Shown here in pieces: positions 1 to 64,000 of a stretch of DNA of 64,000 nt. The notes under the pieces were generated by a model, which had not been told where the DNA came from, ran no database searches, and was given only the letters and a program-made list of their open reading frames with translations. The stretch lies in contig NZ_CP013200.1 in NCBI RefSeq assembly GCF_001445575.1, positions 2,914,001-2,978,000 of the forward strand, written 5' to 3'. Numbering within the stretch: position 1 is the first letter of the stretch; each line of letters begins with the position of its first letter. A program made the translations under genes and the position numbers. This stretch comes from Arthrobacter alpinus (GTDB taxonomy: Bacteria; Actinomycetota; Actinomycetes; Actinomycetales; Micrococcaceae).

Positions 1-1035
1 GGGCAAGGCACACCCGAGCTACCGGGGAAGCAGATTTTTTGGGCTGCGCAAGCGTCCGGAACCGGTGCACAGCACGTCACCATGGACCTGCGCAGTGGTG
101 CTTGGGTCTTGGTGATTATGAACGCCGATGCCAGCCCGGGTGTCACGGTCAACATGGCGGCCGGGTTCCACTCCGAGTTGTTTGGAGCGATCACGCCTGC
201 TTTGTTGACGGGCGGGGTAGCAGCCCTGATCATCGGGGCTGGATTGGTTGCCTTGGGTGCTGTGGGCATGGGCAGACGGGTCCCCTCATCCCGGCAGCCA
301 GCGCCTGGCAATCCGGTCACGGCCGACGGCGTGTCCCCGACCGAGTTTGCCGGCGCGAAAAGCTATCCTGCGAGACTCACCGGGCAACTTGACCCGCAGC
401 TGTCCCGGGGGCTGTGGCTGGTCAAATGGCTTCTGTCTTTGCCGCACATGATCGTCTTGTTTTTCCTGTGGTGCGCCGTGGTCATCACCACAATCTTTGC
501 CGGCTTCGCTATCCTATTCACCGGCCGCTACCCGCGCGCGCTCTTCAACTTCAACGTCGGGGTCCTGAGATGGAACTGGCGAGTCACCTTCTACGCCTAC
601 TCGGCGTTGGCCACCGACAAGTACCCTCCATTCACCCTTGCCGCCACCGAGTATCCCGCCGACTTCGAAGTTGACTACCCCCGTGAACTCTCCCGCGGAC
701 TCGTACTGGTCAAGTGGTGGCTCCTGGTGCTCCCCCACTTGCTGGTCGTAGCCATATTCACCAGTGCTGCGTGGTCCATGTGGGGCCGGAGCGGTGATTG
801 GCAATCGGACTACGGCCGTACGGTCGGATTCTCCCTGCTCGGCATTCTGGTCCTCATTGCCGCCGTCGGACTTCTGTTCACTGGGCGATACCAACGACCG
901 CTCTTTGATCTCATCATGGGCATCAACCGGTGGATCTACCGCGTCGCCAGCTATACCCTCCTACTGCGGGATGAGTACCCGCCGTTCCGCTTGGATCAGG
1001 GCCCTGATGAGCCGGCCGGGGCGGACCACAAGTGA
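1..1035 (+). CDS. DUF4389-type membrane protein, 5' end outside window
   Basis: The frame is open from base 1, so the first in-frame ATG (82) is probably internal and 344 residues of a longer protein are visible. An extracellular beta-like stretch ending in WVLVIMNADASPGV leads into a hydrophobic helix, followed by two similar halves, each with two hydrophobic segments and a repeated LFTGRY..(A/P)LF..(N/I).G..RW motif. This repeated layout is characteristic of DUF4389 proteins, whose function is unknown. The stop lies 12 bases before the ABC1-kinase gene, which suggests co-transcription. The promoter is outside the window, so membership of the DosR-like regulon cannot be judged. Confidence 0.8.
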   Translation, partial: GQGTPELPGKQIFWAAQASGTGAQHVTMDLRSGAWVLVIMNADASPGVTVNMAAGFHSELFGAITPALLTGGVAALIIGAGLVALGAVGMGRRVPSSRQPAPGNPVTADGVSPTEFAGAKSYPARLTGQLDPQLSRGLWLVKWLLSLPHMIVLFFLWCAVVITTIFAGFAILFTGRYPRALFNFNVGVLRWNWRVTFYAYSALATDKYPPFTLAATEYPADFEVDYPRELSRGLVLVKWWLLVLPHLLVVAIFTSAAWSMWGRSGDWQSDYGRTVGFSLLGILVLIAAVGLLFTGRYQRPLFDLIMGINRWIYRVASYTLLLRDEYPPFRLDQGPDEPAGADHK

Positions 1036-1047
1036 TGGGAGCGCTCC

Positions 1048-2691
1048 ATGGGCAAGCATTTTGAACGGTACGCCGAGATAGCGGAAATCTTGGCGCGCCA
1101 TGGTTTCGGTTCCCTGCTGGCAAAGTTGGGTCTTGGCCGGATACACCTGGGCTCAGGACCGTGGCTGCCTGATGATCTCTCCAACCCCGAACGGCTCAGG
1201 CACGCACTGGAGGAACTGGGACCAACCTTCATCAAACTCGGACAGGTGCTTTCCACAAGGCCCGATATCCTTCCACCGGACTACCTAGACTCACTGTCCA
1301 AACTTCAAAGCGGGGCGCCTGAAGTTCCTGCTGAGATCATCACCTCACTCATCGAGCAGGAATTGGGTGGAACAACCACAGAACTCTTCAAAACCTTTAG
1401 CACTACTCCACTGGCCAGTGCCTCGATAGGTCAGGCCCATGCAGCAACATTGCATGATGGCACCGCCGTGGTTATCAAGGTCAGGCGGCCTGGCGTGGTT
1501 GCCCAAGTTCAGGAAGACCTCGAGATCCTTCAAAACCTGACCCATCAGGCAACCCGAAACTGGACGGCAGTGGCGGACTACAACCTTGAGGCCATTGCCG
1601 CCGAGTTCTCAGCTACACTTCGGGCCGAACTTGACTACCTGCAAGAGGGACGTAACGCGGAACGATTTGCAAGATACTTTGCCAACGACCCCAGCATCCA
1701 CATACCGAGAATTTTCTGGTCCACCACAACCTCCCGGGTGCTGACCATCGAAAGAATCTTTGGCCTGAAGATTGACGACGTCGAGGTTCTTGCCATGCCT
1801 GACCTCGAGCGAACTCACCTGGCAGATCTGGCAGCTAAAGCCGCAGTCAAGATGATCTTTGAGGACGGCTTCTTTCATGCCGACCCCCATCCAGGAAATC
1901 TCTTTGTTGAATCGGCTTCACGAATAGCGCTGATCGATTTCGGCATGGTGGGCGAAATCGACAACGAGCTCCAGGGTCATCTGGGGAAACTATTGCTGGC
2001 ATTCAGCGTTGAAGAGCCTGACCGCATCGCCAGGGCGCTGCTGGAACTCTCGATCAACCGACCCACTACCGATCGTGGCCGGTTGCGGCAAGATATTCTG
2101 CGCTTCATGCGGCTCTATCAGGGACGCCCGTTGGGCCAAATCGAAATCTCGCCTCTCATCACCCAGATGCTGGCTCTACTGCGCCATCACCATCTTCAGC
2201 TGCCCAGTGAAATAGCCATGCTGAGCAAAATGATCTTCATGACAGAAGGACTGGGAGCACGGCTCAATCCGAGCTTCAACCTCGGCACGGTGGTTAAGCC
2301 CTATGCCAGAAGATTGGCCTTAGCCAGGGCCACTCCACGCACTCTGTTTCACAATCTCTCCCAAATGGGTTTGGATGCAACAGACTTGGCCGCCAACCTG
2401 CCCGAAAAACTGCGAAAGCTACTTGATCTACTGGATGACGGCGTCGAGGTTCACCTGCGCTCAGAGGAATTGGTGCCCCTGGTTACCCGCGCCGAACGCA
2501 TCGGAAATCGTCTCGTTGCAGGGATGATCATCGCAGCATTTGTTCGAGGAATTGGGGAGCTTACAGCAGCCGACCAGGGACGGCTCAAGGCGTGGCAAAA
2601 CACACTGGTTGCTGGCGGCGCTGGCATAGCCACGGTATTGGGCGGCTACTTGGCGTGGACCGCACGGCGCAGTGGCGGTGGCAAGCCCTAA
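1048..2691 (+). CDS. ABC1/UbiB-family atypical protein kinase-like protein
   Basis: This 547-residue protein has the hallmarks of the UbiB/AarF/COQ8 family: KLGQ with TRPDILP near residues 63-76, an Ala-rich nucleotide loop (ASASIGQAHA, about 123-132), a VIKVRRP lysine near 144, the catalytic-loop-like HADPHPGN at 277-284 and DFG at 297-299. The C-terminus has hydrophobic stretches (about 500-540) that fit membrane anchoring. Family members are ATPase/kinase-like proteins linked to quinone metabolism or lipid homeostasis; the substrate here is unknown. It is the intact member of three related copies in the window; those at 60.6 and 62.7 kb are broken. The ATG at 1048 follows GGAGC. Confidence 0.92.
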   Translation: MGKHFERYAEIAEILARHGFGSLLAKLGLGRIHLGSGPWLPDDLSNPERLRHALEELGPTFIKLGQVLSTRPDILPPDYLDSLSKLQSGAPEVPAEIITSLIEQELGGTTTELFKTFSTTPLASASIGQAHAATLHDGTAVVIKVRRPGVVAQVQEDLEILQNLTHQATRNWTAVADYNLEAIAAEFSATLRAELDYLQEGRNAERFARYFANDPSIHIPRIFWSTTTSRVLTIERIFGLKIDDVEVLAMPDLERTHLADLAAKAAVKMIFEDGFFHADPHPGNLFVESASRIALIDFGMVGEIDNELQGHLGKLLLAFSVEEPDRIARALLELSINRPTTDRGRLRQDILRFMRLYQGRPLGQIEISPLITQMLALLRHHHLQLPSEIAMLSKMIFMTEGLGARLNPSFNLGTVVKPYARRLALARATPRTLFHNLSQMGLDATDLAANLPEKLRKLLDLLDDGVEVHLRSEELVPLVTRAERIGNRLVAGMIIAAFVRGIGELTAADQGRLKAWQNTLVAGGAGIATVLGGYLAWTARRSGGGKP

Positions 2692-2932
2692 AGCAGCCTA
2701 GGCGTTGGGCGAAAATGCTGATCACCAGCGGGCCGCAAGGCTTGTGTCTAGGGGGTTGACCACCGTGATTTTAGCCCTTTCGCTGATGATTCTTGCCTTT
2801 GCGGCCATGACCGCAACCGTTTACCTACTCACTTTCCCGTCCATCACGCCTAGGAGCCGTCGGGGGAAGCGAAAAGGCACAAATTCGCCCCCTCCTCCTC
2901 GCATAAAGGTGCCGGGGCTGTCCCGCAATGGC

Positions 2933-2947
2933 GGGTCTTTGGACTCT
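2933..2947 (+). promoter_or_regulatory. DosR-like box 1 (PNPOx at 2982)
   Basis: GGGTCTTTGGACTCT resembles the mycobacterial DosR core GGGACTTNNGNCCCT with two mismatches. Its centre (2940) is 42 bp before the ATG. A TAGGCT hexamer at 2970-2975 occupies -12 to -7 if transcription starts at the ATG, and no Shine-Dalgarno is visible. A leaderless, class-II-activated promoter is inferred. Confidence 0.7.
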
Positions 2948-2981
2948 ATTGGAGCTGCCCACGCCAGCCTAGGCTCAAACC

Positions 2982-3452
2982 ATGACGAACAAACCAGCCA
3001 ATGCACCCGTCGAGGAACTAGATGCTCATGAATGCTGGGCATTTCTTCGTGGCGTTTCCGTGGGGAGACTAGCGGTATGGGTCACCGACCATCCCGACAT
3101 TTTCCCCATAAACTATGCGGTGGATCACGGAACTCTGGTGTTTCGCACGGGTCTGGGGACAAAGTTGGAGGCGGCCCTTGGCGAAACCCCCGTGGCGTTC
3201 GAGGCGGACGGAGTCGATCCGGTCAGCGGTGTCGCTTGGAGCGTTGTGGCCAAAGGCAATGCAGCACGCATCGACTCGATTGAAGAAGTTTTGGACAGTT
3301 TTTCGATCATGCTCTTCCCCTGGCAATCCGGACACAAGGACTCGTTCATCCGCATAGCGCCAACATCGCTCACGGGCCGCAAATTCACGGTAGCGGATCC
3401 AGCGCAATGGTGGACTGCCCCCGCCACGGCCCCGCATGCCGCAACAGAATGA
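2982..3452 (+). CDS. Pyridoxamine 5'-phosphate oxidase-like flavin/F420-type protein (copy 1)
   Basis: A 156-residue split-beta-barrel protein of the PNPOx-like superfamily. Diagnostic features are the N-terminal CWAFLRGVSVGRLAV segment, IFPINYAV, FRTGLGTKLE and the C-terminal LTGRKF strand. Such small proteins bind FMN, F420 or haem, and several belong to the mycobacterial DosR regulon, but the substrate cannot be read from sequence. It is one of four paralogues in the window (also 7668, 22710 and 62658), all with the W.LL....GRLAV and IFP.N(Y/F) signature and all preceded by a DosR-like box. The start is supported by the box and -10 spacing rather than a ribosome site. Confidence 0.9.
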   Translation: MTNKPANAPVEELDAHECWAFLRGVSVGRLAVWVTDHPDIFPINYAVDHGTLVFRTGLGTKLEAALGETPVAFEADGVDPVSGVAWSVVAKGNAARIDSIEEVLDSFSIMLFPWQSGHKDSFIRIAPTSLTGRKFTVADPAQWWTAPATAPHAATE

Positions 3453-3501
3453 CGGTTCCCATCCTCAAACCCGCAATACTTATCCGAAAGGCACTATAGC
3501 C

Positions 3502-4143
3502 ATGGAACAGATCACCATTATCGGCAGCGGAAACATGGCCCGGGCCATCGCCGTTCGCATGCTCAAAGCCAGGCACTCTGTGCAGATACTTGGACGCAAC
3601 GGGGAAAAGACTCGCGAGCTGGTCGAGATCCTCGGCGCAGGCGCCCAGGGCGGCGGGGAAGGCGCCGTCGTTGAAGGCGGCATCGTTTTCCTCGCGGTCC
3701 CCTTCGCAGAGGCGAAGAAATCACTGTTGTTCTACGGCGAGACACTGACAGGAAGGGTCATTGTGGATATCAGCAACCCCGTTGACCTAGCCACCTTCGA
3801 CAGCCTCGTGACTCCCGCGGGAACCTCAGCAGCCGAAGAAATTGCACTTCACGCCAGCCCTGGGGCGTTTGTTGTCAAGGCGTTCAACACCTGCTTCGCG
3901 AAGCCTCTGGAGTTGGGTTCCGTGGCCGGAGTGCCACTGGATGTCTTCATTGCCGGTGACTCGGAACAGGCCAAGGTCAAGGTCAGTGCAGTGGTTGCAG
4001 CCTCAGGTCTGCGCCCCATCGACGTAGGTCCGCTGCGCCGGGCCCGCGAACTGGAGGCCATGATGCTGCTGATCATGGGCCTGCAAGTCAGCCCTGAACA
4101 CAATAACTTCAATTGGGATACCTCTTTGAACCTCCTCCCCTAA
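3502..4143 (+). CDS. NADPH-dependent F420 reductase-like dinucleotide-binding protein
   Basis: A 213-residue protein beginning with a Rossmann strand and glycine motif (IIGSGNMA, residues 7-14), followed by LGRN and later DISNPV and VVKAFNT segments typical of the F420-dependent NADP oxidoreductase (F420_oxidored) family. These enzymes transfer hydride between NADPH and F420 or a related acceptor. It lies 49 bp downstream of a PNPOx-like gene, some of whose relatives bind F420, so a shared cofactor is plausible but unproven. The ATG at 3502 follows GAAAGG at suitable spacing. Upstream in-frame ATGs exist but would add an unconserved hydrophilic tail. Confidence 0.85.
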   Translation: MEQITIIGSGNMARAIAVRMLKARHSVQILGRNGEKTRELVEILGAGAQGGGEGAVVEGGIVFLAVPFAEAKKSLLFYGETLTGRVIVDISNPVDLATFDSLVTPAGTSAAEEIALHASPGAFVVKAFNTCFAKPLELGSVAGVPLDVFIAGDSEQAKVKVSAVVAASGLRPIDVGPLRRARELEAMMLLIMGLQVSPEHNNFNWDTSLNLLP

Positions 4144-4179
4144 ACAGTCCCGGCACGCAGCGCTCAACATGTGAACCAG

Positions 4180-4905
4180 AAAGTGACTATGACCTTTATT
4201 CGCATCCACCCTTGCAGTGGGTTCTCTGGTGCTAATTTTGCTGGCTGTGGGTCATGGCGGTGCTGCACAACTGTTGGCAAGTGTTTTTGCAGGCAGCGCC
4301 GCAATTTCACGAGGCACCGCCATGATCCGTGACATGGTGCATGGCCGCTGGGGATGTGTTGCTGATCCGGCCCGCCGAAGTGGTTCCCGTCGATGGTCAC
4401 CTCTTGTCAACCGCGGCGTCCTTTGATTAATCTGCCATTACGGGCGAGAGCTTGCCGGTGGAACTGGGACACGGCGATGGCATCCTTAGCCGTTCCGTCA
4501 ACGGGCCGATAGCTGTCCGGATTGAAGCTACTGCAACGGCTGACGATTCCCAATACAGCCGCATTGTGGCGCTCGTGCAGGGTGCGGCCAGTAGCCGCGC
4601 CCCAGGGGTCCGGCTGGCAGACCGCTATGCAGTGCCGTTCACCCTGTTGTCCTTCGTGATAGCAGGTGTCGCCCGGCGGACAACGTCACGATCGTGCAGA
4701 GCATTCTCCAACGGCCTGTCATTATGGTTGGCGACGGCATCAATGACGCCCCTGTCCTGGCTGCAGCTGACGCAGGTGTGGCCATGGGAGCCAAAGGGTC
4801 CGCCGCGGCCAGTGAATCCGCCCTATGTGGTGATCATGGTGGACAACCTCTCAAAGGTGGCCAGCGCCGTCCGCACACGGGCCCACTTGAGTGCAGCACA
4901 ATACC
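4180..4905 (+). pseudogene. Remnant of heavy-metal P1B-type ATPase
   Basis: Pieces of a P-type ATPase are spread over different frames. An actuator-domain stretch reads EVVPVDGHLL, then a TAA interrupts before SAITGESLPVELG (about 4380-4470). Much later comes the hinge motif MVGDGINDAPVLAAADAGVAMG (about 4723-4790). The central membrane helix with CPC and the phosphorylation loop DKTGT are missing, an internal deletion near 4675. It cannot make a working pump. The gene's 3' remains now form the upstream region of dosR and contain its DosR-like box. Confidence 0.85.
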
Positions 4906-4943
4906 CCGGGTCTCTCGGTTCTGACATGATGCGAGACGCCCTG

Positions 4944-4958
4944 AGGACTTTGTACCCT
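4944..4958 (+). promoter_or_regulatory. DosR-like box 2 (upstream of dosR)
   Basis: AGGACTTTGTACCCT matches 13 of 15 positions of the DosR core GGGACTTNNGNCCCT. A weak -10 (CAGGAT, 4981-4986) starts 30 bp from the box centre, giving a leader of about 73 nt before dosR. Autoregulation is inferred. Confidence 0.55.
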
Positions 4959-5065
4959 TGTTGGCCAATAGTGAGTAAGGCAGGATGGCAGGAGCATAAT
5001 CATGCATTGCCGAACATTGTGCAAAAAGATTCCCCAGCGGGAACTACAGCTACGGAGGGAAGACG

Positions 5066-7548
<2,483 letters not shown>

Positions 7549-7617
7549 CTACCCTCGTTGCCAGCCTAACGAACGCATACGGGAGGAAAGGTACAAGCTC
7601 TCTAGGCACTGGAGATG

Positions 7618-7632
7618 GGGACCTTAGACCCT
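7618..7632 (+). promoter_or_regulatory. DosR-like box 3 (PNPOx at 7668; possibly dosS)
   Basis: GGGACCTTAGACCCT is the consensus DosR core with one pyrimidine change. The centre (7625) is 43 bp before the ATG at 7668, and TAGAGT (7655-7660) sits at the -13 to -8 position of a leaderless start. On the other strand TACCTT starts 32 bp from the centre and could serve dosS. Confidence 0.8.
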
Positions 7633-7667
7633 AAATTCCCAGAATCACTAGACGTAGAGTCGTTCAC

Positions 7668-8150
7668 ATGACTATTAATACGCCACCGTCAGGGCCTACA
7701 CCGGTGATTGAGTCGCTCACTAAGGACCAATGCTGGGAATTGCTGCGTGAACAGGTCATTGGGCGTCTGGCTCTTGTGGTTGAAGATCACCCCGAGATTT
7801 TTCCCGTCAATTATGCAGTGTGCAACGATTCTCTGGTCTTCCGAACTGCCGCAGGCACCAAACTCTACGGCTCAACTAGCAACACATCTGTTGCCTTCGA
7901 AATTGATGGCTACGATCCCTCAACAGAGCAGGCTTGGAGCGTAGTTCTGCGAGGCACGGTGCTTGCGATCAAGGCTGGCTCCGGACGTGCCGAGTCGGAA
8001 ATTTTCACACTTGAGCCATGGCAAGACGGCATCAAGAACCACTTGATGCGGATCCTGCCCCTGAACCTCAGCGGCCGGAGGTTCAAGGTCACAAAGCCTG
8101 ACATTTGGCGCACACCTTTGTCCGACGCACGGCGTGCTTCCTTCGAATAG
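7668..8150 (+). CDS. Pyridoxamine 5'-phosphate oxidase-like protein (copy 2)
   Basis: A 160-residue PNPOx-like protein with CWELLREQVIGRLALVV, IFPVNYAV, FRTAAGTKLYG, an AWSVVLRG strand and a C-terminal LSGRRFKV. It is a close paralogue of the gene at 2982. Family members bind FMN, F420 or haem; the reaction here is unknown. It has the clearest promoter of the set: a near-perfect DosR-like box and TAGAGT at -10 spacing directly before the ATG, with no ribosome-binding site, so translation from a leaderless transcript is expected. It is divergent from dosS, with 122 bp between the two starts. Confidence 0.9.
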   Translation: MTINTPPSGPTPVIESLTKDQCWELLREQVIGRLALVVEDHPEIFPVNYAVCNDSLVFRTAAGTKLYGSTSNTSVAFEIDGYDPSTEQAWSVVLRGTVLAIKAGSGRAESEIFTLEPWQDGIKNHLMRILPLNLSGRRFKVTKPDIWRTPLSDARRASFE

Positions 8151-8355
8151 CACCTGGCTCGAACCGATTGTCCAGCCTACTTGGTGACCAGCGTGCCTAC
8201 TCGGGAGAGACGGCAACTGACCCAAGTATTTCCGTGCCAGCGATTCCTTCCATCATGGCCCCACGATTGTCCACGCAGCCGATCAGTGCACGCCAGCTAG
8301 GCGGCCAGCCGTGACCACTGTTGCGCCGGCGTCGAAACATCATTGCCTGTTCGCC

Positions 8356-8704
8356 CTAGAGAACACGGAGGGGCCGTAGCGAAGGAACTACCCGGCGCCA
8401 AGCCGAACCGTCTGCCGCAACGGTCCAATCGCGCTCCTTCGCAAGAGCGTGTGCGGCGGAGCCGTCATAGAGTGATCCCACGAACTTTGCGGGGACCAAC
8501 AGGCGCGGATCTGTGTGATCCACAAGGATCCGCGACAGGATCACAACGACATCCTTGGCCAAGCCTGGCTGCCCCAGCGCTTGCTGCAGGAAGTGCCACC
8601 ATCGTCGGAGCTGCCACGGCTTGGCGGGCGATCTGGGTCTTCCCACCCGCCACCGCACCCCCGTCGAGAAGCGAGTTACCGCCAATGGATAAGAAAACAC
8701 GCAT
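8356..8704 (-). pseudogene. arcC: Decayed carbamate kinase (arcC) remnant
   Basis: Two frames together recall carbamate kinase. The N-terminus reads MRVFLSIGGNSLLDGG, matching the usual ALGGNALL opening. A second frame continues with VVVILSRILVDHTDP, VGSLYDG and WTVAADGSAWRRVVPS, matching the family's TQV.VD..DPAF, (I/V)GPFY and GWRRVVPSP block. The catalytic core and the C-terminal two thirds are absent. It starts 3 bp after the USP gene at 9652-8708, so the two were probably one operon. An arginine-deiminase-type ATP supply in hypoxia would suit the regulon, but this copy cannot function. Confidence 0.7.
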
Positions 8705-8707
8705 ACT

Positions 8708-9652
8708 CTAGAGGCATCGTGGGGAAATCTGCGCCGGCACAAGCGTGTCCTCGCCTGCCCCGTGGACCTTGTACTGTTGGGCGGCTAGGCCCGCCTCTTC
8801 CTGTTGGGTAAGGACAACGGGGCATGGGACATGCAACAGCAACTCTTGGGTGGCGGAGCCCATGAAAGCGTGGTGCGCGGCTCCACTGCCGCGGCTTCCC
8901 ACCACGAGCATGGCGGCACCTTTCCCTGCCTCGATCAGCACCCGAGCCGGCACATTCTGCTGCACGAATCGACCGAGAACTGTGAGGTGTATGTGCCGGG
9001 CACGAACAGCGGCCACAACAGCTTCCAAGATCACGCGTCCCTGCGTGCCAATCTGCTCGGTCCTCCCGAATCCGTCGGCCCTGGGATCCACCCACCTTGC
9101 CGGGGAATGCGAGACACAAATGACGGTGAGCTCCTGCTGAGTATGTGCAGCCTCCGCGGCGGCAAAATATGCTGCGGCCATCGATTCGGGGGAACCATCA
9201 ATACCAACCACGACGCCGGCAGTCACGGGACACGGCCGCGCCGGGATAACTGCCACGGGACATCGCCCGACCATGGCAAGTTGAAAATTGAGCGTACCGA
9301 ATCCCCCACCATGAACATCGCCCGCCCTGTCTGTTCCGATCACCACCATGGCGGACCGGGCAGAAAGTTCTGCCAACACTTGCGCAGGCACGCCAAAATG
9401 GAGGCTGCTGCGCACCTCCACGGCAGGGGCAAACTCATGCACACTGTTGGCTTCACTGTCCAGCATGCTCAACAGGGACGCCCGGTAGCTCTGGTATTCA
9501 ACGCTCTCTGCTGAGACCAAGTAATTCGGAACTGCGTGGACCAGCAGCAGGGGCAGTTTTTGTAGCTGGGCCCGTCGCGCTGCCCATTCGAGGGCAGCCC
9601 GACTGGCGGGTGAACCATCCACCCCCACCATTATCTGAGGTTTAACGACCAC
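8708..9652 (-). CDS. Tandem-domain universal stress protein
   Basis: A 314-residue protein with two UspA domains (about residues 5-140 and 150-290). The first opens with IMVGVDGSPASRAALEWAA, the second with VVVGIDGSPESMAAA; the second ends in a canonical ATP-binding loop, VVGSRGSGAAHHAFMGSATQELLLHVPCPVVL. Two-domain USPs are abundant in the mycobacterial DosR regulon. The GTG at 9652 follows an in-frame TGA closely and is preceded by GAGAGG. A DosR-like box (9783-9797) with TAACGT 30 bp away indicates its own promoter despite co-orientation with the upstream mgtA gene. Its leader of about 95 nt contains a possible ten-codon ORF. Confidence 0.9.
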   Translation of the reverse strand: MVVKPQIMVGVDGSPASRAALEWAARRAQLQKLPLLLVHAVPNYLVSAESVEYQSYRASLLSMLDSEANSVHEFAPAVEVRSSLHFGVPAQVLAELSARSAMVVIGTDRAGDVHGGGFGTLNFQLAMVGRCPVAVIPARPCPVTAGVVVGIDGSPESMAAAYFAAAEAAHTQQELTVICVSHSPARWVDPRADGFGRTEQIGTQGRVILEAVVAAVRARHIHLTVLGRFVQQNVPARVLIEAGKGAAMLVVGSRGSGAAHHAFMGSATQELLLHVPCPVVLTQQEEAGLAAQQYKVHGAGEDTLVPAQISPRCL

Positions 9653-9782
9653 TAGTCATCGACCTCTCTACGATCATGCAAGGTCATGGCGTGTCCTTAG
9701 AGATGCACAATGCCCATCAAGAAATGCGGCTCAAGAATTGATACCCTACGTCCAACGTTAGGGGCCACTGCCTGTTGAGGAG

Positions 9783-9797
9783 AGAGCCCAAAGACCC
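9783..9797 (-). promoter_or_regulatory. DosR-like box 4 (USP at 9652)
   Basis: On the minus strand this reads GGGTCTTTGGGCTCT, one change from box 1. The hexamer TAACGT (9760-9755) starts exactly 30 bp from the box centre, the same geometry as the PNPOx promoters, and predicts a start near 9748. Confidence 0.65.
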
Positions 9798-9832
9798 CAA
9801 TTCACCCCTGCTACCTACTAGTGGCGCACAGG

Positions 9833-12475
9833 TCATAGGGAGGCGAGTGGGTCCGGAACACTGAAGCGAGCGGCCCGGCGGTGAATGTGATGTTCGGTCC
9901 CTCGGTGGCGAACCACTGGCAGCTGTTGCAGGGGCCGGGCGAAGAACCAACTCTTGGCCACTTCAACGAGCACCAAATAGACCACTGCCATGACTAAGAG
10001 GGCCAGAAAGAACGGGACGGGTAGCGGGTCAAATCCCAGTACCGGGCCAAGGGGTGACAGTGGCAGGTAAATGCCCAGCGCCACCACGCCCACGGAAGCC
10101 AACAGCAACCCTGTGGAGGGGCGGCTGCGCAGGAACGGCACTCGGCGGGTTCTGATGGCGAAAATGATCAGTGTCTGGGTGGCGATGGATTCAATAAACC
10201 AACCTGCCCGGAACTCCCCGGGCACGGCATTAAAGACAAACAGCATCAGGGCAAAGGTCGCAAAGTCGAACAGTGAGCTGATGGGACCGAACAAGAGCAT
10301 GAAACGGCGAATGAACGCGATATCCCAATGTGAAGGAGCCTGTAGTTGTTCCTTATCGACGCGGTCCCCGGGGATGGCCAGTTGCCCGGTGTCATAAAGC
10401 AAGTTGTTGAGCAGGATTTGTCCAGGCAGCATGGGCAGAAAACTCAACACCACTGACGCTGTTGCGGCGCTAAACATATTGCCGAAATTACTTGAGGTCC
10501 CCATCAGCACGTACTTGATGGTGTTGGCAAAGATTCGCCGACCTTCCCTGACCCCTTCAGCCAAAACACCCAAGTCCTTATCCATCAGGACAATGTCCGC
10601 AGCATCCTTAGCCACGTCTGTGGCGCTCTCCACGGAGATGCCAACATCAGCATGGTGCAAGGCCAATGCATCATTGACGCCATCACCAAGAAAGCCGACG
10701 GCGCGGCCCTGATGGCGCAATTGCTTGATGATCCGTGCCTTTTGTTCCGGCGAGACGCGCGCAAAAATGCTCGTTTTCGTCACCGCAGTCCCGAGTTCGG
10801 CATCGTTCAGGTCATCAATCTGGACTCCGGTAAGCGTTCCCCCAGAGACCAAACCCAGATCCCTGCACACTTTCTCGGCAACCTTGGCGTTATCACCTGT
10901 CGCAATTTTGACGGTAATGCCCAGAGCCGCCAGCTCCTCCAACGATTCTTTGGCATTGGCCTTGGCCTTATCCAAAAAAACGAGGAAACCAGCCAACATC
11001 AGTGCCCGCTCATCAGCGGGTTCTAGTGCACTCATACCCACCACCTGCCGCGAGGCCACCGCAATAACCCGCGCCCCGGCGTCGTACTGTTCATCCAAGA
11101 GCGACTGCGCATGAGGCGGGATATCTCTACACAAAGCCATGACATCCTCGGGAGAGCCCTTGGTGACAATCTGCTGACGCCCACTCTCATCCATCAGAAC
11201 GCTGGTCATGCGACGTTGGTGGTCAAAAGGAATGATATCGAGCCGTTTCTCACTGCCAGGGGCAAAGTCACGCGCCCCGGAAGCAGCCCAGAGCGCAGCA
11301 TCCAGCGGGTTCGCACCCACTGTGGAGACAGCCCCCTGCGAGTAATCGGCCTCCGTTGAGATAAGCCCCAAAGCAAAAAGTTCGGCCTTCGACACATCAG
11401 AACGGACGGGCACTGCGAAGGTAAAACTGATGTGCCCTTCCGTGAGCGTGCCGGTTTTGTCCGTGACAAGCACGTCCATGTCACCGAGATCCTCAATGCA
11501 CACCAGCCGCTTGACCAGCACTTTCCTCTTGGCCAGTGCCCGGGTACCAGCGGCCAGACAGGTACTTACGACGGCGGGCAGCAGCTGCGGCGTGATGCCA
11601 ACAGCTATTGCGAGTGAGAAGAGCAGCGAATCCAGAAGAGGTCGCCCCAGCAGCAGGTTGGCGATGAAGATCAGAGTTGTCAGGACAACAGCCACCTGCA
11701 AGAGCAGGAACGAGAACCGTTTGAGGCCATTCTGGAATTCCGTTTGTGGCTGACGCTCCCCCAGCCCCAAGGCGACTTTGCCAAACTCCGCACGACTGCC
11801 GGTGGCGACGACGACTCCTGCGCAGCTGCCGGACTGCACCACCGTCCCCATGAAGAGACAGCAGGACATCTCGCCTAGGGGGACCACCCCTAAAATTGGT
11901 GCAGGATCCTTCTCCGCCGGCAGGGACTCCCCCGTCAGGATGCTCTCATCACACAAGAGGTCCTGCGCATCGAGCAATCTGATGTCCGCAGGGATGATCG
12001 CACCCAACCCCAGGCGGACCACATCACCGGGCACTAGATTCACCACATCGATTTGGCAGGCGGTACCGTCCCGAAGGACCACAACCGTGTGCGTGACGCG
12101 TGAATGAAGAGCCTCGGCAGCACGTTCGGCACGAAATTCATTGCTGAACCCCAAACCGACACTCACCAACAAGATGACAGCAATGACTACCGAATTCGTG
12201 GCATCCCCCAAGAACAAGGACAGCCCTGCCGTAACAATCAAAAGGATTAAGATGGGACTGCGAAGTTGCCGCCCCAGCACCACCCACGGACTGGCCTTGT
12301 GCGTGCGCAACGCGTTGGGGCCAACAACACTCAGCCGGCGAGCTGCTTCGTTACCGCCAAGACCGCGCTGCGTTGACCCAAGCTCAAGCAGAACTTCTTC
12401 GACGCTGAGGTGGATGGTTCCTGCGATGGAATGTTGTGTTAACTTCGCCGCCTCAACTGTTGCGGACGGGATCAT
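9833..12475 (-). CDS. mgtA: MgtA-type magnesium-translocating P-type ATPase
   Basis: An approximately 880-residue P-type ATPase. Motifs are the actuator TGES, the phosphorylation site DKTGTLTEG (about 339-347), a GDGVNDALAL hinge, and the P3B-specific tail MLPGQILLNNLLYDTGQLAIP..VD followed by FGPISSLFDFATF. This points to Mg2+ import rather than heavy-metal export. The ATG at 12475 is preferred because GAGG lies 8 nt upstream; ATG 12487 is an alternative. Both overlap the 3' end of the upstream USP gene (stop 12453), so translation is probably coupled and the pump shares the USP's DosR-like promoter. Mycobacterial DosR regulons also carry a P-type ATPase (ctpF), of a different subfamily. Confidence 0.9.
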   Translation of the reverse strand: MIPSATVEAAKLTQHSIAGTIHLSVEEVLLELGSTQRGLGGNEAARRLSVVGPNALRTHKASPWVVLGRQLRSPILILLIVTAGLSLFLGDATNSVVIAVILLVSVGLGFSNEFRAERAAEALHSRVTHTVVVLRDGTACQIDVVNLVPGDVVRLGLGAIIPADIRLLDAQDLLCDESILTGESLPAEKDPAPILGVVPLGEMSCCLFMGTVVQSGSCAGVVVATGSRAEFGKVALGLGERQPQTEFQNGLKRFSFLLLQVAVVLTTLIFIANLLLGRPLLDSLLFSLAIAVGITPQLLPAVVSTCLAAGTRALAKRKVLVKRLVCIEDLGDMDVLVTDKTGTLTEGHISFTFAVPVRSDVSKAELFALGLISTEADYSQGAVSTVGANPLDAALWAASGARDFAPGSEKRLDIIPFDHQRRMTSVLMDESGRQQIVTKGSPEDVMALCRDIPPHAQSLLDEQYDAGARVIAVASRQVVGMSALEPADERALMLAGFLVFLDKAKANAKESLEELAALGITVKIATGDNAKVAEKVCRDLGLVSGGTLTGVQIDDLNDAELGTAVTKTSIFARVSPEQKARIIKQLRHQGRAVGFLGDGVNDALALHHADVGISVESATDVAKDAADIVLMDKDLGVLAEGVREGRRIFANTIKYVLMGTSSNFGNMFSAATASVVLSFLPMLPGQILLNNLLYDTGQLAIPGDRVDKEQLQAPSHWDIAFIRRFMLLFGPISSLFDFATFALMLFVFNAVPGEFRAGWFIESIATQTLIIFAIRTRRVPFLRSRPSTGLLLASVGVVALGIYLPLSPLGPVLGFDPLPVPFFLALLVMAVVYLVLVEVAKSWFFARPLQQLPVVRHRGTEHHIHRRAARFSVPDPLASL

Positions 12476-12974
12476 CGCCGTCCTCATGGCTCGCAGTCGC
12501 CGACACGGTCACCCTCGCTGAGTCCCTCTCGCCATGAACCACTAGGACCGGACAGCCTGCGTGTTCGGCGCAGGCCGAGCTGACTGAACCCAGCAGCATC
12601 CCCGCGAAGCCACCATGTCCACGGGAACCAACAATGAGCATCTGCGCGGACTTGCTGTGCTCCATCAACACTCTGGCGGGCGTGCCTCGAACACACACAC
12701 CGCTAAACCCTTCGGGCGGGTTGCCTCCAAAGGCCTCCTGTACGGCGTCCTTGAGGATCTGGTGCGCCCCCTCGTCCGGGTCCCAATCAGGGACTATGTA
12801 CGAGCCGAAAACCGTTTCCAGGTGCCAGGCGGTAACGGCTGTGATGGTTGCATCCAGCGCGTGCGCCAGCGTTTGCGCCCACTTCAGGGCCAGCACAGAC
12901 TCGGGTGATCCGTCCACTCCAACCACGATGCGCGAACCCTCGTGGATTGTCTTTTCTTCCATGGCTTGATCCAT
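12453..12974 (-). CDS. Single-domain universal stress protein
   Basis: A 173-residue UspA-family protein opening with IVVGVDGSPESVLALKWA and carrying the ATP-binding loop VGSRGHGGFAGMLLGSVSSACAEHAGCPVLVV near residues 122-152. Such proteins bind ATP or other nucleotides and help growth arrest. GTG 12983, ATG 12974 and ATG 12962 are all possible; 12974 is chosen for the GAGAAAG just upstream. Its end overlaps the mgtA start, making a two-gene unit. The promoter contains the consensus DosR-like box 5, shared with the divergent phosphoketolase. Confidence 0.9.
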   Translation of the reverse strand: MDQAMEEKTIHEGSRIVVGVDGSPESVLALKWAQTLAHALDATITAVTAWHLETVFGSYIVPDWDPDEGAHQILKDAVQEAFGGNPPEGFSGVCVRGTPARVLMEHSKSAQMLIVGSRGHGGFAGMLLGSVSSACAEHAGCPVLVVHGERDSARVTVSATASHEDGDDPVRNS

Positions 12975-13044
12975 CTTTCTCACGCTTTCACTTTTCTCAA
13001 AGTCTTTTCAGTTCAATGATCGACGCCGGGAAAGGTTGCTGCAC

Positions 13045-13060
13045 AGGGTCAAAGGTCCCT
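13045..13060. promoter_or_regulatory. DosR-like box 5, divergent (usp-mgtA and xfp)
   Basis: On the minus strand GGGACCTTTGACCCT matches the core GGGACYTTNGNCCCT fully, and the flanking base makes a 16-bp near-palindrome. GATCAT (13021-13016) starts 31 bp away towards usp-mgtA, and CAGTCT (13083-13088) starts 31 bp away towards the phosphoketolase. One site may drive both units. Confidence 0.8.
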
Positions 13061-13168
13061 AACCATCGAGTCTGGAAAGTGCCAGTCTTGAGTTGGCGGA
13101 TGTGTTCTTCCTGTGTCCGCTGGCCAGCCCTTGCGTCTGTGCCACCGACTGAGGACACGGAGACAGTC

Positions 13169-15679
13169 TTGAACAGCCAGCTCGCCCAAACCAGCCACGG
13201 ACAGCAAAGCGTTGCCGACCCCACGCAGGTCTCGGAGGAATTTGAGCTCCTAAACCGGTACTGGGATGCTGCCAACTATTTGACGGTGGCGCAGATCTAC
13301 CTTCAGGAGAATGCTCTCTTGAAGCAGGCGCTGACGGCCGAACACATCAAGCCTCGGTTGCTGGGCCATTGGGGAACCAGCCCCGGACTGTCATTGATTT
13401 ACGTCCATCTAAATCGGCTCATTCGCAGTACCGGGGCCAAAGTCCTGTTCGTGGCCGGCCCCGGACATGGTGGACCGGCGGTGATTGCCAACCTGTACCT
13501 GGAGGGCAGCTACTCCGAGATCTATCCCCGCGTCAGTCAAGACCCCAAGGGGTTGCGTCGGTTGATCCGGCAGTTTTCCACCCCTGGGGGCATACCGAGT
13601 CATGTGGGTCCCCCAACACCGGGTTCCATTCATGAAGGCGGCGAGCTGGGCTATTCGCTGGCCCATGCGGCGGGTGCAGTCATGGACAACCCGGACCTGA
13701 TAGTTGCGTGCGTTGTTGGCGACGGGGAAGCAGAAACCGGCCCCTTGGAGGGCGCATGGAAAGCGCCCGCCTTCCTCAACCCAAGCCGGGACGGGGCCGT
13801 GTTGCCCATACTTCACCTCAACGGCTACAAGATCTCCGGACCTACAGTTCTGGGACGCCAATCCGACGAACAAGTCATGGCACTACTTCGGGCACACGGC
13901 TGGGAGCCCGTGGTGGTCTCCGGCAGTGATCCTGCCGTGGTCCACCCCATGCTGGCTCAAGCATTGGATAGCGCGCACGCCAGGATTCTGCAGATTCAAG
14001 AGCAGGCGCGCCAGCATGGTGCCAACGCTCCGGCGCTCTGGCCGGCCATCATCCTGCGGACCCCGAAAGGGTGGACGGGCCCGGACTTTGTTGACGGCGT
14101 TGCCATGGAAGGCACTTTCCGCTCACATCAGGTGCCTTTGGCAGGAGTTCGTGAAAACCCGGCCCACCTGGCCCAGCTGGAAGCGTGGCTGCGCAGCTAC
14201 AAACCCGAAACACTCTTTGACGCGCAGGGCCGGCTAGTACCCGAGCTGGCGGATCTGGCCCCCGATGCGGAGCTGCGCATGGGCGCCAACCCCTGGGCAA
14301 ATGGTGGCCTGGACGTGGCGCCTCTTCCCATGCGTCCCTTGGACAATTACGCCTTGGAAGTGGGCACTCCCGGATCGATGAAACACGAGACCACAAGACC
14401 CTTGGGTGAGATGCTGCGGGATATTTACGTAGATACGGCGCAGGACCCTCGTTTTAGGCTGTTCAGTCCGGACGAGACAAACAGCAACCGTCTGGGCGCA
14501 GTTTTCGAAGTCACCGAAAGATGCATGATGGTGCCGGCACGTGACGGCGATGACCACCTGTCACCGGATGGCAGAGTCATGGAAGTCCTCTCCGAACACC
14601 TCTGCCAGGGCTGGCTTGAGGGATACGTTCTTACCGGGCGGTACGGCCTTTTCGCCACCTATGAAGCCTTCGCGATGGTGAGCGCATCCATGACTATCCA
14701 ACATTCAAAGTGGCTCCAGCATGCCCGTGAACTGCCGTGGCGGAAACCCGTGCCAAGCCTAAACATTCTGCTCACCTCAACGTGTTGGCGCAACGACCAT
14801 AACGGTTTCAGCCACCAGGGGCCGGGATTGATCGACACTGTTCTTTCCCTTTCTGGTTCGGTAGTCCGTGTCTACCTTCCGCCGGATTCCAACACGCTGC
14901 TGGCCGTGGCTGAACATGTCCTGCTCAGCAAGGACTACGTCAACCTGGTGGTGGTGGACAAACAGGCCCACCCCCAGTATTTGAACTTGGAGGACGCCCG
15001 CAAGCACGCAGCCGCCGGTGCGTCTATCTGGCAGTGGGCCGGAAACGAGGATGCACCCAGCAAGAGAACCCCCCACAGCAGAGCCTTGGTTGGCACCGAG
15101 TCCTCCATCACCACCGCTGACGAGCCCGCATTGCGGGCACAGCCGGATATTGTTCTGGCCTGCGCCGGCGATGTGCCGACAGAAGAGACCTTGGCAGCGG
15201 CCTGGTTACTCCAACATCATGTCCCCGGACTGAAGGTGCGCGTGGTCAATGTGATGGACGCCTTAGTGCTGCCGCCCCCGGACGTGCACCCGCACGGCCT
15301 TGCCGATCCAGACTTTGAAAAACTGTTCACGACAAACGGTGAAGTAATAGTCGCGTGGCACGGATATGCCCGCGCGTTCCATCAGCTCCTGCATGGACGC
15401 TTGAATCCAGGTAGATTCCATGTTCGGGGCTACAGCGAACAAGGAACCACCACGACTCCGTTTGACATGGTGGTACTCAACAAGATGAGCCGATACCACC
15501 TTGCCTTAGAAGCCTTGCGCCGGGTCAATGGTCACTTTGATGGCGCCCAGGAGCTGGCAGAGCACTGCAGTGCGATGCTTTCTAACCATGAAGCGTATAT
15601 TCACGAGCATCTGGAGGATCTGCCGGAAATTCGGGATTGGGTCTGGACACCCCCAGCTCAGAGCCGAGAAGCAGTATGA
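13169..15679 (+). CDS. xfp: Xylulose-5-phosphate/fructose-6-phosphate phosphoketolase
   Basis: An 836-residue thiamine-diphosphate enzyme, normal length for the family. It cleaves xylulose-5-P or fructose-6-P with phosphate to give acetyl phosphate. Visible signatures are LGHWGTSPGLSLIYVHLNRLI, AGPGHGGPA, the TPP-binding GDGEAETGPLEGAWKA, and the C-terminal LTSTCWRNDHNGFSHQGPG block. TTG 13169 (MNSQLAQ) is chosen because it has GGAG upstream and conserved sequence starts soon after (LLNRYWDAANYL); the longer ORF to 12848 would run through the divergent promoter. Its stop overlaps the next USP gene by ATGA. Acetyl phosphate can yield ATP by substrate-level phosphorylation, which fits a hypoxia programme. 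Confidence 0.93.
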   Translation: MNSQLAQTSHGQQSVADPTQVSEEFELLNRYWDAANYLTVAQIYLQENALLKQALTAEHIKPRLLGHWGTSPGLSLIYVHLNRLIRSTGAKVLFVAGPGHGGPAVIANLYLEGSYSEIYPRVSQDPKGLRRLIRQFSTPGGIPSHVGPPTPGSIHEGGELGYSLAHAAGAVMDNPDLIVACVVGDGEAETGPLEGAWKAPAFLNPSRDGAVLPILHLNGYKISGPTVLGRQSDEQVMALLRAHGWEPVVVSGSDPAVVHPMLAQALDSAHARILQIQEQARQHGANAPALWPAIILRTPKGWTGPDFVDGVAMEGTFRSHQVPLAGVRENPAHLAQLEAWLRSYKPETLFDAQGRLVPELADLAPDAELRMGANPWANGGLDVAPLPMRPLDNYALEVGTPGSMKHETTRPLGEMLRDIYVDTAQDPRFRLFSPDETNSNRLGAVFEVTERCMMVPARDGDDHLSPDGRVMEVLSEHLCQGWLEGYVLTGRYGLFATYEAFAMVSASMTIQHSKWLQHARELPWRKPVPSLNILLTSTCWRNDHNGFSHQGPGLIDTVLSLSGSVVRVYLPPDSNTLLAVAEHVLLSKDYVNLVVVDKQAHPQYLNLEDARKHAAAGASIWQWAGNEDAPSKRTPHSRALVGTESSITTADEPALRAQPDIVLACAGDVPTEETLAAAWLLQHHVPGLKVRVVNVMDALVLPPPDVHPHGLADPDFEKLFTTNGEVIVAWHGYARAFHQLLHGRLNPGRFHVRGYSEQGTTTTPFDMVVLNKMSRYHLALEALRRVNGHFDGAQELAEHCSAMLSNHEAYIHEHLEDLPEIRDWVWTPPAQSREAV

Positions 15680-16116
15680 GCATTGAACAAGAATCAGCCA
15701 CCATCATCGTGGGTGTTGATGGATCCGATTCATCCATCGAAGCCCTCCGCCAAGGTGAAAAGCTCGCCGTTGCGCTGGGTTGCCGTCTCATAGCCACAGG
15801 CTGCTGGACCATCCCCACCGTCTACCAGGTCCCGTTTTCCCTGGGGAACATCGATTTCAAGGGCACGGCACGAGACATCCTCGACAATGCCATTGAGCGT
15901 GCGTTTGGGCTGGATTGGCCGGAGAACCTCACCATAGAGCTTGTTCAGGGCTCAGCCCGGCAAACCCTGATCGAAGCCAGCCGCAACGCAACACTTCTGG
16001 TCCTGGGACGGCGGGGGTTTGGCGGATTCAAAGGACTACTGATGGGGTCCGTCAGCGCAGCCTGCGCAGCCCACGCCCATTGCCCGGTGGTCATTGTGCA
16101 CGCAACTGCTGTATGA
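15676..16116 (+). CDS. Universal stress protein translationally coupled to xfp
   Basis: A 146-residue UspA-domain protein. It starts MSIEQESATIIVGVDGSDSS and ends with the nucleotide loop VLGRRGFGGFKGLLMGSVSAACAAHAHCPVVIVH. The start ATG shares the ATGA overlap with the phosphoketolase stop, so the genes form one translationally coupled unit; the longer upstream reading lies inside xfp and is unlikely. It resembles the USP at 60344 (same CW..P....V.(Y/F)(A/S)LG segment) more than the tandem USP. Confidence 0.9.
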   Translation: MSIEQESATIIVGVDGSDSSIEALRQGEKLAVALGCRLIATGCWTIPTVYQVPFSLGNIDFKGTARDILDNAIERAFGLDWPENLTIELVQGSARQTLIEASRNATLLVLGRRGFGGFKGLLMGSVSAACAAHAHCPVVIVHATAV

Positions 16117-16147
16117 GCAGATGCGTCAGTCCTGCTAACTTGAGCAC

Positions 16148-16870
16148 ATGAGCAACTTATTTGGGTCCCATGACAACGAACCGCACACATCCAACATTGC
16201 CGGGCGCCTGAACTGGCTTAGGGCCGGGGTGCTCGGCGCCAACGACGGTATTGTCTCCGTCGCTGCAACCGTGGTGGGCGTGGCCGGGGTGACCAACTCA
16301 CCCACCCCGATTCTGGTGGCAGGAGTTGCGGCGGTGGTGGGCGGTGCCGTTTCGATGGCCTTGGGTGAGTATGTTTCGGTGAGCAGCCAACGCGACAGCC
16401 AACGGGCACTCATCGAGAAGGAGCGTCTGGAATTGGCAACGGACCCGGATGGGGAACTGGCTGAACTCACAGGCCTCTACCAGGCCAAGGGCCTCAGCAC
16501 AGCCACGGCGGAGCAAGTAGCCCTGGAGTTGACAGCCCATGATGCCCTGTCAGCACACCTGTCCGCAGAGCTCAATATTAGCCAACATGAAGAAGCCAAC
16601 CCTTGGCAGGCCGCCTATGCCTCAGCGGCTGCCTTTGCCGTGGGGGCAATCCTGCCCCTGCTGGCCATCTTGTTGCCACCCGCGGAATGGCGGATCCCGG
16701 TGACGTTCCTCGCCGTCCTCCTGGCCCTTGCCCTCACAGGAACCCTCAGCGCGGCCATCGGCGGAAGCTCCAAAACCACCTCCGCAACCCGTTTGGTCAT
16801 TGGCGGCGCCCTGGCGCTCGCTGCGACTTACGCCATAGGTACAGCCCTCGGGGCCAGCGGCGTTATTTAG
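16148..16870 (+). CDS. VIT1/CCC1-family iron/manganese transporter
   Basis: A 240-residue membrane protein of the VIT family. It has the characteristic N-terminal LRAGVLGANDGIVSVAATVVGVAG helix, then MALGEYVSVSSQRD with the conserved glutamate, a cytosolic metal-binding-type helical segment (residues about 75-140, rich in E, H and D) and three C-terminal helices. Relatives move Fe2+ or Mn2+ out of the cytosol. It follows the xfp-usp unit by 31 bp. TAACTT (16136-16141) lies six bases before the ATG, so it may also have its own leaderless promoter; no DosR-like box was found there. Confidence 0.88.
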   Translation: MSNLFGSHDNEPHTSNIAGRLNWLRAGVLGANDGIVSVAATVVGVAGVTNSPTPILVAGVAAVVGGAVSMALGEYVSVSSQRDSQRALIEKERLELATDPDGELAELTGLYQAKGLSTATAEQVALELTAHDALSAHLSAELNISQHEEANPWQAAYASAAAFAVGAILPLLAILLPPAEWRIPVTFLAVLLALALTGTLSAAIGGSSKTTSATRLVIGGALALAATYAIGTALGASGVI

Positions 16871-17106
16871 CTGCGCCGAGGCTGCTGCTGAGCCAAGCTC
16901 AGTGCCAGTTTCGGGCACAGGCTGACCGCATCGCGGGCAGCCTGTGCGTCCCCAGGACCTATCACCACGTTGGTGCGGTCCCCGCCCCGGGCGTGTCTGG
17001 CCAAGGGGTATCCCCAGTCGTCACGGCCCAATACGGTGGGCAGCAGTTCTGTGCAGAGACCGCGCCCGTCGCATTTGGTCCAGTCGATATGCAGTATCTC
17101 GTTCAT
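16867..17106 (-). CDS. Small single-cluster ferredoxin
   Basis: A 79-residue ferredoxin with KCDGRGLC near residues 11-18 and a distal LCP near 61-63. Only three candidate cluster cysteines are visible, as in [3Fe-4S] or atypical [4Fe-4S] ferredoxins of actinobacteria. Its ATG overlaps the stop of the NuoF-like gene by ATGA, so it is the last gene of the redox operon. It probably passes electrons between the NuoF-like protein and a partner. The gene ends against the convergent VIT1 gene with 4 bp of overlap. Confidence 0.85.
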   Translation of the reverse strand: MNEILHIDWTKCDGRGLCTELLPTVLGRDDWGYPLARHARGGDRTNVVIGPGDAQAARDAVSLCPKLALSLAQQQPRRS

Positions 17107-18356
17107 GCGGTCCTCCTGAGCGTTCTGGTGCAGCTTCCCGAAAGATGGGCCTTGACGTCGTCGGAAAATGTCTCCAGAGCACTGGCGACCAAGCGGAGCG
17201 CCCCATCCGGATGGTGGCAGGCTCCACGTCCACCCACCAGGTTGCCCAATCGCTGCAGTTCCCCAACCAGACTCGGGTCCGGGGCGCCGTAAGCGATCGC
17301 ATTCAGGACTCGGGCCATGGCCGGTAGGCCAAACATGCACGGCCCGCACTGTTTGGCGGATTCTCCAGCCAGGTAGCTGAGCATACGGGCGGTGGCTTCC
17401 AACCCGCAATCCCCGGTTGAGAGGACGTGCAGCACACCCGCGCCGGGGCGGATCACCTGGCCCGCCGGACCCGACGGTGACAAGGTATAGTCCAGCGGCC
17501 GCACCCACTGTCCGTGGTAGCCGCCCACCAAAACTGCCCTGACATCTGAGCGATCGACGCCGGCACGGCCCAGAATGCTGGCTAGGCTTGCGTCTCCTTC
17601 CACTTCCAGCACCTGCTCGGCGCAATGGCCAGAGACGGAGATGAGCCGCGTCCCGGGGTCCCGCTCCGAGCCAACCGAACGGAACCAACCCACCCCATGG
17701 CGGGCAATGAGGGCCACGTGGGCCAGGGTCTCAACATTCAGCACCAGAGTCGGCCGGCCCTTGACGCCGGATTCGCTGAGCCGGCGTCGGTTATCCAGAG
17801 GCAGTGCAATACCGTTGGCGATGCTGTTGACCACGGCGCTTGCCTCCCCCGAGATGAACGATTCAGGGGCTTCGGTTACCTTGATTTTGCGCGCATCGCG
17901 GCGCCCCGCCACGGCAGCTTGAACCGAACGCATGGCCGACGGTGTGGTGTAAATGTACAACAGCGAGGCGGACACTGCGCGTCCGGCGATCAAGAGCCCA
18001 TCAATAACAAGGTGCGGTGCGTGGGTCAGCAAGGTCTTGTCCTTGAAACTGAGGGGTTCTCCCTCCGCCCCGTTAGCTATCACCACCGGCTTGGCTCCCA
18101 GCAGCGCACCACCGCGGCCCTGGTCCGTCGCAGCGAGCTTGCGCCACGAAGCGAACGCTGCGCCGCCGCGACCTGTCAACCCGGATTGCTCCAACACGGA
18201 GATGAAGTCTGCGCCGATGGTCTCCAACGACAATGGGCCAAACGTTTGTTCATGGACGCCGAAGGTCGGGTTGGATCCGGCGGCGAAGAGCTGGTAGTTG
18301 GCCGCACCGTCCCAGCCTTGGGCGGCAGAAACGGAAGCTGCACGTTGCGGCGTCAT
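17103..18356 (-). CDS. NuoF-like (NADH-dehydrogenase 51-kDa-type) Fe-S flavoprotein
   Basis: A 417-residue protein related to NuoF and the flavin subunits of bifurcating dehydrogenases. It shows GLTGRGGAAFASWRKL (FMN/NADH loop, about residues 60-75), NGAEGEPLSFKDKTLL, an SLBB-like segment, and a C-terminal Fe-S site with CGPC plus a downstream Cys (GGRGACHHPDG). The ATG at 18356 shares an ATGA overlap with the ferric-reductase-like gene; the longer open frame upstream lies over that gene and is not real. It presumably draws electrons from NAD(P)H or ferredoxin and feeds the membrane partner. Confidence 0.88.
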   Translation of the reverse strand: MTPQRAASVSAAQGWDGAANYQLFAAGSNPTFGVHEQTFGPLSLETIGADFISVLEQSGLTGRGGAAFASWRKLAATDQGRGGALLGAKPVVIANGAEGEPLSFKDKTLLTHAPHLVIDGLLIAGRAVSASLLYIYTTPSAMRSVQAAVAGRRDARKIKVTEAPESFISGEASAVVNSIANGIALPLDNRRRLSESGVKGRPTLVLNVETLAHVALIARHGVGWFRSVGSERDPGTRLISVSGHCAEQVLEVEGDASLASILGRAGVDRSDVRAVLVGGYHGQWVRPLDYTLSPSGPAGQVIRPGAGVLHVLSTGDCGLEATARMLSYLAGESAKQCGPCMFGLPAMARVLNAIAYGAPDPSLVGELQRLGNLVGGRGACHHPDGALRLVASALETFSDDVKAHLSGSCTRTLRRTA

Positions 18357-18910
18357 CTCAGGGCTCCTGTTCGTGCTTTTGCGGTTTCCAAAAAGTTTAT
18401 TGACAAGCGCCACGCTACTGCAGCGCCTACGGCCGCCACTGACCCAGCGGCCAGCACCAGGAACCACTTGCTTGTCCCGTTGGTGCCATTGCCTATGGCG
18501 TGGGCCAGAGCAATGGGCCACATGGCGTAGCTGAACCAGTGGACGGCGCGAAAAGTCCGCTGGCCAATGCGCTGGCGCAGCAACCCCGTGACCATCAGGG
18601 CCAGAACCAGATCGAACGCGACGGTGCCAAGGCCCTGCCAGAACGGTTTGAAGGCCCCCAGGAAGGGGACAACGACGTCGGTCACGGTGAGTTTCGCATA
18701 AGAGTCCAGCATCAACGACCCCACATGGAGGAAAAGGAAGACTGTTGCCAGCAAGGAGATGTTGCGGTGTATCAACGTTATGGAGAAGCGCGGTATCCCA
18801 GGTAATGGCCGCCCCGAGCGGGTCAATATACCCAAAAGTACGCTCACGGTAAGCAACGCCAGGGAGGCGAATCCGCTCACCCTGCCAAAGGCCCACATGG
18901 CGTTATCCAT
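18353..18910 (-). CDS. Ferric-reductase-like transmembrane protein
   Basis: A 185-residue integral membrane protein with five to six hydrophobic helices. Histidines lie in the helices at LIHRNISLL, FLFLHVGSL and FRAVHWFSYAMWPIALAHA, consistent with b-type haem ligation in the ferric-reductase-like domain family. It lacks the cytosolic FAD/NAD domains of full reductases; the neighbouring NuoF-like protein and ferredoxin may supply that role. The ATG at 18910 overlaps the apbE stop by 8 bp. A longer open frame to 19558 lies over apbE and is a shadow. Confidence 0.87.
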   Translation of the reverse strand: MDNAMWAFGRVSGFASLALLTVSVLLGILTRSGRPLPGIPRFSITLIHRNISLLATVFLFLHVGSLMLDSYAKLTVTDVVVPFLGAFKPFWQGLGTVAFDLVLALMVTGLLRQRIGQRTFRAVHWFSYAMWPIALAHAIGNGTNGTSKWFLVLAAGSVAAVGAAVAWRLSINFLETAKARTGALR

Positions 18911-19865
18911 TTGATCCAGCTCCCGTCGCGGCCATGCTTGCTGGTTGAAATGAGGGCTGGTCCTTGGGCCATCCCCCCGTGGTGACAATGCGGCCCTGCG
19001 CGTCAACGAGGCGCGCAACAACGCCAATCCGGTCAAACCATTCCGGGGCCGCGAATCCGCGGACGATCCCAGCGGTGCTGAAAGCATTTGCCAGTAGGGC
19101 TGAGGTGGCTGCCACGGTGACGGTCCGCCAGACTGGCTCCGCCGGAAGCCCAAACCTGGGGTCCAGGATGTGGTGGACAGTGTGTCCGGCATGCTGCCAC
19201 CGCCGCTTCTGTGTGCTCGAGGTGGCCATGGCATTGCCAGCCTTGAGGGTAAGCTGCTGGCTGGGATCCTGCGACAGGTCCTGGACCAGCACCTGCCAGC
19301 CGCCCTCCGGGCTGGGACCGGCCGTGGCGATGTCACCACCCAGGGAGACCAGAACACCGCATCCGAGCTCCGCCGCCACTCGCGCTGCGGCGCGGTCCGC
19401 GGCGACGGCCTTGGCCGTGGCCCCCAGGTCGAGCCGAAGATCCTCCGGGACGGTGAGGATTTGCCTGTCAATGGACACTCGCTGCCATCCTGGGGTGCGT
19501 GGTTGCGTGCGGGTGACGGCAACGGCGGCGCCGTCGGGATGGAGCCGCACCTGGGCAAGGTCTCTGTCGTAGCCTAAGGCTGCCAGGTCCATGCCAAGGG
19601 TGGGGTCAACATCGCCCCCTGTCCACTTGGCAGCATCGAGGGCGCTGGCAACCAGCAGAGCCAGCAGCGGGCTCACCCTGGCACCGGCAGCAAGACCCGG
19701 TTGCAGGCTCGTCAGCTCCGAATCCGGGCGGAAGCGGCTGCAAGCCTGATCCACGCTGGCGATCTCGTCACGGACCACACCTTCGGCGGCGCTGGCCAAG
19801 CCGGCCTCGGTGACGGTAAGGGTAGCCTCCAGCCCCCACACTTCCCAGGATTTTGAAGACTCCAC
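18903..19865 (-). CDS. apbE: ApbE-family FAD:protein FMN transferase
   Basis: A 320-residue ApbE protein. Recognisable blocks are LDLGATAKAVAADRAA, LVSLGGDIATAG, MATSSTQKRRW and HHILDPRFGLPAE, in the order seen in flavin transferases that attach FMN from FAD to Thr/Ser of target proteins outside the membrane. No signal peptide or lipobox is apparent. The GTG at 19865 immediately follows the stop of the small anchored protein. It sits between a candidate acceptor and the membrane reductase, suggesting it flavinylates a component of this operon, although no standard FMN_bind domain is encoded here. Confidence 0.88.
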   Translation of the reverse strand: MESSKSWEVWGLEATLTVTEAGLASAAEGVVRDEIASVDQACSRFRPDSELTSLQPGLAAGARVSPLLALLVASALDAAKWTGGDVDPTLGMDLAALGYDRDLAQVRLHPDGAAVAVTRTQPRTPGWQRVSIDRQILTVPEDLRLDLGATAKAVAADRAAARVAAELGCGVLVSLGGDIATAGPSPEGGWQVLVQDLSQDPSQQLTLKAGNAMATSSTQKRRWQHAGHTVHHILDPRFGLPAEPVWRTVTVAATSALLANAFSTAGIVRGFAAPEWFDRIGVVARLVDAQGRIVTTGGWPKDQPSFQPASMAATGAGSNG

Positions 19866-19866
19866 G

Positions 19867-20166
19867 TTAGGACCCCGCTGACTTTCCGCTGATGGCCCCA
19901 CCGTTGCCGGGCTGTACAGGGATGCCGCCCGAAGTGCCGTTGCTGTAGCCGTTTCCATCCTCATAGTCGTAGCCATGGTCCTCATCCTGGCTTCGTCCCT
20001 GATCCTGGCTGGTGCCCTCACCCTGGCTGGTGCTCGAGCTGACCGTGTTGCTGGTGGTGGCTCCGTCGATGGCCAAGACCGCGATGCCGGCAACCGAGAA
20101 ACTACCAAGAGCTACCATGGTGGTGATTCCCGCCGCCACCTTCTTTCCGCTGTTCCGTGTCGCCAT
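19867..20166 (-). CDS. Small membrane-anchored, low-complexity exported protein
   Basis: A 99-residue protein with a Lys/Arg-rich start (MATRNSGKK), one hydrophobic helix (about residues 10-35) and an outside tail rich in S, T, G, Q, D and E. Just after the helix it reads IDGATTSNTVSS, which recalls the SGAT.TSN flavinylation motif of FMN_bind proteins although the rest of that domain is absent. It is the first gene of the apbE/ferric-reductase/NuoF/ferredoxin operon. Whether it is an ApbE target, a spacer or a lipid-like anchor is unknown. Confidence 0.65.
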   Translation of the reverse strand: MATRNSGKKVAAGITTMVALGSFSVAGIAVLAIDGATTSNTVSSSTSQGEGTSQDQGRSQDEDHGYDYEDGNGYSNGTSGGIPVQPGNGGAISGKSAGS

Positions 20167-20239
20167 GACCTGCTCCTGTCCGTGCGTTGGTGAAGTTCCT
20201 TGTCTCCATCATCCCCACGAATTCTGTGTGCTTTCTTAG

Positions 20240-21478
20240 TCAGCGATGTATATGGGCTTTGCCCTTGCCTAGCAGCGGAAGAACTACCACCACCGTGGCA
20301 CCGCCGCCCGGCGAAGCCGATTCCACCAAGACTTTTCCATGGTGCAGGGCAACAATCTCGGCCACCAAGGCTAGGCCGAGCCCATAGTGGCGGCTGCCGC
20401 TTGCAGTGCCTGCTCCTGCCCTTGCCGAGGAAAACCGTTCGAACGCCCTTCCCTCTGTGCCCGGGGCAAACCCGGGGCCGTCATCGGAGACCAGAATGCG
20501 TACATCCCCTCCGTCTACACCAACATCAACCGTGACAGTAGTTATGGCATGGTCCAGGGCATTGGAGATCAAGGCCGTGAAGACCCGCAGTAGCGCCACT
20601 GGAGATCCTTGCACTATGACGGGGCCTGCAGCACTGACCACGCCCAGCACTATTGACTGTTTCTGCGCCTGGGGCGCCGCCACAGCAACCGCATGGCGTG
20701 CAACCCCGAGCACGTCGACGGGAGTGTGGTCAACAGCCTCCCTAGGGTCAGCGGATATCAGCAAATCTTCTAAAATTCCTGTCAACAGCTTGGAGTCCTG
20801 GACAATCCTCTCCACCTCCTCGGAAACCTCCTCCGGAGTCAGACCTGGTCCCAGCAGTTTTCGGTGCAGCATTTGGGCCCGTGTGCTGAGCAAGGTCAAT
20901 GGCGTTCGAAGTTCGTGGCTGGCATCGGCAACGAACCGTCGCTGCAAGGCCAGGCTCTCCACCATGGGGCGCATGGCGCGCCTTGCCATCCACACCGACG
21001 TGGCAGCCGAAACAAGTGCCGCCGCCGCGACGGCAACCACTATGGCCCAGATCAGGCGGTCGAGTGATTCGCGGCCCTCATGGGTATCCACCGCAGCCTG
21101 GACCACCCTGTCATCATGGATGGTGGTCAACACCTCGTAGTTTCTTCCCCCAGCCGAGAAACCCGACTTTTCATCCGATTGTGTCGCGTCCACTCGGTTC
21201 ATCGCGGCAATGTCAGGAAGGCCCACGGGCATGGCCGGAGAGACGCTCAGATCGCCCTCGTGGAACACAGCAACATAAACTCCCGGCGGCGCATCGTGGG
21301 GTGAGTCCACCCGGGTCGCATTCACCAGTGACCTATCCAAGGCTTCAGCAGTGCCGGCAGCAACTATGGAGTACAGCAAAACACCCATCATGGCCAGCAA
21401 AACCACTATCAGAATGGTGAATTGCAATGCCAGGCGCACCACAGCGTGGCGGAGCTCGGCAGCATCCCTGGCGTTCAT
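20240..21478 (-). CDS. OmpR-type sensor histidine kinase
   Basis: A 412-residue kinase with a transmembrane helix near residues 18-42, an extracytoplasmic loop to about 155, a second helix, then the HisKA motif FVADASHELRTPLTLL and a HATPase domain with N (ISNALDHA), G1 (DDGPGFAPG) and GLGLAL boxes. Its ATG overlaps the response-regulator stop by ATGA, making one translation unit. It lies directly upstream of the apbE-type redox operon in the same orientation, so it probably senses an envelope or redox signal for that operon. An earlier in-frame start is inside the regulator gene. Confidence 0.9.
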   Translation of the reverse strand: MNARDAAELRHAVVRLALQFTILIVVLLAMMGVLLYSIVAAGTAEALDRSLVNATRVDSPHDAPPGVYVAVFHEGDLSVSPAMPVGLPDIAAMNRVDATQSDEKSGFSAGGRNYEVLTTIHDDRVVQAAVDTHEGRESLDRLIWAIVVAVAAAALVSAATSVWMARRAMRPMVESLALQRRFVADASHELRTPLTLLSTRAQMLHRKLLGPGLTPEEVSEEVERIVQDSKLLTGILEDLLISADPREAVDHTPVDVLGVARHAVAVAAPQAQKQSIVLGVVSAAGPVIVQGSPVALLRVFTALISNALDHAITTVTVDVGVDGGDVRILVSDDGPGFAPGTEGRAFERFSSARAGAGTASGSRHYGLGLALVAEIVALHHGKVLVESASPGGGATVVVVLPLLGKGKAHIHR

Positions 21479-22143
21479 GCCAGCGGTCCCAGGACATACC
21501 CCAGACCCCGGACCGTCAGCACACATGATCGGCCCAGTTTCTTGCGGAGATAATGCACGTAGGTATCAACCACGCCGCCATCGTCGGCATCAGCAAAGAC
21601 CGACTCCAAAAGGCCCGTCCTGGTGAAGACCTGCTGCGGTCTGCGCGCCAGATGCTCCAAAAACTCGCATTCACGTTCGGACAGCACCACCTTGGTGCCG
21701 CCGTCGAGCGCCACCGTCCGGGTGCCCACATCAAGGGCACCCCCCGGAACCCGCACCATAAAGGACGTGTCCGCATGGCGCCGCAGCAGGGCACGGATTC
21801 GCGCTAATAATTCCTCAATGTCAAAGGGCTTGCCCAAATAGTCCTCGGCTCCCCTGTCCAGCCCTTCCACCCGGTCCGCCGGATTACTCAGTGCCGAAAG
21901 TATGAGCGCCGGTGTGGTGATCCCTTTGCGTCGCAGCCGCTCCAACACCTCCAATCCCTCAATTGCTGGCAGACCCCTATCCATCACCATGACATCGAAG
22001 TGCCGGCTAAGGCCCTCATGCAGGGCCCGCTGGCCGTCAGCTGCCACGACAACGTTGCAGCCCTCGCCGCCCAGCAAGTCAGCCAACATCGAAGCAAGGG
22101 CGGCGTCATCCTCCACCAGCAACACACTCGGTTCATCAGCCAT
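21475..22143 (-). CDS. OmpR-family response regulator
   Basis: A 222-residue regulator: receiver with LLVEDD, phospho-Asp in MVMDRGLP and a KPF lysine, then a winged-helix DNA-binding domain ending TVDTYVHYLRKKLG-like (VVDTYVHYLRKKLGRS) and TVRGLGYVL. The ATG at 22143 is chosen over an upstream one because TATACT lies 7 bp before it with no ribosome site, which would make a leaderless transcript. It is the first gene of the regulator-kinase pair. Confidence 0.9.
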   Translation of the reverse strand: MADEPSVLLVEDDAALASMLADLLGGEGCNVVVAADGQRALHEGLSRHFDVMVMDRGLPAIEGLEVLERLRRKGITTPALILSALSNPADRVEGLDRGAEDYLGKPFDIEELLARIRALLRRHADTSFMVRVPGGALDVGTRTVALDGGTKVVLSERECEFLEHLARRPQQVFTRTGLLESVFADADDGGVVDTYVHYLRKKLGRSCVLTVRGLGYVLGPLA

Positions 22144-22196
22144 GAAGTGAAGTATAGGGGCCAATGCTTGGCCGGCACCGTTCGTTGAAACTTCCG

Positions 22197-22482
22197 TGGC
22201 GGTCTACCTGCCCGTGATCGTCAACGACAGCACCGTCGTAGGCGTGGACCTGCCAACAATCTTCGAGGGCCTCATCTTGGCCTGACTGAGGAACAGCGGG
22301 CCAACAGCCTCTACTTCGTGGCGCTTGGCACCCTGCCGCAGACCAGCGCAGACCTGGGCGTAGCTGTGTGCTCCGCAAAATGTCCACCCCTGGGTGATGC
22401 CTTCCTTGGCTGGAAGCATTCTGTGGGCTTTTCGTACTATGAGAAAGGCCCAATACTTGGTCACGTGGTTGACGTGTATTAA
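22197..22482 (+). pseudogene. Unrecognised decayed coding fragments
   Basis: Two plus-strand pieces look protein-like but are out of frame with each other: VAVYLPVIVNDSTVVGVDLP ending at a TGA near 22283, and LTEEQRANSLYFVALGTLP running from 22282 to the TAA at 22482. A one-base shift near 22275 would join them into about 95 residues. There is no credible start. I do not recognise the family; a broken gene is more likely than a live one. Confidence 0.35.
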
Positions 22483-22658
22483 CGGTCCCAACGCTTTCCA
22501 ACATCAATTGCACCTTCCCTAGAATGGGTAAGACCACAGCGTATGACATCTGAGTCGCCGTCATCTCCGGACTGGCCGCGGCCGGCCCGCTGCGCTGGCG
22601 GGAGCTGTCCTGTTAGTGCACGAGAGGGACTGTGCGTGTTCTGGGTTACCTCGAAGTT

Positions 22659-22673
22659 GGGTCTTTGGACCCT
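22659..22673 (+). promoter_or_regulatory. DosR-like box 6 (PNPOx at 22710)
   Basis: GGGTCTTTGGACCCT is a near-perfect palindrome and differs from the DosR core only at the A/T fourth base. The centre is 44 bp before the ATG, and TAGAAT (22697-22702) starts 31 bp from the centre, matching boxes 1 and 3. Confidence 0.8.
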
Positions 22674-22709
22674 AGTTTCACCTGAGCGCATCTGCGTAGA
22701 ATCGCTCAG

Positions 22710-23180
22710 ATGAGAGACCATGCAGTGGCACCCAAAGCAGACATCCTAACGGCCGAGCAATGCTGGAAGCTCTTAGGAGAGACGTCGGTCGGCCGCCTCG
22801 CCGTGAACGTGAACGGTCGCCCCGACGTTTTCCCCGTCAACTACAAAATCGACGGAGAATCACTCATCTTCCGGACAGGTGACGGCACAAAACTGAACGC
22901 GATCACTGAAGACGCGAATGTCGCTTTGGAATCGGATGCTGTTAGCGCCGAATTTGGCATGGCGTGGAGTGTGGTCGTCAAGGGACGAGCTGAACCTATC
23001 TCAGCAGAAAGCCCCGCGTTGAACTCCACCGTTCAAGGGTTGTTTCCCTGGCAGGGCGTCGGGAAAAACCATCTGATCCGCATTGTTCCGGAAACTGTGA
23101 CGGGACGGCGTTTCACCTTGGACGCCTCCATGACATGGAATGTTCCTCTGTCCACCGCAATCCGTGCCGGGCTGGAATAG
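22710..23180 (+). CDS. Pyridoxamine 5'-phosphate oxidase-like protein (copy 3)
   Basis: A 156-residue PNPOx-like protein with CWKLLGETSVGRLAVNV, VFPVNYKI, FRTGDGTKLNA, AWSVVVKG and VTGRRFTL. It is closely related to copies 1, 2 and 4; the reaction and cofactor (FMN, F420 or haem) are unknown. The ATG immediately follows a DosR-like box and -10 element at leaderless spacing and lacks a Shine-Dalgarno. It stands alone between the redox operon and the alcohol dehydrogenase gene. Confidence 0.9.
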   Translation: MRDHAVAPKADILTAEQCWKLLGETSVGRLAVNVNGRPDVFPVNYKIDGESLIFRTGDGTKLNAITEDANVALESDAVSAEFGMAWSVVVKGRAEPISAESPALNSTVQGLFPWQGVGKNHLIRIVPETVTGRRFTLDASMTWNVPLSTAIRAGLE

Positions 23181-23189
23181 CGGCCCCGC

Positions 23190-23457
23190 CCGCCCGGGGT
23201 GACACCACGGCGTCGTACTGGAACTGCCCGGCAATTCCCGCTGCGGCTAGAATCGCCTGGCTGTCGCGGCATGCAGTGGCCAAGGCCGTGGGCACCATTG
23301 CCGTGAAGAACCGCTGAAGCAGCGCGGGGGCATCGGGAAAGAGCACCGCGTTCGGGGGCTTGGACGCCCAGGTGGCTCCGGACACCATTGGCAATGCTTC
23401 ATCAAAGGGCGTCTTCCATCCAACAGCCGGCAACCCAGCGGCGTCGGGCCCGAGCAA
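23190..23457 (-). pseudogene. Possible unrecognised coding remnant
   Basis: A minus-strand frame reads GWKTPFDEALPMVSGATWAS and continues with an alpha-helical-looking stretch (FFTAMVPTALATACRDSQAILAAAG). It has normal amino-acid composition but no convincing start, end or family. It lies between PNPOx copy 3 and the adh promoter. I list it only so the stretch is not read as empty; it may be a fragment or chance. Confidence 0.2.
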
Positions 23458-23474
23458 CTTACCTTGCGCATGCA

Positions 23475-23489
23475 GGCCTTTTTGGCCCT
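23475..23489 (+). promoter_or_regulatory. DosR-like box 7 (alcohol dehydrogenase)
   Basis: GGCCTTTTTGGCCCT has a perfect right half and three mismatches on the left. The support is its position: TAGCTT (23512-23517) starts exactly 30 bp from the centre, predicting a start near 23524 and a 60-nt leader. Confidence 0.5.
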
Positions 23490-23584
23490 AACCGTAGCGG
23501 ACAGCTAACAGTAGCTTCGACGCTGTGGGCACCCCCATTCGGTGCGCTGGTGACCGCGCATCCCCCACCTCGAAAGGACACACC

Positions 23585-24652
23585 ATGAAGGCACTGGTAT
23601 ATAAAGGCCCCGGAGTCAAACAGTGGATGGACGTTCCGATGCCTCAACTACTCAATCCCAGCGACGTCATTGTCCGCGTCGACACCACCACCATTTGCGG
23701 AACGGATCTACACATTCTCAAGGGAGATGTCCCTGCCGTCCAAGTTGGCCGAATTTTGGGCCATGAAGGTGTGGGTACCATTTCGGAAATCGGCACGGGT
23801 GTCAAGGACTTCGCGGTCGGCGACCGCGTCATTATCTCGTGCATCAAGTCATGCGGGCACTGCGTCAATTGCCGCGTCAATTTGTATTCTCATTGTCTCG
23901 GAGCGGAGGGTGCGTCCGGGACTGGTTGGGTGTTCGGCCACCTGATTGATGGGACGCAGGCGGAATACGTACGCGTCCCGTACGCCGACAATTCCCTGCA
24001 CAAAGTGCCCGACGGCGTGACGGACGTTCAGGCGGTCATGCTCTCCGACATTTTGCCCACAGGGTTCGAAATCGGTGTGCTGGCGGGCCAGGTCAAGCCC
24101 GGGGATGTGGTGGCGATTATTGGCGCGGGTCCAGTTGGTCTTGCAGCGATGATGACAGCCGGGCTGTGTGGGGCGGCGACAGTCATCGCCATTGATATTG
24201 ACCCCGGGAGGTTGGAACAAGCCAAGAAATTTGGGGCAACAGACATTGTCGTGTCGGGCGCGGCTGATTGGAAGGAACAGGTTCTTGCACTCACAGACGG
24301 TGCCGGAGTGAATGCAGCCATTGAGGCCGTTGGCGTGGCCGAGACATTTGCGATGGCCCTGGACATCGTTCGGCCCGGCGGTCACGTCGCCAACATCGGA
24401 GTCCATGGCAAGCCGGTAGAACTGCACTTGGAGGAGCTATGGATTCGCAACATCTCCATCACCATGGGCCTAGTCAACGCAAATACGACACCCATGCTGC
24501 TCAAGTTGGTTGCCTCACACAAGATCCCGGCTGAATGGTTCGCTACACATTTTTTCACCCTTGACCAGATGATAGAAGCCTACGAGACGTTTTCAAATGC
24601 CACCACAACCAAGGCGCTAAAAGTAGTCATCTCACGAGTTGACCGAGCGTAA
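23585..24652 (+). CDS. Zinc-dependent alcohol dehydrogenase (MDR family)
   Basis: A 355-residue medium-chain dehydrogenase. The catalytic-zinc Cys and GHE are in TICGTDLHILKGD and ILGHEGVGT; the structural-zinc loop has CGHCVNCRVNLYSHC. The Rossmann motif is IIGAGPVGLAA, with an acidic residue in VIAIDIDP favouring NAD+. It resembles the alcohol dehydrogenases often found with phosphoketolase and USP genes in actinobacterial stress loci. It could reoxidise NADH by reducing acetaldehyde or another carbonyl when oxygen is short, though the substrate is not fixed by sequence. The ATG follows GAAAGGA. Confidence 0.9.
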   Translation: MKALVYKGPGVKQWMDVPMPQLLNPSDVIVRVDTTTICGTDLHILKGDVPAVQVGRILGHEGVGTISEIGTGVKDFAVGDRVIISCIKSCGHCVNCRVNLYSHCLGAEGASGTGWVFGHLIDGTQAEYVRVPYADNSLHKVPDGVTDVQAVMLSDILPTGFEIGVLAGQVKPGDVVAIIGAGPVGLAAMMTAGLCGAATVIAIDIDPGRLEQAKKFGATDIVVSGAADWKEQVLALTDGAGVNAAIEAVGVAETFAMALDIVRPGGHVANIGVHGKPVELHLEELWIRNISITMGLVNANTTPMLLKLVASHKIPAEWFATHFFTLDQMIEAYETFSNATTTKALKVVISRVDRA

Positions 24653-24699
24653 CGTGACGTCAGCAGGCGCTGTCCATTAGGGTTCTGCCCCCTGTTTCC

Positions 24700-24879
24700 A
24701 TGAACTGGGTCACCCTCGAAAAACTTGACGGACTAACCATCCACGCGGCAGACAGCGAAACACTTCTAGCGATGAAGATCGTCGCCGAACGAGACAAAGA
24801 CACCCGCGACCACTACCTCATCGTCGTCGATGATGCCCTAGATGCGGAAGCAACGCTCCTCCCGGAGAAAGGTCACTAA
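24700..24879 (+). CDS. Short ORF, possible C-terminal remnant of a nucleotidyltransferase-like antitoxin
   Basis: A 59-codon ORF starting MNWVTLEKLDGLTIHAADSE. The segment ETLLAMKIVAERDKDTRDHY resembles the LLAMKL.A.R.RD..D signature of DUF6036/AbiEii-related nucleotidyltransferase-fold proteins, which are far longer. No upstream part of the family is visible and there is no good ribosome site, so it is probably a truncated relic at the boundary between the dormancy island and the catabolic region. Confidence 0.3.
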   Translation: MNWVTLEKLDGLTIHAADSETLLAMKIVAERDKDTRDHYLIVVDDALDAEATLLPEKGH

Positions 24880-25103
24880 CTCCGGCGCCGCGGACGAGTC
24901 ACCATGCCGGGGTCTTTCAATGGATCCAAGGGCGCACTATTGACGATTCCTGAAAACATCTAGAGAGAATTTGGTGCCTGGCTGGTCACTGGAGCGCTCA
25001 AAGAAGGGCGGGAACTTGGCTCCTCTAACACCTTCATTTGAACAACGCGGACCCCTGCGCAAACTGGGTGGTGGGTACGCTGCAGCCCACCACCCAGACT
25101 GCG

Positions 25104-26204
25104 TCAGAAGACTATGACCGGCTTGATCGTCTTGCCACTCTTGGAGTCTTCGAACCCCTGGTTAATGTCCTCAAGTTTGTAGTCGCCAATAAGCTTCTCG
25201 AAGGGGAATCGTCCCTCTCGCCAGAGCTGGATCAGCCGAGGAATGAAGACCTGCGGTACGGAGCTGCCCTGGACCACTGTCTTGAAAGTCCATCCTTTGA
25301 CAAGCGATGCGCCAATTTCGAAGGCAACTTCGGTGCCGGGTTTGGCTGCGCCGACAAGGGCGAGGGTTCCTCGAACGCCCAAAGCATCAGCTGCCTGACG
25401 AAGGAGCGAGGGTAACCCGGTGGTATCCACCACGTAATTGACGCCAGCATTGTCCGTGATCTCACGGAGCCTTGCAGCGACGTCGTCCGTTGTGGAATTG
25501 ATGACGTGGGTTGCACCCAGCTCAAGGGCGAGTTCCAAGCGGGAATCGTGGATATCGACTGCAACAATAATTGAACAGTCAGCAATTTTCGCCGCCATGA
25601 TGGATGAGCAACCGACGGCGCCCGCACCAAACACGACCAGCGAGGAACCTATTTCCGGTTTGAGCTCATTGAGGACCGTGCCAGCTCCAGTATTGATGCC
25701 ACAACCCAAAGGGCCCAGGTGCTCGAGCGGCACATCTTTGGCAACACGGACAACTGATTCCTCAACGACGTTTGCGTAGGTTGCAAAGGATGACTGACCA
25801 AAGAAGTGGGAGGAGATGACCTCCCCATCGTTACTAAGCGACGTTCCGCCGTCTGCTCGCCGTCCAGCAAAGTCCGCTGCCATCAAGTTTTCACAATATG
25901 CCATGTGCCCACTGCGACAGCTCTTGCAGTAACCACAGTATGCTGCGGCCAGCACCACGTGATCCCCCGGCACCACCGAAACTACTGAGATACCGACTTC
26001 TTCGACAACACCTGCCCCTTCATGCCCCAGAACTGCAGGAAGCGGTGTCGGGTAGACACCATCACGGACCAGTACATCCGTATGGCAGATCCCAGTTGCA
26101 ACGAGTCGAACCCGAACTTCGTTGGGCCTCAGCGCATCAAGTTCAAGCTGTTCAATCGTAAATGGTGCTGCGTTCCCTCGCGCAACAGCGGCCGTTACCT
26201 TCAT
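25104..26204 (-). CDS. Benzyl/aryl-alcohol-type zinc dehydrogenase
   Basis: A 366-residue MDR dehydrogenase of the class III/benzyl-alcohol branch. Zinc ligands appear in ATGICHTDVLVRDG and LGHEGAGVVEEVG, the structural-zinc loop in CGYCKSCRSGHMAYC, and the coenzyme motif in VFGAGAVGCSSIMAA with VAVDIHDSR (NAD+-type Asp). Overall resemblance is to XylB-like aryl-alcohol dehydrogenases oxidising aromatic alcohols to aldehydes. The ATG at 26204 follows AGGGAG; the longer frame runs into the next gene. It is co-directional with the membrane protein at 26577-26215, and the TetR operators lie upstream of that pair. Confidence 0.88.
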   Translation of the reverse strand: MKVTAAVARGNAAPFTIEQLELDALRPNEVRVRLVATGICHTDVLVRDGVYPTPLPAVLGHEGAGVVEEVGISVVSVVPGDHVVLAAAYCGYCKSCRSGHMAYCENLMAADFAGRRADGGTSLSNDGEVISSHFFGQSSFATYANVVEESVVRVAKDVPLEHLGPLGCGINTGAGTVLNELKPEIGSSLVVFGAGAVGCSSIMAAKIADCSIIVAVDIHDSRLELALELGATHVINSTTDDVAARLREITDNAGVNYVVDTTGLPSLLRQAADALGVRGTLALVGAAKPGTEVAFEIGASLVKGWTFKTVVQGSSVPQVFIPRLIQLWREGRFPFEKLIGDYKLEDINQGFEDSKSGKTIKPVIVF

Positions 26205-26214
26205 TGAATTCTCC

Positions 26215-26577
26215 CTATTTTGATCGCCAGGACAACTGTCCGCCTCGGCGCGGTTTTCTAATGGTTGGAATGCGACTATCTCTGCGGAACTCCTGGACGC
26301 GAGCCACAGACGTACGCAAGCGGGCATGCAGCTGCAAGAGGGCGGGTACAACGAAGTACACAGAAATAGGAACCACAACAAGAGTCAATGCCAAGGCGCG
26401 CATCACGGACGGCCAATTTGGTGCGACCGCCGCAAGCGTTGTCATTCCGATGGCAGCCAATGGAAAGATAGCCAGCCAAGTGATTACGACTCTGACGTGC
26501 ACGGATGCCAGAGTCGCTTGTTCTCGATCCTGTGCGCCCAGTTCATCCGCTGCCAGCGCCTTACCTTCGTGCTCCAT
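26215..26577 (-). CDS. Small two-helix membrane protein
   Basis: A 120-residue protein with hydrophobic helices at about residues 29-51 and 58-82, flanked by a charged N-terminus and a basic C-terminal tail. I do not recognise a family. It ends 10 bp before the dehydrogenase start, so the two form an operon. Its 5' end abuts the first of two matching inverted repeats likely bound by the divergent TetR regulator. A role in uptake or tolerance of the aromatic substrate is only contextual. Confidence 0.6.
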   Translation of the reverse strand: MEHEGKALAADELGAQDREQATLASVHVRVVITWLAIFPLAAIGMTTLAAVAPNWPSVMRALALTLVVVPISVYFVVPALLQLHARLRTSVARVQEFRRDSRIPTIRKPRRGGQLSWRSK

Positions 26578-26583
26578 GCATTC

Positions 26584-26601
26584 TCCAACCGTTCTGTTGG
26601 A
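26584..26601. promoter_or_regulatory. Candidate TetR operator 1
   Basis: TCCAACCGTTCTGTTGGA, an 18-bp inverted repeat with 6-bp arms, sits 7 bp upstream of the membrane-protein start. It matches operator 2 in length and outer bases (TCCAA...TTGGA). Confidence 0.65.
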
Positions 26602-26631
26602 GATTACTTTACATGAGTATGGCGCATTCGT

Positions 26632-26649
26632 TCCAAACGAACGTTTGGA
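26632..26649. promoter_or_regulatory. Candidate TetR operator 2
   Basis: TCCAAACGAACGTTTGGA is a perfect 8-bp inverted repeat with a 2-bp centre, 14 bp before the TetR start. Together with operator 1 it suggests repression of both divergent units. Confidence 0.75.
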
Positions 26650-26663
26650 GATATGCTTGAGCT

Positions 26664-27242
26664 ATGGCATGGGATACGGAGGCGACCAAGGCTAAGCTCC
26701 TTGATGCAGCAATTACGGAGTTTTCCGAAAGAGGTTTTTCCGGGGCGCGCATTCAGCAGATCTCGAAAAATTCCGGCTGCAATCGCGAACGAATCTACTT
26801 CTACTTCGTCAACAAGGCCCAGCTCTTCGAGAGCGCCCTCACTCGCCAGCTGTCAACAGCACTAGATGACTTGCCAGTCATCGGCACCGGACCCGAGGCC
26901 ATCGGAGACTTCGCTGGGCGCTACTTCGATTTCTCCACAAGCCATCCCGGCCTGTCTCGACTCACCTTTTGGGAAGGTCTTGAATGGGGCTACCCCATCG
27001 GCGCCGAAGAGCGAACCCTCCGCGCATCGGAAAAAGTGGCCGAAATTCAGCTGGCACTACCCACAATGTCACGGTGCGAGGCTGAAGAACTCCTCTTGAC
27101 AATAGTCACCCTGTGCCACGCCTGGGTCTCAACACCAAACGTCCAACTTGTCGTCGCTGGGGCCCCGGACGACGCCCGTCGGCGTGCCTCAATCGTGCGG
27201 ACCAGTGAGTTGCTGGCGCAATGTGCTGTGGCCGACGTCTAA
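26664..27242 (+). CDS. TetR-family transcriptional repressor
   Basis: A 192-residue TetR protein. The N-terminal helix-turn-helix reads TKAKLLDAAITEFSERGFSGARIQQISKNSGCNRERIYFYFVNKAQLFE (residues about 8-56), and a helical ligand domain containing FWEGLEWG follows. The two matching operators in the divergent intergenic region point to control of the dehydrogenase pair and itself; the inducer may be an aromatic alcohol or aldehyde. Confidence 0.88.
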   Translation: MAWDTEATKAKLLDAAITEFSERGFSGARIQQISKNSGCNRERIYFYFVNKAQLFESALTRQLSTALDDLPVIGTGPEAIGDFAGRYFDFSTSHPGLSRLTFWEGLEWGYPIGAEERTLRASEKVAEIQLALPTMSRCEAEELLLTIVTLCHAWVSTPNVQLVVAGAPDDARRRASIVRTSELLAQCAVADV

Positions 27243-27384
27243 ATTTTCAGATCTGCAAACTACCGGCCATTGTCTCGATCCGACGACGGGCTTGCACAGC
27301 GCCCGCCAAGAGAAGTGCCCCCCACTCACGTCGTCAAGCCTCTGCCGCACCATGAACTAGGCGTAAGGGGAAAACGCCCCGACG

Positions 27385-27700
27385 CACCCAATAAAGAGCC
27401 GCCAAGAACAAGCAGCTAAATCGGCATTGGACTACCAGCACGCCGCACAACAGGAACCCTCCGGGGAACAATCAGTCAACAGCTGTCAAAACTTAAACAC
27501 GAAAACCCCCTGTAAACAGGGGTTTTCCCAAGGTGGGATTCGAAACTGATTCAAACCGGCATAAGCAAAGGGAACTAGCGGATCGCCGCGGCAGTAAGGC
27601 CCAGTACAAGCCAAACCGGGCGCGTCCGGCGGGAAATGTGTTGACACTGTCAACCAAAACCTGAACAGACCCGAATGAAAGAAAAGAACTGTGGATGGTT
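27385..27700. repeat. Approximately 320-bp dispersed repeat, copy A
   Basis: This stretch aligns by eye with 57295-57620. Shared landmarks in order are AGAGCCG, GCTAAATC, ACTTAAACACGAAAACCCCC, the hairpin GAAAACCCCCTGT/ACAGGGGTTTTC (27501-27527), CAAGGTGGGATTCGAAA, CAAAGGGAACT and GTGTTGACACT. The minus-strand open frames of both copies encode similar but unlikely peptides. The hairpin could act as a terminator. I cannot assign it to a known insertion sequence. Confidence 0.7.
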
Positions 27701-27838
27701 CCTGACCTGGATTCTTCAAGAATCACCTAGACTCCACCACCAAGGCGTTGAACATCAGACAAGCGGGTGTGAAGCGCAGAACGCTTCACACCCACTGTTG
27801 CCGCAGGCACCAACCGGGGAGGCCGTGTGCCGGTCCCG

Positions 27839-29323
27839 TTATTGTTTGATGCCGATCCAGTGGTCGGTGGTGAACTCGTCGATGGCCCAGTCACCATTGA
27901 AACGGCCGAGGCCGGAGTTGCGCTCCCCGCCGAAGGGTACATGGGCTTCGTCGTTGACTGGCATATCGTTAATGTGCGTCATCCCGGCCTTGATGCCCAG
28001 ACCGAAGCGCACACCACGTTCGGTGTCTTTGGTGAATACGGCGCTGCTGAGCCCGAAGTTGCTGGCGTTGGCGAGCTCCAAGGCGTGCGCCTCGTCTTCG
28101 GCACGAATGATGCCGACGAGCGGCCCGAAGATTTCTTCGCGGGCGATCTCCATATCTGCAGTGACGTCGGTGAACACGAACGGCGAAACAACGCGACCGT
28201 CGATGGAGCCTTCCAAAGCCACTTTGGCCCCTTCGCTCTTGGCCAGGGCGATCTTCTTGAGAATTCCAGCGAGCTGGCTGTCGTTGATCAACGGGCCAAC
28301 CACAGTATCCGGCTGGGACGGGTCGCCCACGGGGATCGATCCGGCGGCCTCAACGAAGCGCTGCACAAAATCGTCATACAGCGGGGCTTGGACAATAATC
28401 CGGTTCACGGCCATGCAGATTTGTCCCTGGTGCAGGAACTTTCCCAGCACTGCCGCTGGTACGGCAACGTCCAGATCGGCATCATCAAGGACAACGAGGG
28501 GGCTGTTGCCGCCCAGTTCCAAAGCGACGTGCTTGATGAAGTCTCCACCGACGGCGAGCCTTCCCACGTTCTGGCCCACCGGCGTCGAACCTGTGAAGGA
28601 AATCAGGCCCGGAACGGGGTGGGTGACGAAGTCGTCGCCAATCTCGGATCCGGCCCCCACCACCACGCTCAAGACGCCCGCAGGCAGCCCGGCCTCCTCG
28701 AAGATGCGGGCCAGGATCAGCCCGCCGGTCACGGGAGTGTCACTTGCAGGCTTGATGACGACGGCGTTGCCCAAGGCAAGTGCCGGGGCCACCGAGCGCT
28801 GGGAGAGGTGCAGCGGGAAGTTCCACGGGCTAATAACACCCACGACGCCGAGCGGGCGGCGGTAGATGCGGTTTTCCTTGCCTGGTGTGTTGGATTCGAC
28901 AATGCGGCCAAAGACGCGGCCAGGGAAGGATGCTGCCTCCAAGGTGATAGCTGCTGCGGCGGATACCTCCACGTTGGCCTTGATGACAGTACTGCCGGAT
29001 TCCTTGACGAGCCAGTCAATGATCTCCCCGCGTCGTTCCTCGATGATGGCGGCGGCGCGGAGCATGACGTGCTGACGGGCTGCCGGGGTTTGTGCTGCCC
29101 AGTCCTTCTGGGTTTGCTCGGCGGCGCGGTAGGCATCGTCGAGGTCCTGGACGGTACCCTGGCGAATAGTGGTGAGCTGCTCATTTGTGAACGGATCAGT
29201 GACGGTCAGGACTTTTTCTGAGCGCCCTTCGCGCCATTCGCCGGCAATGTACTGCAGTTGCGTGCTCTGCCCAGCGAAGGTGGCGGAAGCCGCCGTCGTG
29301 GTGTCTGTGAGTGATGCGGTCAT
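27839..29323 (-). CDS. Aromatic aldehyde dehydrogenase (vanillin/benzaldehyde type)
   Basis: A 494-residue NAD(P)+ aldehyde dehydrogenase. It shows [19 protein letters not shown], the coenzyme loop [12 protein letters not shown], the catalytic glutamate in LELGGNSP and the catalytic cysteine in [11 protein letters not shown]. Sequence style is of the vanillin/benzaldehyde dehydrogenase branch. Its position after an aryl-alcohol oxidase and a double-bond-cleaving oxygenase suggests it oxidises the resulting aromatic aldehyde (for example vanillin or 4-hydroxybenzaldehyde) to the acid. The ATG follows TTAGGAG. It ends the three-gene minus-strand operon. Confidence 0.9.
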
Positions 29324-29350
29324 GGTGGTGACTCCTAAAATTGTTGCTGT

Positions 29351-30808
29351 TTAAGTGAGCGGGGAGTGTTCCAGGGCGAGTGTGGCGATGCTCTTTTCGA
29401 GCACGTCCTGCTCGGCCCAGCTGCCGTGGAAGCCGAAGGGGATGCGGGCCGGGAGCTTGATCTGCGCCAGCGGAGTTCGGTGCAACTCGGCGGCGTCGTG
29501 AATCAACATCTCGCTCAGGCTCGTCTCACGGTTCCACCAGATCGAGAGGATATAGCCGTCATCCTCCGTTTTCGAATCCGGACGGGCCACGAAAACCGGC
29601 TCGCTCGGGTTGGTCAGGCCGACAGGACCCTCCACCACTGTGGTGGAGTCCAGCAGGTAATCGTGCCGGGCCAGACCATCTGTCATAGTGTCCTCGCTCA
29701 GGCCGCGAGTGGTGACGAAGTATCCATAACGATGCGCTCGCCCAACGTACGCGTCGTTAATTTTAGGGAACTCCCCCGCAATGCCGCTGACCATCTTGTC
29801 CGAGACCTTACCAGTGCGGGTGTTGACCTTCCACTGCCAGGGGATGGCGGGCGGGAACCACTCGTGCGAGCTTAACGGGGTGTTGCTGCCGGCCGGGTTG
29901 CCTAGGCGGGAGATTCGGTGTACATCGATGACAACTTCATCGCCGATTTCGTAGGCGTTGAAGAAGTGTGTGGGGGCAAACATGCCGTTGGCCTCATACC
30001 ACTTCACCTCGTGGGTACGGCGGTCCATCATCACGATCTGGGTTCCGTGCGGCAGTGCCTTCTCGTCCCAGACGACGCCGGGCCTGCCTTGCGCAACGAG
30101 GTCCATCCTCAATGTACTGGGCGAGACGAAGAAGATGGCATAGTTTTCGCTGACTACGAAGTCGTGCATCATCACAGGCACCCCGACTTCGAAGCGGTGG
30201 GAGTCCATGATCTTGCCTGTCTTCACATCGGCCCGGTACCAAGTGATGATGGGCCCGGTGGCGGCGAAGAAGAGCATGTCCCCGGTCGCTGGGTCGATCT
30301 TATAGTGTGCGGTGCACAACACGTCAATGCCACCGTGGAAATCCCACGTGCCATAGGTTTCAAGTGTGTCCGGGTTCATCTGGCTGGGCAGCCCACCCTC
30401 GAAATACACCAGCAGGTGGTCATCGAAGATACCCACGTTGGTGTTTGCAACATTTTTCCCACGAGGGGCACCATCGGGCAGTGCACCAGGGGTTCCTCCG
30501 TTGACGAAGCCGGAATACACGGCCTCTCCCTGCTCCACCTCAACCTTGAACGAGTCAGTTTCCACCCAGCGGGTGCGGAACGCGGCTTTACCCTCCCGGA
30601 CGTAGACGGCGGCGACCATGCCGTCGCCTTCCCACCAGTGGTAGCGGTCAGTGTTGCGCGGCTGGAACTTGGGGTTGGCAGAAATTCGGAACAAGGCTCC
30701 GGCGATGTCCTCGGGGATCTTGCCGATGACTTCAAGGTCAAAGCCGTCGCTCTCCTCCGTCCATGGCTGGAACGGACCGTTCAGAAATTTATTATCAGTT
30801 GCCCACAT
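29351..30808 (-). CDS. Carotenoid-cleavage-type oxygenase (isoeugenol monooxygenase/lignostilbene dioxygenase-like)
   Basis: A 485-residue seven-bladed-propeller non-haem iron oxygenase. Iron-ligand histidines of the family fit HWWEGDGMV with TAHYKIDP, MMHDFVVSENY, PTHFFNAYE and the terminal GFHGSW. Bacterial relatives cleave styrene-like double bonds: isoeugenol to vanillin, lignostilbenes or 4-vinylguaiacol to aldehydes. With a vanillyl-alcohol-oxidase-like enzyme upstream and an aldehyde dehydrogenase downstream, side-chain cleavage of a 4-hydroxyphenylpropanoid is the most coherent role. True carotenoid cleavage cannot be excluded. The ATG follows GAAAGG. Confidence 0.87.
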   Translation of the reverse strand: MWATDNKFLNGPFQPWTEESDGFDLEVIGKIPEDIAGALFRISANPKFQPRNTDRYHWWEGDGMVAAVYVREGKAAFRTRWVETDSFKVEVEQGEAVYSGFVNGGTPGALPDGAPRGKNVANTNVGIFDDHLLVYFEGGLPSQMNPDTLETYGTWDFHGGIDVLCTAHYKIDPATGDMLFFAATGPIITWYRADVKTGKIMDSHRFEVGVPVMMHDFVVSENYAIFFVSPSTLRMDLVAQGRPGVVWDEKALPHGTQIVMMDRRTHEVKWYEANGMFAPTHFFNAYEIGDEVVIDVHRISRLGNPAGSNTPLSSHEWFPPAIPWQWKVNTRTGKVSDKMVSGIAGEFPKINDAYVGRAHRYGYFVTTRGLSEDTMTDGLARHDYLLDSTTVVEGPVGLTNPSEPVFVARPDSKTEDDGYILSIWWNRETSLSEMLIHDAAELHRTPLAQIKLPARIPFGFHGSWAEQDVLEKSIATLALEHSPLT

Positions 30809-30838
30809 CGTGATGCCTTTCGATCTAGTTCTAGGGGT

Positions 30839-32398
30839 TTAGGCGTTTTTTCCGGCGGAGTGCCAGATGCCGTGGTTGCCCGGGGAGAGAGTTCCGGTGG
30901 GATCCATCGCATCCTTGAGGGACGTGTAGAGCCTTGACAGGGCATGGTCGTTGAAGTCGAAGTTCTCCGCAACATGCTCGATCAGCGAGGGATGCGCACG
31001 GTATTCACTCCAGCCCCACTGAGCCGCCTTTTCACACATAAGTTCGACGGCGGCGTGGGCCGCGGCCGCTTCGGCAGGATCGTTCACGTCGAAGAAGACC
31101 ATGCAGGCGCCCACGAGGCTGCGAGTGTTGGCTATCCAGCCAAAACCAGCCACTAGGCCAGCCTCCTCCAGGATGGTGCGCACCATGAGCTCGTGTTTGG
31201 CTGCGGATTCGCCGTCGAACGGGATGGCGGGCGAGAAGTCGATGTGACCCACGTTTTCGCCGATGTGCTTTTTCATCATGTCCAGCAGGAACATGTTGGG
31301 GATGCCGGCCGGGACCAGGTCCAGCGGGTGGACTTCCTCCGGACGGACGTCGCCGCGGTAGGAGCGCAGTTCCAATGCGACGTTGGGCAGATGTTCTACG
31401 GCGGCGCGAACGATTTCACGACGGGCCTCCACGAGTGCTTCGTGGCCGTAGAAAGAGATTCGGGCGTTCCAGCGACCCGGCGGCAACGTCGCAGAAAGCT
31501 TCGCCTTTTGCGACATACCGGTTGTGTCCTGCAGGGGGTTGGCACGGCCATCCTCCGGTTCCGGCGAGCTGGTGATCAGCGGCAACCCCTGAATGGTGCC
31601 ATCGAGTACCAGCGGGCGGAGCGCGTCAATCAGCGGGGCGATGTCCTCGTCGTTGTGGCAAATGATCGAGCCGGTGGCGAACACTTCGGGCTCGGGCATG
31701 AGCCAAACACCCATCTTGGACACGATGCCAAAATTAGACTGCATAAACAGGCTGTCAAGGGACGGACCAAAACCTCGTTTGTGCCGTTGCCACATGGGGC
31801 TATTGGTCATCGCACCCAGGCCGGTGCGGACCACATCGCCGGAGGCCAAAACCACTTCCATGCCACACACGGCACTGGCGTGGTCACCATTGACTGTGTA
31901 ACCGTAGCCGTGCTCGAGAGTGTTGCCGACGATACTCCCCCAGCCAAGGTCCGGCACAGAAATCCAGAGTTTCAGTCCTCGGGCCTTGATCTCGTTGTAC
32001 AGGTCAAAGAAGCTGACCCCGGGCTCAAGCAGCGCATAGCCGGCGGCTTCGTTGATTTCCAAGATCCTATTCATACGGCGCAGGCTCAAGACAACGGAGC
32101 CGTTGACAACGGGGGCCGAGCCACCGTAGCCGTAGTTGCGTCCGGTGGATGATGTCCAGAGCTGGATTTGAAGTTCGCTGGCGATCCGGACCACGGCTTG
32201 AATTTCTTCGACAGTGGAGGGCTGGACCACGAAGGAGGGCTGGTACTCTTGGGCGTCCTCGCCCTCATAGGGGTCGTGAAAATCTTTGACTTGGATCTCA
32301 TCCAACAGGACGGCGTCGGATCCTAGAGCTTCGGTCATCCGCGCAATGGCCTGGGTCAGGACCGATGATGAGTTTTTGAGGTCAGTGGTGGTTGTCAT
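30839..32398 (-). CDS. Vanillyl-alcohol/eugenol oxidase-like FAD enzyme
   Basis: A 519-residue member of the VAO/p-cresol methylhydroxylase family. The FAD-binding domain carries PSFVVQPSTVEEIQAVVRIA and STGRNYGYGGSAP, and GYALLEPGVSFFDLY plus PDLGWGSIVGNTLEHGYGYT resemble eugenol oxidase of Rhodococcus block for block. The C-terminus has the family's DP.G.LSPG.HGIW. Such enzymes oxidise para-substituted phenols such as eugenol, vanillyl alcohol or 4-alkylphenols, using O2 or a cytochrome; no cytochrome subunit is nearby, favouring an oxidase. It is the first gene of the operon and divergent from the PucR regulator. The covalent histidine position was not verified. Confidence 0.9.
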   Translation of the reverse strand: MTTTTDLKNSSSVLTQAIARMTEALGSDAVLLDEIQVKDFHDPYEGEDAQEYQPSFVVQPSTVEEIQAVVRIASELQIQLWTSSTGRNYGYGGSAPVVNGSVVLSLRRMNRILEINEAAGYALLEPGVSFFDLYNEIKARGLKLWISVPDLGWGSIVGNTLEHGYGYTVNGDHASAVCGMEVVLASGDVVRTGLGAMTNSPMWQRHKRGFGPSLDSLFMQSNFGIVSKMGVWLMPEPEVFATGSIICHNDEDIAPLIDALRPLVLDGTIQGLPLITSSPEPEDGRANPLQDTTGMSQKAKLSATLPPGRWNARISFYGHEALVEARREIVRAAVEHLPNVALELRSYRGDVRPEEVHPLDLVPAGIPNMFLLDMMKKHIGENVGHIDFSPAIPFDGESAAKHELMVRTILEEAGLVAGFGWIANTRSLVGACMVFFDVNDPAEAAAAHAAVELMCEKAAQWGWSEYRAHPSLIEHVAENFDFNDHALSRLYTSLKDAMDPTGTLSPGNHGIWHSAGKNA

Positions 32399-32424
32399 GT
32401 ACTGTCACGCTCCGTTGCTTGACG

Positions 32425-32444
32425 GGTGTTCAGCTCCGAACACC
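32425..32444. promoter_or_regulatory. Inverted repeat in the oxidase/PucR divergent promoter
   Basis: GGTGTTC-agctcc-GAACACC is a perfect 7-bp inverted repeat 26 bp upstream of the oxidase start. A second imperfect repeat (TGTGGTTTGAAACACA, 32457-32472) lies nearby. These are candidates for binding of the divergent PucR-type regulator. Confidence 0.55.
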
Positions 32445-32514
32445 GCTTGTTCCAAGTGTGGTTTGAAACACAGGCATAGTTCTTGGTGCCGAACGGCAAG
32501 AAAAGTCGATCCTC

Positions 32515-33894
32515 ATGGCGTCCGGCAGCAAGGTCTCCGGCGTGTCCCTATACTTGGCTTCGGATGGACAAGACCAAAGGCGGTTTTTAGCAGTGATGAA
32601 CTGGATGGAAAGTCTCCGCCCGACGACGACTGGTGCAGGGGCCCGTCCGGCGTCCGATCCGGCGACTATCGCCAGCGCCGAGGCGGAAATCGGGGTCGCA
32701 GCCACGGCATGGGCGGCCGAGGCAGCTGCGCATATAGTCCGTCTGGTGGATGAAGAATTCAACCTTGCAGGAACACCCGGGATGATGACCGGCACAGAGC
32801 AGGAGGGCTGCGAAGCGTGCCTGCTCACTACCCTGATCGGCCTGCATCGTGGCACGGCCGCGGCGGACATTCTGGCACCCCGTGGCGCCCAAGACAATGT
32901 CCGCTTGTCCGTGCGGCAGGGAGTCCCGATTGCCAGTGTTCTACGCACTGTCTGGGCCTGCCACACCCGGGTTCAGGATGCACTACTGGCGATCATTGAA
33001 CGAAATGTTCCTCCCGATCGGATCGTTGCTGAAGTCCGCGAGCTGAACGCCGCCCTTTTCTCCTATGTGAACTCCTATGTGAGCGATCTGATGCGTGGTT
33101 ACGAGGATGAGCTATCACTGTGGCACGGTCGGCTCCCGGCGGAACGGCTGCGGGTTCTCACAGCCATTCTCGACGGTGAGGAGCCCGGCGAAGAAGCCGA
33201 ACGTATCCTTGGACTACGCCTGCGCAGGCACCATCTAATCGCCGTGGCCAGGTCCACAAGCAGCGGGCACGTCCCGGACCGCGATGCCCTACGCCAACAT
33301 TTCGGGGCCGACGCTGCGCACGCGCTGGGCGCGGCCGGTGTCCTGACAATTGAGCATCAGGGTACGACGATTTTCTGGTGGACTTTCAACACCCGCCCGG
33401 ACCCTTCGTCGATCAACGTACTGCGTGCGGTGCCCCTCCCCGACTGGATCCAGCTCGCGGCCGGGCGTCCCGGCTCCGGACTGGCAGGCTTACGCGAAAG
33501 CCACTTTGAGGCTCAGCAGGCTGCCCGGGTCGCCCAGCTTTCGCCACGACTAGAGTTCTGGGACTACAACGAGGCCGGCATGTTGGCATTGCTTATTGCC
33601 GATCCACAGGGAGCTGCCAGGTTCGTCCAGGTTCAACTCGCCGGACTGCTAGGCCCGGACCAAAAGCTGGCTGACATCCGCGACACCTTACGGCATTTCC
33701 TGTCGGCTGGCAGCAGCCGCCTCGCGGCAGCCCAGGCCCTGCACCTGGCCACCAACACCGTGGCCTACCGGGTCAAACGTGCTGTGGAGCTCCTTGACCG
33801 GCCCATTAATGAGAACCAAGTGCCCACGCTAGTTGCCTTGGAACTGGCACACGCTTTCCCATATCTGATGGAAGCACGGGAGTTTCCCCAATGA
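32515..33894 (+). CDS. PucR/CdaR-type transcriptional regulator
   Basis: A protein of up to 459 residues. The long N-terminal region has no clear domain to me; the middle resembles the GGDEF-like PucR segment; and the C-terminus has the PucR helix-turn-helix, DTLRHFLSAGSSRLAAAQALHLATNTVAYRVKRAVELL, characteristic of the family. Such regulators often activate divergent catabolic genes in response to an aromatic or purine ligand. Its divergent placement makes the VAO/oxygenase/aldehyde-dehydrogenase operon the likely target. ATG 32596 (MNWMESL) is an alternative start; 32515 has no strong ribosome site. Confidence 0.85.
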   Translation: MASGSKVSGVSLYLASDGQDQRRFLAVMNWMESLRPTTTGAGARPASDPATIASAEAEIGVAATAWAAEAAAHIVRLVDEEFNLAGTPGMMTGTEQEGCEACLLTTLIGLHRGTAAADILAPRGAQDNVRLSVRQGVPIASVLRTVWACHTRVQDALLAIIERNVPPDRIVAEVRELNAALFSYVNSYVSDLMRGYEDELSLWHGRLPAERLRVLTAILDGEEPGEEAERILGLRLRRHHLIAVARSTSSGHVPDRDALRQHFGADAAHALGAAGVLTIEHQGTTIFWWTFNTRPDPSSINVLRAVPLPDWIQLAAGRPGSGLAGLRESHFEAQQAARVAQLSPRLEFWDYNEAGMLALLIADPQGAARFVQVQLAGLLGPDQKLADIRDTLRHFLSAGSSRLAAAQALHLATNTVAYRVKRAVELLDRPINENQVPTLVALELAHAFPYLMEAREFPQ

Positions 33895-34069
33895 CGGATT
33901 GTATTGCTGCCCAACTGCGCTCTTCGGGGAAACGATTCCAGGCGGTTTCGAATTTTCTGGATAACGTTAGCTGTCCGTTAGCGCCTAAGCGCCCAGCCCT
34001 GCGGCCACGGCGTTGACGACAGGACAGCAGAAAGGGAAAGTGTCTTAAGCCCCTGTAAATAAATGGAAT

Positions 34070-34145
34070 AAATAAAGGGAATTAGCGAGGCGCCGCGCCA
34101 GTCCGGGCAACTATGAAGCAGCCCGGGCGAATCCGGCAGGTTATC
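34070..34145. repeat. Degenerate fragment of the dispersed repeat
   Basis: AAAGGGAATTAGCG..GCCGCG.CAGT, then CCGGGCGAATCCGGCAGG, aligns with CAAAGGGAACTAGCG..., GCCGCGGCAGT and CCGGGCGCGTCCGGCGGG in copy A. The upstream hairpin portion has degenerated. Around it, 33895-34069 and 34146-34223 contain nothing else I can identify. Confidence 0.5.
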
Positions 34146-34223
34146 CCGATGTTCGGATTAGGCCGATGTTTTCCTAACGGTGCTGGTCAGGACCGGGTTG
34201 GCCCCGAAAAGTTCGGCATAATT

Positions 34224-35023
34224 TTAGAGGTTTCGCAGGAACGCCAGGAGCTGGTCGGTGGGCTTGTAGCGTCCGGGTGTTGTTTGTAGTGGCGCGGTGC
34301 GGTCGAGTGCTCGTTGTTTGATCGCCATGTCGGCATGAAGGTAGACGCGGGTTGTGACTGTCTAGTTGCCCAATGACGGCCAGGTGCGTGCAGCCGCTCT
34401 ACTGTGAACTACCAATCGTTGATTGATGGCATCTGTGCTCATGGGGTGCTGCGATCCTTGCGTCCTTTGCCATGGCAGTTCAAATACGACGGAGGATGCA
34501 GTGGGATGTCTGCCCACCTCGGCGCCACCAGTTCAGAGACTCTTAGCCCGGTTGTGACCATCGTCAGCATGATCAGCTGGTCGCGTCGCCCGCTCCATGT
34601 GGTTGTGTTGGGTGCGGCAAGCAGAGCCTTGAGCTCAATCTAGTTGAGGTAGTTGATGTCTGGGGTGCTGGTGTTCTTGGGCGCGATGGCCAACACGTGC
34701 GCGATCAAGTCAGCATGTTCAGGGTGCCGCTAGGCGCTGTAGCGGAAGAACGCGTGAATTCAGGCAAGGCGGGAGTTCCTAGTTGCTGGGGAATTGCCTC
34801 GGTCCTGTTCGAGGTGCTGAAGGATTGCTGTGATGGTTTTGGAAGGCAGGTTCGTGAAATCCACGGCCGTGGGCGTGATTCCGGCTTGCTCCTGAACGTA
34901 GGTCAAGCGCAGCTTCCACGTGTCACGGTATGAGCTGATGGTGTGGGGGCTGGCGTCCCTTTGCCCGACGAGGTAACTGGTGAAAAATGCTTGCAGTTCT
35001 GGGGAGATGTGGCTCATGACCAC
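34224..35023 (-). pseudogene. Broken tyrosine recombinase/integrase
   Basis: The first 85 or so residues are an intact integrase N-terminal core-binding domain (FFTSYLVGQRDASPHTISSYRDTW). Downstream, other frames give LIMLTMVTTGLRVSEL-like sequence and a C-terminus VTTRVYLHADMAIKQRALDR...LLAFLRNL ending at 34224. Stops and shifts (for example a TAG near 34360 and one near 34640) interrupt the catalytic domain. It is a dead recombinase of the type found in transposon-borne site-specific integrases. Confidence 0.8.
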
Positions 35024-35025
35024 GG

Positions 35026-35169
35026 CCCTTCTTCTTCGGCCTGAGCTGCTTCTACCCGCGCTGCGGCCACAGCTCTTTGCTGTTCCGCGCCCCCGATGGC
35101 AACCTCGTCAATCTCTTCACACCAGTCACCCCCGCGGCGATCGAAAAGTTCGCCTCTTACGCCCGATAA
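35026..35169 (+). pseudogene. C-terminal remnant of a VOC/glyoxalase-family protein
   Basis: The plus-strand frame ends FRAPDGNLVNLFTPVTPAAIEKF before a TAA at 35167, matching the C-terminal strand (F.DPDGN..NL..P) of vicinal-oxygen-chelate proteins. The rest of the gene is missing and replaced by the integrase remnant, which suggests insertion or deletion at about 35025. Confidence 0.6.
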
Positions 35170-35221
35170 TTTCCGGTGCCCCTGGCCACCGTCGGCACTA
35201 GAGGAGCCAGAGAGGTCAGCT

Positions 35222-36290
35222 TTAGTCATCGTCAAGTATTCTGTGCCTCATCACCATGAGGATCCGCTGCACATCCAGTGCGACGGCGGCTCCTGGATTC
35301 AGCGCGAAGGAGCCCTTACCATTGGCGCTAGCGAGCACAGTGGTGAGTCGGCCCAGGGCATCGCTAGCGCCGTCGAACGACTCGACATCAATTCTTCCCT
35401 CCTCCCACGCCCTCACTAGCTCGGCAAGACTTTGAAGGCAATTGCTGACGGGTTCGCTCAGATCTGCCGTGAGATGGAGCTCCAGGGGCCCGTGCCAGAT
35501 AGATCCTGAGAGAACCTCGGTGATGTCACGAATGTAAATTGTGACGTTCTCCAATACCTCCAAGTCGCCCCGACTCTCCCGCACTTGACGGTGACGGGAA
35601 CGGCGAAAGGCTCGAGGATTGGCCTTGTGGCTCTCGCGGGCTTCATGGACGGCACTGCGGATCTCGTTGACGGAAGAAGCCATCACATCATGACGGCCGG
35701 CCCAGTCCTCATGTTTTGGCGGCCATTGTTCGTTGAGTGCCTTGGCCATGTCTTCGAGTTGGCTAATAAGAACCTGGCGCCCGCGTGAAATATGAAGTCG
35801 GGCATCATCTAGCGTCAATGGCGGGAAAATGGTGACATTGATGACCAAACCCACCACGACGCCGAGCCCCATTTGGAGCGCATATCCTGATGAAAAGGCA
35901 TCGGCGTTGCTGCCGCCAATGATCAGCACCAGGAGCGTCGCCACGGGCACGTATTCCTTGCCTGCTCCCAAACGAGGCTGGCCGGCCAGCAATACACCCA
36001 CCCCCACGGCAAGGGAGATTGTCACGATGTTCGGGGTACCCAACATCAAACCCCGACAGCGAGCAGGATGCCCAGCGTCAATCCAATGAGCGTCTGAAAT
36101 CCGACCCGGACTGATCCCATAAAGGTCGCAGACATGCTCACGAGTGCCCCCAGCGGGGCGTAATAAGGATAGTCGTCGGCGGTTCCGGGCATATGAAGTC
36201 CCAGAAACCAAGCCACGCCCACCGCCAAGGCAGCCTTGGCGGCAAGGAGGAGTCGCTGGCCGGTGACCGTCGACTTGATCTAAATTTTCA
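35222..36290 (-). pseudogene. FUSC-family aromatic-acid exporter-like gene with frameshift
   Basis: The N-terminal half (LAVGVAWFLGLHMPG..DYPYYAPLGALVSMSATFMGSV...GILLAVGV) and the C-terminal half (GLMLGTPNIVTISLAVGVGVLLAG to the end) are in different frames. They meet at a short G run at about 36045; one extra G would restore about 350 residues. The layout, several helices then a long cytosolic helical domain, is that of FUSC/aromatic acid exporters. No convincing start codon is seen at the 5' end (a TAG lies near 36283), so it may also be truncated. Confidence 0.7.
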
Positions 36291-36299
36291 AGCCACCGA

Positions 36300-36916
36300 G
36301 CACTTTGTTTCCGGGAATTAGGAGCCCCTGCTACGTTGGTGGCCCCTGCAGCCCTACTTGCTTTCCGCATGAGTACGCTGATGTCAGCTTGGCTAGGCAT
36401 TGTCGTCCTCCAGTCTGGACCACGAAGCGCGGCGGCGCGGGCCGTCGGCGTCCGGGTCGATCTCATCGGCGTGCTGGGGTCCCTGCAACGATTCCTCCTG
36501 CTGATTCTGGGCTGTGGCGCGATGTCCAGCAGTCTGGAACTCACGAGCGTTTAATTCAGCGTCCGGGGCGTCCGGGGCGTCCGGTGGAAGCTTGTTGCCG
36601 GTCCGCCACTAGCTGCTGATCAGTTTGGGTGCGCCCGCGGGTCCCGCTGACGCTCTGATCCCACAGTGGGCCGCCTTGGAAGGTTGGGACAGCAGACGCC
36701 GCCAGCCCATTAGAGAATCCCATCACGGCCCCGTCAGTTGCTGATGTCGCCTGCTCAACCGTTTCAGCCTACAAAGCTGTCGGACACAGAACAAAGAGGT
36801 CGGACCCACCAATACGCCAAGGATCTTTCACCTTTGCATGAACCTACGACGCACCGCACGGAGAGAGCGTCGGCCCTCACCGGACCGACACTCCCTCGGC
36901 GCTCTGAAGTGCGCCT
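36300..36916. other. No gene identified
   Basis: I see no credible coding region. The only structure is three direct copies of GGGGCGTCCG-like sequence at about 36558-36585. Short open frames here lack ribosome sites and family features. Confidence 0.5.
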
Positions 36917-37141
36917 TTAGAGACCGCGTGAGCCGCCCTCTGTGTCGTCGGTGTGCAGGTTTGCCCTGTCCTCCTTCAGATGCGCCTTGGCGTCTGCGAT
37001 CTTATCCTTCGCTTCACCCTTGGCTTGGTCCACCTTGCCTTCGGCCACCTGGGAGTGGTCATGTGTGGCCTTGCCGAGGGCCTCCTTCACCTTGCCGGTA
37101 ACCTTGTCCTTTGCTGCATCAAACTTGTCGGCGATACCCAT
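36917..37141 (-). CDS. CsbD-family stress protein
   Basis: A 74-residue, highly charged helical protein starting MGIADKFDAAKDKVTGKVKEALGKATHD, with a second KGEAKDKIADAK repeat. This is the CsbD pattern. CsbD proteins are general-stress proteins of unknown biochemical role. The ATG at 37141 follows AAGGAGAAATGAA. It is the first of several stress-type genes from here to 46 kb. Confidence 0.9.
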   Translation of the reverse strand: MGIADKFDAAKDKVTGKVKEALGKATHDHSQVAEGKVDQAKGEAKDKIADAKAHLKEDRANLHTDDTEGGSRGL

Positions 37142-37228
37142 TTCATTTCTCCTTGTGTCGTGGCCTGTTCTAGAGCTGCTTCTCTGCCCGTTCGTCATCG
37201 CCACAGCCCAGCGGGCTGGGCGCGGCTG

Positions 37229-37702
37229 TCATTCCTTGGCGGGCCCTGCATCCTCCAGGTAGCTCTTTCCATCGGCATCGGTGTAGGCAACAAAGGCCGA
37301 CGCCGGTTGCTGTTCTTCCGCTGCCCGGGCCCGACTGGTGGGAGGGGCATCAATAGGCGAGCGTTCAGCATCACCAAATACCGCGCCCAATCCTTGGGAG
37401 TCCTTGGTTGCCTCACCGGGTGGAATGGACTCACCGTGGCCACGCGAGTTCTCCGCCTCCGCCACAGGGTCCTGACCGGTGATGGCGAAGGTATGAACTC
37501 CTGAACGCCGCCAGCTAACGTTGACTTTCGCCGAACCGTCCTCCGGGGTTTCTACCGACGTTTCTATCTCGGCCTCGGGTGCACCCATTTCCGCCAGCTT
37601 GTGCTCATAGGAACCCACCAATTCTGTGAGCGATTCCGTGGTCCACTCGCCCGGACGAATCCGCGTCGAGATTTCCACCGGCTCGCTGTTACTCTCATTC
37701 AT
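37229..37702 (-). CDS. Hypothetical acidic protein
   Basis: A 157-residue soluble protein beginning MNESNSEPVEISTRIRPGEW. The first 80 residues look folded (ELVGSYEHKLAEMGAPEAEIE, then WRRSGVHTFAI); the rest is low complexity. The ATG follows CAGGAGAATACG, a good ribosome site. I recognise no family. It is co-directional with the CsbD gene 88 bp downstream. Confidence 0.65.
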   Translation of the reverse strand: MNESNSEPVEISTRIRPGEWTTESLTELVGSYEHKLAEMGAPEAEIETSVETPEDGSAKVNVSWRRSGVHTFAITGQDPVAEAENSRGHGESIPPGEATKDSQGLGAVFGDAERSPIDAPPTSRARAAEEQQPASAFVAYTDADGKSYLEDAGPAKE

Positions 37703-37999
37703 CGTATTCTCCTGATTCGCTGGGTGTTGCCGTCATTAATCCCTGAGCCCAACCGCCTTGGCTTAGTGCTGTGGCTTGGTCCCCAAAGCTTGGGAGCTAG
37801 TTTTCAGGCCATGGAAGGGTTGGCCGAGTACCTGCAAGAACGACGTCGAATGGCAACTTCTAAGGTTCTCGAGCGTTTCCATGGAATCTTGTTCCGTGAG
37901 CTCCGCTGACCGATGTCTGCTTCATCTGTCACTTTCGACTGTAGCGAGGGCTGGCGGGAAAAGCTATGCCTCCGGGAGGGGCGTGTCTGGTCTCGATAC

Positions 38000-38472
38000 G
38001 TTCGCTTTAGCCAGCCATCGCTCATAGGCTGGCTCGGTTTTCCTGGCTTGGCTGCTGGGCCAGCGGAAGCCGGAATCTGGCCCGCCACTCCTGGGGCACC
38101 AGCTGCAGATAGGTAGGGTGATCGCGCACGAAGGTCCGTACGTCCAAACAGTAGGGATGGAACGCGATATGGTGCCTGCCTGCATCGTCGAGGACCAACC
38201 TGATCAAGTCCTGAGGCACAAATTTAGCTTCGAGAATCTTGGATTAGTGCAGGTAGAGTACCCATATTTCGGCCCCACGCTTGCTGTATCGCAGGTCGCC
38301 ATCCAATTGTCCCAAAAGGGAGGCCTCAAACTGTGACAAGGCAATGTTGTGAACGAGGGCCACGGGGTGTTTACCCGGGGCCTTCAGTGCGGGTCGAGGG
38401 TGTAAAAATCCGCTGGCGGTTCTTCAACGTGGCATCCACGGCGTGCTCCTTGTACTGAAGTTGCGGGGTCAT
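38000..38472 (-). pseudogene. Broken GNAT acyltransferase (Acetyltransf_CG type)
   Basis: From an ATG at 38472 the frame reads MTPQLQYKEHAVDATLKNR and hits a TGA-equivalent stop. Other frames continue HPVALVHNIALSQFEASLLGQLDGDLRYSKRG, then after a TAA FVPQDLIRLVLDDAGRHHIAFHPYCLDVRTFVRDHPTYLQLVP. These match the short GNAT family with the conserved V.HN..RFE..DG and C.FV..Y...HPEY.DLVP motifs, but the acetyl-CoA-binding loop is lost. Non-functional. Confidence 0.65.
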
Positions 38473-38835
38473 GAGGGCCTCCTAGGGGTGTCCTTACCGT
38501 GCTTTTACTTACACCTTTTCTGTACCCGGAACATGAAGTTCTAAACATTCTTTCTAGAAAAGCCTTGTACGCCCCTCCCGCAGTGCTGTCGCTACGGGCC
38601 TGTTGCCGAACCCCCTGCGCGTCAACGGTCAAGGAGAACGACGTGTCCAAATTGAGGATCTGCCAGCATCAGAGAGCCCGCACCAGCGAGGTTCCCCAAC
38701 TTTGGTGCTTACTTTCTGCATGAATATTTTGGTGTCCGTGGCCAAGACCGCGTCCGCGCAAGCTTTACCTTGTGGCCACCGTCTTTGGCATCGAAGCGGC
38801 AATCCTGACACTGTCCACGACCGAACAGGTCTCGC
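38473..38835. other. No gene identified
   Basis: Intergenic between the GNAT remnant and DUF4235. Short frames exist in every phase but none has a family signature or good ribosome site. Confidence 0.4.
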
Positions 38836-39105
38836 TCACTTTCTGAGGGAAGAGCCCTCCCTGCGCTCCAGCTTCAAGGTGGCTTTCTGAGCAAGGCGTT
38901 GGGTGAGCACCCGGATGAGCGCACCTGATACGGCAGTTACCAGGGCAAAGACCAACACACCCGGTAGTGGGTTCCGAAGATCGGTGGCCTCCTTGGGAGC
39001 TGCGTTCCCGGTACCCTTGCGCCACCCCACTTCCAATGCCTTGCGAGCTGCCGCACCAGCGGCGAGGCTTGCACCAATACTCAAAAGCCTAATTACGAAT
39101 TTCAT
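38836..39105 (-). CDS. DUF4235-type small membrane protein
   Basis: An 89-residue protein with an N-terminal hydrophobic segment (VIRLLSIGASLAAGAAARKALEVGW), a T-D-L-R-N turn and a second helix (GVLVFALVTAVSGALIRVLTQRLAQKA). This arrangement fits DUF4235, common in actinobacterial stress loci and of unknown function. GGAG precedes the ATG. Confidence 0.7.
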   Translation of the reverse strand: MKFVIRLLSIGASLAAGAAARKALEVGWRKGTGNAAPKEATDLRNPLPGVLVFALVTAVSGALIRVLTQRLAQKATLKLERREGSSLRK

Positions 39106-39349
39106 GGCACGATCTCCATTTTCTCGACTGGATCAGGTTCCCTACACCACGTACTGTTCCGAACAACACAGGCTTTCGCAAGCCACCGCTTGTGGTTAGA
39201 GTGAGAGAAACGGCCCCAGGCAGTGGGGCTTTCGTGGCTCACCTCCGAGCCTGCCAGCTCTGGCCCGGCCGTTTGGCCCCAGCTGGCCCGCAACTTCAAA
39301 GCCACCTTGGAAACAAATCCGTCGCATCAGTGATCGAAGGAGAACCCCC

Positions 39350-39601
39350 ATGAACAGCAACGACGCCACCAGCTCCGAAAACGCACGCACTCCGGCCGAA
39401 GGCGGCTATGGATCCCCCACCCCGGAAGACGAAATGCCTGAAGGAGCCGATACTAACCCCGGCTCCCCGGATCCCACCTTGCAAGGGCAGGACAGTGACG
39501 CGCAATCCCCCACTAACGATAAAAGTTTAGGGGTCCCTGAGAAGAACTTCTTTGACAACGAAGATGCAAGTAGCGATGGTGAGCCCGGGCGGGGCGTCTA
39601 G
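39350..39601 (+). CDS. Small hydrophilic acidic protein
   Basis: An 83-residue protein rich in D, E, S, P, G and N with no hydrophobic core, MNSNDATSSENARTPAEGGY at the start. AAGGAG lies 7 nt upstream of the ATG, which argues that it is translated. Its composition resembles those at 39802 and 45337, so the three may be disordered stress proteins. No family recognised. Confidence 0.55.
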   Translation: MNSNDATSSENARTPAEGGYGSPTPEDEMPEGADTNPGSPDPTLQGQDSDAQSPTNDKSLGVPEKNFFDNEDASSDGEPGRGV

Positions 39602-39801
39602 GCGGAACCGACGAACAGTTCCGCGACGAACTTGCCACGGTCGATGCCGACGCGGACGCATCCGACGACGCCCTCTAACCAGGCCTCGTCACCAAAGCCG
39701 CGGTCGGTAGCGAAATCCCTGCCCGCCGCCGTCGGCAGCTAACGCTGCCTGATACACACACAACCCTGCTGGCAGTGCCGGCCCCTCACTAGGAGTAGAA
39801 C

Positions 39802-40023
39802 ATGCCAACACACCATGATCAGGACAGTGCCAAGAACCCCGCATCGTTGAAACCAACACAGGATCATCCCCATGAGCAAGAACTCGGGGAGCAAGAACAC
39901 AGCTCCGCCGGGCACCCTGGTGCGAAGGATCCCAACGATATTCCTGACGGGTCGGGAAGTACCCGCCCCGCCGGCAGCGAGCAAGGCAAGGAGGATAGCG
40001 GCCAATCGTTTGATGCCGGCTGA
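39802..40023 (+). CDS. Small hydrophilic protein
   Basis: A 73-residue disordered-looking protein, MPTHHDQDSAKNPASLKPTQ at the start, dominated by H, E, D, S, P, G and Q. AGGAG lies 7-8 nt upstream of the ATG. No domain is seen. Its end nearly meets the convergent topoisomerase gene. Confidence 0.5.
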   Translation: MPTHHDQDSAKNPASLKPTQDHPHEQELGEQEHSSAGHPGAKDPNDIPDGSGSTRPAGSEQGKEDSGQSFDAG

Positions 40024-40070
40024 GCTTTCCGGCCATTCTTGATAGTGGTTGGCAGCTACATTTGGTGCTT

Positions 40071-41048
40071 TTATTCGCCCTTTGTCAACAGTGCCAAGAC
40101 CGCACTGTCAGGCTGGCGATTGAGCACAGCAACCCTCCCCTGTTCAAACATGGCTAAGACGCGCGGATTGACGTAAGAGTCTTTGGCAATGGTGGGGGTG
40201 TTGTGGAGCCACTGTGAAGCGTCGAGAATGGCTGTGGTGACCGCCGTCGGGGATGTTTCCCCGGCGCGCGCGGACCGGGCGAGGGAAAGCGCAGCCGCCA
40301 CGTTTCCCTGCCATGTGCGGAAGTCCTTGGCAGTGAAGGCGCCTCCGGCGATCTCGCCCAGATACGCATTGACCTCTGAGTCCGAAATTGCCTGCCATGT
40401 TTTTCGCCTCCCTGACATCCTGGGGTGGCACAGTGCCGGGGCTTTGCGCGGCGTCGTCGGCACAGTAGTCAGGAAGTCGACCAACAGGCCATCGGTGAAG
40501 TGAACATCCCAGTGCCCGGCGGACTTTCCACGGAAGACCAGGTGGATGGTGGTTCCTTCGACGCTCAGGTGCCGCCGCTGCAAAGTTGTGGCGCCGAAGG
40601 ACCCGTTATCCTCGGCATAGGCGGCACCGCCAACCCGCAGCCCTCCCCTGTCGATAATGCGAACGGCAGCAGCAAGCGCGCTGCGTCGCAGATCTTGACG
40701 TTGCTTTAGATCCCTCGTGACGGCCCGGCGCACGGTGGGAAGACTCTGGGCAAAGGCCAAAGACCGAATGAATTTCTCGTTTTCACGCAGTTCACGCCAT
40801 CGCGAATGATAGATGTACTGAGTGCGCCCGGCAGCATCAATACCTGTCGCCTGAATGTGTGCCTGTGGGCCAGCGGCAATCCACACGCTGGTCCACGCCG
40901 GAGGAATAGCCAATGCCGCAATCTGCTCTAACCGAGTATGGGAACGGATTCGCCGTCCGCTCGGTCCCACGTAGCTGAACCCGCGCCCGGCTCTCTTCCG
41001 TGTGATCCCGGCTGAGCCAGGTTCCACCCGATGCAACTGCTGCGCCAT
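40071..41048 (-). CDS. Type IB DNA topoisomerase
   Basis: A 325-residue poxvirus-type topoisomerase IB. It has the N-terminal GFSYVGPSGRRIR and IPPAWTSVWI motifs, YIYHSRWRELRENEKF, the catalytic arginine region RIIDRGGLRVGGAAYAEDNGSFGATTL, FTAKDFRTWQGN and the active-site tyrosine in KDSYVNPRVL. These enzymes relax supercoils through a 3'-phosphotyrosine. Bacterial members are often accessory genes near stress or LigD genes; a LigD remnant occurs at 59 kb. The ATG follows AAGGGGGG. Confidence 0.9.
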   Translation of the reverse strand: MAQQLHRVEPGSAGITRKRAGRGFSYVGPSGRRIRSHTRLEQIAALAIPPAWTSVWIAAGPQAHIQATGIDAAGRTQYIYHSRWRELRENEKFIRSLAFAQSLPTVRRAVTRDLKQRQDLRRSALAAAVRIIDRGGLRVGGAAYAEDNGSFGATTLQRRHLSVEGTTIHLVFRGKSAGHWDVHFTDGLLVDFLTTVPTTPRKAPALCHPRMSGRRKTWQAISDSEVNAYLGEIAGGAFTAKDFRTWQGNVAAALSLARSARAGETSPTAVTTAILDASQWLHNTPTIAKDSYVNPRVLAMFEQGRVAVLNRQPDSAVLALLTKGE

Positions 41049-41235
41049 GGTCCCCCCTTAGAAATTCCTCCCCCTCGAATATTGCCAGCCAAATGCGCCG
41101 CGTCAAGGACCCGATGGCACCGAACATACTTCAGAGAATGGAATGGGGCCTGAGTCACGATCAGTGCACCTTCCAAAACCCCGTGACGCCTTACACCCGC
41201 ATCAGCCCGCAGGACGGAAGCGGAACGCCCACCCT

Positions 41236-42030
41236 CTAGCTGCCGGCGTGTATGTTTGGGGCCGGCGCGTGACAGCGAATGATCAAATCACGTAGTTCCC
41301 TGTTGTACTTCTTGACCGGGCACTGCCCACCCATGAGGCTAATGCCTTTGGTGAAGGCCAGCCCGGTGTTGAATCCGATTCTTCCTTCCTTTGCCCCATT
41401 AGTCGCCGAGCCGGGGTCTTCGGGCATGTAAACGCCGACCACCCCGATGTGTCCGGTGGAGCGAACTGACGCCACCAGATTGTCAAGCACCATCTCCGGA
41501 TGCTCCTTCCCAGTGCTGTCGTGGGCTTGGTAGCCGACGGCCTCAACACCGCAGTCGGCGCCGAACCGGTTGGTGGCCGCCATGACAGCTTCGACGGCGC
41601 CGGTCTCGGCGAAGTCGATGGGGTCGCCCCTATTTGGGCGGGCATCAGTCCCACCGGGCCCGCCCCAGTACGGGCCCATCGCCGGGTAACCGTACCCGGC
41701 ACCTGGTTGGCTGAGGGGTTCGCCCGCTAATAGGCCGAGGTGAAACCGTTATTACAGTTCCTGCACGTGCCGCACGCAAGGTTGAAGTGGACTGACACCC
41801 TGTCCCCCATCGAGATCCTCTCAACCCCATTCCCCACGGCTTCCACGATCCCCATGTTCTACTGCCCCAACACCATTCCGGCGTCCACAGATGTCCGGCC
41901 CGCGGAGGGGTGGAGGTCCGATCCACAGATATTGGCTGTGGTGACACGGATGATGGCATCAAGCGGCCCCTGGATTGTTGGGTCTTGGACCTCTTCAACT
42001 GCCAACTTGTCATCGTCCTTGAAAACAATT
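41236..42030 (-). pseudogene. Broken zinc-dependent formaldehyde dehydrogenase-like gene
   Basis: One frame begins AIVFKDDDKLAVEEVQDPTI and runs through ICGSDLHP and GNGVERISMGDRV to CGTCRNCN, but GHE is replaced by a TAG. Another frame supplies GADCGVEAVGYQAHD...GGQCPVKKYNRELRDLI, the C-terminal part typical of glutathione-independent formaldehyde dehydrogenases. The coenzyme-binding core between them is deleted and the 3' end is truncated. Not functional. Confidence 0.75.
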
Positions 42031-42168
42031 GCTTTGGTGATAATTAACCTTCCTTGCCCACCGCGGCGGTCTATGGCTCACCGCCACGACCTTAGTGGTC
42101 CGGCACCTACTGCTTAGGCGCGAACCTGTCCCACACCCGGTGGTTTGCTAGCAGCTGGCCGAGGCCCT

Positions 42169-43640
42169 CTACCACTTCCGCCGGCTATCCGTGCATACTC
42201 CTGGCGCTGGAGCATCCACGCCCGCAGCCTCAAGCACGGTGCCTGCACCGCCCCAACCGCCGATGGCCTTGGCATGGCGGAAAGCCTCTTCGGCCAGTAC
42301 CACCACCCGCGGATCCGGGCCTACTCCTCCGTCATCGGAGGTGGCGAGCACGACGGCGTCGAACTCGACCGAGCGGGCAGTTGCGTACGTCCTTTGGACC
42401 GGCTGATCGGTGCCGGCAAGTTTCCCACCGACCGGGGCCACGATCAGGGCCAGCATGCCAGCAGCTGTGATTGCGTCACGGGCCTGCAAAACCTGCTCGG
42501 GATCCCTGCCAGCACCGGCGACGATGCCAATGACCCTCCCGGCGACCGGCCAACTTCGTCCTAGTTGGGATACAGCGGGGCTGGGGGCCCGCTCGGTTGG
42601 TGGCTCGGTGGCGGCCGGGACGGCCAAGCCCAGTTCCGCCGCGACCAGCTGGCACAGCTCCCCGTCGATATTGGACAGGGCAGCCAGTTGCCGTTCGCGG
42701 ATGGATTGTTCATAGCATTTGCCAGATTCGATGGCATCTGCACGATCACGGCGGTGGCAGTCAGGATCCATGCCGTTGAGAATTTGGGGCTCCTCCCACA
42801 CGGGGGAATGCGCACCCTGGGCAGGCTTCCAGCGAAATTTGGTCAGAGACTTCCCCTGATGGTTGATGAGTCGGAAAGTGTGAACCCCGAAGCCCTCCAT
42901 CATGCGGAAAGAACGAGGTATGCCGCGGTCCGCCATGAACCACAGGGTGTGTGTCTGGGCCTCAGTGTGCAAGGAGACGAAGTCCCAAAAGGTGTCGTGC
43001 ACGCTTTGCGCCTGCGGAATTTCCCGGCCCGGGTGGGGCTTGGCCGCGTGGACCATGTCGGGGAACTTGCTGGCATCCTGAATAAAGAAGACCGGGATGT
43101 TGTTTCCCATCAGATCGAAGGTTCCCTCATCGGTGTAGAACTACACGGTAAAACCGCGGGTGTCCCGGACGGCGTCTGCCGATCCGCGCGAGCCCACCAC
43201 AGTGGAAAAGCGCACAAACACCGGCGTTTCAACATCCGTGGCAAGGAATCCGGCGCGGGTAAATCCTACCGGTCCCATACGACTGAAAGAACCCGTGGGC
43301 ACCGGCCCCAGGGCATGGACTACCCGTTCCGGGATTCGCTCATGATCAAAGTGGGTGATCGTTTCACGCAGATGGTGATCCTGCAACAGCGTAGGACCGC
43401 GCCGACCGGCTTTGTGAGAATGGTCGGTATCCGTAAGTCTGGCTACCTGGGCCGTGGTGAGGTAGTCCCCTCCCTGGCTTCTGGATCTAGCAGGTTCACC
43501 GGTGGGGCTACCTGTTGGCGACACCATTTCGGGTCCATGCTGGTCATGTTTGGACGGCAGCGGCTTGCGTGGCTCCGTCGGCTCTTCGAACGTCGGCGGT
43601 TCCGAGGAAGGCGCACTTGGGGTTGGGATGACTAGGAATA
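42169..43640 (-). pseudogene. katE: Broken large-subunit catalase (katE)
   Basis: The N-terminal part shows GPTLLQDHHLRETITHFDHERIPERVVHA and PVFVRFSTVVGSRGSADAVRDTRGF, the catalytic-His and Asn region. A TAG at about 43141 interrupts TVKFYTDEG; the next frame resumes [39 protein letters not shown] and the flavodoxin-like C-terminal domain of large catalases ([13 protein letters not shown]). The segment carrying the proximal haem tyrosine appears deleted after MDPD. One nonsense codon plus a deletion make it inactive. Confidence 0.85.
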
Positions 43641-43913
43641 TTCCTGAGTCCTCCTGCTGCTGTTAACCGCTTTACGGAGAGTGGATGCCCCCAGTGAAGA
43701 CCGCACCACAGTGGGGCGTCAGAGCCCTTTTCGGGAGGTTCACCTGTCGATCGATATGCTTCGCGGGATCGCTACTTCCCTCGAAGCAATCTCTGGTCCT
43801 ACCGAACGTCTCAGCCCGCGGCATCCTGCCTGCAGCTCCAGCAGTCAGGAAAGCCGCTTCAAGCAAATGACGGGTTGGAGCTTAGCGCTCTCGGGGTTGC
43901 GTGTCAGCAGCTG

Positions 43914-44279
43914 TCAGTTGGAAGAAGTAGCCGGTCCGCTGGGGGTGGCGCCCCCTTCGTCGGTCCAGTCTTGACCCAAGTTGTCGTTAAGGGCCGGATC
44001 TGTGACGACGTCTCCGGCCTCAGAGCCCGAAACGGGTTCCGGGCGATTACTAAAACTTGCAGGGAGATGGCTGCCGACGGTGGCCTTGGCTTTTTCGACC
44101 ATGCCACCGGCAACATCCTTCAGTTCATTCTCCACATTGGCCACAGCCTCCTGCACCGGGTCGGTGTGCCACAAAGAACTCACTCGTGATTTCAGCGACT
44201 CGTAACTTTTTCTTCCGGCCCGTGTACCGAGCACGTAGCCAACGGCTACACCGGCAACGAATCCAAGTTTTCCCTTCAT
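43914..44279 (-). CDS. YtxH-domain stress protein
   Basis: A 121-residue protein starting MKGKLGFVAGVAVGYVLGTRAGRKSYE, the YtxH-type glycine-rich membrane helix with a basic stop. A helical coiled-coil-like stretch and an acidic low-complexity tail follow. YtxH proteins are general-stress proteins without known catalysis. GGGGAG precedes the ATG. Confidence 0.85.
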   Translation of the reverse strand: MKGKLGFVAGVAVGYVLGTRAGRKSYESLKSRVSSLWHTDPVQEAVANVENELKDVAGGMVEKAKATVGSHLPASFSNRPEPVSGSEAGDVVTDPALNDNLGQDWTDEGGATPSGPATSSN

Positions 44280-44336
44280 CGAAAGGCTCCCCTTCTATAG
44301 TGACGTGCCGGGTTTCTGCCATCCCGGTCAGAACAA

Positions 44337-44500
44337 TCAAGCATTGCTGTTGGAGCGGCCCGCAATAGCGCCATAAAAACCAGCCACTACCAAGCCACCC
44401 ACGATAGCCAGAATCCAAGAACCGAGGTTCCAGAATCTCATGTCTTCGTTGCCGAGAAGCAAGTCACCGATCCAGCCGATGATTCCTCCTTGGGAAACGT
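44337..44500 (-). pseudogene. Truncated GlsB/YeaQ-type membrane protein
   Basis: The minus strand has a strong AGGAGG followed by codons for IIGWIGDLLLGNEDMRFWNLGSWILAIVGG and a second helix ending AGRSNSNA. This is the C-terminal half of GlsB/YeaQ/YmgE-like stress proteins. No ATG follows the ribosome site; the codon at that place is ATC, and the usual first helix is absent. An internal deletion is likely; ATG 44441 could give a 34-residue peptide. Confidence 0.5.
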
Positions 44501-44532
44501 TGCTTGTCTACTGTGGATGATTTTTGTTGCGT

Positions 44533-45108
44533 CTACTTCTTCTTCTTCTTCTTCGCGGTTGAAGCCGACGTCTTTTCACTCGAGGCAGAGTCGTGACTCA
44601 AGTTGCCCTCACTGTTTTCTAAATGTGCCCGCATGAACCACTGAAAAAGTTCCAGCTTCGCAGTTTGGCCGATCAACATATCTTCAGTGATGGGATCAAG
44701 CTCACCGGTGGAGGTGATGGCTTCCCTGTGGCTGGAGACGACTCCGTCGTACACAATGTCCAAGGCCGCCAAATGCTCAATGGTCGAGGCACGTCCTATG
44801 GAGTAGTCGTTCCAGGAGCGTTCTTCGACCAAAGCTCCGGGTAGCCCGTTCGGGGAGATACCGAGGGTGGCAATGCGTTCGGCCGTTTCATCAATCATGG
44901 CCCGAACCAATTCAATTTGAGGATCCAGCATTTCATGGACCCCGATAAAGTCGCGTCCCACCACATTCCAGTGAGCGTGCTTCAGCGTGAGTTGCAGATC
45001 GTTCAAGGCGTGCAACCTAGCCTGCAGGATAGTTGCAACCCGGTGCCCGTCCTTCAGTGTCAAGCCAGGAACCGTAAATCTTGCAGTGGAAGTTTTCTTG
45101 GAAACCAT
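44533..45108 (-). CDS. dps: Dps-family DNA-protecting ferritin
   Basis: A 191-residue Dps protein. The ferroxidase-site block LTLKHAHWNVVGRDFIGVHEMLDPQIE (with H, H, D and E ligands) lies at about 42-68, followed by DETAERIATLGISPNG. Dps stores iron and binds DNA during starvation and oxidative stress. The C-terminus ends in six lysines after a Ser-rich linker, similar to mycobacterial Dps tails that bind DNA. ATG 45108 follows AGAGGAG; an upstream start would add eight residues. It is the intact oxidative-defence gene beside a dead catalase. Confidence 0.93.
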   Translation of the reverse strand: MVSKKTSTARFTVPGLTLKDGHRVATILQARLHALNDLQLTLKHAHWNVVGRDFIGVHEMLDPQIELVRAMIDETAERIATLGISPNGLPGALVEERSWNDYSIGRASTIEHLAALDIVYDGVVSSHREAITSTGELDPITEDMLIGQTAKLELFQWFMRAHLENSEGNLSHDSASSEKTSASTAKKKKKK

Positions 45109-45336
45109 TGGAACTCCTCTCGAAGCGGTCAATCTTCATCGACCGCCTGTTTTCCACCGTAACGAGTGCACCACCGGATTACCATCCCTCGCGTTGACTC
45201 GTAATTAATGCACGGGGTATCTGCCCGCGGAATCATGTCAAGATGCCCGCGGGGTTTTCTGTTGTGTCAGTGGACGCCCGTCGATAGACTTGGAACGGGC
45301 CTACGCTGACGCACTCGTCGCGAGAAATGCAAGGAA

Positions 45337-45495
45337 GTGACTGGAAACAGCGAGCCCAAAGAGTCAGCGGAGCGGGCAGGCAGCGCGAACAGTCCCGAAA
45401 CCACCAACTCAGAAACAGATCAATACACCGAAGGTGACTATTCTGCAGCCGGGCCAGTAGCTAGAGACCATGAGGCGGAGACCGAATTAGAGTAA
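45337..45495 (+). CDS. Small acidic hydrophilic protein
   Basis: A 52-codon ORF from GTG: MTGNSEPKESAERAGSANSP at the start, ending AETELE. AAGGAA lies directly before the GTG. It is rich in E, S, T and N and resembles the ORFs at 39350 and 39802 in composition. No known domain; real translation is uncertain. Confidence 0.4.
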   Translation: MTGNSEPKESAERAGSANSPETTNSETDQYTEGDYSAAGPVARDHEAETELE

Positions 45496-45575
45496 CCCCC
45501 CCTCATAGCTAAGAAAAGAACTAATTTTCGGCCACAGGGTGGGGCGTGGAAATTGCAGTACTGACAGGAGAAACG

Positions 45576-46079
45576 ATGGCTCCGGATACTGACTTGGATG
45601 GATTCGTTGAGGGTCTCGACTATCCGATGTTCATCGTCACCGTGGGATCGGAAACGGATTCTGGTCCGTCGTCGCGCTCAGGGTGCCTGGTCGGGTTCGT
45701 CACGCAGTGCAGCATCGATCCGCCACGACTCCTAGTGCTAATCTCCAAAAAAAACCACACTTACCTGCTGGCGTCCGGCGCCCAGACTATGGGCGTGCAT
45801 GTGGTGGGTTCGGGCCAGCGTGGGCTCGCGGAGTTGTTCGGAGGGGAAACCGGGGACGACATCGACAAGTTCGCGGCGTGCAATTGGTTTGCCGAGTCCG
45901 GTGGGGTGCCAGTGCTCGCCGACTGTCGGCGACGAATGCTCGCTGACGTGCTTGACCGGGTCGATCTCGGCGACCATGTCGGCTTCGTTCTCACTCCGAC
46001 AGAAGTCCATAGTGACGCTGATGAGGCCCCTTTGTATTTTTCCCAGATCCGCGGTTTGCAGGCTGGACACCATGCCTGA
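45576..46079 (+). CDS. Flavin reductase-like domain protein
   Basis: A 167-residue split-barrel flavoprotein of the flavin reductase-like (RutF/HpaC) family. Signatures are PMFIVTV at the start, SGCLVGFVTQCSIDPPRLLVLISKKNHTYLL, GVHVVGSGQRGLAELFGG and a C-terminal RGLQAGHH. Such proteins bind FMN or FAD and reduce it with NAD(P)H. ATG 45576 with CAGGAGAAACG upstream is preferred to the GTG at 45546. Its partner oxygenase is not evident. Confidence 0.8.
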   Translation: MAPDTDLDGFVEGLDYPMFIVTVGSETDSGPSSRSGCLVGFVTQCSIDPPRLLVLISKKNHTYLLASGAQTMGVHVVGSGQRGLAELFGGETGDDIDKFAACNWFAESGGVPVLADCRRRMLADVLDRVDLGDHVGFVLTPTEVHSDADEAPLYFSQIRGLQAGHHA

Positions 46080-46114
46080 GGTGCATCCAAGATCTGGGGT
46101 ATGAGGGAGCTAGG

Positions 46115-46757
46115 GTGCGTCTCCTAATGGCGGTTTCGGCTTTTTTAGATGATTCTCAAGTGAACTCTCGTTATGCCCTGCTCTCCGATGCGCAGTGGGA
46201 ACTATTTGCCCGGCTCCCGGCCATGAAGACACTCACGGGATTCGACTACAGCAGTGTCAGATTCGTCGAAGACTACGGCCGAGAATCACTCGAATCCCTA
46301 GACTTCATCAACCGGGCCAAGACCTCGTCCTTTACGGTGATGCTGGAACGGGCAAGACCCACATGGCATCCGCCTTGGTGGCTGCCGTCTGCCGCCAGGG
46401 CATCCCGGCCAGGTTCTTCACGACCTCTGCCCTGGTGATGATGCGGCTCCGCGCCAAGGACGAAGACCGCCTAGATAAGGAACTAGCCTCTCTGGCCAAA
46501 ACCAGCTTCTGGCGATCGACGAACTGGGATACCTGCCGATCGCTACCGAGGGCGCCCGGCTGCTGTTCCAGGTCATCGCGAACGGGTATGAAAAACGCAG
46601 CCTCATCGTCACCATCAACCTCGAGTTTTCCTGCTGGGGAACCGTGTTAGGCGACGACAACATGGCCGCGGCCATCATCGACCGACTAATGCACCACGGG
46701 CGGCTCTTACAGTTCCGCGGCGAGTCCTACAGAGTCAACAACGCCCTCATGAAATAG
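46115..46757 (+). pseudogene. IS21-family helper ATPase (istB) remnant
   Basis: Three frames together encode an IstB-like ATPase: ALLSDAQWELFARLPAMKTLTGFDYSSVRFVEDYGRESLESLDFI, then DAGTGKTHMASALVAAVCRQG (Walker A), then LLAIDELGYLP..GARLLFQVIANGYEKRSLIVT and IIDRLMHHGRLLQFRGESYR. At least two frameshifts separate them. The transposase istA is absent. TGGCCTA-type sequence just after (about 46796-46835) looks like the IS21 right end. Confidence 0.85.
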
Positions 46758-47049
46758 GCAACAGCTGAAACGGACCAAAAACGAGCCACAGTGGCCTAAT
46801 TCGTGGCGCTGAAATGGCCTACTTTAACTTGACCAAAAACAACTCTCCACAAGACCCCTGGAAGTCCGTGAACCCTCAGCATGGGCAACCCGAAACAAAG
46901 CAAAGGATGGAAATCGAGGAGTCCATAGGACCAGCCTTCTACGACACAGCCTTCAGCCCCGAAGACAGCAACGGAATCCAACAAGGATGGGGCGGGAGAA
47001 GCCACTGACATGCCCGGGCCATACACACATTCTGGCCGCTAACCCCAAC

Positions 47050-47091
47050 AGCGTGTCAACACTTAAACACGAAAACCCCCTGTAAACACGG
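47050..47091. repeat. Short fragment of the dispersed repeat
   Basis: CGTGTCAACACTTAAACACG followed by AAAACCCCCTGTAAACA is identical to the start of the hairpin region in copies at 27.5 and 57.4 kb, then breaks off at an IS30-derived sequence. Confidence 0.7.
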
Positions 47092-47522
47092 TTCACGACC
47101 ACCACCGGTCAGCAGCTGTCGGGCACGCACCGCCCGCTACGTCATGCTCGTACACCTACCCAGCGACCACACCGCCGAATCCATTCGTGACAGACTCATC
47201 AAAACCATGTCCACCCTGCCAGCACCCCTACGAGGTTCCCTAACCTGGGACCAAGGCGCCGAAATGGCCAAACACAAAGCCTTCAGCCTCGCCACGGAGA
47301 TGGAGGTCTACTTCTGCGACCCCGCCAGCCCCTGGCAACACGGAACCAACGAGAATACCAGTGGGCCTCCTACGTTCATACTTTCCCAATAGCACCGGCC
47401 TGACCAGCTACAGCGCCGAGGTCCTCGAGTACGTCGCGAACGAACTCAACGACCGCCCACGCAAAAGCCTCGGCTGGAGTACACCAGCCAAGCGCCTACG
47501 TGATTTACTACTACCGAACTAA
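47092..47522 (+). pseudogene. IS30-family transposase C-terminal remnant
   Basis: The frame from 47144 encodes MLVHLPSDHTAESIRDRLIK, TLTWDQGAEMAKHKAFS-like sequence and VYFCDPASPWQHGTNENT, the last part of the IS30 DDE domain with its glutamate context. After a frameshift near 47360 it continues AEVLEYVANELNDRPRKSLGWSTPAKRLRDLL to a TAA at 47520. The N-terminal half and first catalytic Asp are missing. Confidence 0.85.
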
Positions 47523-47929
47523 CCCTCAGTGTTGCAACCACCCCGAGAATTCAAGCTGTCGCTAGCATTTTAGATGAGGCAACAGGTCAAACGTGCTCGA
47601 CAAACGGAGCGTTCTAGCTTTCAACTTAAGCTGCCGTTGATAACGACTGCCCCGACCATGTCCCACAGATGGACACACAAGTCTTCCACCTCAAAAATAG
47701 TGGCGTCGAGGTCTGACCTTCAAGAAGACAGCGCCGACAACGGATCGAGCCGCAATCTAGCGTCCGTGTCTGAGGAGAACGTGACACTAGACGATTGACC
47801 CACTCCAAGATCGCACCACCGCAAGTGAAGTCGATCAGCTCAGACTTCAATCAGCGCTTACCAACGCTAGCCGCGCCCCAAATCCTACGCTGTGGGAAAC
47901 GAGGGGTTTTGGCGGATCTTGCCGGAAAA
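47523..47929. other. No gene identified
   Basis: Intergenic between the IS30 remnant and the transporter terminator. Short frames on both strands have no recognisable features. Confidence 0.4.
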
Positions 47930-47971
47930 CCAAATGCTGAGGCCCCTGTCAGCAGGGGCCTCAGCATTTGG
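47930..47971. terminator. Strong bidirectional terminator after the MHS transporter
   Basis: A perfect 19-bp stem (left arm 47930-47948, CCAAATGCTGAGGCCCCTG) with a 4-base loop. It lies 40 bp past the transporter stop on the minus strand; flanking AAAAC gives a short U tract in that direction. Confidence 0.85.
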
Positions 47972-48010
47972 CTTGCACCAGGGGAATCCCCATAAATGGT
48001 CCTAGAGTAA

Positions 48011-49348
48011 CTAGCTCTCGACGGCTTTGCGGTCCTTGGCGATGATGAAGGCAATGGCACTCACAACGCACAGGCCACAGAAGAATACCGCCAACAAGGT
48101 CGTTGAGCCGCTCCCTGCTGCCATCAGACCCGTCGCAATCAACGGCGCGAATCCGGCACCCAGCGTCGTGGCCATCTGGTACGACAGGGACAGCCCGGTG
48201 TAACGGGTTTTTGTGCTAAACATTTCACCCATCCATGCACCCATCGGGCCATACATGAGTGCCTGGATGAGCGGGTTGCCAATAATAAAACCAAGCAGCA
48301 TCAGGCCCGTGGAACCGTTTTGAATCAAAGCAAACATGGGCCAGATGCCGATGACGCCAAGGATGGCGCCGGTAATCATGACGGGTCGGCGGCCGATCTT
48401 ATCGGAGAGCAGTGCCGTGGCCGGGATGGTGAAGATGTGGATAGCGTTGGCAATGGTGAGCATGAGGAGCGCATCTGAGCGCGTGTGACCGGAGGCAACT
48501 GCCAGGCTCAGTGCGAAGGTTGCCAAGAGTGACTGCATGAACAAGGGCGCGAGCCCACCAACCACGGACAGTCCCACTTCCTTCGGGTAGCGCCGAAGAA
48601 CCTGAAGCAGTGGAGCTGCAGTTCGCCCCTCGTTTTTGTTAGCCGCTGCCGCTGCCTGGGCCTTCTCAAAGTCCGGTGATTCCGTTACCTTGGCGCGTAG
48701 GAACAGCCCCACAACGAGCAAGACAATGGAGAGCAGGAAAGGCACCCGCCAGCCCCACGCCAGGAAGTCCTCTTCCGGCAGGGCTGCGAAGGCACCAAGC
48801 ACCAAGGTTGCCAACACGGCTCCCGAGGGACCTCCGGAAACAGCAATTGATGCGCCGAATCCCTTCCGCTTGGGACTGGAGTGTTCCATGGACATGAGGG
48901 TCGCCCCTGCCCACTCCCCGCCCATGGCGATTCCCTGAATGACGCGCAGAGTTACCAACGCTATGGGCGCCCAGATACCAATCTGCGCCGCCGTTGGCAA
49001 CAATCCAACGGCAATTGACACAAAACCCATGATGACCATCGTGATGATGAGCATCTTCTTGCGCCCCAAACGGTCGCCGAAATGACCGAAGATGACTCCA
49101 CCAATCGGCCGTGCCACATAACCAGCGGCCAGAGTGACAAAGGACAGCGCAATGCCAACCCCATGATCCACGCCGCTGAAGAACAATTGCGGAAAGACGA
49201 GAGCTGCGGCCGTGCCATAAAGCAGGAAATCGTACATCTCTAGCGAAGATCCGATGTAGCTAGAGGCCATGGCCAGCTTTGCTCCGGGCCGCTTTGTTTG
49301 CTGTGTTGGCGGCTGTGGGACATCGATCTCGTCAATGGGGTAGGTCAC
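48011..49348 (-). CDS. MHS-type MFS transporter, likely for an aromatic acid
   Basis: A 445-residue, twelve-helix major-facilitator protein of the metabolite:H+ symporter group. Signatures are SSLEMYDFLLYGTAAALVFP at helix 1, the loop GHFGDRLGRKKML, RVIQGIAMGGEWAGATLM, and FTIPATALLSDKIGRRPVM in the second half. MHS members import shikimate, protocatechuate and similar acids. It is divergent from an IclR regulator that precedes the mhp operon, so uptake of 3-hydroxyphenylpropionate or a related phenylpropanoid acid is likely. The divergent promoter has a pair of candidate IclR operators. Confidence 0.88.
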   Translation of the reverse strand: MTYPIDEIDVPQPPTQQTKRPGAKLAMASSYIGSSLEMYDFLLYGTAAALVFPQLFFSGVDHGVGIALSFVTLAAGYVARPIGGVIFGHFGDRLGRKKMLIITMVIMGFVSIAVGLLPTAAQIGIWAPIALVTLRVIQGIAMGGEWAGATLMSMEHSSPKRKGFGASIAVSGGPSGAVLATLVLGAFAALPEEDFLAWGWRVPFLLSIVLLVVGLFLRAKVTESPDFEKAQAAAAANKNEGRTAAPLLQVLRRYPKEVGLSVVGGLAPLFMQSLLATFALSLAVASGHTRSDALLMLTIANAIHIFTIPATALLSDKIGRRPVMITGAILGVIGIWPMFALIQNGSTGLMLLGFIIGNPLIQALMYGPMGAWMGEMFSTKTRYTGLSLSYQMATTLGAGFAPLIATGLMAAGSGSTTLLAVFFCGLCVVSAIAFIIAKDRKAVES

Positions 49349-49362
49349 TAGAACTCCAAAGT

Positions 49363-49398
49363 GTGTATTTATCGCACGTCAGCGTACGATATTAGTAC
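49363..49398. promoter_or_regulatory. Candidate IclR operator pair (transporter/regulator)
   Basis: GTGTATTTATCGCAC (49363-49377) and GTACGATATTAGTAC (49384-49398) are imperfect 15-bp palindromes with centres 21 bp apart. The same pair with the same spacing occurs before mhpC. Confidence 0.65.
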
Positions 49399-49464
49399 AA
49401 GCGTGACGCACTTCACGAAGTCCTGTCAAGCGCGAACTGCCCAAGACTTCACTAGGATGGCAAA

Positions 49465-50163
49465 GTGACAATAGAATCAGCCTCACCCAGCTCCCGAACC
49501 GCCGGCTCCCAAACATTGGCCCGTGGCATCCTCGCGCTCAAGACCATAGCCTCGTCCAGAGAAGGGCTGGCCATTCAGGAGGTTGCCGACCAGCTTGGCG
49601 TGCACCGCACTATTGCCTACCGGATCTTGAACACGCTCAGCGATGCCGAGCTCATCAGGCGCGGCAGTGATAACAAGTACCGCGGCTCATCGGGATTGTT
49701 ACTGCTGGCAAATTCGGCGCACTCCGCGTTGCGGGCAGCTGCCATGCCGATCCTGACGAAATTGGCCAGTGAACTTCAGCAAACGGTGTCCCTGATAGTC
49801 CAAGAAGGAACAGATGCCGTAGCCCTGGCCGTCGTTGAAGCGCAGAATCAGCATTACCGGATTTCTTTCACCGAAGGCAGTCGCCAGTCGCTCAACCTCG
49901 GTGCTGCGGGCCACGCCATCAGCTCCTGCCACCCTCCCCTGGCTAGCGATCCCGAACCGGTAAAAGCGGCTCGCGCCAAGGGATACTCCTCAACGTACGG
50001 CGAGGTGGAACCAAATATGTACGGACTCGCCGCACCGGTCATTGGCGACAGCTGGAACATGCCGGCCTGCATTAACGTCATTACAAATCGCCCGGAATTG
50101 ATTGAATCAGCCATTCCCGCCGTCGTTGCCGCAGCCGCGCTTATCGCAGCTCAACTCGCCTAA
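49465..50163 (+). CDS. IclR-family regulator of the mhp cluster
   Basis: A 232-residue IclR protein. The N-terminal winged helix spans about residues 17-77 (LARGILALKTIASSREGLAIQEVADQLGVHRTIAYRILNTLSDAELI), and the C-terminal ligand domain contains YSSTYGEVEPNMYGLAAPVI. The GTG start is the first of the frame; conserved sequence begins soon after. In E. coli the mhp pathway is governed by an IclR protein, MhpR, acting with the 3-hydroxyphenylpropionate ligand, so a like role is inferred. Whether it activates or represses is not known. Confidence 0.85.
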   Translation: MTIESASPSSRTAGSQTLARGILALKTIASSREGLAIQEVADQLGVHRTIAYRILNTLSDAELIRRGSDNKYRGSSGLLLLANSAHSALRAAAMPILTKLASELQQTVSLIVQEGTDAVALAVVEAQNQHYRISFTEGSRQSLNLGAAGHAISSCHPPLASDPEPVKAARAKGYSSTYGEVEPNMYGLAAPVIGDSWNMPACINVITNRPELIESAIPAVVAAAALIAAQLA

Positions 50164-50247
50164 CCATTTGGCCCGGTTCGCTGCCCGGCAAAACCAACTT
50201 CTCCCTTGACATAGATCACACGGCCGTGGTGTGATGTCTGTCATGGG

Positions 50248-50283
50248 GTGCATTTATAGCATCTAATGGTGCGATATATGCAC
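50248..50283. promoter_or_regulatory. Candidate IclR operator pair (mhpC promoter)
   Basis: GTGCATTTATAGCAT (50248-50262) and GTGCGATATATGCAC (50269-50283) have centres 21 bp apart, matching the pair at 49363-49398. They lie 17-52 bp before mhpC. Confidence 0.7.
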
Positions 50284-50299
50284 AATTCAAAGGAGAATC

Positions 50300-51169
50300 A
50301 TGACAGAGAGTACATTCACCAGCGTTTGGTCCGATCTGGCGCCGCTTGAGTTCAGCCAGGGGTATATCCGGGCCGAGAAGTACACCACCCGCTACCTGCA
50401 TACCGGGGACGTGTCCAAGCCGACCCTGATTGCCATGCATGGGATCACCGGCCATGCCGAAGCCTACGTGCGTAACTTTGAAGCCCTGTCGGAACACTTC
50501 TCTGTCTGGGCCATTGACTTCATCGGCCACGGCTACAGCTCCAAGCCGGATCAGCCTCTAGAGATCAAGGACTACATCGAACAGTTGCTGGAGTTCATGG
50601 CGGCCATCGGTGTTGACAAGGCCTACTTCACGGGAGAATCACTCGGCGGGTGGGTTGGTGCGCAATTCGCCATTGACTATCCCGAAAAGGTGGAGCGCAT
50701 CCTGCTGAACACCATGGGCGGCACCATGGCGAACCCGGTTGTCATGGAGCGCCTGTACACCTTGTCGATGGAGGCGGCGAAGGACCCTTCATGGGACCGC
50801 GTCAAGGCACGCCTGGAGTGGCTCATGGCCGATCCGGCCATGGTCACCGACGACCTCATCAAAACCCGCCAGGCTATCTTTTCCCAGCCTGACTGGCTCA
50901 AGGCCTGCATCTCCAACATGGCTCTCCAGGACCCCACTATCCGCCGGCGTAATATGCTCACCGACGAGGCCTTGGGCCAAATCAAGGCTCCGGCATTGGT
51001 GTTGTGGACAACCAAGGACCCCTCCGGGCCAGTCGATGAAGGACGCAGGATCGCTTCCCTGATCCCCAATGGTGAGTTGGCCATCATGGAGAACTGCGGC
51101 CACTGGCCCCAGTACGAGGACCCGGCGACGTTCAACAAGATCATCCTTGATTTCTTGCTGGACCGCTAA
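50300..51169 (+). CDS. mhpC: 2-hydroxy-6-oxonona-2,4-dienedioate hydrolase
   Basis: A 289-residue alpha/beta hydrolase with the oxyanion HGITGHAEAY, the nucleophile elbow FTGESLGGWVGAQFA (Ser near 115), and the catalytic His in ENCGHWPQYEDP. In the mhp route this C-C hydrolase splits the ring-cleavage product into 2-hydroxypentadienoate and succinate. It is first in the operon, with a strong AAAGGAGAATC ribosome site, and 40 bp before mhpA. Its assignment rests on context as much as on sequence. Confidence 0.88.
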   Translation: MTESTFTSVWSDLAPLEFSQGYIRAEKYTTRYLHTGDVSKPTLIAMHGITGHAEAYVRNFEALSEHFSVWAIDFIGHGYSSKPDQPLEIKDYIEQLLEFMAAIGVDKAYFTGESLGGWVGAQFAIDYPEKVERILLNTMGGTMANPVVMERLYTLSMEAAKDPSWDRVKARLEWLMADPAMVTDDLIKTRQAIFSQPDWLKACISNMALQDPTIRRRNMLTDEALGQIKAPALVLWTTKDPSGPVDEGRRIASLIPNGELAIMENCGHWPQYEDPATFNKIILDFLLDR

Positions 51170-51209
51170 GTAATCCCAGCAACCTTCAATCACTTCAAAG
51201 AAGAAGATT

Positions 51210-52940
51210 ATGACGAAACCAGCAATTGATATCGACACCGAGGTTCTCGTTGTCGGGGCAGGGCCGGCCGGGTTGATGCTCGCTAACCTGCTGGGCCTCT
51301 ATGGCCACGACGTGACTGTCCTGGAGCAGCTGCCCGAGCTCATTGACTACCCGCGCGGAGTGGGTATTGACGATGAGTCACTGCGCACCGTCCAGACTGC
51401 CGGACTTTCAGAGACCGTCTTGCCCCACACCACAGCCCAGCACATCATGCGTTTGGTCAATGGTCGCGGCAAGGTCATCATGACCAACGAGCCCAAGGCC
51501 GACGAGTTCGGCTGGCCGCGCAAGAGCGGCTTTGTGCAGCCTCTGGTCGATAAAGCCCTCCACGATGGTCTGGAGCGTTTCCACAACGTCTCCATCAAGT
51601 TCAACCATCGCGTCATCGACGTGGTGCAGACCCTCGACGACGTCGTCGCAACAGTTGAGTTCGACGACGGCACCGACACCCCCGTGACCAAGCGGGTGAG
51701 GGCTCAGTACATTGTGGGCTGTGAAGGTGGGAAGTCCGGAACCCGTAAGCGCATGGGAGTCAGTTTCGAGGGCAAGTCCCCCGCGACCCGCTGGCTTGTG
51801 GTCGATGCTGAGAATGATCCCTTGGGCACCCCCAATGTGTTCCTGGGCGCCGATCCTAAGCGCCCTTATGTTTCCATCGGGCTGGCGCACGCCATTCGCC
51901 GCTGGGAATTCATGATCTTTGACCACGAAACCGACGAGCAGGTCACGGATAAAGCGTTCATCCACAACCTCCTCAAGGATCACGTGCCGGATCCTTCCTC
52001 CCTCGAAATCATCCGCGAACGCGTCTTCACGCACCACGGGCGCATCGCAGGATCCTTCCGCCAGCGCCGCCAAATCATCGCCGGTGACGCTGCACACCTG
52101 ATGCCCGTCTGGATGGGTCAGGGCTGGAACTCTGCTGTTCGCGATGCCACCAACCTGGCCTGGAAACTCGCCACTGTGCTCCGCGGACACGCCGACGAGA
52201 CCCTGCTGGACACGTACGACGCCGAGCGCCGCGACCATGCGAAAGCCATGATCGACCTATCCCTGACCTTGGGCGCCGTCATCAAGCCGACCAACCCCTT
52301 CGTGGTGGGTGCCCGTGACGGACTGGCAGCTGCCTTGAACCTTGTCCCGTCGGTGAAGTCTTACTTCTCCGAGATGCGCTTTAAGCCCATGCCGCGCTAC
52401 ACCTCTGGTGTGGTGGTGGATCCGACGTCGTTCACGGCCGGGAAGGCGAAAGCGAAACTCTCCAGCAAAATGATTCCGACACTGACGGCCAACAACCGCA
52501 CCTCCCCTGTCGGCGTGCAGTTTATCCAGCCGCTAGTCGCCACCAAGAATCACGCCAGCATCCGTTTGGATGAGGCCGTGGGCAACTGGTGGACCGTCCT
52601 GGCTTGGGGAAACAATCCCCAAGGCATGTTCGACGCCGCCGAGCTCGCCAGGCTCGAAACTCTCGGTGCCACCTTCGTCGCCGTCGTCCCCGAGTCCCAG
52701 CGCGCCTGGGCCGAAAAGGAATACCCGGCCAACGTCGTCGTGGTTGGCGATATCACCGGTGGGCTCAAGAAATGGTTCGATGACCGGCCCACTCCTGTCC
52801 TCTTCCTGCGCCCGGACCGCTTTGTGGCCGCCGCCGTTTTGGCCCAGGACGCACCCCGTGCCCTGAAGGCCCTGCTCAAAGCACTCTCATTCAACGAAGG
52901 AGCCAACGATGCCTCTCGCACTCATTTGCATGTCGCATAG
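51210..52940 (+). CDS. mhpA: 3-(3-hydroxyphenyl)propionate/3-hydroxycinnamate hydroxylase
   Basis: A 576-residue FAD monooxygenase of the PHBH class: GAGPAGLMLANLLGLYGHDVTVLE at the N-terminus, GCEGGKSGTRKRMG, and the second FAD motif GDAAHLMPVWMGQGWNSAVRDATNLAWKL. MhpA hydroxylates 3-(3-hydroxyphenyl)propionate or the cinnamate analogue to the catechol using NADH and O2. The 3' end overlaps mhpB by 32 bp. Confidence 0.93.
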   Translation: MTKPAIDIDTEVLVVGAGPAGLMLANLLGLYGHDVTVLEQLPELIDYPRGVGIDDESLRTVQTAGLSETVLPHTTAQHIMRLVNGRGKVIMTNEPKADEFGWPRKSGFVQPLVDKALHDGLERFHNVSIKFNHRVIDVVQTLDDVVATVEFDDGTDTPVTKRVRAQYIVGCEGGKSGTRKRMGVSFEGKSPATRWLVVDAENDPLGTPNVFLGADPKRPYVSIGLAHAIRRWEFMIFDHETDEQVTDKAFIHNLLKDHVPDPSSLEIIRERVFTHHGRIAGSFRQRRQIIAGDAAHLMPVWMGQGWNSAVRDATNLAWKLATVLRGHADETLLDTYDAERRDHAKAMIDLSLTLGAVIKPTNPFVVGARDGLAAALNLVPSVKSYFSEMRFKPMPRYTSGVVVDPTSFTAGKAKAKLSSKMIPTLTANNRTSPVGVQFIQPLVATKNHASIRLDEAVGNWWTVLAWGNNPQGMFDAAELARLETLGATFVAVVPESQRAWAEKEYPANVVVVGDITGGLKKWFDDRPTPVLFLRPDRFVAAAVLAQDAPRALKALLKALSFNEGANDASRTHLHVA

Positions 52941-53850
52941 TCCGTTACTGGAACACACCGATCCTCCGGCCGACGTCAAGGCCGCCGTGGAAGAAGCATT
53001 CGAGCAGGTTCGTGCGTTTGCCGCGGACTTCAAGCCGGACTTGATCGTGAACTTCGGCCCGGACCACTTCAACGGCTTCTTCTACGACCTCATGCCACCG
53101 TTTTGCATCGGCTATGAGGCGCACGGCACCGGCGACTATGATTCCTGGGGCGGCCCCCTGAACGTGCCAACCGACATCGCCATGGAACTGGCTGAATACG
53201 TCATCGCCAATGACATTGAAACCGCCATCTCACGCAAAATGGAAGTCGACCACGGCGCCGTCCAGCCGATGGAGATCATCTACGGTGATCTGAGCCAGGT
53301 TCCTGTCATCCCCATCTTCATCAACTCGGTGGCCCCACCCTTCTCCAAGATGAGCCGGATCCGCGAGTTCGGCACCGCCGTGGGGAACTTCTTCAAAGAC
53401 AGCGACAAGAAGATCTTGTTCATCGGTTCCGGTGGGCTCTCCCACGATCCGCCCGTACCGCAGATCGCCACAGCCACCGAGGAGCAGCGCAAGTTCCTCA
53501 CGGATGGCCGCCACCCCACCCCCGAGGCGCGTGCCGCACGTCAACAGCGCACCATCGACACCGCCAAGGCCTTTGCCCGCGGCGAGGCGAACATCATGGA
53601 CCTCAACCCGGAATGGGACCGCAAGTTCCTTGAGGTATGCAAATCCGGTGACGTGGCACAGTTCGATGCCTACATCCCGGCAGAAATGGCCGCCGAAGCC
53701 GGAAACTCCTCTCACGAGGTCCGCACTTGGGTGGCAGCCTACTCGGCCCTTCGCGCCGGTGGCGAATACAAGGTCACCTACGAGTTCTACAAGCCCATCA
53801 AGGAATACATTGCCGGCTTCGGCGTCACCACCGCGGTGTTGCTCCCATGA
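52909..53850 (+). CDS. mhpB: 3-carboxyethylcatechol 2,3-dioxygenase
   Basis: A 313-residue type II (LigB-like) extradiol dioxygenase: ALICMSHSPLLEH near the start (Fe-ligand His), NFGPDHFNGFFYDLMPPFCIG, DHGAVQPMEI and SGGLSHDPPVPQ. It opens the catechol ring next to the hydroxyls with Fe2+ and O2. GAAGGAG precedes the ATG inside the mhpA end, and the stop overlaps mhpD by ATGA. Confidence 0.93.
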   Translation: MPLALICMSHSPLLEHTDPPADVKAAVEEAFEQVRAFAADFKPDLIVNFGPDHFNGFFYDLMPPFCIGYEAHGTGDYDSWGGPLNVPTDIAMELAEYVIANDIETAISRKMEVDHGAVQPMEIIYGDLSQVPVIPIFINSVAPPFSKMSRIREFGTAVGNFFKDSDKKILFIGSGGLSHDPPVPQIATATEEQRKFLTDGRHPTPEARAARQQRTIDTAKAFARGEANIMDLNPEWDRKFLEVCKSGDVAQFDAYIPAEMAAEAGNSSHEVRTWVAAYSALRAGGEYKVTYEFYKPIKEYIAGFGVTTAVLLP

Positions 53851-54692
53851 ACGCCGCAACAGAAAGCGAAACAACCACCATGACCGTGGGCAGCCCCGTC
53901 GAATCCACGCGCAACGAGCAGCTACACCAGCTGGCGCAGGAACTCCTGAGCGCCACTGAGTCACTCGTCCCGGTGGCGCCTTTGCGGGATCGCCTTGAGG
54001 ACATGTCCCTCGAGGACGCTTATGTCATCCAGACTCTCCAGTTGGACAAACACGTGGCCGATGGGCGCGTGCTGGCCGGACGTAAGGTCGGCTTGACCTC
54101 GCTAGCCATGCAGCAACAGCTCGGTGTGGACTCCCCTGACTTCGGTTTCTTCTTCACCGACATGGTTCATCACGACGGCGATTCCATCCCGGCATCGTCC
54201 TTTATCTCCCCCAAGGTGGAGCCGGAGTTCGGCTTCGTGCTCAAGGAAACTCTGCAGGGCCCGGGTGTCACCCTGGAGCAGGCCACCGCCGCCATCGGCG
54301 AGGTCTACGCAGCCATCGAGATCATCGACTCACGCATCAGCGACTGGGACATCAAACTCGTGGACACCGTGGCGGACAATGCCTCCTGTGGTGCCATCGT
54401 CATCGGAACCACCCCGCTCGCCGTAGACCCGGCAGCACTTAATGAGGTGTCCTGTGCGTTGACCATCGACGGGACCACCCTTGGCACAGGCACCGGAGCT
54501 GACGTCATGGGCAACCCCGTGGCACCCCTGGCCTGGCTCGCCAACGTCCTCGGCGAGCAGGGCGTCGCCCTGGTAGCTGGCCAGCTCATCCTTCCCGGCT
54601 CCTTTACCAAGGCCGAACCCGTCACCGCAGGCAGCCGTGCAACAGCCGACTTCGGCTCCCTGGGCAGCCTGACCATCAACTTCACCAAGTAA
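53847..54692 (+). CDS. mhpD: 2-hydroxypenta-2,4-dienoate hydratase
   Basis: A 281-residue fumarylacetoacetase-superfamily hydratase: GRKVGLTSLAMQQQLGVDSPDFGFFFTDM, the metal-site KVEPEFGFVLKETL and AAIEIIDSRISDW. It adds water to hydroxypentadienoate giving 4-hydroxy-2-oxovalerate. The start is placed at the ATGA overlap with mhpB; an internal ATG at 53880 (MTVGSP) is possible. The long upstream frame is an mhpB shadow. Confidence 0.9.
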   Translation: MNAATESETTTMTVGSPVESTRNEQLHQLAQELLSATESLVPVAPLRDRLEDMSLEDAYVIQTLQLDKHVADGRVLAGRKVGLTSLAMQQQLGVDSPDFGFFFTDMVHHDGDSIPASSFISPKVEPEFGFVLKETLQGPGVTLEQATAAIGEVYAAIEIIDSRISDWDIKLVDTVADNASCGAIVIGTTPLAVDPAALNEVSCALTIDGTTLGTGTGADVMGNPVAPLAWLANVLGEQGVALVAGQLILPGSFTKAEPVTAGSRATADFGSLGSLTINFTK

Positions 54693-54701
54693 GGAACCCT
54701 C

Positions 54702-55655
54702 ATGTCAGAGACAAAAGCACCAAAACGGACAGCCGCCATCGTCGGCTCGGGCAACATCGGCACCGATCTGATGTTCAAGATCATGCGCCGCAGCGAACAC
54801 CTTGAAGTCAAATACATGATCGGTGTTGACCCTGCTTCCGACGGACTCGCCCGAGCCGCACGACTAGGCATCACCACGTCCGCCGGTGGCGTGGACTGGC
54901 TCCTGGCCCAAGACGAACTGCCCGACTTCGTCTTTGAGTGCACCTCCGCGAAAGCCCACGCCATCAACGCTCCCCGGTACAAGGCCGCTGGCATCCACGC
55001 GATCGACCTGACCCCGGCCGCCGTCGGCCCGTACCTCTGCCCCGTGGTCAACCTCGACTCCCTCGAGGACGTACTGAACGTCAACATGATCACCTGCGCC
55101 GGACAGGCAACCACCCCCATCGTGGCCGCGGTATCCTCCGTGGTCCCGGTGGACTACGCGGAAATCGTCGCCTCCATCGCCTCCAAATCCGCAGGCCCGG
55201 GCACCCGTGCCAACGTGGACGAGTTCACCGAAACCACAGCCAAAGCCCTTGAAGTGGTCGGTGGGGCCAAGCGCGGCAAAGCTATCATCATCATCAACCC
55301 GGTCGAGCCGCCCATGATCATGCGCAACACTGTTTACTGCGCGATCCCGGCCGACGCCGCCGAACCCGGTGAGCTGCAGGATAAGATCCGTGCCTCTATC
55401 GATCAGGCCGTGGCCAGCATTCAGGACTACGTCCCCGGCTACGCTCTGCGTGTTGAACCACAATTCGACAGCGCCCGTGAAGACTGGGACGGCAACGGCC
55501 GCGTCGGCATCTGGATCCAAGTCCGAGGAGCTGCCGACTACCTGCCCGAATACGCCGGCAACCTCGACATCATCACGGCCGCCGCCACCCGCACCGCCGA
55601 TCTGCTGGCCGAACGCATGAACGCCACTGCCACCGCTGAAGGAGCACACGCATGA
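54702..55655 (+). CDS. mhpF: Acetaldehyde dehydrogenase (acylating)
   Basis: A 317-residue CoA-acylating acetaldehyde dehydrogenase. It has the Rossmann loop [24 protein letters not shown], the catalytic cysteine in [17 protein letters not shown] and [15 protein letters not shown]. It works with MhpE, to which acetaldehyde is channelled, producing acetyl-CoA and NADH. AAGGAA precedes the ATG; the stop overlaps mhpE by ATGA, favouring balanced synthesis of the complex. Confidence 0.95.
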
Positions 55656-56683
55656 ACACCACCCCAGAATTCAGTGTCCGCCTGACTGACACCACCTTGC
55701 GCGACGGCTCCCACGCCATGAGCCACAAATTCACCGAAGCCCACGTGCGTTCCATCGTCCGCGCCCTGGATGATGCGAAGGTTGAGGTCATCGAGGTCAC
55801 CCACGGTGACGGGCTCGGCGGCTCCTCCTTTAACTACGGATTCTCCCTCACCCCGGAACTGGACCTGGTCAAGGCCGCCGTCGACGAAGCCAAAAACGCT
55901 AAGATCGCTGTGCTCATGCTCCCGGGGCTTGGCACCATTCACGACCTGAACCAGGCCCATGAGGCCGGCGCCTCCATGGCCCGCATCGCAACCCACTGCA
56001 CCGAGGCCGACGTCTCCATTCAGCACTTCCAGCACGCCCGTAAGCTCGGCATGGAAACCGTTGGCTTCCTCATGCTCTCCCACCGCACCACCCCGGAAAA
56101 CCTCGCCAAACAGGCCCGCATCATGGCCGACGCTGGCTGCCAGTGCGTGTACGTCGTTGACTCCGCTGGCGCACTGATCCTCGAGGACGTCTCCGACCGG
56201 GTCGAAGCGTTGGTCAGCGAGCTCGGCACCGACGCACAGGTCGGCTTCCACGGCCACCAAAACATGAGCTTCGGCGTCGCAAACTCCGTGTTCGCCGCCC
56301 GAGCTGGCGCAAAGCAAATCGACGGAACCTTGATGGCCCTCGGCGCCGGAGCCGGAAACTCCCCCACCGAAGTCCTCGCAGCGTCCTTCGACCGCCTCGG
56401 CATCCACACCGGCGTCGACGTTCAGGCAGTCATGGCAGCCGCCGAAGACATCGTCAAACCCATCATCACCCGCATGCCCATCATGGACCGCGCCTCCATC
56501 ATGCAAGGCTACGCAGGCGTCTACTCCTCCTTCCTCATCCACGCCGAACGCGCCGCTGAACGCTACGGCGTCCCGGCCTACCGGATCCTGGAAGAAATCG
56601 GCAAGGCAGGATACGTCGGCGGACAAGAAGACATGATCGTCGACGTCGCCGTCACCCTCGCCGCAGCAAACAAAGCCGCCTAA
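55652..56683 (+). CDS. mhpE: 4-hydroxy-2-oxovalerate aldolase
   Basis: A 343-residue class II aldolase of the HMGL-like TIM-barrel family: [17 protein letters not shown] at the start (metal and catalytic residues), [26 protein letters not shown], and [45 protein letters not shown] (Mn2+-ligand histidines). It cleaves 4-hydroxy-2-oxovalerate to pyruvate and acetaldehyde. It is the last gene of the operon, and a terminator follows 22 bp later. Confidence 0.95.
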
Positions 56684-56705
56684 CACGCACCACTTCACAA
56701 CACGG

Positions 56706-56743
56706 GCCCGTTCAACTACCCCCTCCGGGATAGTTGGACGGGC
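56706..56743 (+). terminator. Terminator of the mhp operon
   Basis: GCCCGTTCAACTA (56706-56718) pairs with TAGTTGGACGGGC (56731-56743) with one wobble, leaving a 12-base loop. It sits just after mhpE; no long T run follows. Confidence 0.7.
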
Positions 56744-56759
56744 CTCACGTGTCCCTAAA

Positions 56760-57294
56760 GGATCACCGCTGTAATCAGCCGAGCGGAATACCCGAACAAT
56801 AACGGCCACTGTGTGAAGGGGGAAGCTCTCACCCGAGACTCTCAGAAAGGCGTCGCGAGAGCGGGGCCAACACGATCCTGACACAACGTCTCTAACAGCC
56901 TGGCGAAAACAAGTCATTCCGGCAGCTGGCACAATTGCTACTCCACCCGCTCTACTCCCTCTCGAAAAGGTCCCCAGCACTGTCGGCGGCAAGAAGTATT
57001 TGCAGCACGCAGTAGCCTGATATCAAACCGGTCTCCTGAGTAGTAGATGATGTAGTCAATCCACCCGACTGTCGTGAAAACACTCTGCAGCGAACGACCA
57101 GATTAGAGCACTTTTTCCTGGACGCATTCCTTATGGATGTCTAAGACAGCCGCCACGAACAACAGCGCCACCGCAGGCAATGACTGACATTAGATACTAT
57201 TTCCGGCAACTGATCAAACAACCTAGTTCCGGCCATGAGGAATAGGCTCCAAATGACGATGAAGAAGGTACTACAGGGAATATGGCCCCGAGCC
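56760..57294. other. No gene identified
   Basis: About 530 bp after the mhp terminator without a credible ORF, RNA or repeat that I can recognise. Base composition drops compared with the genes around it. Confidence 0.5.
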
Positions 57295-57620
57295 AACCAG
57301 AAAAGAGCCGTCAATAACAAACCGCTAAATCAGCGTGGGAAATCATGCCGCTTAACAAGACCTCGGCAAAGGATCCACGCCGGTCAGCACTTGCCAACGT
57401 CGTGTCAACACTTAAACACGAAAACCCCCTGTAAACAGGGGGTTAAGCGTGCCCAAGGTGGGATTCGAAAGTGATTTAGATCCGTGTATACAAAGGGAAC
57501 TCGCAAGCCACCTTGACGGAATGGCCCAGTACGACGCAGTCCGGGCCAGCCCGACAGGAAAAGTGTTGACACTTTCAACAGGTTCAACGGCACACCGAAT
57601 TCAGTCTTCGCTTGCCCTGC
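57295..57620. repeat. Approximately 320-bp dispersed repeat, copy B
   Basis: This copy lies in the same orientation as the one at 27385-27700. The hairpin region (57419-57445) carries AACCCCCTGT/ACAGGGGGTT. The downstream blocks CAAGGTGGGATTCGAAAGTG, CAAAGGGAACTCGC and GTGTTGACACTTTCAAC are conserved. From 57621 to 57938 I see nothing else. Confidence 0.7.
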
Positions 57621-57938
57621 ACTTGCCACCATGATCTGCGAGGAGATTTACCTCGGGGCCGCCGGTTTACACGGTTCAACGACACCTTGGCAGGTACTCA
57701 TCCATCGTCAATCACCGAGACGTTCAGAACATCGCACATCGATTTCACTTAAATTCCGTCGAATATCCTGAAAACGGCCATAGCCACCATCGGACGGGAA
57801 GGCGGAACCAAAAGGTTCAGCATGGTCGGCTATCCCCCTCGGTTTTGTGTCGGCATCCCCTCAATTGGATCCCAAACCTGCGGCACAGACAGACCGTTGG
57901 CTCAACTTGAAACAATGGCCTCTGATCCTTGGCGAAGC

Positions 57939-58995
57939 TCATGGCCTTACAACCGGCGGGTGGCCATGGATGCCATACCGGCCGGCGGCTGCCGTGGACA
58001 CGGCAGTCGTTACCAGGGCGCCGAGGACGAGGGCCGCCGCTTCTCCAGGTTCCAGCAAACCCTGCTGTAGGCCGATGGTGGCCGCGTGCACCGGGACCCC
58101 CAGCGGCAAGGCCGCCAACAGCCCCAGAGAGAGTTCCTGCCCCAGCAGCCGTATGGAGGCACGCACGGCCAAAGCGTCCAAACCCAAAACAAGTCCAAGA
58201 ACGATCTTCCCCGGATGTTCACCCAATGCCTGCAACTGCAAGGTGGCACCGAGCCAGACAAAGAACAGGGCCCCAGGAAGCCCTCGGTAATGGCGAACAG
58301 CTGCCGGGCCAGCCAGCGGGGCTCCCCCACGTCGGCAACGGCCAGACCCAAGGAGAAACCGGCCAGCATGCTGGACACATGACCCCAAACAGCCAACCCG
58401 GCAAGGGCAAACAGGACCGCCAGCTGCAGCCGCAGCTTCACGGCGAACTTCCGCTTCTCAGACACCCTGTGGAGTCGCTGCTGGGCGCCCCGGCGATCGC
58501 CCTCCCTCAAAACTGCGTAGACGGCGGCGGCACCCGTCAACACGGCCGCCGCACCGAACGCAGCCGGACCTTCCGCAGACGGGTCCATGGCCAACGGCAG
58601 CGCGACTATGGCCAGGGTCTCGGCCAGGGTCTCGGCCATGGCCACCTAGGCCGTTGTGGTCAACATGCCCGGGCCGCGGAGGTCCAGGGACGTGACCATG
58701 GGCAGCACAATTACCGCCGAGGACGAGGCCATCAAGACAGAGCAGAGAGGCGCCTGTCCTGTACCAAATAGTGCAGCAACACCTATTCCTGCAACGGCCG
58801 CTTGCCGGCATGCTGCCTTGGTCAGGGAGGCCCGTAGCGAGGCCTCGCGCAGTGGCACGTAGCTACTGGCAACGAACATAACCAGGGCAAAACCAACGTC
58901 GGCAAGAAACGCAAACGCCGGTTCAGACGGGTCGACCAGCTTCAATCCGGAGCGGCCAACGAGAATCCCGGCCAGCAGGTCAACCGGACTTCTGC
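57939..58995 (-). pseudogene. Broken CPA2-type cation/proton antiporter
   Basis: Fragments in three frames: DLLAGILVGRSGLKLVDPSEPAFAFLADVGFALVMFVASSYVPL (N-terminal part) to a TAG near 58647; MAMAETLAETLAIVALPLA...GHVSSMLAGFSLGLAVADVG; and GALFFVWLGATLQLQALGEHP...PVHAATIGLQQGLLEPGEAAALVLGALVTTAVS. They recall Kef/CPA2 exchangers with the usual G.F..G...A and G...F..LG..L motifs. The 5' end is cut at the LigD remnant. Inactive. Confidence 0.75.
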
Positions 58996-59890
58996 CTGTT
59001 AAGATCCAGCACAACCCCGTCCTTGATTCTTGCCAAGACCTGGCTGCAGTCCAATTGGACCAGCATGTCTGGAATGACCTCGCACCAGTACCGAGGTGCA
59101 GCCACCATTGGCTGTGGCCGCCCACGCAGGAAATAGGGAACCACGGTGGTTTTCCCGGGCCAGTTTTGACTCCAGTCGATGAACACCTTTCCGCAGCGCA
59201 GGGACCTGTCCATGCGACTGACCGCCAGATCCGGATGCCGATGTTCGATGGCCTAGGCCAGCTCCTGCGCAAGGGTGGCAGCCTCGTCCGAGGTCCTTCG
59301 CCCGTCAAGCGGAGCATAGAGGTGCATGCCCTTGCTTCCGATCGTATCCGGCACGCAGTCGAGTCCATGCTGGGCCAGGAAGTCCCGTGCAATGAGTGAG
59401 ACGGCGGCACATTCAGTCAGGCCCGCACCCTCGCCAAGGTCCAGGTCAAGCAACACACGGTCCGGATGCCACGGCTCACCGTCGTTTGCAACAAATATCC
59501 ATTGCGGGACGTGAATCTCCAGGGCGGCAATCTGTGCCAACCACGCCAACGTCCGTTCATAGGTGACGAGCGGATACATGTTGCCATAGTCCTTGTGATG
59601 CATTGTGCGGCGCAGAACCCATGAAGGAGTCGCTGCAAGAGATTCTTCTGGAAGAGGCTCTTACCCGGTTTGGATTCCGTCCCCACCCCGTCCACCCCGC
59701 GCTTCCACATTGCTGGTCGGTTCCTGACCCACGGAATCAGGAATGGTGCCACCTGCTTGCAGTAGCGCGCCACAGCCGCCTTCGTGTTGCCGGTGTCCGG
59801 GTACAGCACCTTGTCCGGGTTGGTGATTCTGACCGCCGCGCCGTCCACGGGCATGTCCAGCCCGCCCGGCACCTGTTCCTCATTGGTCAT
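58980..59890 (-). pseudogene. Broken LigD-type polymerase/primase domain gene
   Basis: The start at 59890 encodes VRITNPDKVLYPDTGNTKAAVARYCKQVAPFLIPWVRNRPAMWKR and FFQKNL-like sequence, the opening of the LigD polymerase domain used in NHEJ. After frameshifts come WIFVANDGEPWHPDRVLLDLDLGEGAGL, GSKGMHLYAPLDG and DRSLRCGKVFIDWSQN, with a TAG between. The C-terminus fuses with the antiporter remnant near 58990. Its start lies 8 bp inside the upstream USP gene, so they were once coupled. Confidence 0.8.
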
Positions 59891-60344
59891 GCGCTGGTCC
59901 GTCGGCTTCCTTTCCTGTGTTCACAACCAACACGGGACAGTGTGCATGGGCCACGCAGGCCTGGCTGACAGAACCGAGCAGGAGCCCGGCGAAGCCCCCG
60001 TATCCCCTGCGTCCGACAACAAGCATGTCCGAGCCGGCGCTCATTTCTATGAGTTTCTGTCGCGGCTGTCCATGGACCAAGGTCGTCGACATATTTGCCG
60101 GCAGTGGCATGCCGAAAGTGCTGGTGACGGTGTCCTGCAGAAGTTGCCTGGTACCTTCTTCGAGTTCCACTGAGCCCAAGGCATAGGGAACCACCAAGGA
60201 CGTGGGAGCGTTCCAACATGCAACCACATCAAGCCACCATCCAGTTGCATTGGCCATGCGTGCAGCTTCCTTGAGCGCCGCAATAGACCCGGAGGACCCA
60301 TCAACTCCGACAACAATTTTACCCATTTCCTGATTTGCGCTCAC
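59880..60344 (-). CDS. Universal stress protein (right-end copy)
   Basis: A 154-residue UspA protein with IVVGVDGSSGSIAALKEAARMA at the start and the nucleotide loop VVGRRGYGGFAGLLLGSVSQACVAHAHCPVLVV at about 112-144. Its sequence style is close to the USP at 15676. GTG 60344 is preferred because GAAAGG lies at good spacing; ATG 60326 has AGGA too close. A DosR-like box (60413-60427) precedes it. It remains intact amid pseudogenes. Confidence 0.9.
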   Translation of the reverse strand: MSANQEMGKIVVGVDGSSGSIAALKEAARMANATGWWLDVVACWNAPTSLVVPYALGSVELEEGTRQLLQDTVTSTFGMPLPANMSTTLVHGQPRQKLIEMSAGSDMLVVGRRGYGGFAGLLLGSVSQACVAHAHCPVLVVNTGKEADGPAHDQ

Positions 60345-60412
60345 TGTATGTGCCTTTCTTCGACGCCATGGCCATCTGTCGTCCATGCTGCTGTGCCATG
60401 GCTCCTATGTAT

Positions 60413-60427
60413 AGGGTCCAACGGCAC
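60413..60427 (-). promoter_or_regulatory. DosR-like box 8 (USP at 60344)
   Basis: Minus-strand GTGCCGTTGGACCCT has a perfect right half (TTGGACCCT) and three mismatches to box 6 on the left. CAGCAT starts 30 bp from the centre, leaving a 33-nt leader. It may also act on the divergent UbiB copy. Confidence 0.5.
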
Positions 60428-60542
60428 CATTCCTTTTCCGGGCCCGTAGCCGGGCCAAGCATTCGGGGCCTTTGGCTCTGTGGCCCGCCCCAGTCCGGGA
60501 ATACTCTGGCTGGCATAACGTCACGCTTGGTATTGCAACCGT

Positions 60543-60567
60543 CCTGGTTGTTTGGCACACAACCAGG
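60543..60567. promoter_or_regulatory. Hairpin upstream of the second UbiB copy
   Basis: A perfect 9-bp inverted repeat (CCTGGTTGT/ACAACCAGG) with a 7-base loop, 28 bp before the GTG start. Operator or attenuator functions are both possible. Confidence 0.4.
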
Positions 60568-60594
60568 CCCACAAAGTAGAACCTGTAGCAGGGA

Positions 60595-62239
60595 GTGGCC
60601 AAGCACTTTGAACGATACGCGGAAGTCGCGGAAATTCTGATCCGGCACGGATTCGGCTCGATCGCCCCGTTGCTCGGGCTTGGGCAGGTGCATCTGGGCC
60701 CTCCGCTGCTCAGGGTTGGCACACGGGCCACTCAAGAGCAGCTGGTTGTGACGTTGGAGGAACTTGGCCCCACATTCATCAAGCTCGGCCAGCTACTCTC
60801 AACACGCCCGGACGTTCTTCCCCCGGCAGCACATTGCCGCACTGGCACGACTTCAGGACGATGTTCCTCCCCTGGTGCCGGAACAGGTCCGAACCATCAT
60901 CGAACAGGAATTTGGGGGCTTCCCCGACGTTGCTTTCGCCACCTTTATGGACGCCCCTCTCGCCAGCGCCTCCATCGGCCAAGCCCACGCGGCAACCTTG
61001 GACGACGGCACCTCGGTCGTCGTGAAGGTACGCAGTCCCGGCGTCGTTGCCCCGGTGCAGGAGGATCTGGAAATACTGCAGAACTTGGCCCACCAGGCCA
61101 GCCGCAACTGGGCTGCCCAGGCCGACTACAACGTGGAGGCCATAGTGTCCACGTTTGCGGCAACGCTGCGTGCCGAACGGGACTACCTTGTGGAGGGACG
61201 GAATGCGAAGCGGTTCGCCCAGAATTTTGCCCATGACACCGGCGTTCACATTCCAAAAATTTACTGGTCAACCACCACGTCCAGGGCCTTGACGATGGAA
61301 AGCATCTACGGCCAGAGGATTGATGACGCGCAGGTGACCGGCCTGCCCGTGGTTGACAGGGACCGGCTGACCACCACGGCGGCCAAGGCAGCAGCCCAGA
61401 AGATCTTCGAGGACGGCTTCTTTCATGCCGACCCGCATCCCGGGAACCTATTTGTGGAGGCCACTGGCCGGATTGGGCTGATCGACTTTGGCATGGTGGG
61501 AGAACTGGATGAACAACTTCAAAAGCGGCTCGGCAAACTCCTACTTGCCTTCAGCCGCAACAACCCCGAACGAATCAGTCACGCACTGCTGGGACTCTCG
61601 GTCAACTGGTGTGCCTCCGACTGTGGGGGCCTCCGGCAGGACATGGCGGATTTTATGCAGCAATACCGGGGTCGGCGACTGGGCGAGATCCGGCTTGCGC
61701 CGCTGATCGTCGAAATGGTGACCATCCTGCGCACCCACCACATCCAACTACTCAGCGGAATTGCCCTGCTGACGAAAATGGTCACCATGACCGAAGGCAA
61801 CGGGGTGGGCCTCCACCCTGGCTTCAACCTCGGCGAAGTGCTCAAACCCTACGCCCGGCCGGCTGGCTCTTGAACAAAGCAGCCCACAAAAGCTGCTGGA
61901 CTGCTCAAGCAACTGGGCCTGGACGCTGCCGCCTTTGGTACAGACATTCCGGAAAGGCTGGATCGCATGTTGCAGTAACTCGACGACGGCGTCGAAGTGC
62001 ATCTTCGTGCCGAGGAACTCGCTCCACTTGTTGCCAGGGCCGAACGCATTGGCAACCGGCTGGTGGCCGGCCTGATTTTCGCGGCCTTCATTCTGGGCAT
62101 CGGCGAACTGACGGCCGCGGACCGTCGGCATCTGCAAACCTGGCAGAACAACCTGTTGGCCACCGGTGTCGGGGCCTTGGGCGCCATGGGCGGGTACTTG
62201 GCCTGGACGTCCCGTCCCGGGCTACGCATCCGCCGCTAA
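60595..62239 (+). pseudogene. Second ABC1/UbiB gene, frameshifted
   Basis: From GTG 60595 the protein follows the intact copy (MAKHFERYAEVAEILIRHGFG, KLGQLLSTRPDVLPP), then shifts frame near 60825 in a C/G run. The new frame carries ASASIGQAHAATL, VVVKVRSPGV, FFHADPHPGNLF and LIDFGMVGE to a TGA at 61873. A third frame holds the C-terminus (HLRAEELAPLVARAERIGNRLVAGL) after another shift and a TAA near 61977. Motifs are all well kept, so decay is recent. No product of full length can be made unless the shifts are sequencing errors. Confidence 0.8.
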
Positions 62240-62658
62240 TATCTGTCCGGCTCGCCGCCAAGCACAAACCTTCGGCCGGCCACACTAGCTGGAGTGATCT
62301 CGATGTAGGTCCATTTCCGTGTCTTGGTCCAGGATTCAAGGTGGAGCAGATCGGCGGCGTCAATCTCCGTCTGGGACTCCACCACCCTGACAGTTCCCTT
62401 GACTACCACGCTCCACGCTTCCCCGTCACCGACCTCGTCGCTTTCCAACGCCACCAAGGCATTGATTGCCATCTCGGCGAGCTTGGTGCCTGGATTTGTC
62501 CTAATCCAAATCTTGTCTGCGGTAGCGACGAAATTCAGCGGGAAAATGTCTGGCTGGTTGGCGACGCAGACGGCCAACCTGCCAAACCGGCTGCCCTGCA
62601 GCAACCCCCATGATTCGTTCCCTGACAACACAACCCCGGGCTCTTCGTCACTGTTCAT
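62236..62658 (-). CDS. Pyridoxamine 5'-phosphate oxidase-like protein (copy 4)
   Basis: A 140-residue PNPOx-like protein with ESWGLLQGSRFGRLAVCV, IFPLNFVATADKIWIRTNPGTKLAE, AWSVVVKG and VAGRRFVLG. It is a paralogue of copies 1-3 but more diverged (NF for NY). ATG 62658 (MNSDEEPG) is chosen over ATG 62682 because DosR-like box 9 is centred 43 bp upstream with GATGAT at -10 spacing, as in the other three. It converges on the broken UbiB gene with 4 bp of overlap. Confidence 0.88.
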   Translation of the reverse strand: MNSDEEPGVVLSGNESWGLLQGSRFGRLAVCVANQPDIFPLNFVATADKIWIRTNPGTKLAEMAINALVALESDEVGDGEAWSVVVKGTVRVVESQTEIDAADLLHLESWTKTRKWTYIEITPASVAGRRFVLGGEPDRY

Positions 62659-62693
62659 GATCCGATCATCATCCCGTTCCATGCCGTTTGGGT

Positions 62694-62708
62694 AGGGCCC
62701 AAGGACCG
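62694..62708 (-). promoter_or_regulatory. DosR-like box 9 (PNPOx at 62658)
   Basis: Minus-strand CGGTCCTTGGGCCCT matches 13-14 of 15 positions allowing for degenerate bases. The centre (62701) is 43 bp from the ATG, and GATGAT (62670-62665) starts 31 bp away. Confidence 0.65.
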
Positions 62709-62729
62709 TGTTTGCCCGCCGCGTCCCCG

Positions 62730-63962
62730 CCTGGGGAGAGACTACTGCAGAAGCTCTCCACCCGGCCAGATATCCTTCCCCCCGACTTCCTAGTTGCTCT
62801 TTCGCAGCTTCAGGATGGGGTGGAGCCGGTCCCCACCGATGTCATCTTTGCCCTCGTGGAGCAAGAACTGGGCGCCTCCCCCAACGCTGTGTTCATAGTG
62901 TTCGACGGCGCACCGTTGGTCAGCACTTCCCTCGGCGAGGCCCATGCCCCAACCCTGTGGGACGGCACTGATGTGGTGGTGAAGGTGCGCCGTCGTGGAC
63001 ACGTTCGCCACAACCCTTCGTGCCGAACTGGACGACCTCTGTGAGGGCAGAAACGCTGAAAGGCTCGCCCACCAGTCAGCCCTGCCACGGCCAAAATGAT
63101 CATGGAAGACGGGTTCTTTCATGCCGACCCACACCTAGGGAACCTGTTTGTTGAACCTTCAGGGCGCATCGCGCTGATTGACTTCGGCATGGTCGGTGAG
63201 GTCCGCGAGGAACTCCCGGACCAGTTGAGCAGGTTTCTCCTCGCGTTGACCCGTACCGGACCGTCCGGGCACTTCTGGAGCTCACCGTGAACCAGCCCAC
63301 CACCAACCGTGAGACGCTCAGGCAGGATGCCTCACGCTTTATGGCCCGTTATCAGGGACCGAGCCTGGGTGAACTCCGCCTCACCCGCTCGTCGGCGAAT
63401 TGCTTGCAATCCTGCGCACCCACCACCTGCAATTGCCCAACGAAGTTTCCATAATCGCTAAAATGATGGTCATGATGGAAAGCTTGGGCATGCGCCTCAA
63501 CCCAGAGTTCAATCTGGGCGTCGTGATGAAACCCAGGCGAAAAAGCTCGCATTGCGGCGGTTGAACCCGGGCAAACTTGCCTCCAGGATCAATTGGTAGG
63601 GCCTCGATGCGGCGGACTTCGGCAGCGCACTGCCCGAGAGGTTGGAACGTGTTATTGAGCAGATCGATGACGGTCTGGAGATGCGCGTCCAGGTCGAAGA
63701 CCTGCTGCCTCTCGTGGCCCGGGCGGAGCGCATCGGCAACCGCATAGTGGCCGGGCTGATTCTCGCAGCATTCATCCGCGGAATCGGGGACCTGACCTCA
63801 TCCGACCAGAAATGGCTGCAGTCCTGGCAAAACAAGCTGCTGGCTGGCGGGACTGGAGCCATGGGCAGTTACCTCGTCTGGACATCCCGGCCCAACGTTG
63901 CAGCTCCAAGGCCTTGGCTGTCCCGATTACTCAAATCAGGCCATCGGCGCCCACCGGCATGA
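62730..63962 (+). pseudogene. Third ABC1/UbiB gene, heavily decayed
   Basis: Pieces in order: LSTRPDILPPDFLVALSQLQDG (no N-terminus, KLGQ lost), STSLGEAHAPTLWDGTDVVVKVRRRG, then a deletion, TLRAELDDLCEGRNAERL, MEDGFFHADPHLGNLFVEP, IALIDFGMVGEV, LRQDASRFMARYQG, MVMMESLGMRLNPEFNLG and LDAADFGSALPERLERVIEQIDDG to the end. At least five shifts or deletions occur, and the nucleotide loop and HADPHPGN carry substitutions. It is older in decay than the copy at 60.6 kb. Confidence 0.85.
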
Positions 63963-64000
63963 CCGGCGCTGCCCCACACGTGTGGAATAGTCGACGATTG

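Follow-up and report, generated by a model that had tools for sequence, protein, structure and literature searches.

We propose that the window, our term for the whole 64,000-nucleotide stretch analysed here, contains the central part of a DosR/DevR (OsdR)-type regulon in a Micrococcaceae-type bacterium. This reading explains the evidence as a whole best, and we give it a probability of about 0.9. The regulon lies in an island of about 115 kb with 20 boxes scoring at least 15, three weaker ones being counted in as well. The island encodes a DevR-like regulator, a DosS-like kinase, universal stress proteins (USPs), PNPOx-like proteins, HSP20, PfkB, a P-type ATPase, alcohol dehydrogenases (ADHs), phosphoketolase, PEP synthase and Pta. 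It also carries a second dosRS block that is broken in part. An earlier note on this DNA had described a DosR-type regulon outside mycobacteria, and regulator and kinase homology, boxes outside the training window, conservation in relatives and co-occurrence with DosR across 149 genomes all uphold that description. The note had placed nine boxes in the window; all nine are real, but the island is larger than the stretch they span.

Such a regulon is not new in kind, being known from mycobacteria and Streptomyces; in the literature searched, we found no report of one in Arthrobacter or Micrococcaceae. With our analysis, the DosR/OsdR dormancy system reaches into this family and gains a promoter rule in numbers. 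Arthrobacter-type strains that are non-pathogenic may serve as a safe model in which to study dormancy control, the many PNPOx-like proteins and the predicted leaderless output.

Regulator, kinase and predicted target genes

The dosR gene (5066..5764, + strand) encodes a DosR/DevR-like response regulator of the NarL family with receiver and LuxR-type domains. Its top PDB match is DevR (3c3w, E 4.7e-62), followed by VraR (2.4e-35), and a stretch of 10 residues is identical to DevR. Tail to tail with dosR lies the gene for a DosS/DosT-like sensor kinase with GAF-GAF-HisKA_3-HATPase architecture (5758..7545, -), whose top five matches are GAF structures of the DosS/DosT type (E 6e-51 to 1e-47). 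The proximal histidine of its HPPM motif, which corresponds to the heme-ligating H149 in DosS, is aligned and conserved, and the kinase would sense through heme. That the kinase gene is convergent to dosR and outside its operon counts against our reading. Since dosR has a box of its own (box 2, 4944..4959, +; weak -10 CAGGAT at 4981-4986), it is presumably autoregulated.

Several boxes stand at a short, similar distance from a start codon, where leaderless mRNAs are predicted. Box 1 (2933..2948, +; -10 TAGGCT at 2970-2975) lies 49 nt before ATG 2982 of the gene for PNPOx-like protein A (Pyridox_ox_2; 2982..3452, +), which an NADP/F420-type oxidoreductase gene (3436..4143, +) overlaps, probably in one operon. 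Box 3 (7618..7633, +; -10 TAGAGT at 7655-7660) lies 50 nt before ATG 7668 of PNPOx-like protein B (7668..8150, +), and box 6 (22659..22674, +; -10 TAGAAT at 22697-22702) lies 51 nt before ATG 22710 of PNPOx-like protein C (22710..23180, +). Box 7 (23475..23490, +; -10 TAGCTT at 23512-23517) is found 50 nt before GTG 23525 of a zinc-binding alcohol dehydrogenase family protein (23525..24652, +).

Box 4 (9782..9797, -; -10 TAACGT at 9760-9755) is upstream of a USP gene with two Usp stretches (8708..9652, -). Box 5 (13044..13059, -; -10 GATCAT at 13021-13016) precedes a further USP gene (12453..12983, -) and the overlapping gene for a P-type ATPase of the Mg-translocating type (9833..12487, -; TIGR01524 above its cut-off), and is divergent to the phosphoketolase frame (12848..15679, +). 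As the XFP domain begins at residue 130, the real phosphoketolase start is probably near 13.2 kb. USPs and HSP20 are targets shared with known DosR/DevR-OsdR regulons. The PEP synthase was read from Pfam at first as pyruvate phosphate dikinase, an assignment we rejected on the NCBIfam match; beside Pta, no acetate kinase gene was found among minus-strand frames of at least 90 codons at 2997.0-2998.4 kb.

The last boxes of the window lie at the edge of the second dosRS block. Here we find a USP gene (59880..60386, -; real start probably GTG 60344, judged by eye), box 8 (60412..60427, -; weak -10 CAGCAT at 60390-60385) and a tenth box (60465..60480, +; -10 TACTCT at 60502-60507) facing a two-frame ABC1 gene from 60595. 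Box 9 (62693..62708, -; -10 GATGAT at 62670-62665) accompanies PNPOx-like protein D (62236..62682, -), which is 36-40% identical to the other copies. For this gene we prefer ATG 62658 because of the box/-10 spacing; it lies 50 nt from the box and the mRNA is predicted to be leaderless. The boxes at 60412, 60465 and 62693, with some beyond the window, could be non-working relics of a decayed second block, as DosR2 and DosS2 occupy two reading frames each, similarity in one PNPOx copy is lost past residue 119, and the ABC1 gene (60595-61873) is split over two frames. We regard this as possible but rather doubtful: PNPOx D, the USP at 59880, PNPOx F and an ADH copy retain open frames and boxes, and the intact DosR could serve such genes.

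Boxes within and beyond the window

The nine boxes, all 16-mers, were located correctly by the earlier note and hold the top nine matrix scores in the window (15.6-23.7). The next score, 13.1, belongs to the tenth box at 60465, which its list had missed. When each box is left out of the matrix in turn, it still ranks between 6 and 11 among about 128,000 window positions. In the part of 2.913-3.028 Mb that lies outside the window, the nine-box matrix finds 11 more boxes scoring at least 15, whereas a 200 kb control and the outer 120 kb yield none. No convincing gene was found for the box at 3005197, where the candidate frames are all doubtful.

The mycobacterial DosR consensus, GGGACTTNNGNCCCT as quoted in PMC6448022, gives eight matches with at most one mismatch in 2894001-3038000 (144 kb), and none in the outer 120 kb or the 200 kb control. 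One of the eight, at 2911809, scores below 9 on the nine-box matrix, and the boxes at 23475, 60413 and 62694 match only when three mismatches are allowed, under which condition the window holds 64 matches. Target promoters carry a DosR box by matrix, exact core and mycobacterial consensus. The exact core, GNCYTTNGNCYCTA, has 15 matches genome-wide, 11 of them within 109 kb and 7 of these 11 outside the window; it is clustered, but not commoner than its reversed form (12). A pattern loosened to two mismatches shows no genome-wide enrichment (446 matches against 945 reversed), which could suggest GC-rich, palindrome-like matches chosen by eye. With fewer matches than its reversed control, this pattern is uninformative as a genome-wide test, and the held-out boxes, exact-core clustering, -10 spacing, relatives and genome survey speak so strongly otherwise that chance has almost no standing as an explanation.

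It is conceivable, though very improbable, that another NarL/LuxR-type response regulator reads the boxes and that the adjacent DosR is incidental, given that the genome encodes nine further DosR-like regulators elsewhere (full-length match, 31-36% identity). The boxes, however, fit the published DosR consensus, and 16 of 22 loci from relatives have a box scoring at least 13 no more than 300 bp upstream of dosR, with 13 of the 22 having it point to dosR (loci L031-L053 without L039, counted by eye). The box with its -10 also tracks a close DosR relative over the 149 sampled family genomes, 46 of which, from 13 of 32 genera, have one. The combination is present in 45/46 genomes with DosR and 15/103 without, kinship between genomes being ignored and the figures resting, in most genomes, on 19 scored candidates. 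Within genera that hold both kinds of genome, the DosR-positive mean is higher in 9/9, several being represented by one genome per side. We continue to favor the adjacent DosR as the reader of the boxes.

Promoter spacing and predicted leaderless mRNAs

The earlier note had claimed a uniform -10 spacing, and this holds for all nine window boxes once C or G is accepted in place of the first T; strict TANNNT starts 37-38 nt from the first box base in five of them, with one stray TANNNT at 49. Its view of CAGGAT and CAGCAT as weak was borne out, and its argument that fixed spacing is unlikely by chance gains from recurrence in 4/11 boxes scoring at least 15 outside the window, against a background of 0.6%. 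Counting all held-out boxes, TANNNT is present at 37-38 in 6/13 and absent in 7/13, at no other offset within 28-59; four weaker island candidates (13.2-13.8), none with TANNNT at 37-38, were dropped before this count. On the opposite side of the boxes, TANNNT occurs in 0/22. The 20 Micrococcaceae loci contain 47 boxes scoring at least 15 versus 2 for the reversed matrix, and TANNNT lies at 37-38 in 15; beyond Micrococcaceae and Cryobacterium it does so in only 1/31 boxes.

In a genome-wide scan covering part of the check for which the earlier note had called, core and -10 together, with at most one mismatch, yield 12 matches, 11 of them in the island. The one match outside (2125420) has no same-strand frame of more than 80 codons starting within 400 nt. 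Two mismatches proved uninformative (48 matches versus 62 reversed). The proximal box occupies the place of the -35 element and keeps a constant spacing to the -10, and the M. tuberculosis proximal DosR site overlaps -35, as stated in PMC3029386. A fixed second upstream box as in M. tuberculosis was rejected: another box-like site (at least 5) occurs within -90 to -16 of 44% of 106 boxes versus 18% of random stretches, without fixed spacing.

Start codons cluster 49-51 nt from boxes, here and in other actinobacteria, which predicts leaderless mRNAs, a less expected feature of the regulon. For about a third of boxes, the start codon is at the expected transcription start. It is tempting, if tentative, to suppose that DosR-type promoters across Actinomycetota follow a single rigid grammar, box - 21/22 bp - -10 - ~7 bp - start codon, by which a large share of the regulon would be leaderless. 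Translation of dormancy genes would in that case use a mode needing no 5' leader, which may remain usable when normal initiation stops in hypoxia.

Proposed model and known systems

We propose a model, starting from the observed box, spacing and conservation, where the first GAF domain of the DosS-like kinase would detect low oxygen, NO or redox change, and the kinase would, as its homologs suggest, phosphorylate DosR. DosR would bind the box spanning about -50 to -34, in place of a -35 element, and aid the main RNA polymerase at a TANNNT-like -10 starting 21-22 bp behind the box. Hypoxic induction and a low-oxygen function are likewise what we infer for Arthrobacter: the regulon would raise USPs, PNPOx-like proteins, HSP20, PfkB, the Mg-type P-ATPase, alcohol dehydrogenases, PEP synthase with Pta and, plausibly, phosphoketolase, and the outcome may be survival with fermentative or substrate-level energy metabolism.

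Members of the mycobacterial DosR regulon include PfkB, a CtpF-type ATPase and a PNPOx-like protein. The mycobacterial system, as presented in PMC3029386, PMC10034137 and PMC6448022, shares with ours a GAF-GAF kinase, a DevR-type DNA-binding domain, the consensus GGGACTTNNGNCCCT, a proximal site overlapping -35, and USP and heat shock protein targets. Unlike in mycobacteria, we find PEP synthase with Pta, plausibly phosphoketolase, six PNPOx-like paralogues, convergent dosR and dosS, and a nearby second dosRS copy. Rhodococcus equi belongs to another order of Actinomycetota. Its putative DosR boxes (PMC2947987) constitute, as here, a predicted regulon outside Mycobacterium, at the level of prediction only.

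The OsdR/OsdK system of Streptomyces coelicolor, as portrayed in PMC5069765, differs in that osdR-osdK form an operon, whereas the Arthrobacter genes are tail to tail, and in its consensus, AGGGCCGATCGGCCCT, which is centered differently from our boxes. The nitrate reductase genes given in that source have no counterpart among the scanned Arthrobacter proteins. Pyruvate phosphate dikinase is an OsdR target in the same source and may be likened to the enzyme here, which is PEP synthase by NCBIfam. In both systems, nevertheless, a DevR-like regulator is accompanied by boxes clustered around and before its gene, and USPs, a zinc ADH and PNPOx, with a box at -50 from the start, are among the targets (PMC5069765).

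Clustered boxes and their -10 spacing

The nine DosR-type 16-mers first noted in the window give a matrix with the consensus GGGTCTTTGGACCCTA. Left out one at a time and scored with a 20-base matrix, they ranked 6-11 among ~128,000 positions, a ranking that alone is not independent, as the sites had been picked by eye for likeness. The earlier note had proposed a matrix scan as a check, and a 16-base matrix scored at least 15 at eleven sites outside the window (2913471, 2993354, 3002785, 3005197 and 3022638 on the minus strand; 2913496, 2983867, 2993411, 3022721, 3023654 and 3027676 on the plus strand). No such score occurred in the outer 120 kb around the ~115 kb box-rich island (L111-L113 and L118-L120) or in ten control stretches, where the maximum was 14.4. 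Across the genome, the exact core GNCYTTNGNCYCTA, itself taken from window sites, has 15 matches versus 12 for the reversed form; 11 of the 15 fall within 2913471-3022651 (4 in the window, 7 beyond), and it is this clustering, not the number of matches, that is informative. The consensus given for mycobacteria in PMC6448022, when allowed one mismatch at most, matched 8 times in 144 kb versus 0 in 320 kb of outer (120 kb) and control (200 kb) sequence. Its match at 2911809 falls 1.7 kb short of the island and does not qualify as a box on the nine-site matrix; at up to three mismatches this consensus is uninformative, with 64 window matches.

A -10 hexamer at uniform spacing had been proposed for every box; as a strict TANNNT, this holds for part of them. 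Measured from the first base of the 16-mer, TANNNT starts at 37-38 nt in 5/9 window boxes and in 6/13 held-out boxes (outside the window and matrix training), against a background of 0.6% per two-position slot, and is absent there from the remainder. The held-out boxes comprise the eleven scoring at least 15, four of which carry TANNNT at 37-38, plus 2998086 (14.8) and 2981088 (14.4), which both do; four weaker island candidates (13.2-13.8), outside the 13, do not. No held-out box has TANNNT at any other offset from 28 to 59, a single window box has one stray copy at offset 49, and on the opposite side the count is 0/22. Genome-wide, core, 21 bp and TANNNT matched 12 times with 0-1 mismatch, 11 of them inside the island; two mismatches added 36 matches, 8 in the island, and brought the total to 48, below the 62 of the reversed control. 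A tenth box, at 60465-60480 with -10 TACTCT, faces the opposite direction 37 bp from box 60412-60427.

Regulator, kinase and a second block

The presence of DosR- and DosS-like proteins is well borne out. The regulator (5066-5764; receiver and LuxR-type DNA-binding domain) has M. tuberculosis DevR as its closest solved structure (E 4.7e-62), with VraR second (2.4e-35), and shares with DevR an identical 10-residue stretch in which the DNA-reading residues presumably sit. Among the best six matches listed, its best segment is 73-79% identical to Arthrobacter, Pseudarthrobacter and Paenarthrobacter proteins, in line with a place in the Micrococcaceae. The genome (4.33 Mb, two contigs) holds nine further DosR relatives at E <= 1e-20, 31-36% identical, setting aside a split second copy. 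The kinase (5758-7545, minus strand; two GAF domains, HisKA_3 and HATPase) has DosS/DosT-type GAF structures as its top five solved relatives (E 6e-51 to 1e-47), and the HPPM histidine is conserved in the structure alignments shown. Regulator and kinase genes are arranged tail to tail, as in 22/23 Micrococcaceae and Cryobacterium loci (L031-L053).

A second tail-to-tail dosR-dosS pair occupies 2978651-2980917 of the contig, or 651-2917 of stretch L115, just beyond the window end. As assembled, DosR2 (2978651-2979252) is in two frames, its pieces 76% and 63% identical, and DosS2 after it likewise. Box 2981088 follows, then a PNPOx copy whose similarity ends past residue 119, and next further copies of PNPOx (78%), ADH (83%) and F420 oxidoreductase (76%). 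Because these copies lie just beyond them, the window's last boxes (60412, 60465 and 62693) are read from the sequence as standing at the edge of a second block, partly decayed in its assembled frames. An ABC1-family kinase gene at 60595-61873 is spread over two frames, and more ABC1-like fragments are seen by eye downstream (62688-63962).

Regulon content and relatives

PNPOx-like proteins, of which the island has six (pairwise 36-78% identical), are encoded behind or beside boxes, as are F420/NADP-type oxidoreductases, USPs, an Mg-type P-ATPase, phosphoketolase, two zinc ADHs, a GH65/HAD protein, a PEP synthase overlapping Pta, a GAF protein, and HSP20 followed by PfkB. Of the proposed targets, PNPOx, USPs, P-ATPase and ADH remain predicted ones; assigning phosphoketolase to box 13044 is only plausible, as that box points away from the gene, though in L032, a Micrococcaceae locus, a box (14.4) is directed at the phosphoketolase copy. 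Judged by family, the content would suit low-oxygen energy metabolism, since phosphoketolase and Pta would both handle acetyl phosphate and the ADHs may reoxidise NADH. Also in the island, a NuoF-like protein adjoins an ApbE-family protein (17103-20108, minus strand), with no box of at least 13 nearby by the 16-base matrix.

Twenty Micrococcaceae loci (L031-L050, 392 kb) hold 47 boxes of at least 15 versus 2 with the reversed matrix, 15 of the 47 with TANNNT at 37-38, and three Cryobacterium loci hold 5 versus 0; boxes in these loci precede dosR and genes for USP, PNPOx, ADH and phosphoketolase. The 57 loci from other actinobacteria yielded 31 boxes versus 0 reversed, and since only 1 of the 31 has TANNNT at 37-38, that exact placement may be a trait of the family. 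A close DosR (E <= 1e-60; 19 candidates scored in most genomes) was found in 46/149 family genomes. Box plus -10 (at most one mismatch) was present in 45/46 DosR-positive versus 15/103 DosR-negative genomes (p about 1e-24, ignoring relatedness), with mean counts of 3.02 in the former and 0.17 in the latter, for which the reversed control gave means of 1.46 and 1.03, respectively. The DosR-positive mean was higher in 9/9 mixed genera, five with one DosR-negative genome and four with one DosR-positive genome. In several family genomes, DosR matches at E <= 1e-60 number two to five, and L043, a Micrococcaceae locus, carries a second DosR-like regulator (1658-2293, 35% identical) near dosR.

Predicted leaderless starts and known systems

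ATG and GTG start codons that open frames of 100 codons or more gather at 49-51 nt, counted from the start of the box: 8 for 23 boxes here versus 0.94 per three-offset slot elsewhere, 15 for 52 Micrococcaceae and Cryobacterium boxes versus 2.41, and 14 for 31 boxes of other actinobacteria versus 1.91. Those in the window are at 2982, 7668, 22710, 23525 and 62658. As 6-7 nt separate -10 and start codon, we infer that transcription should begin at or beside the start codon, making these genes predicted leaderless. Past the window end, a 174-residue protein, membrane-like by eye and without a Pfam or NCBIfam match (L115:9157-9681, minus strand), has its ATG 50 nt after a weaker box, which scores 11.7 and has CACCAT for a -10. 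Leaderless genes as such are ordinary, since 24% of transcripts are leaderless in M. smegmatis, where TANNNT is preferred, according to the portion consulted of PMC6448022. Among the matches listed, and in the portions of text they offered, the literature searched held no statement on fixed leaderless starts behind DosR boxes; the excerpted OsdR table of S. coelicolor places the box of the PNPOx gene SCO0214 at -50 (PMC5069765).

By title and abstract, no DosR regulon for Arthrobacter or Micrococcaceae was found among the matches listed, in a search with most subscription journals outside its scope; those listed for Micrococcus luteus dormancy and DosR were all, by title, on tuberculosis, other mycobacteria or general bacterial dormancy. 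The claim of a DosR-type regulon outside mycobacteria is supported here by sequence, but it is not the first: the excerpts consulted describe OsdR as such a regulon, with EMSA (PMC5069765), and report DosR box predictions in R. equi (PMC2947987). That the present regulon adds to an already known type of system is, at the level of sequence, solidly supported. It differs from the Streptomyces OsdR system in layout, the regulator and kinase genes forming an operon there, as excerpted from PMC5069765, and a tail-to-tail pair in A. alpinus.
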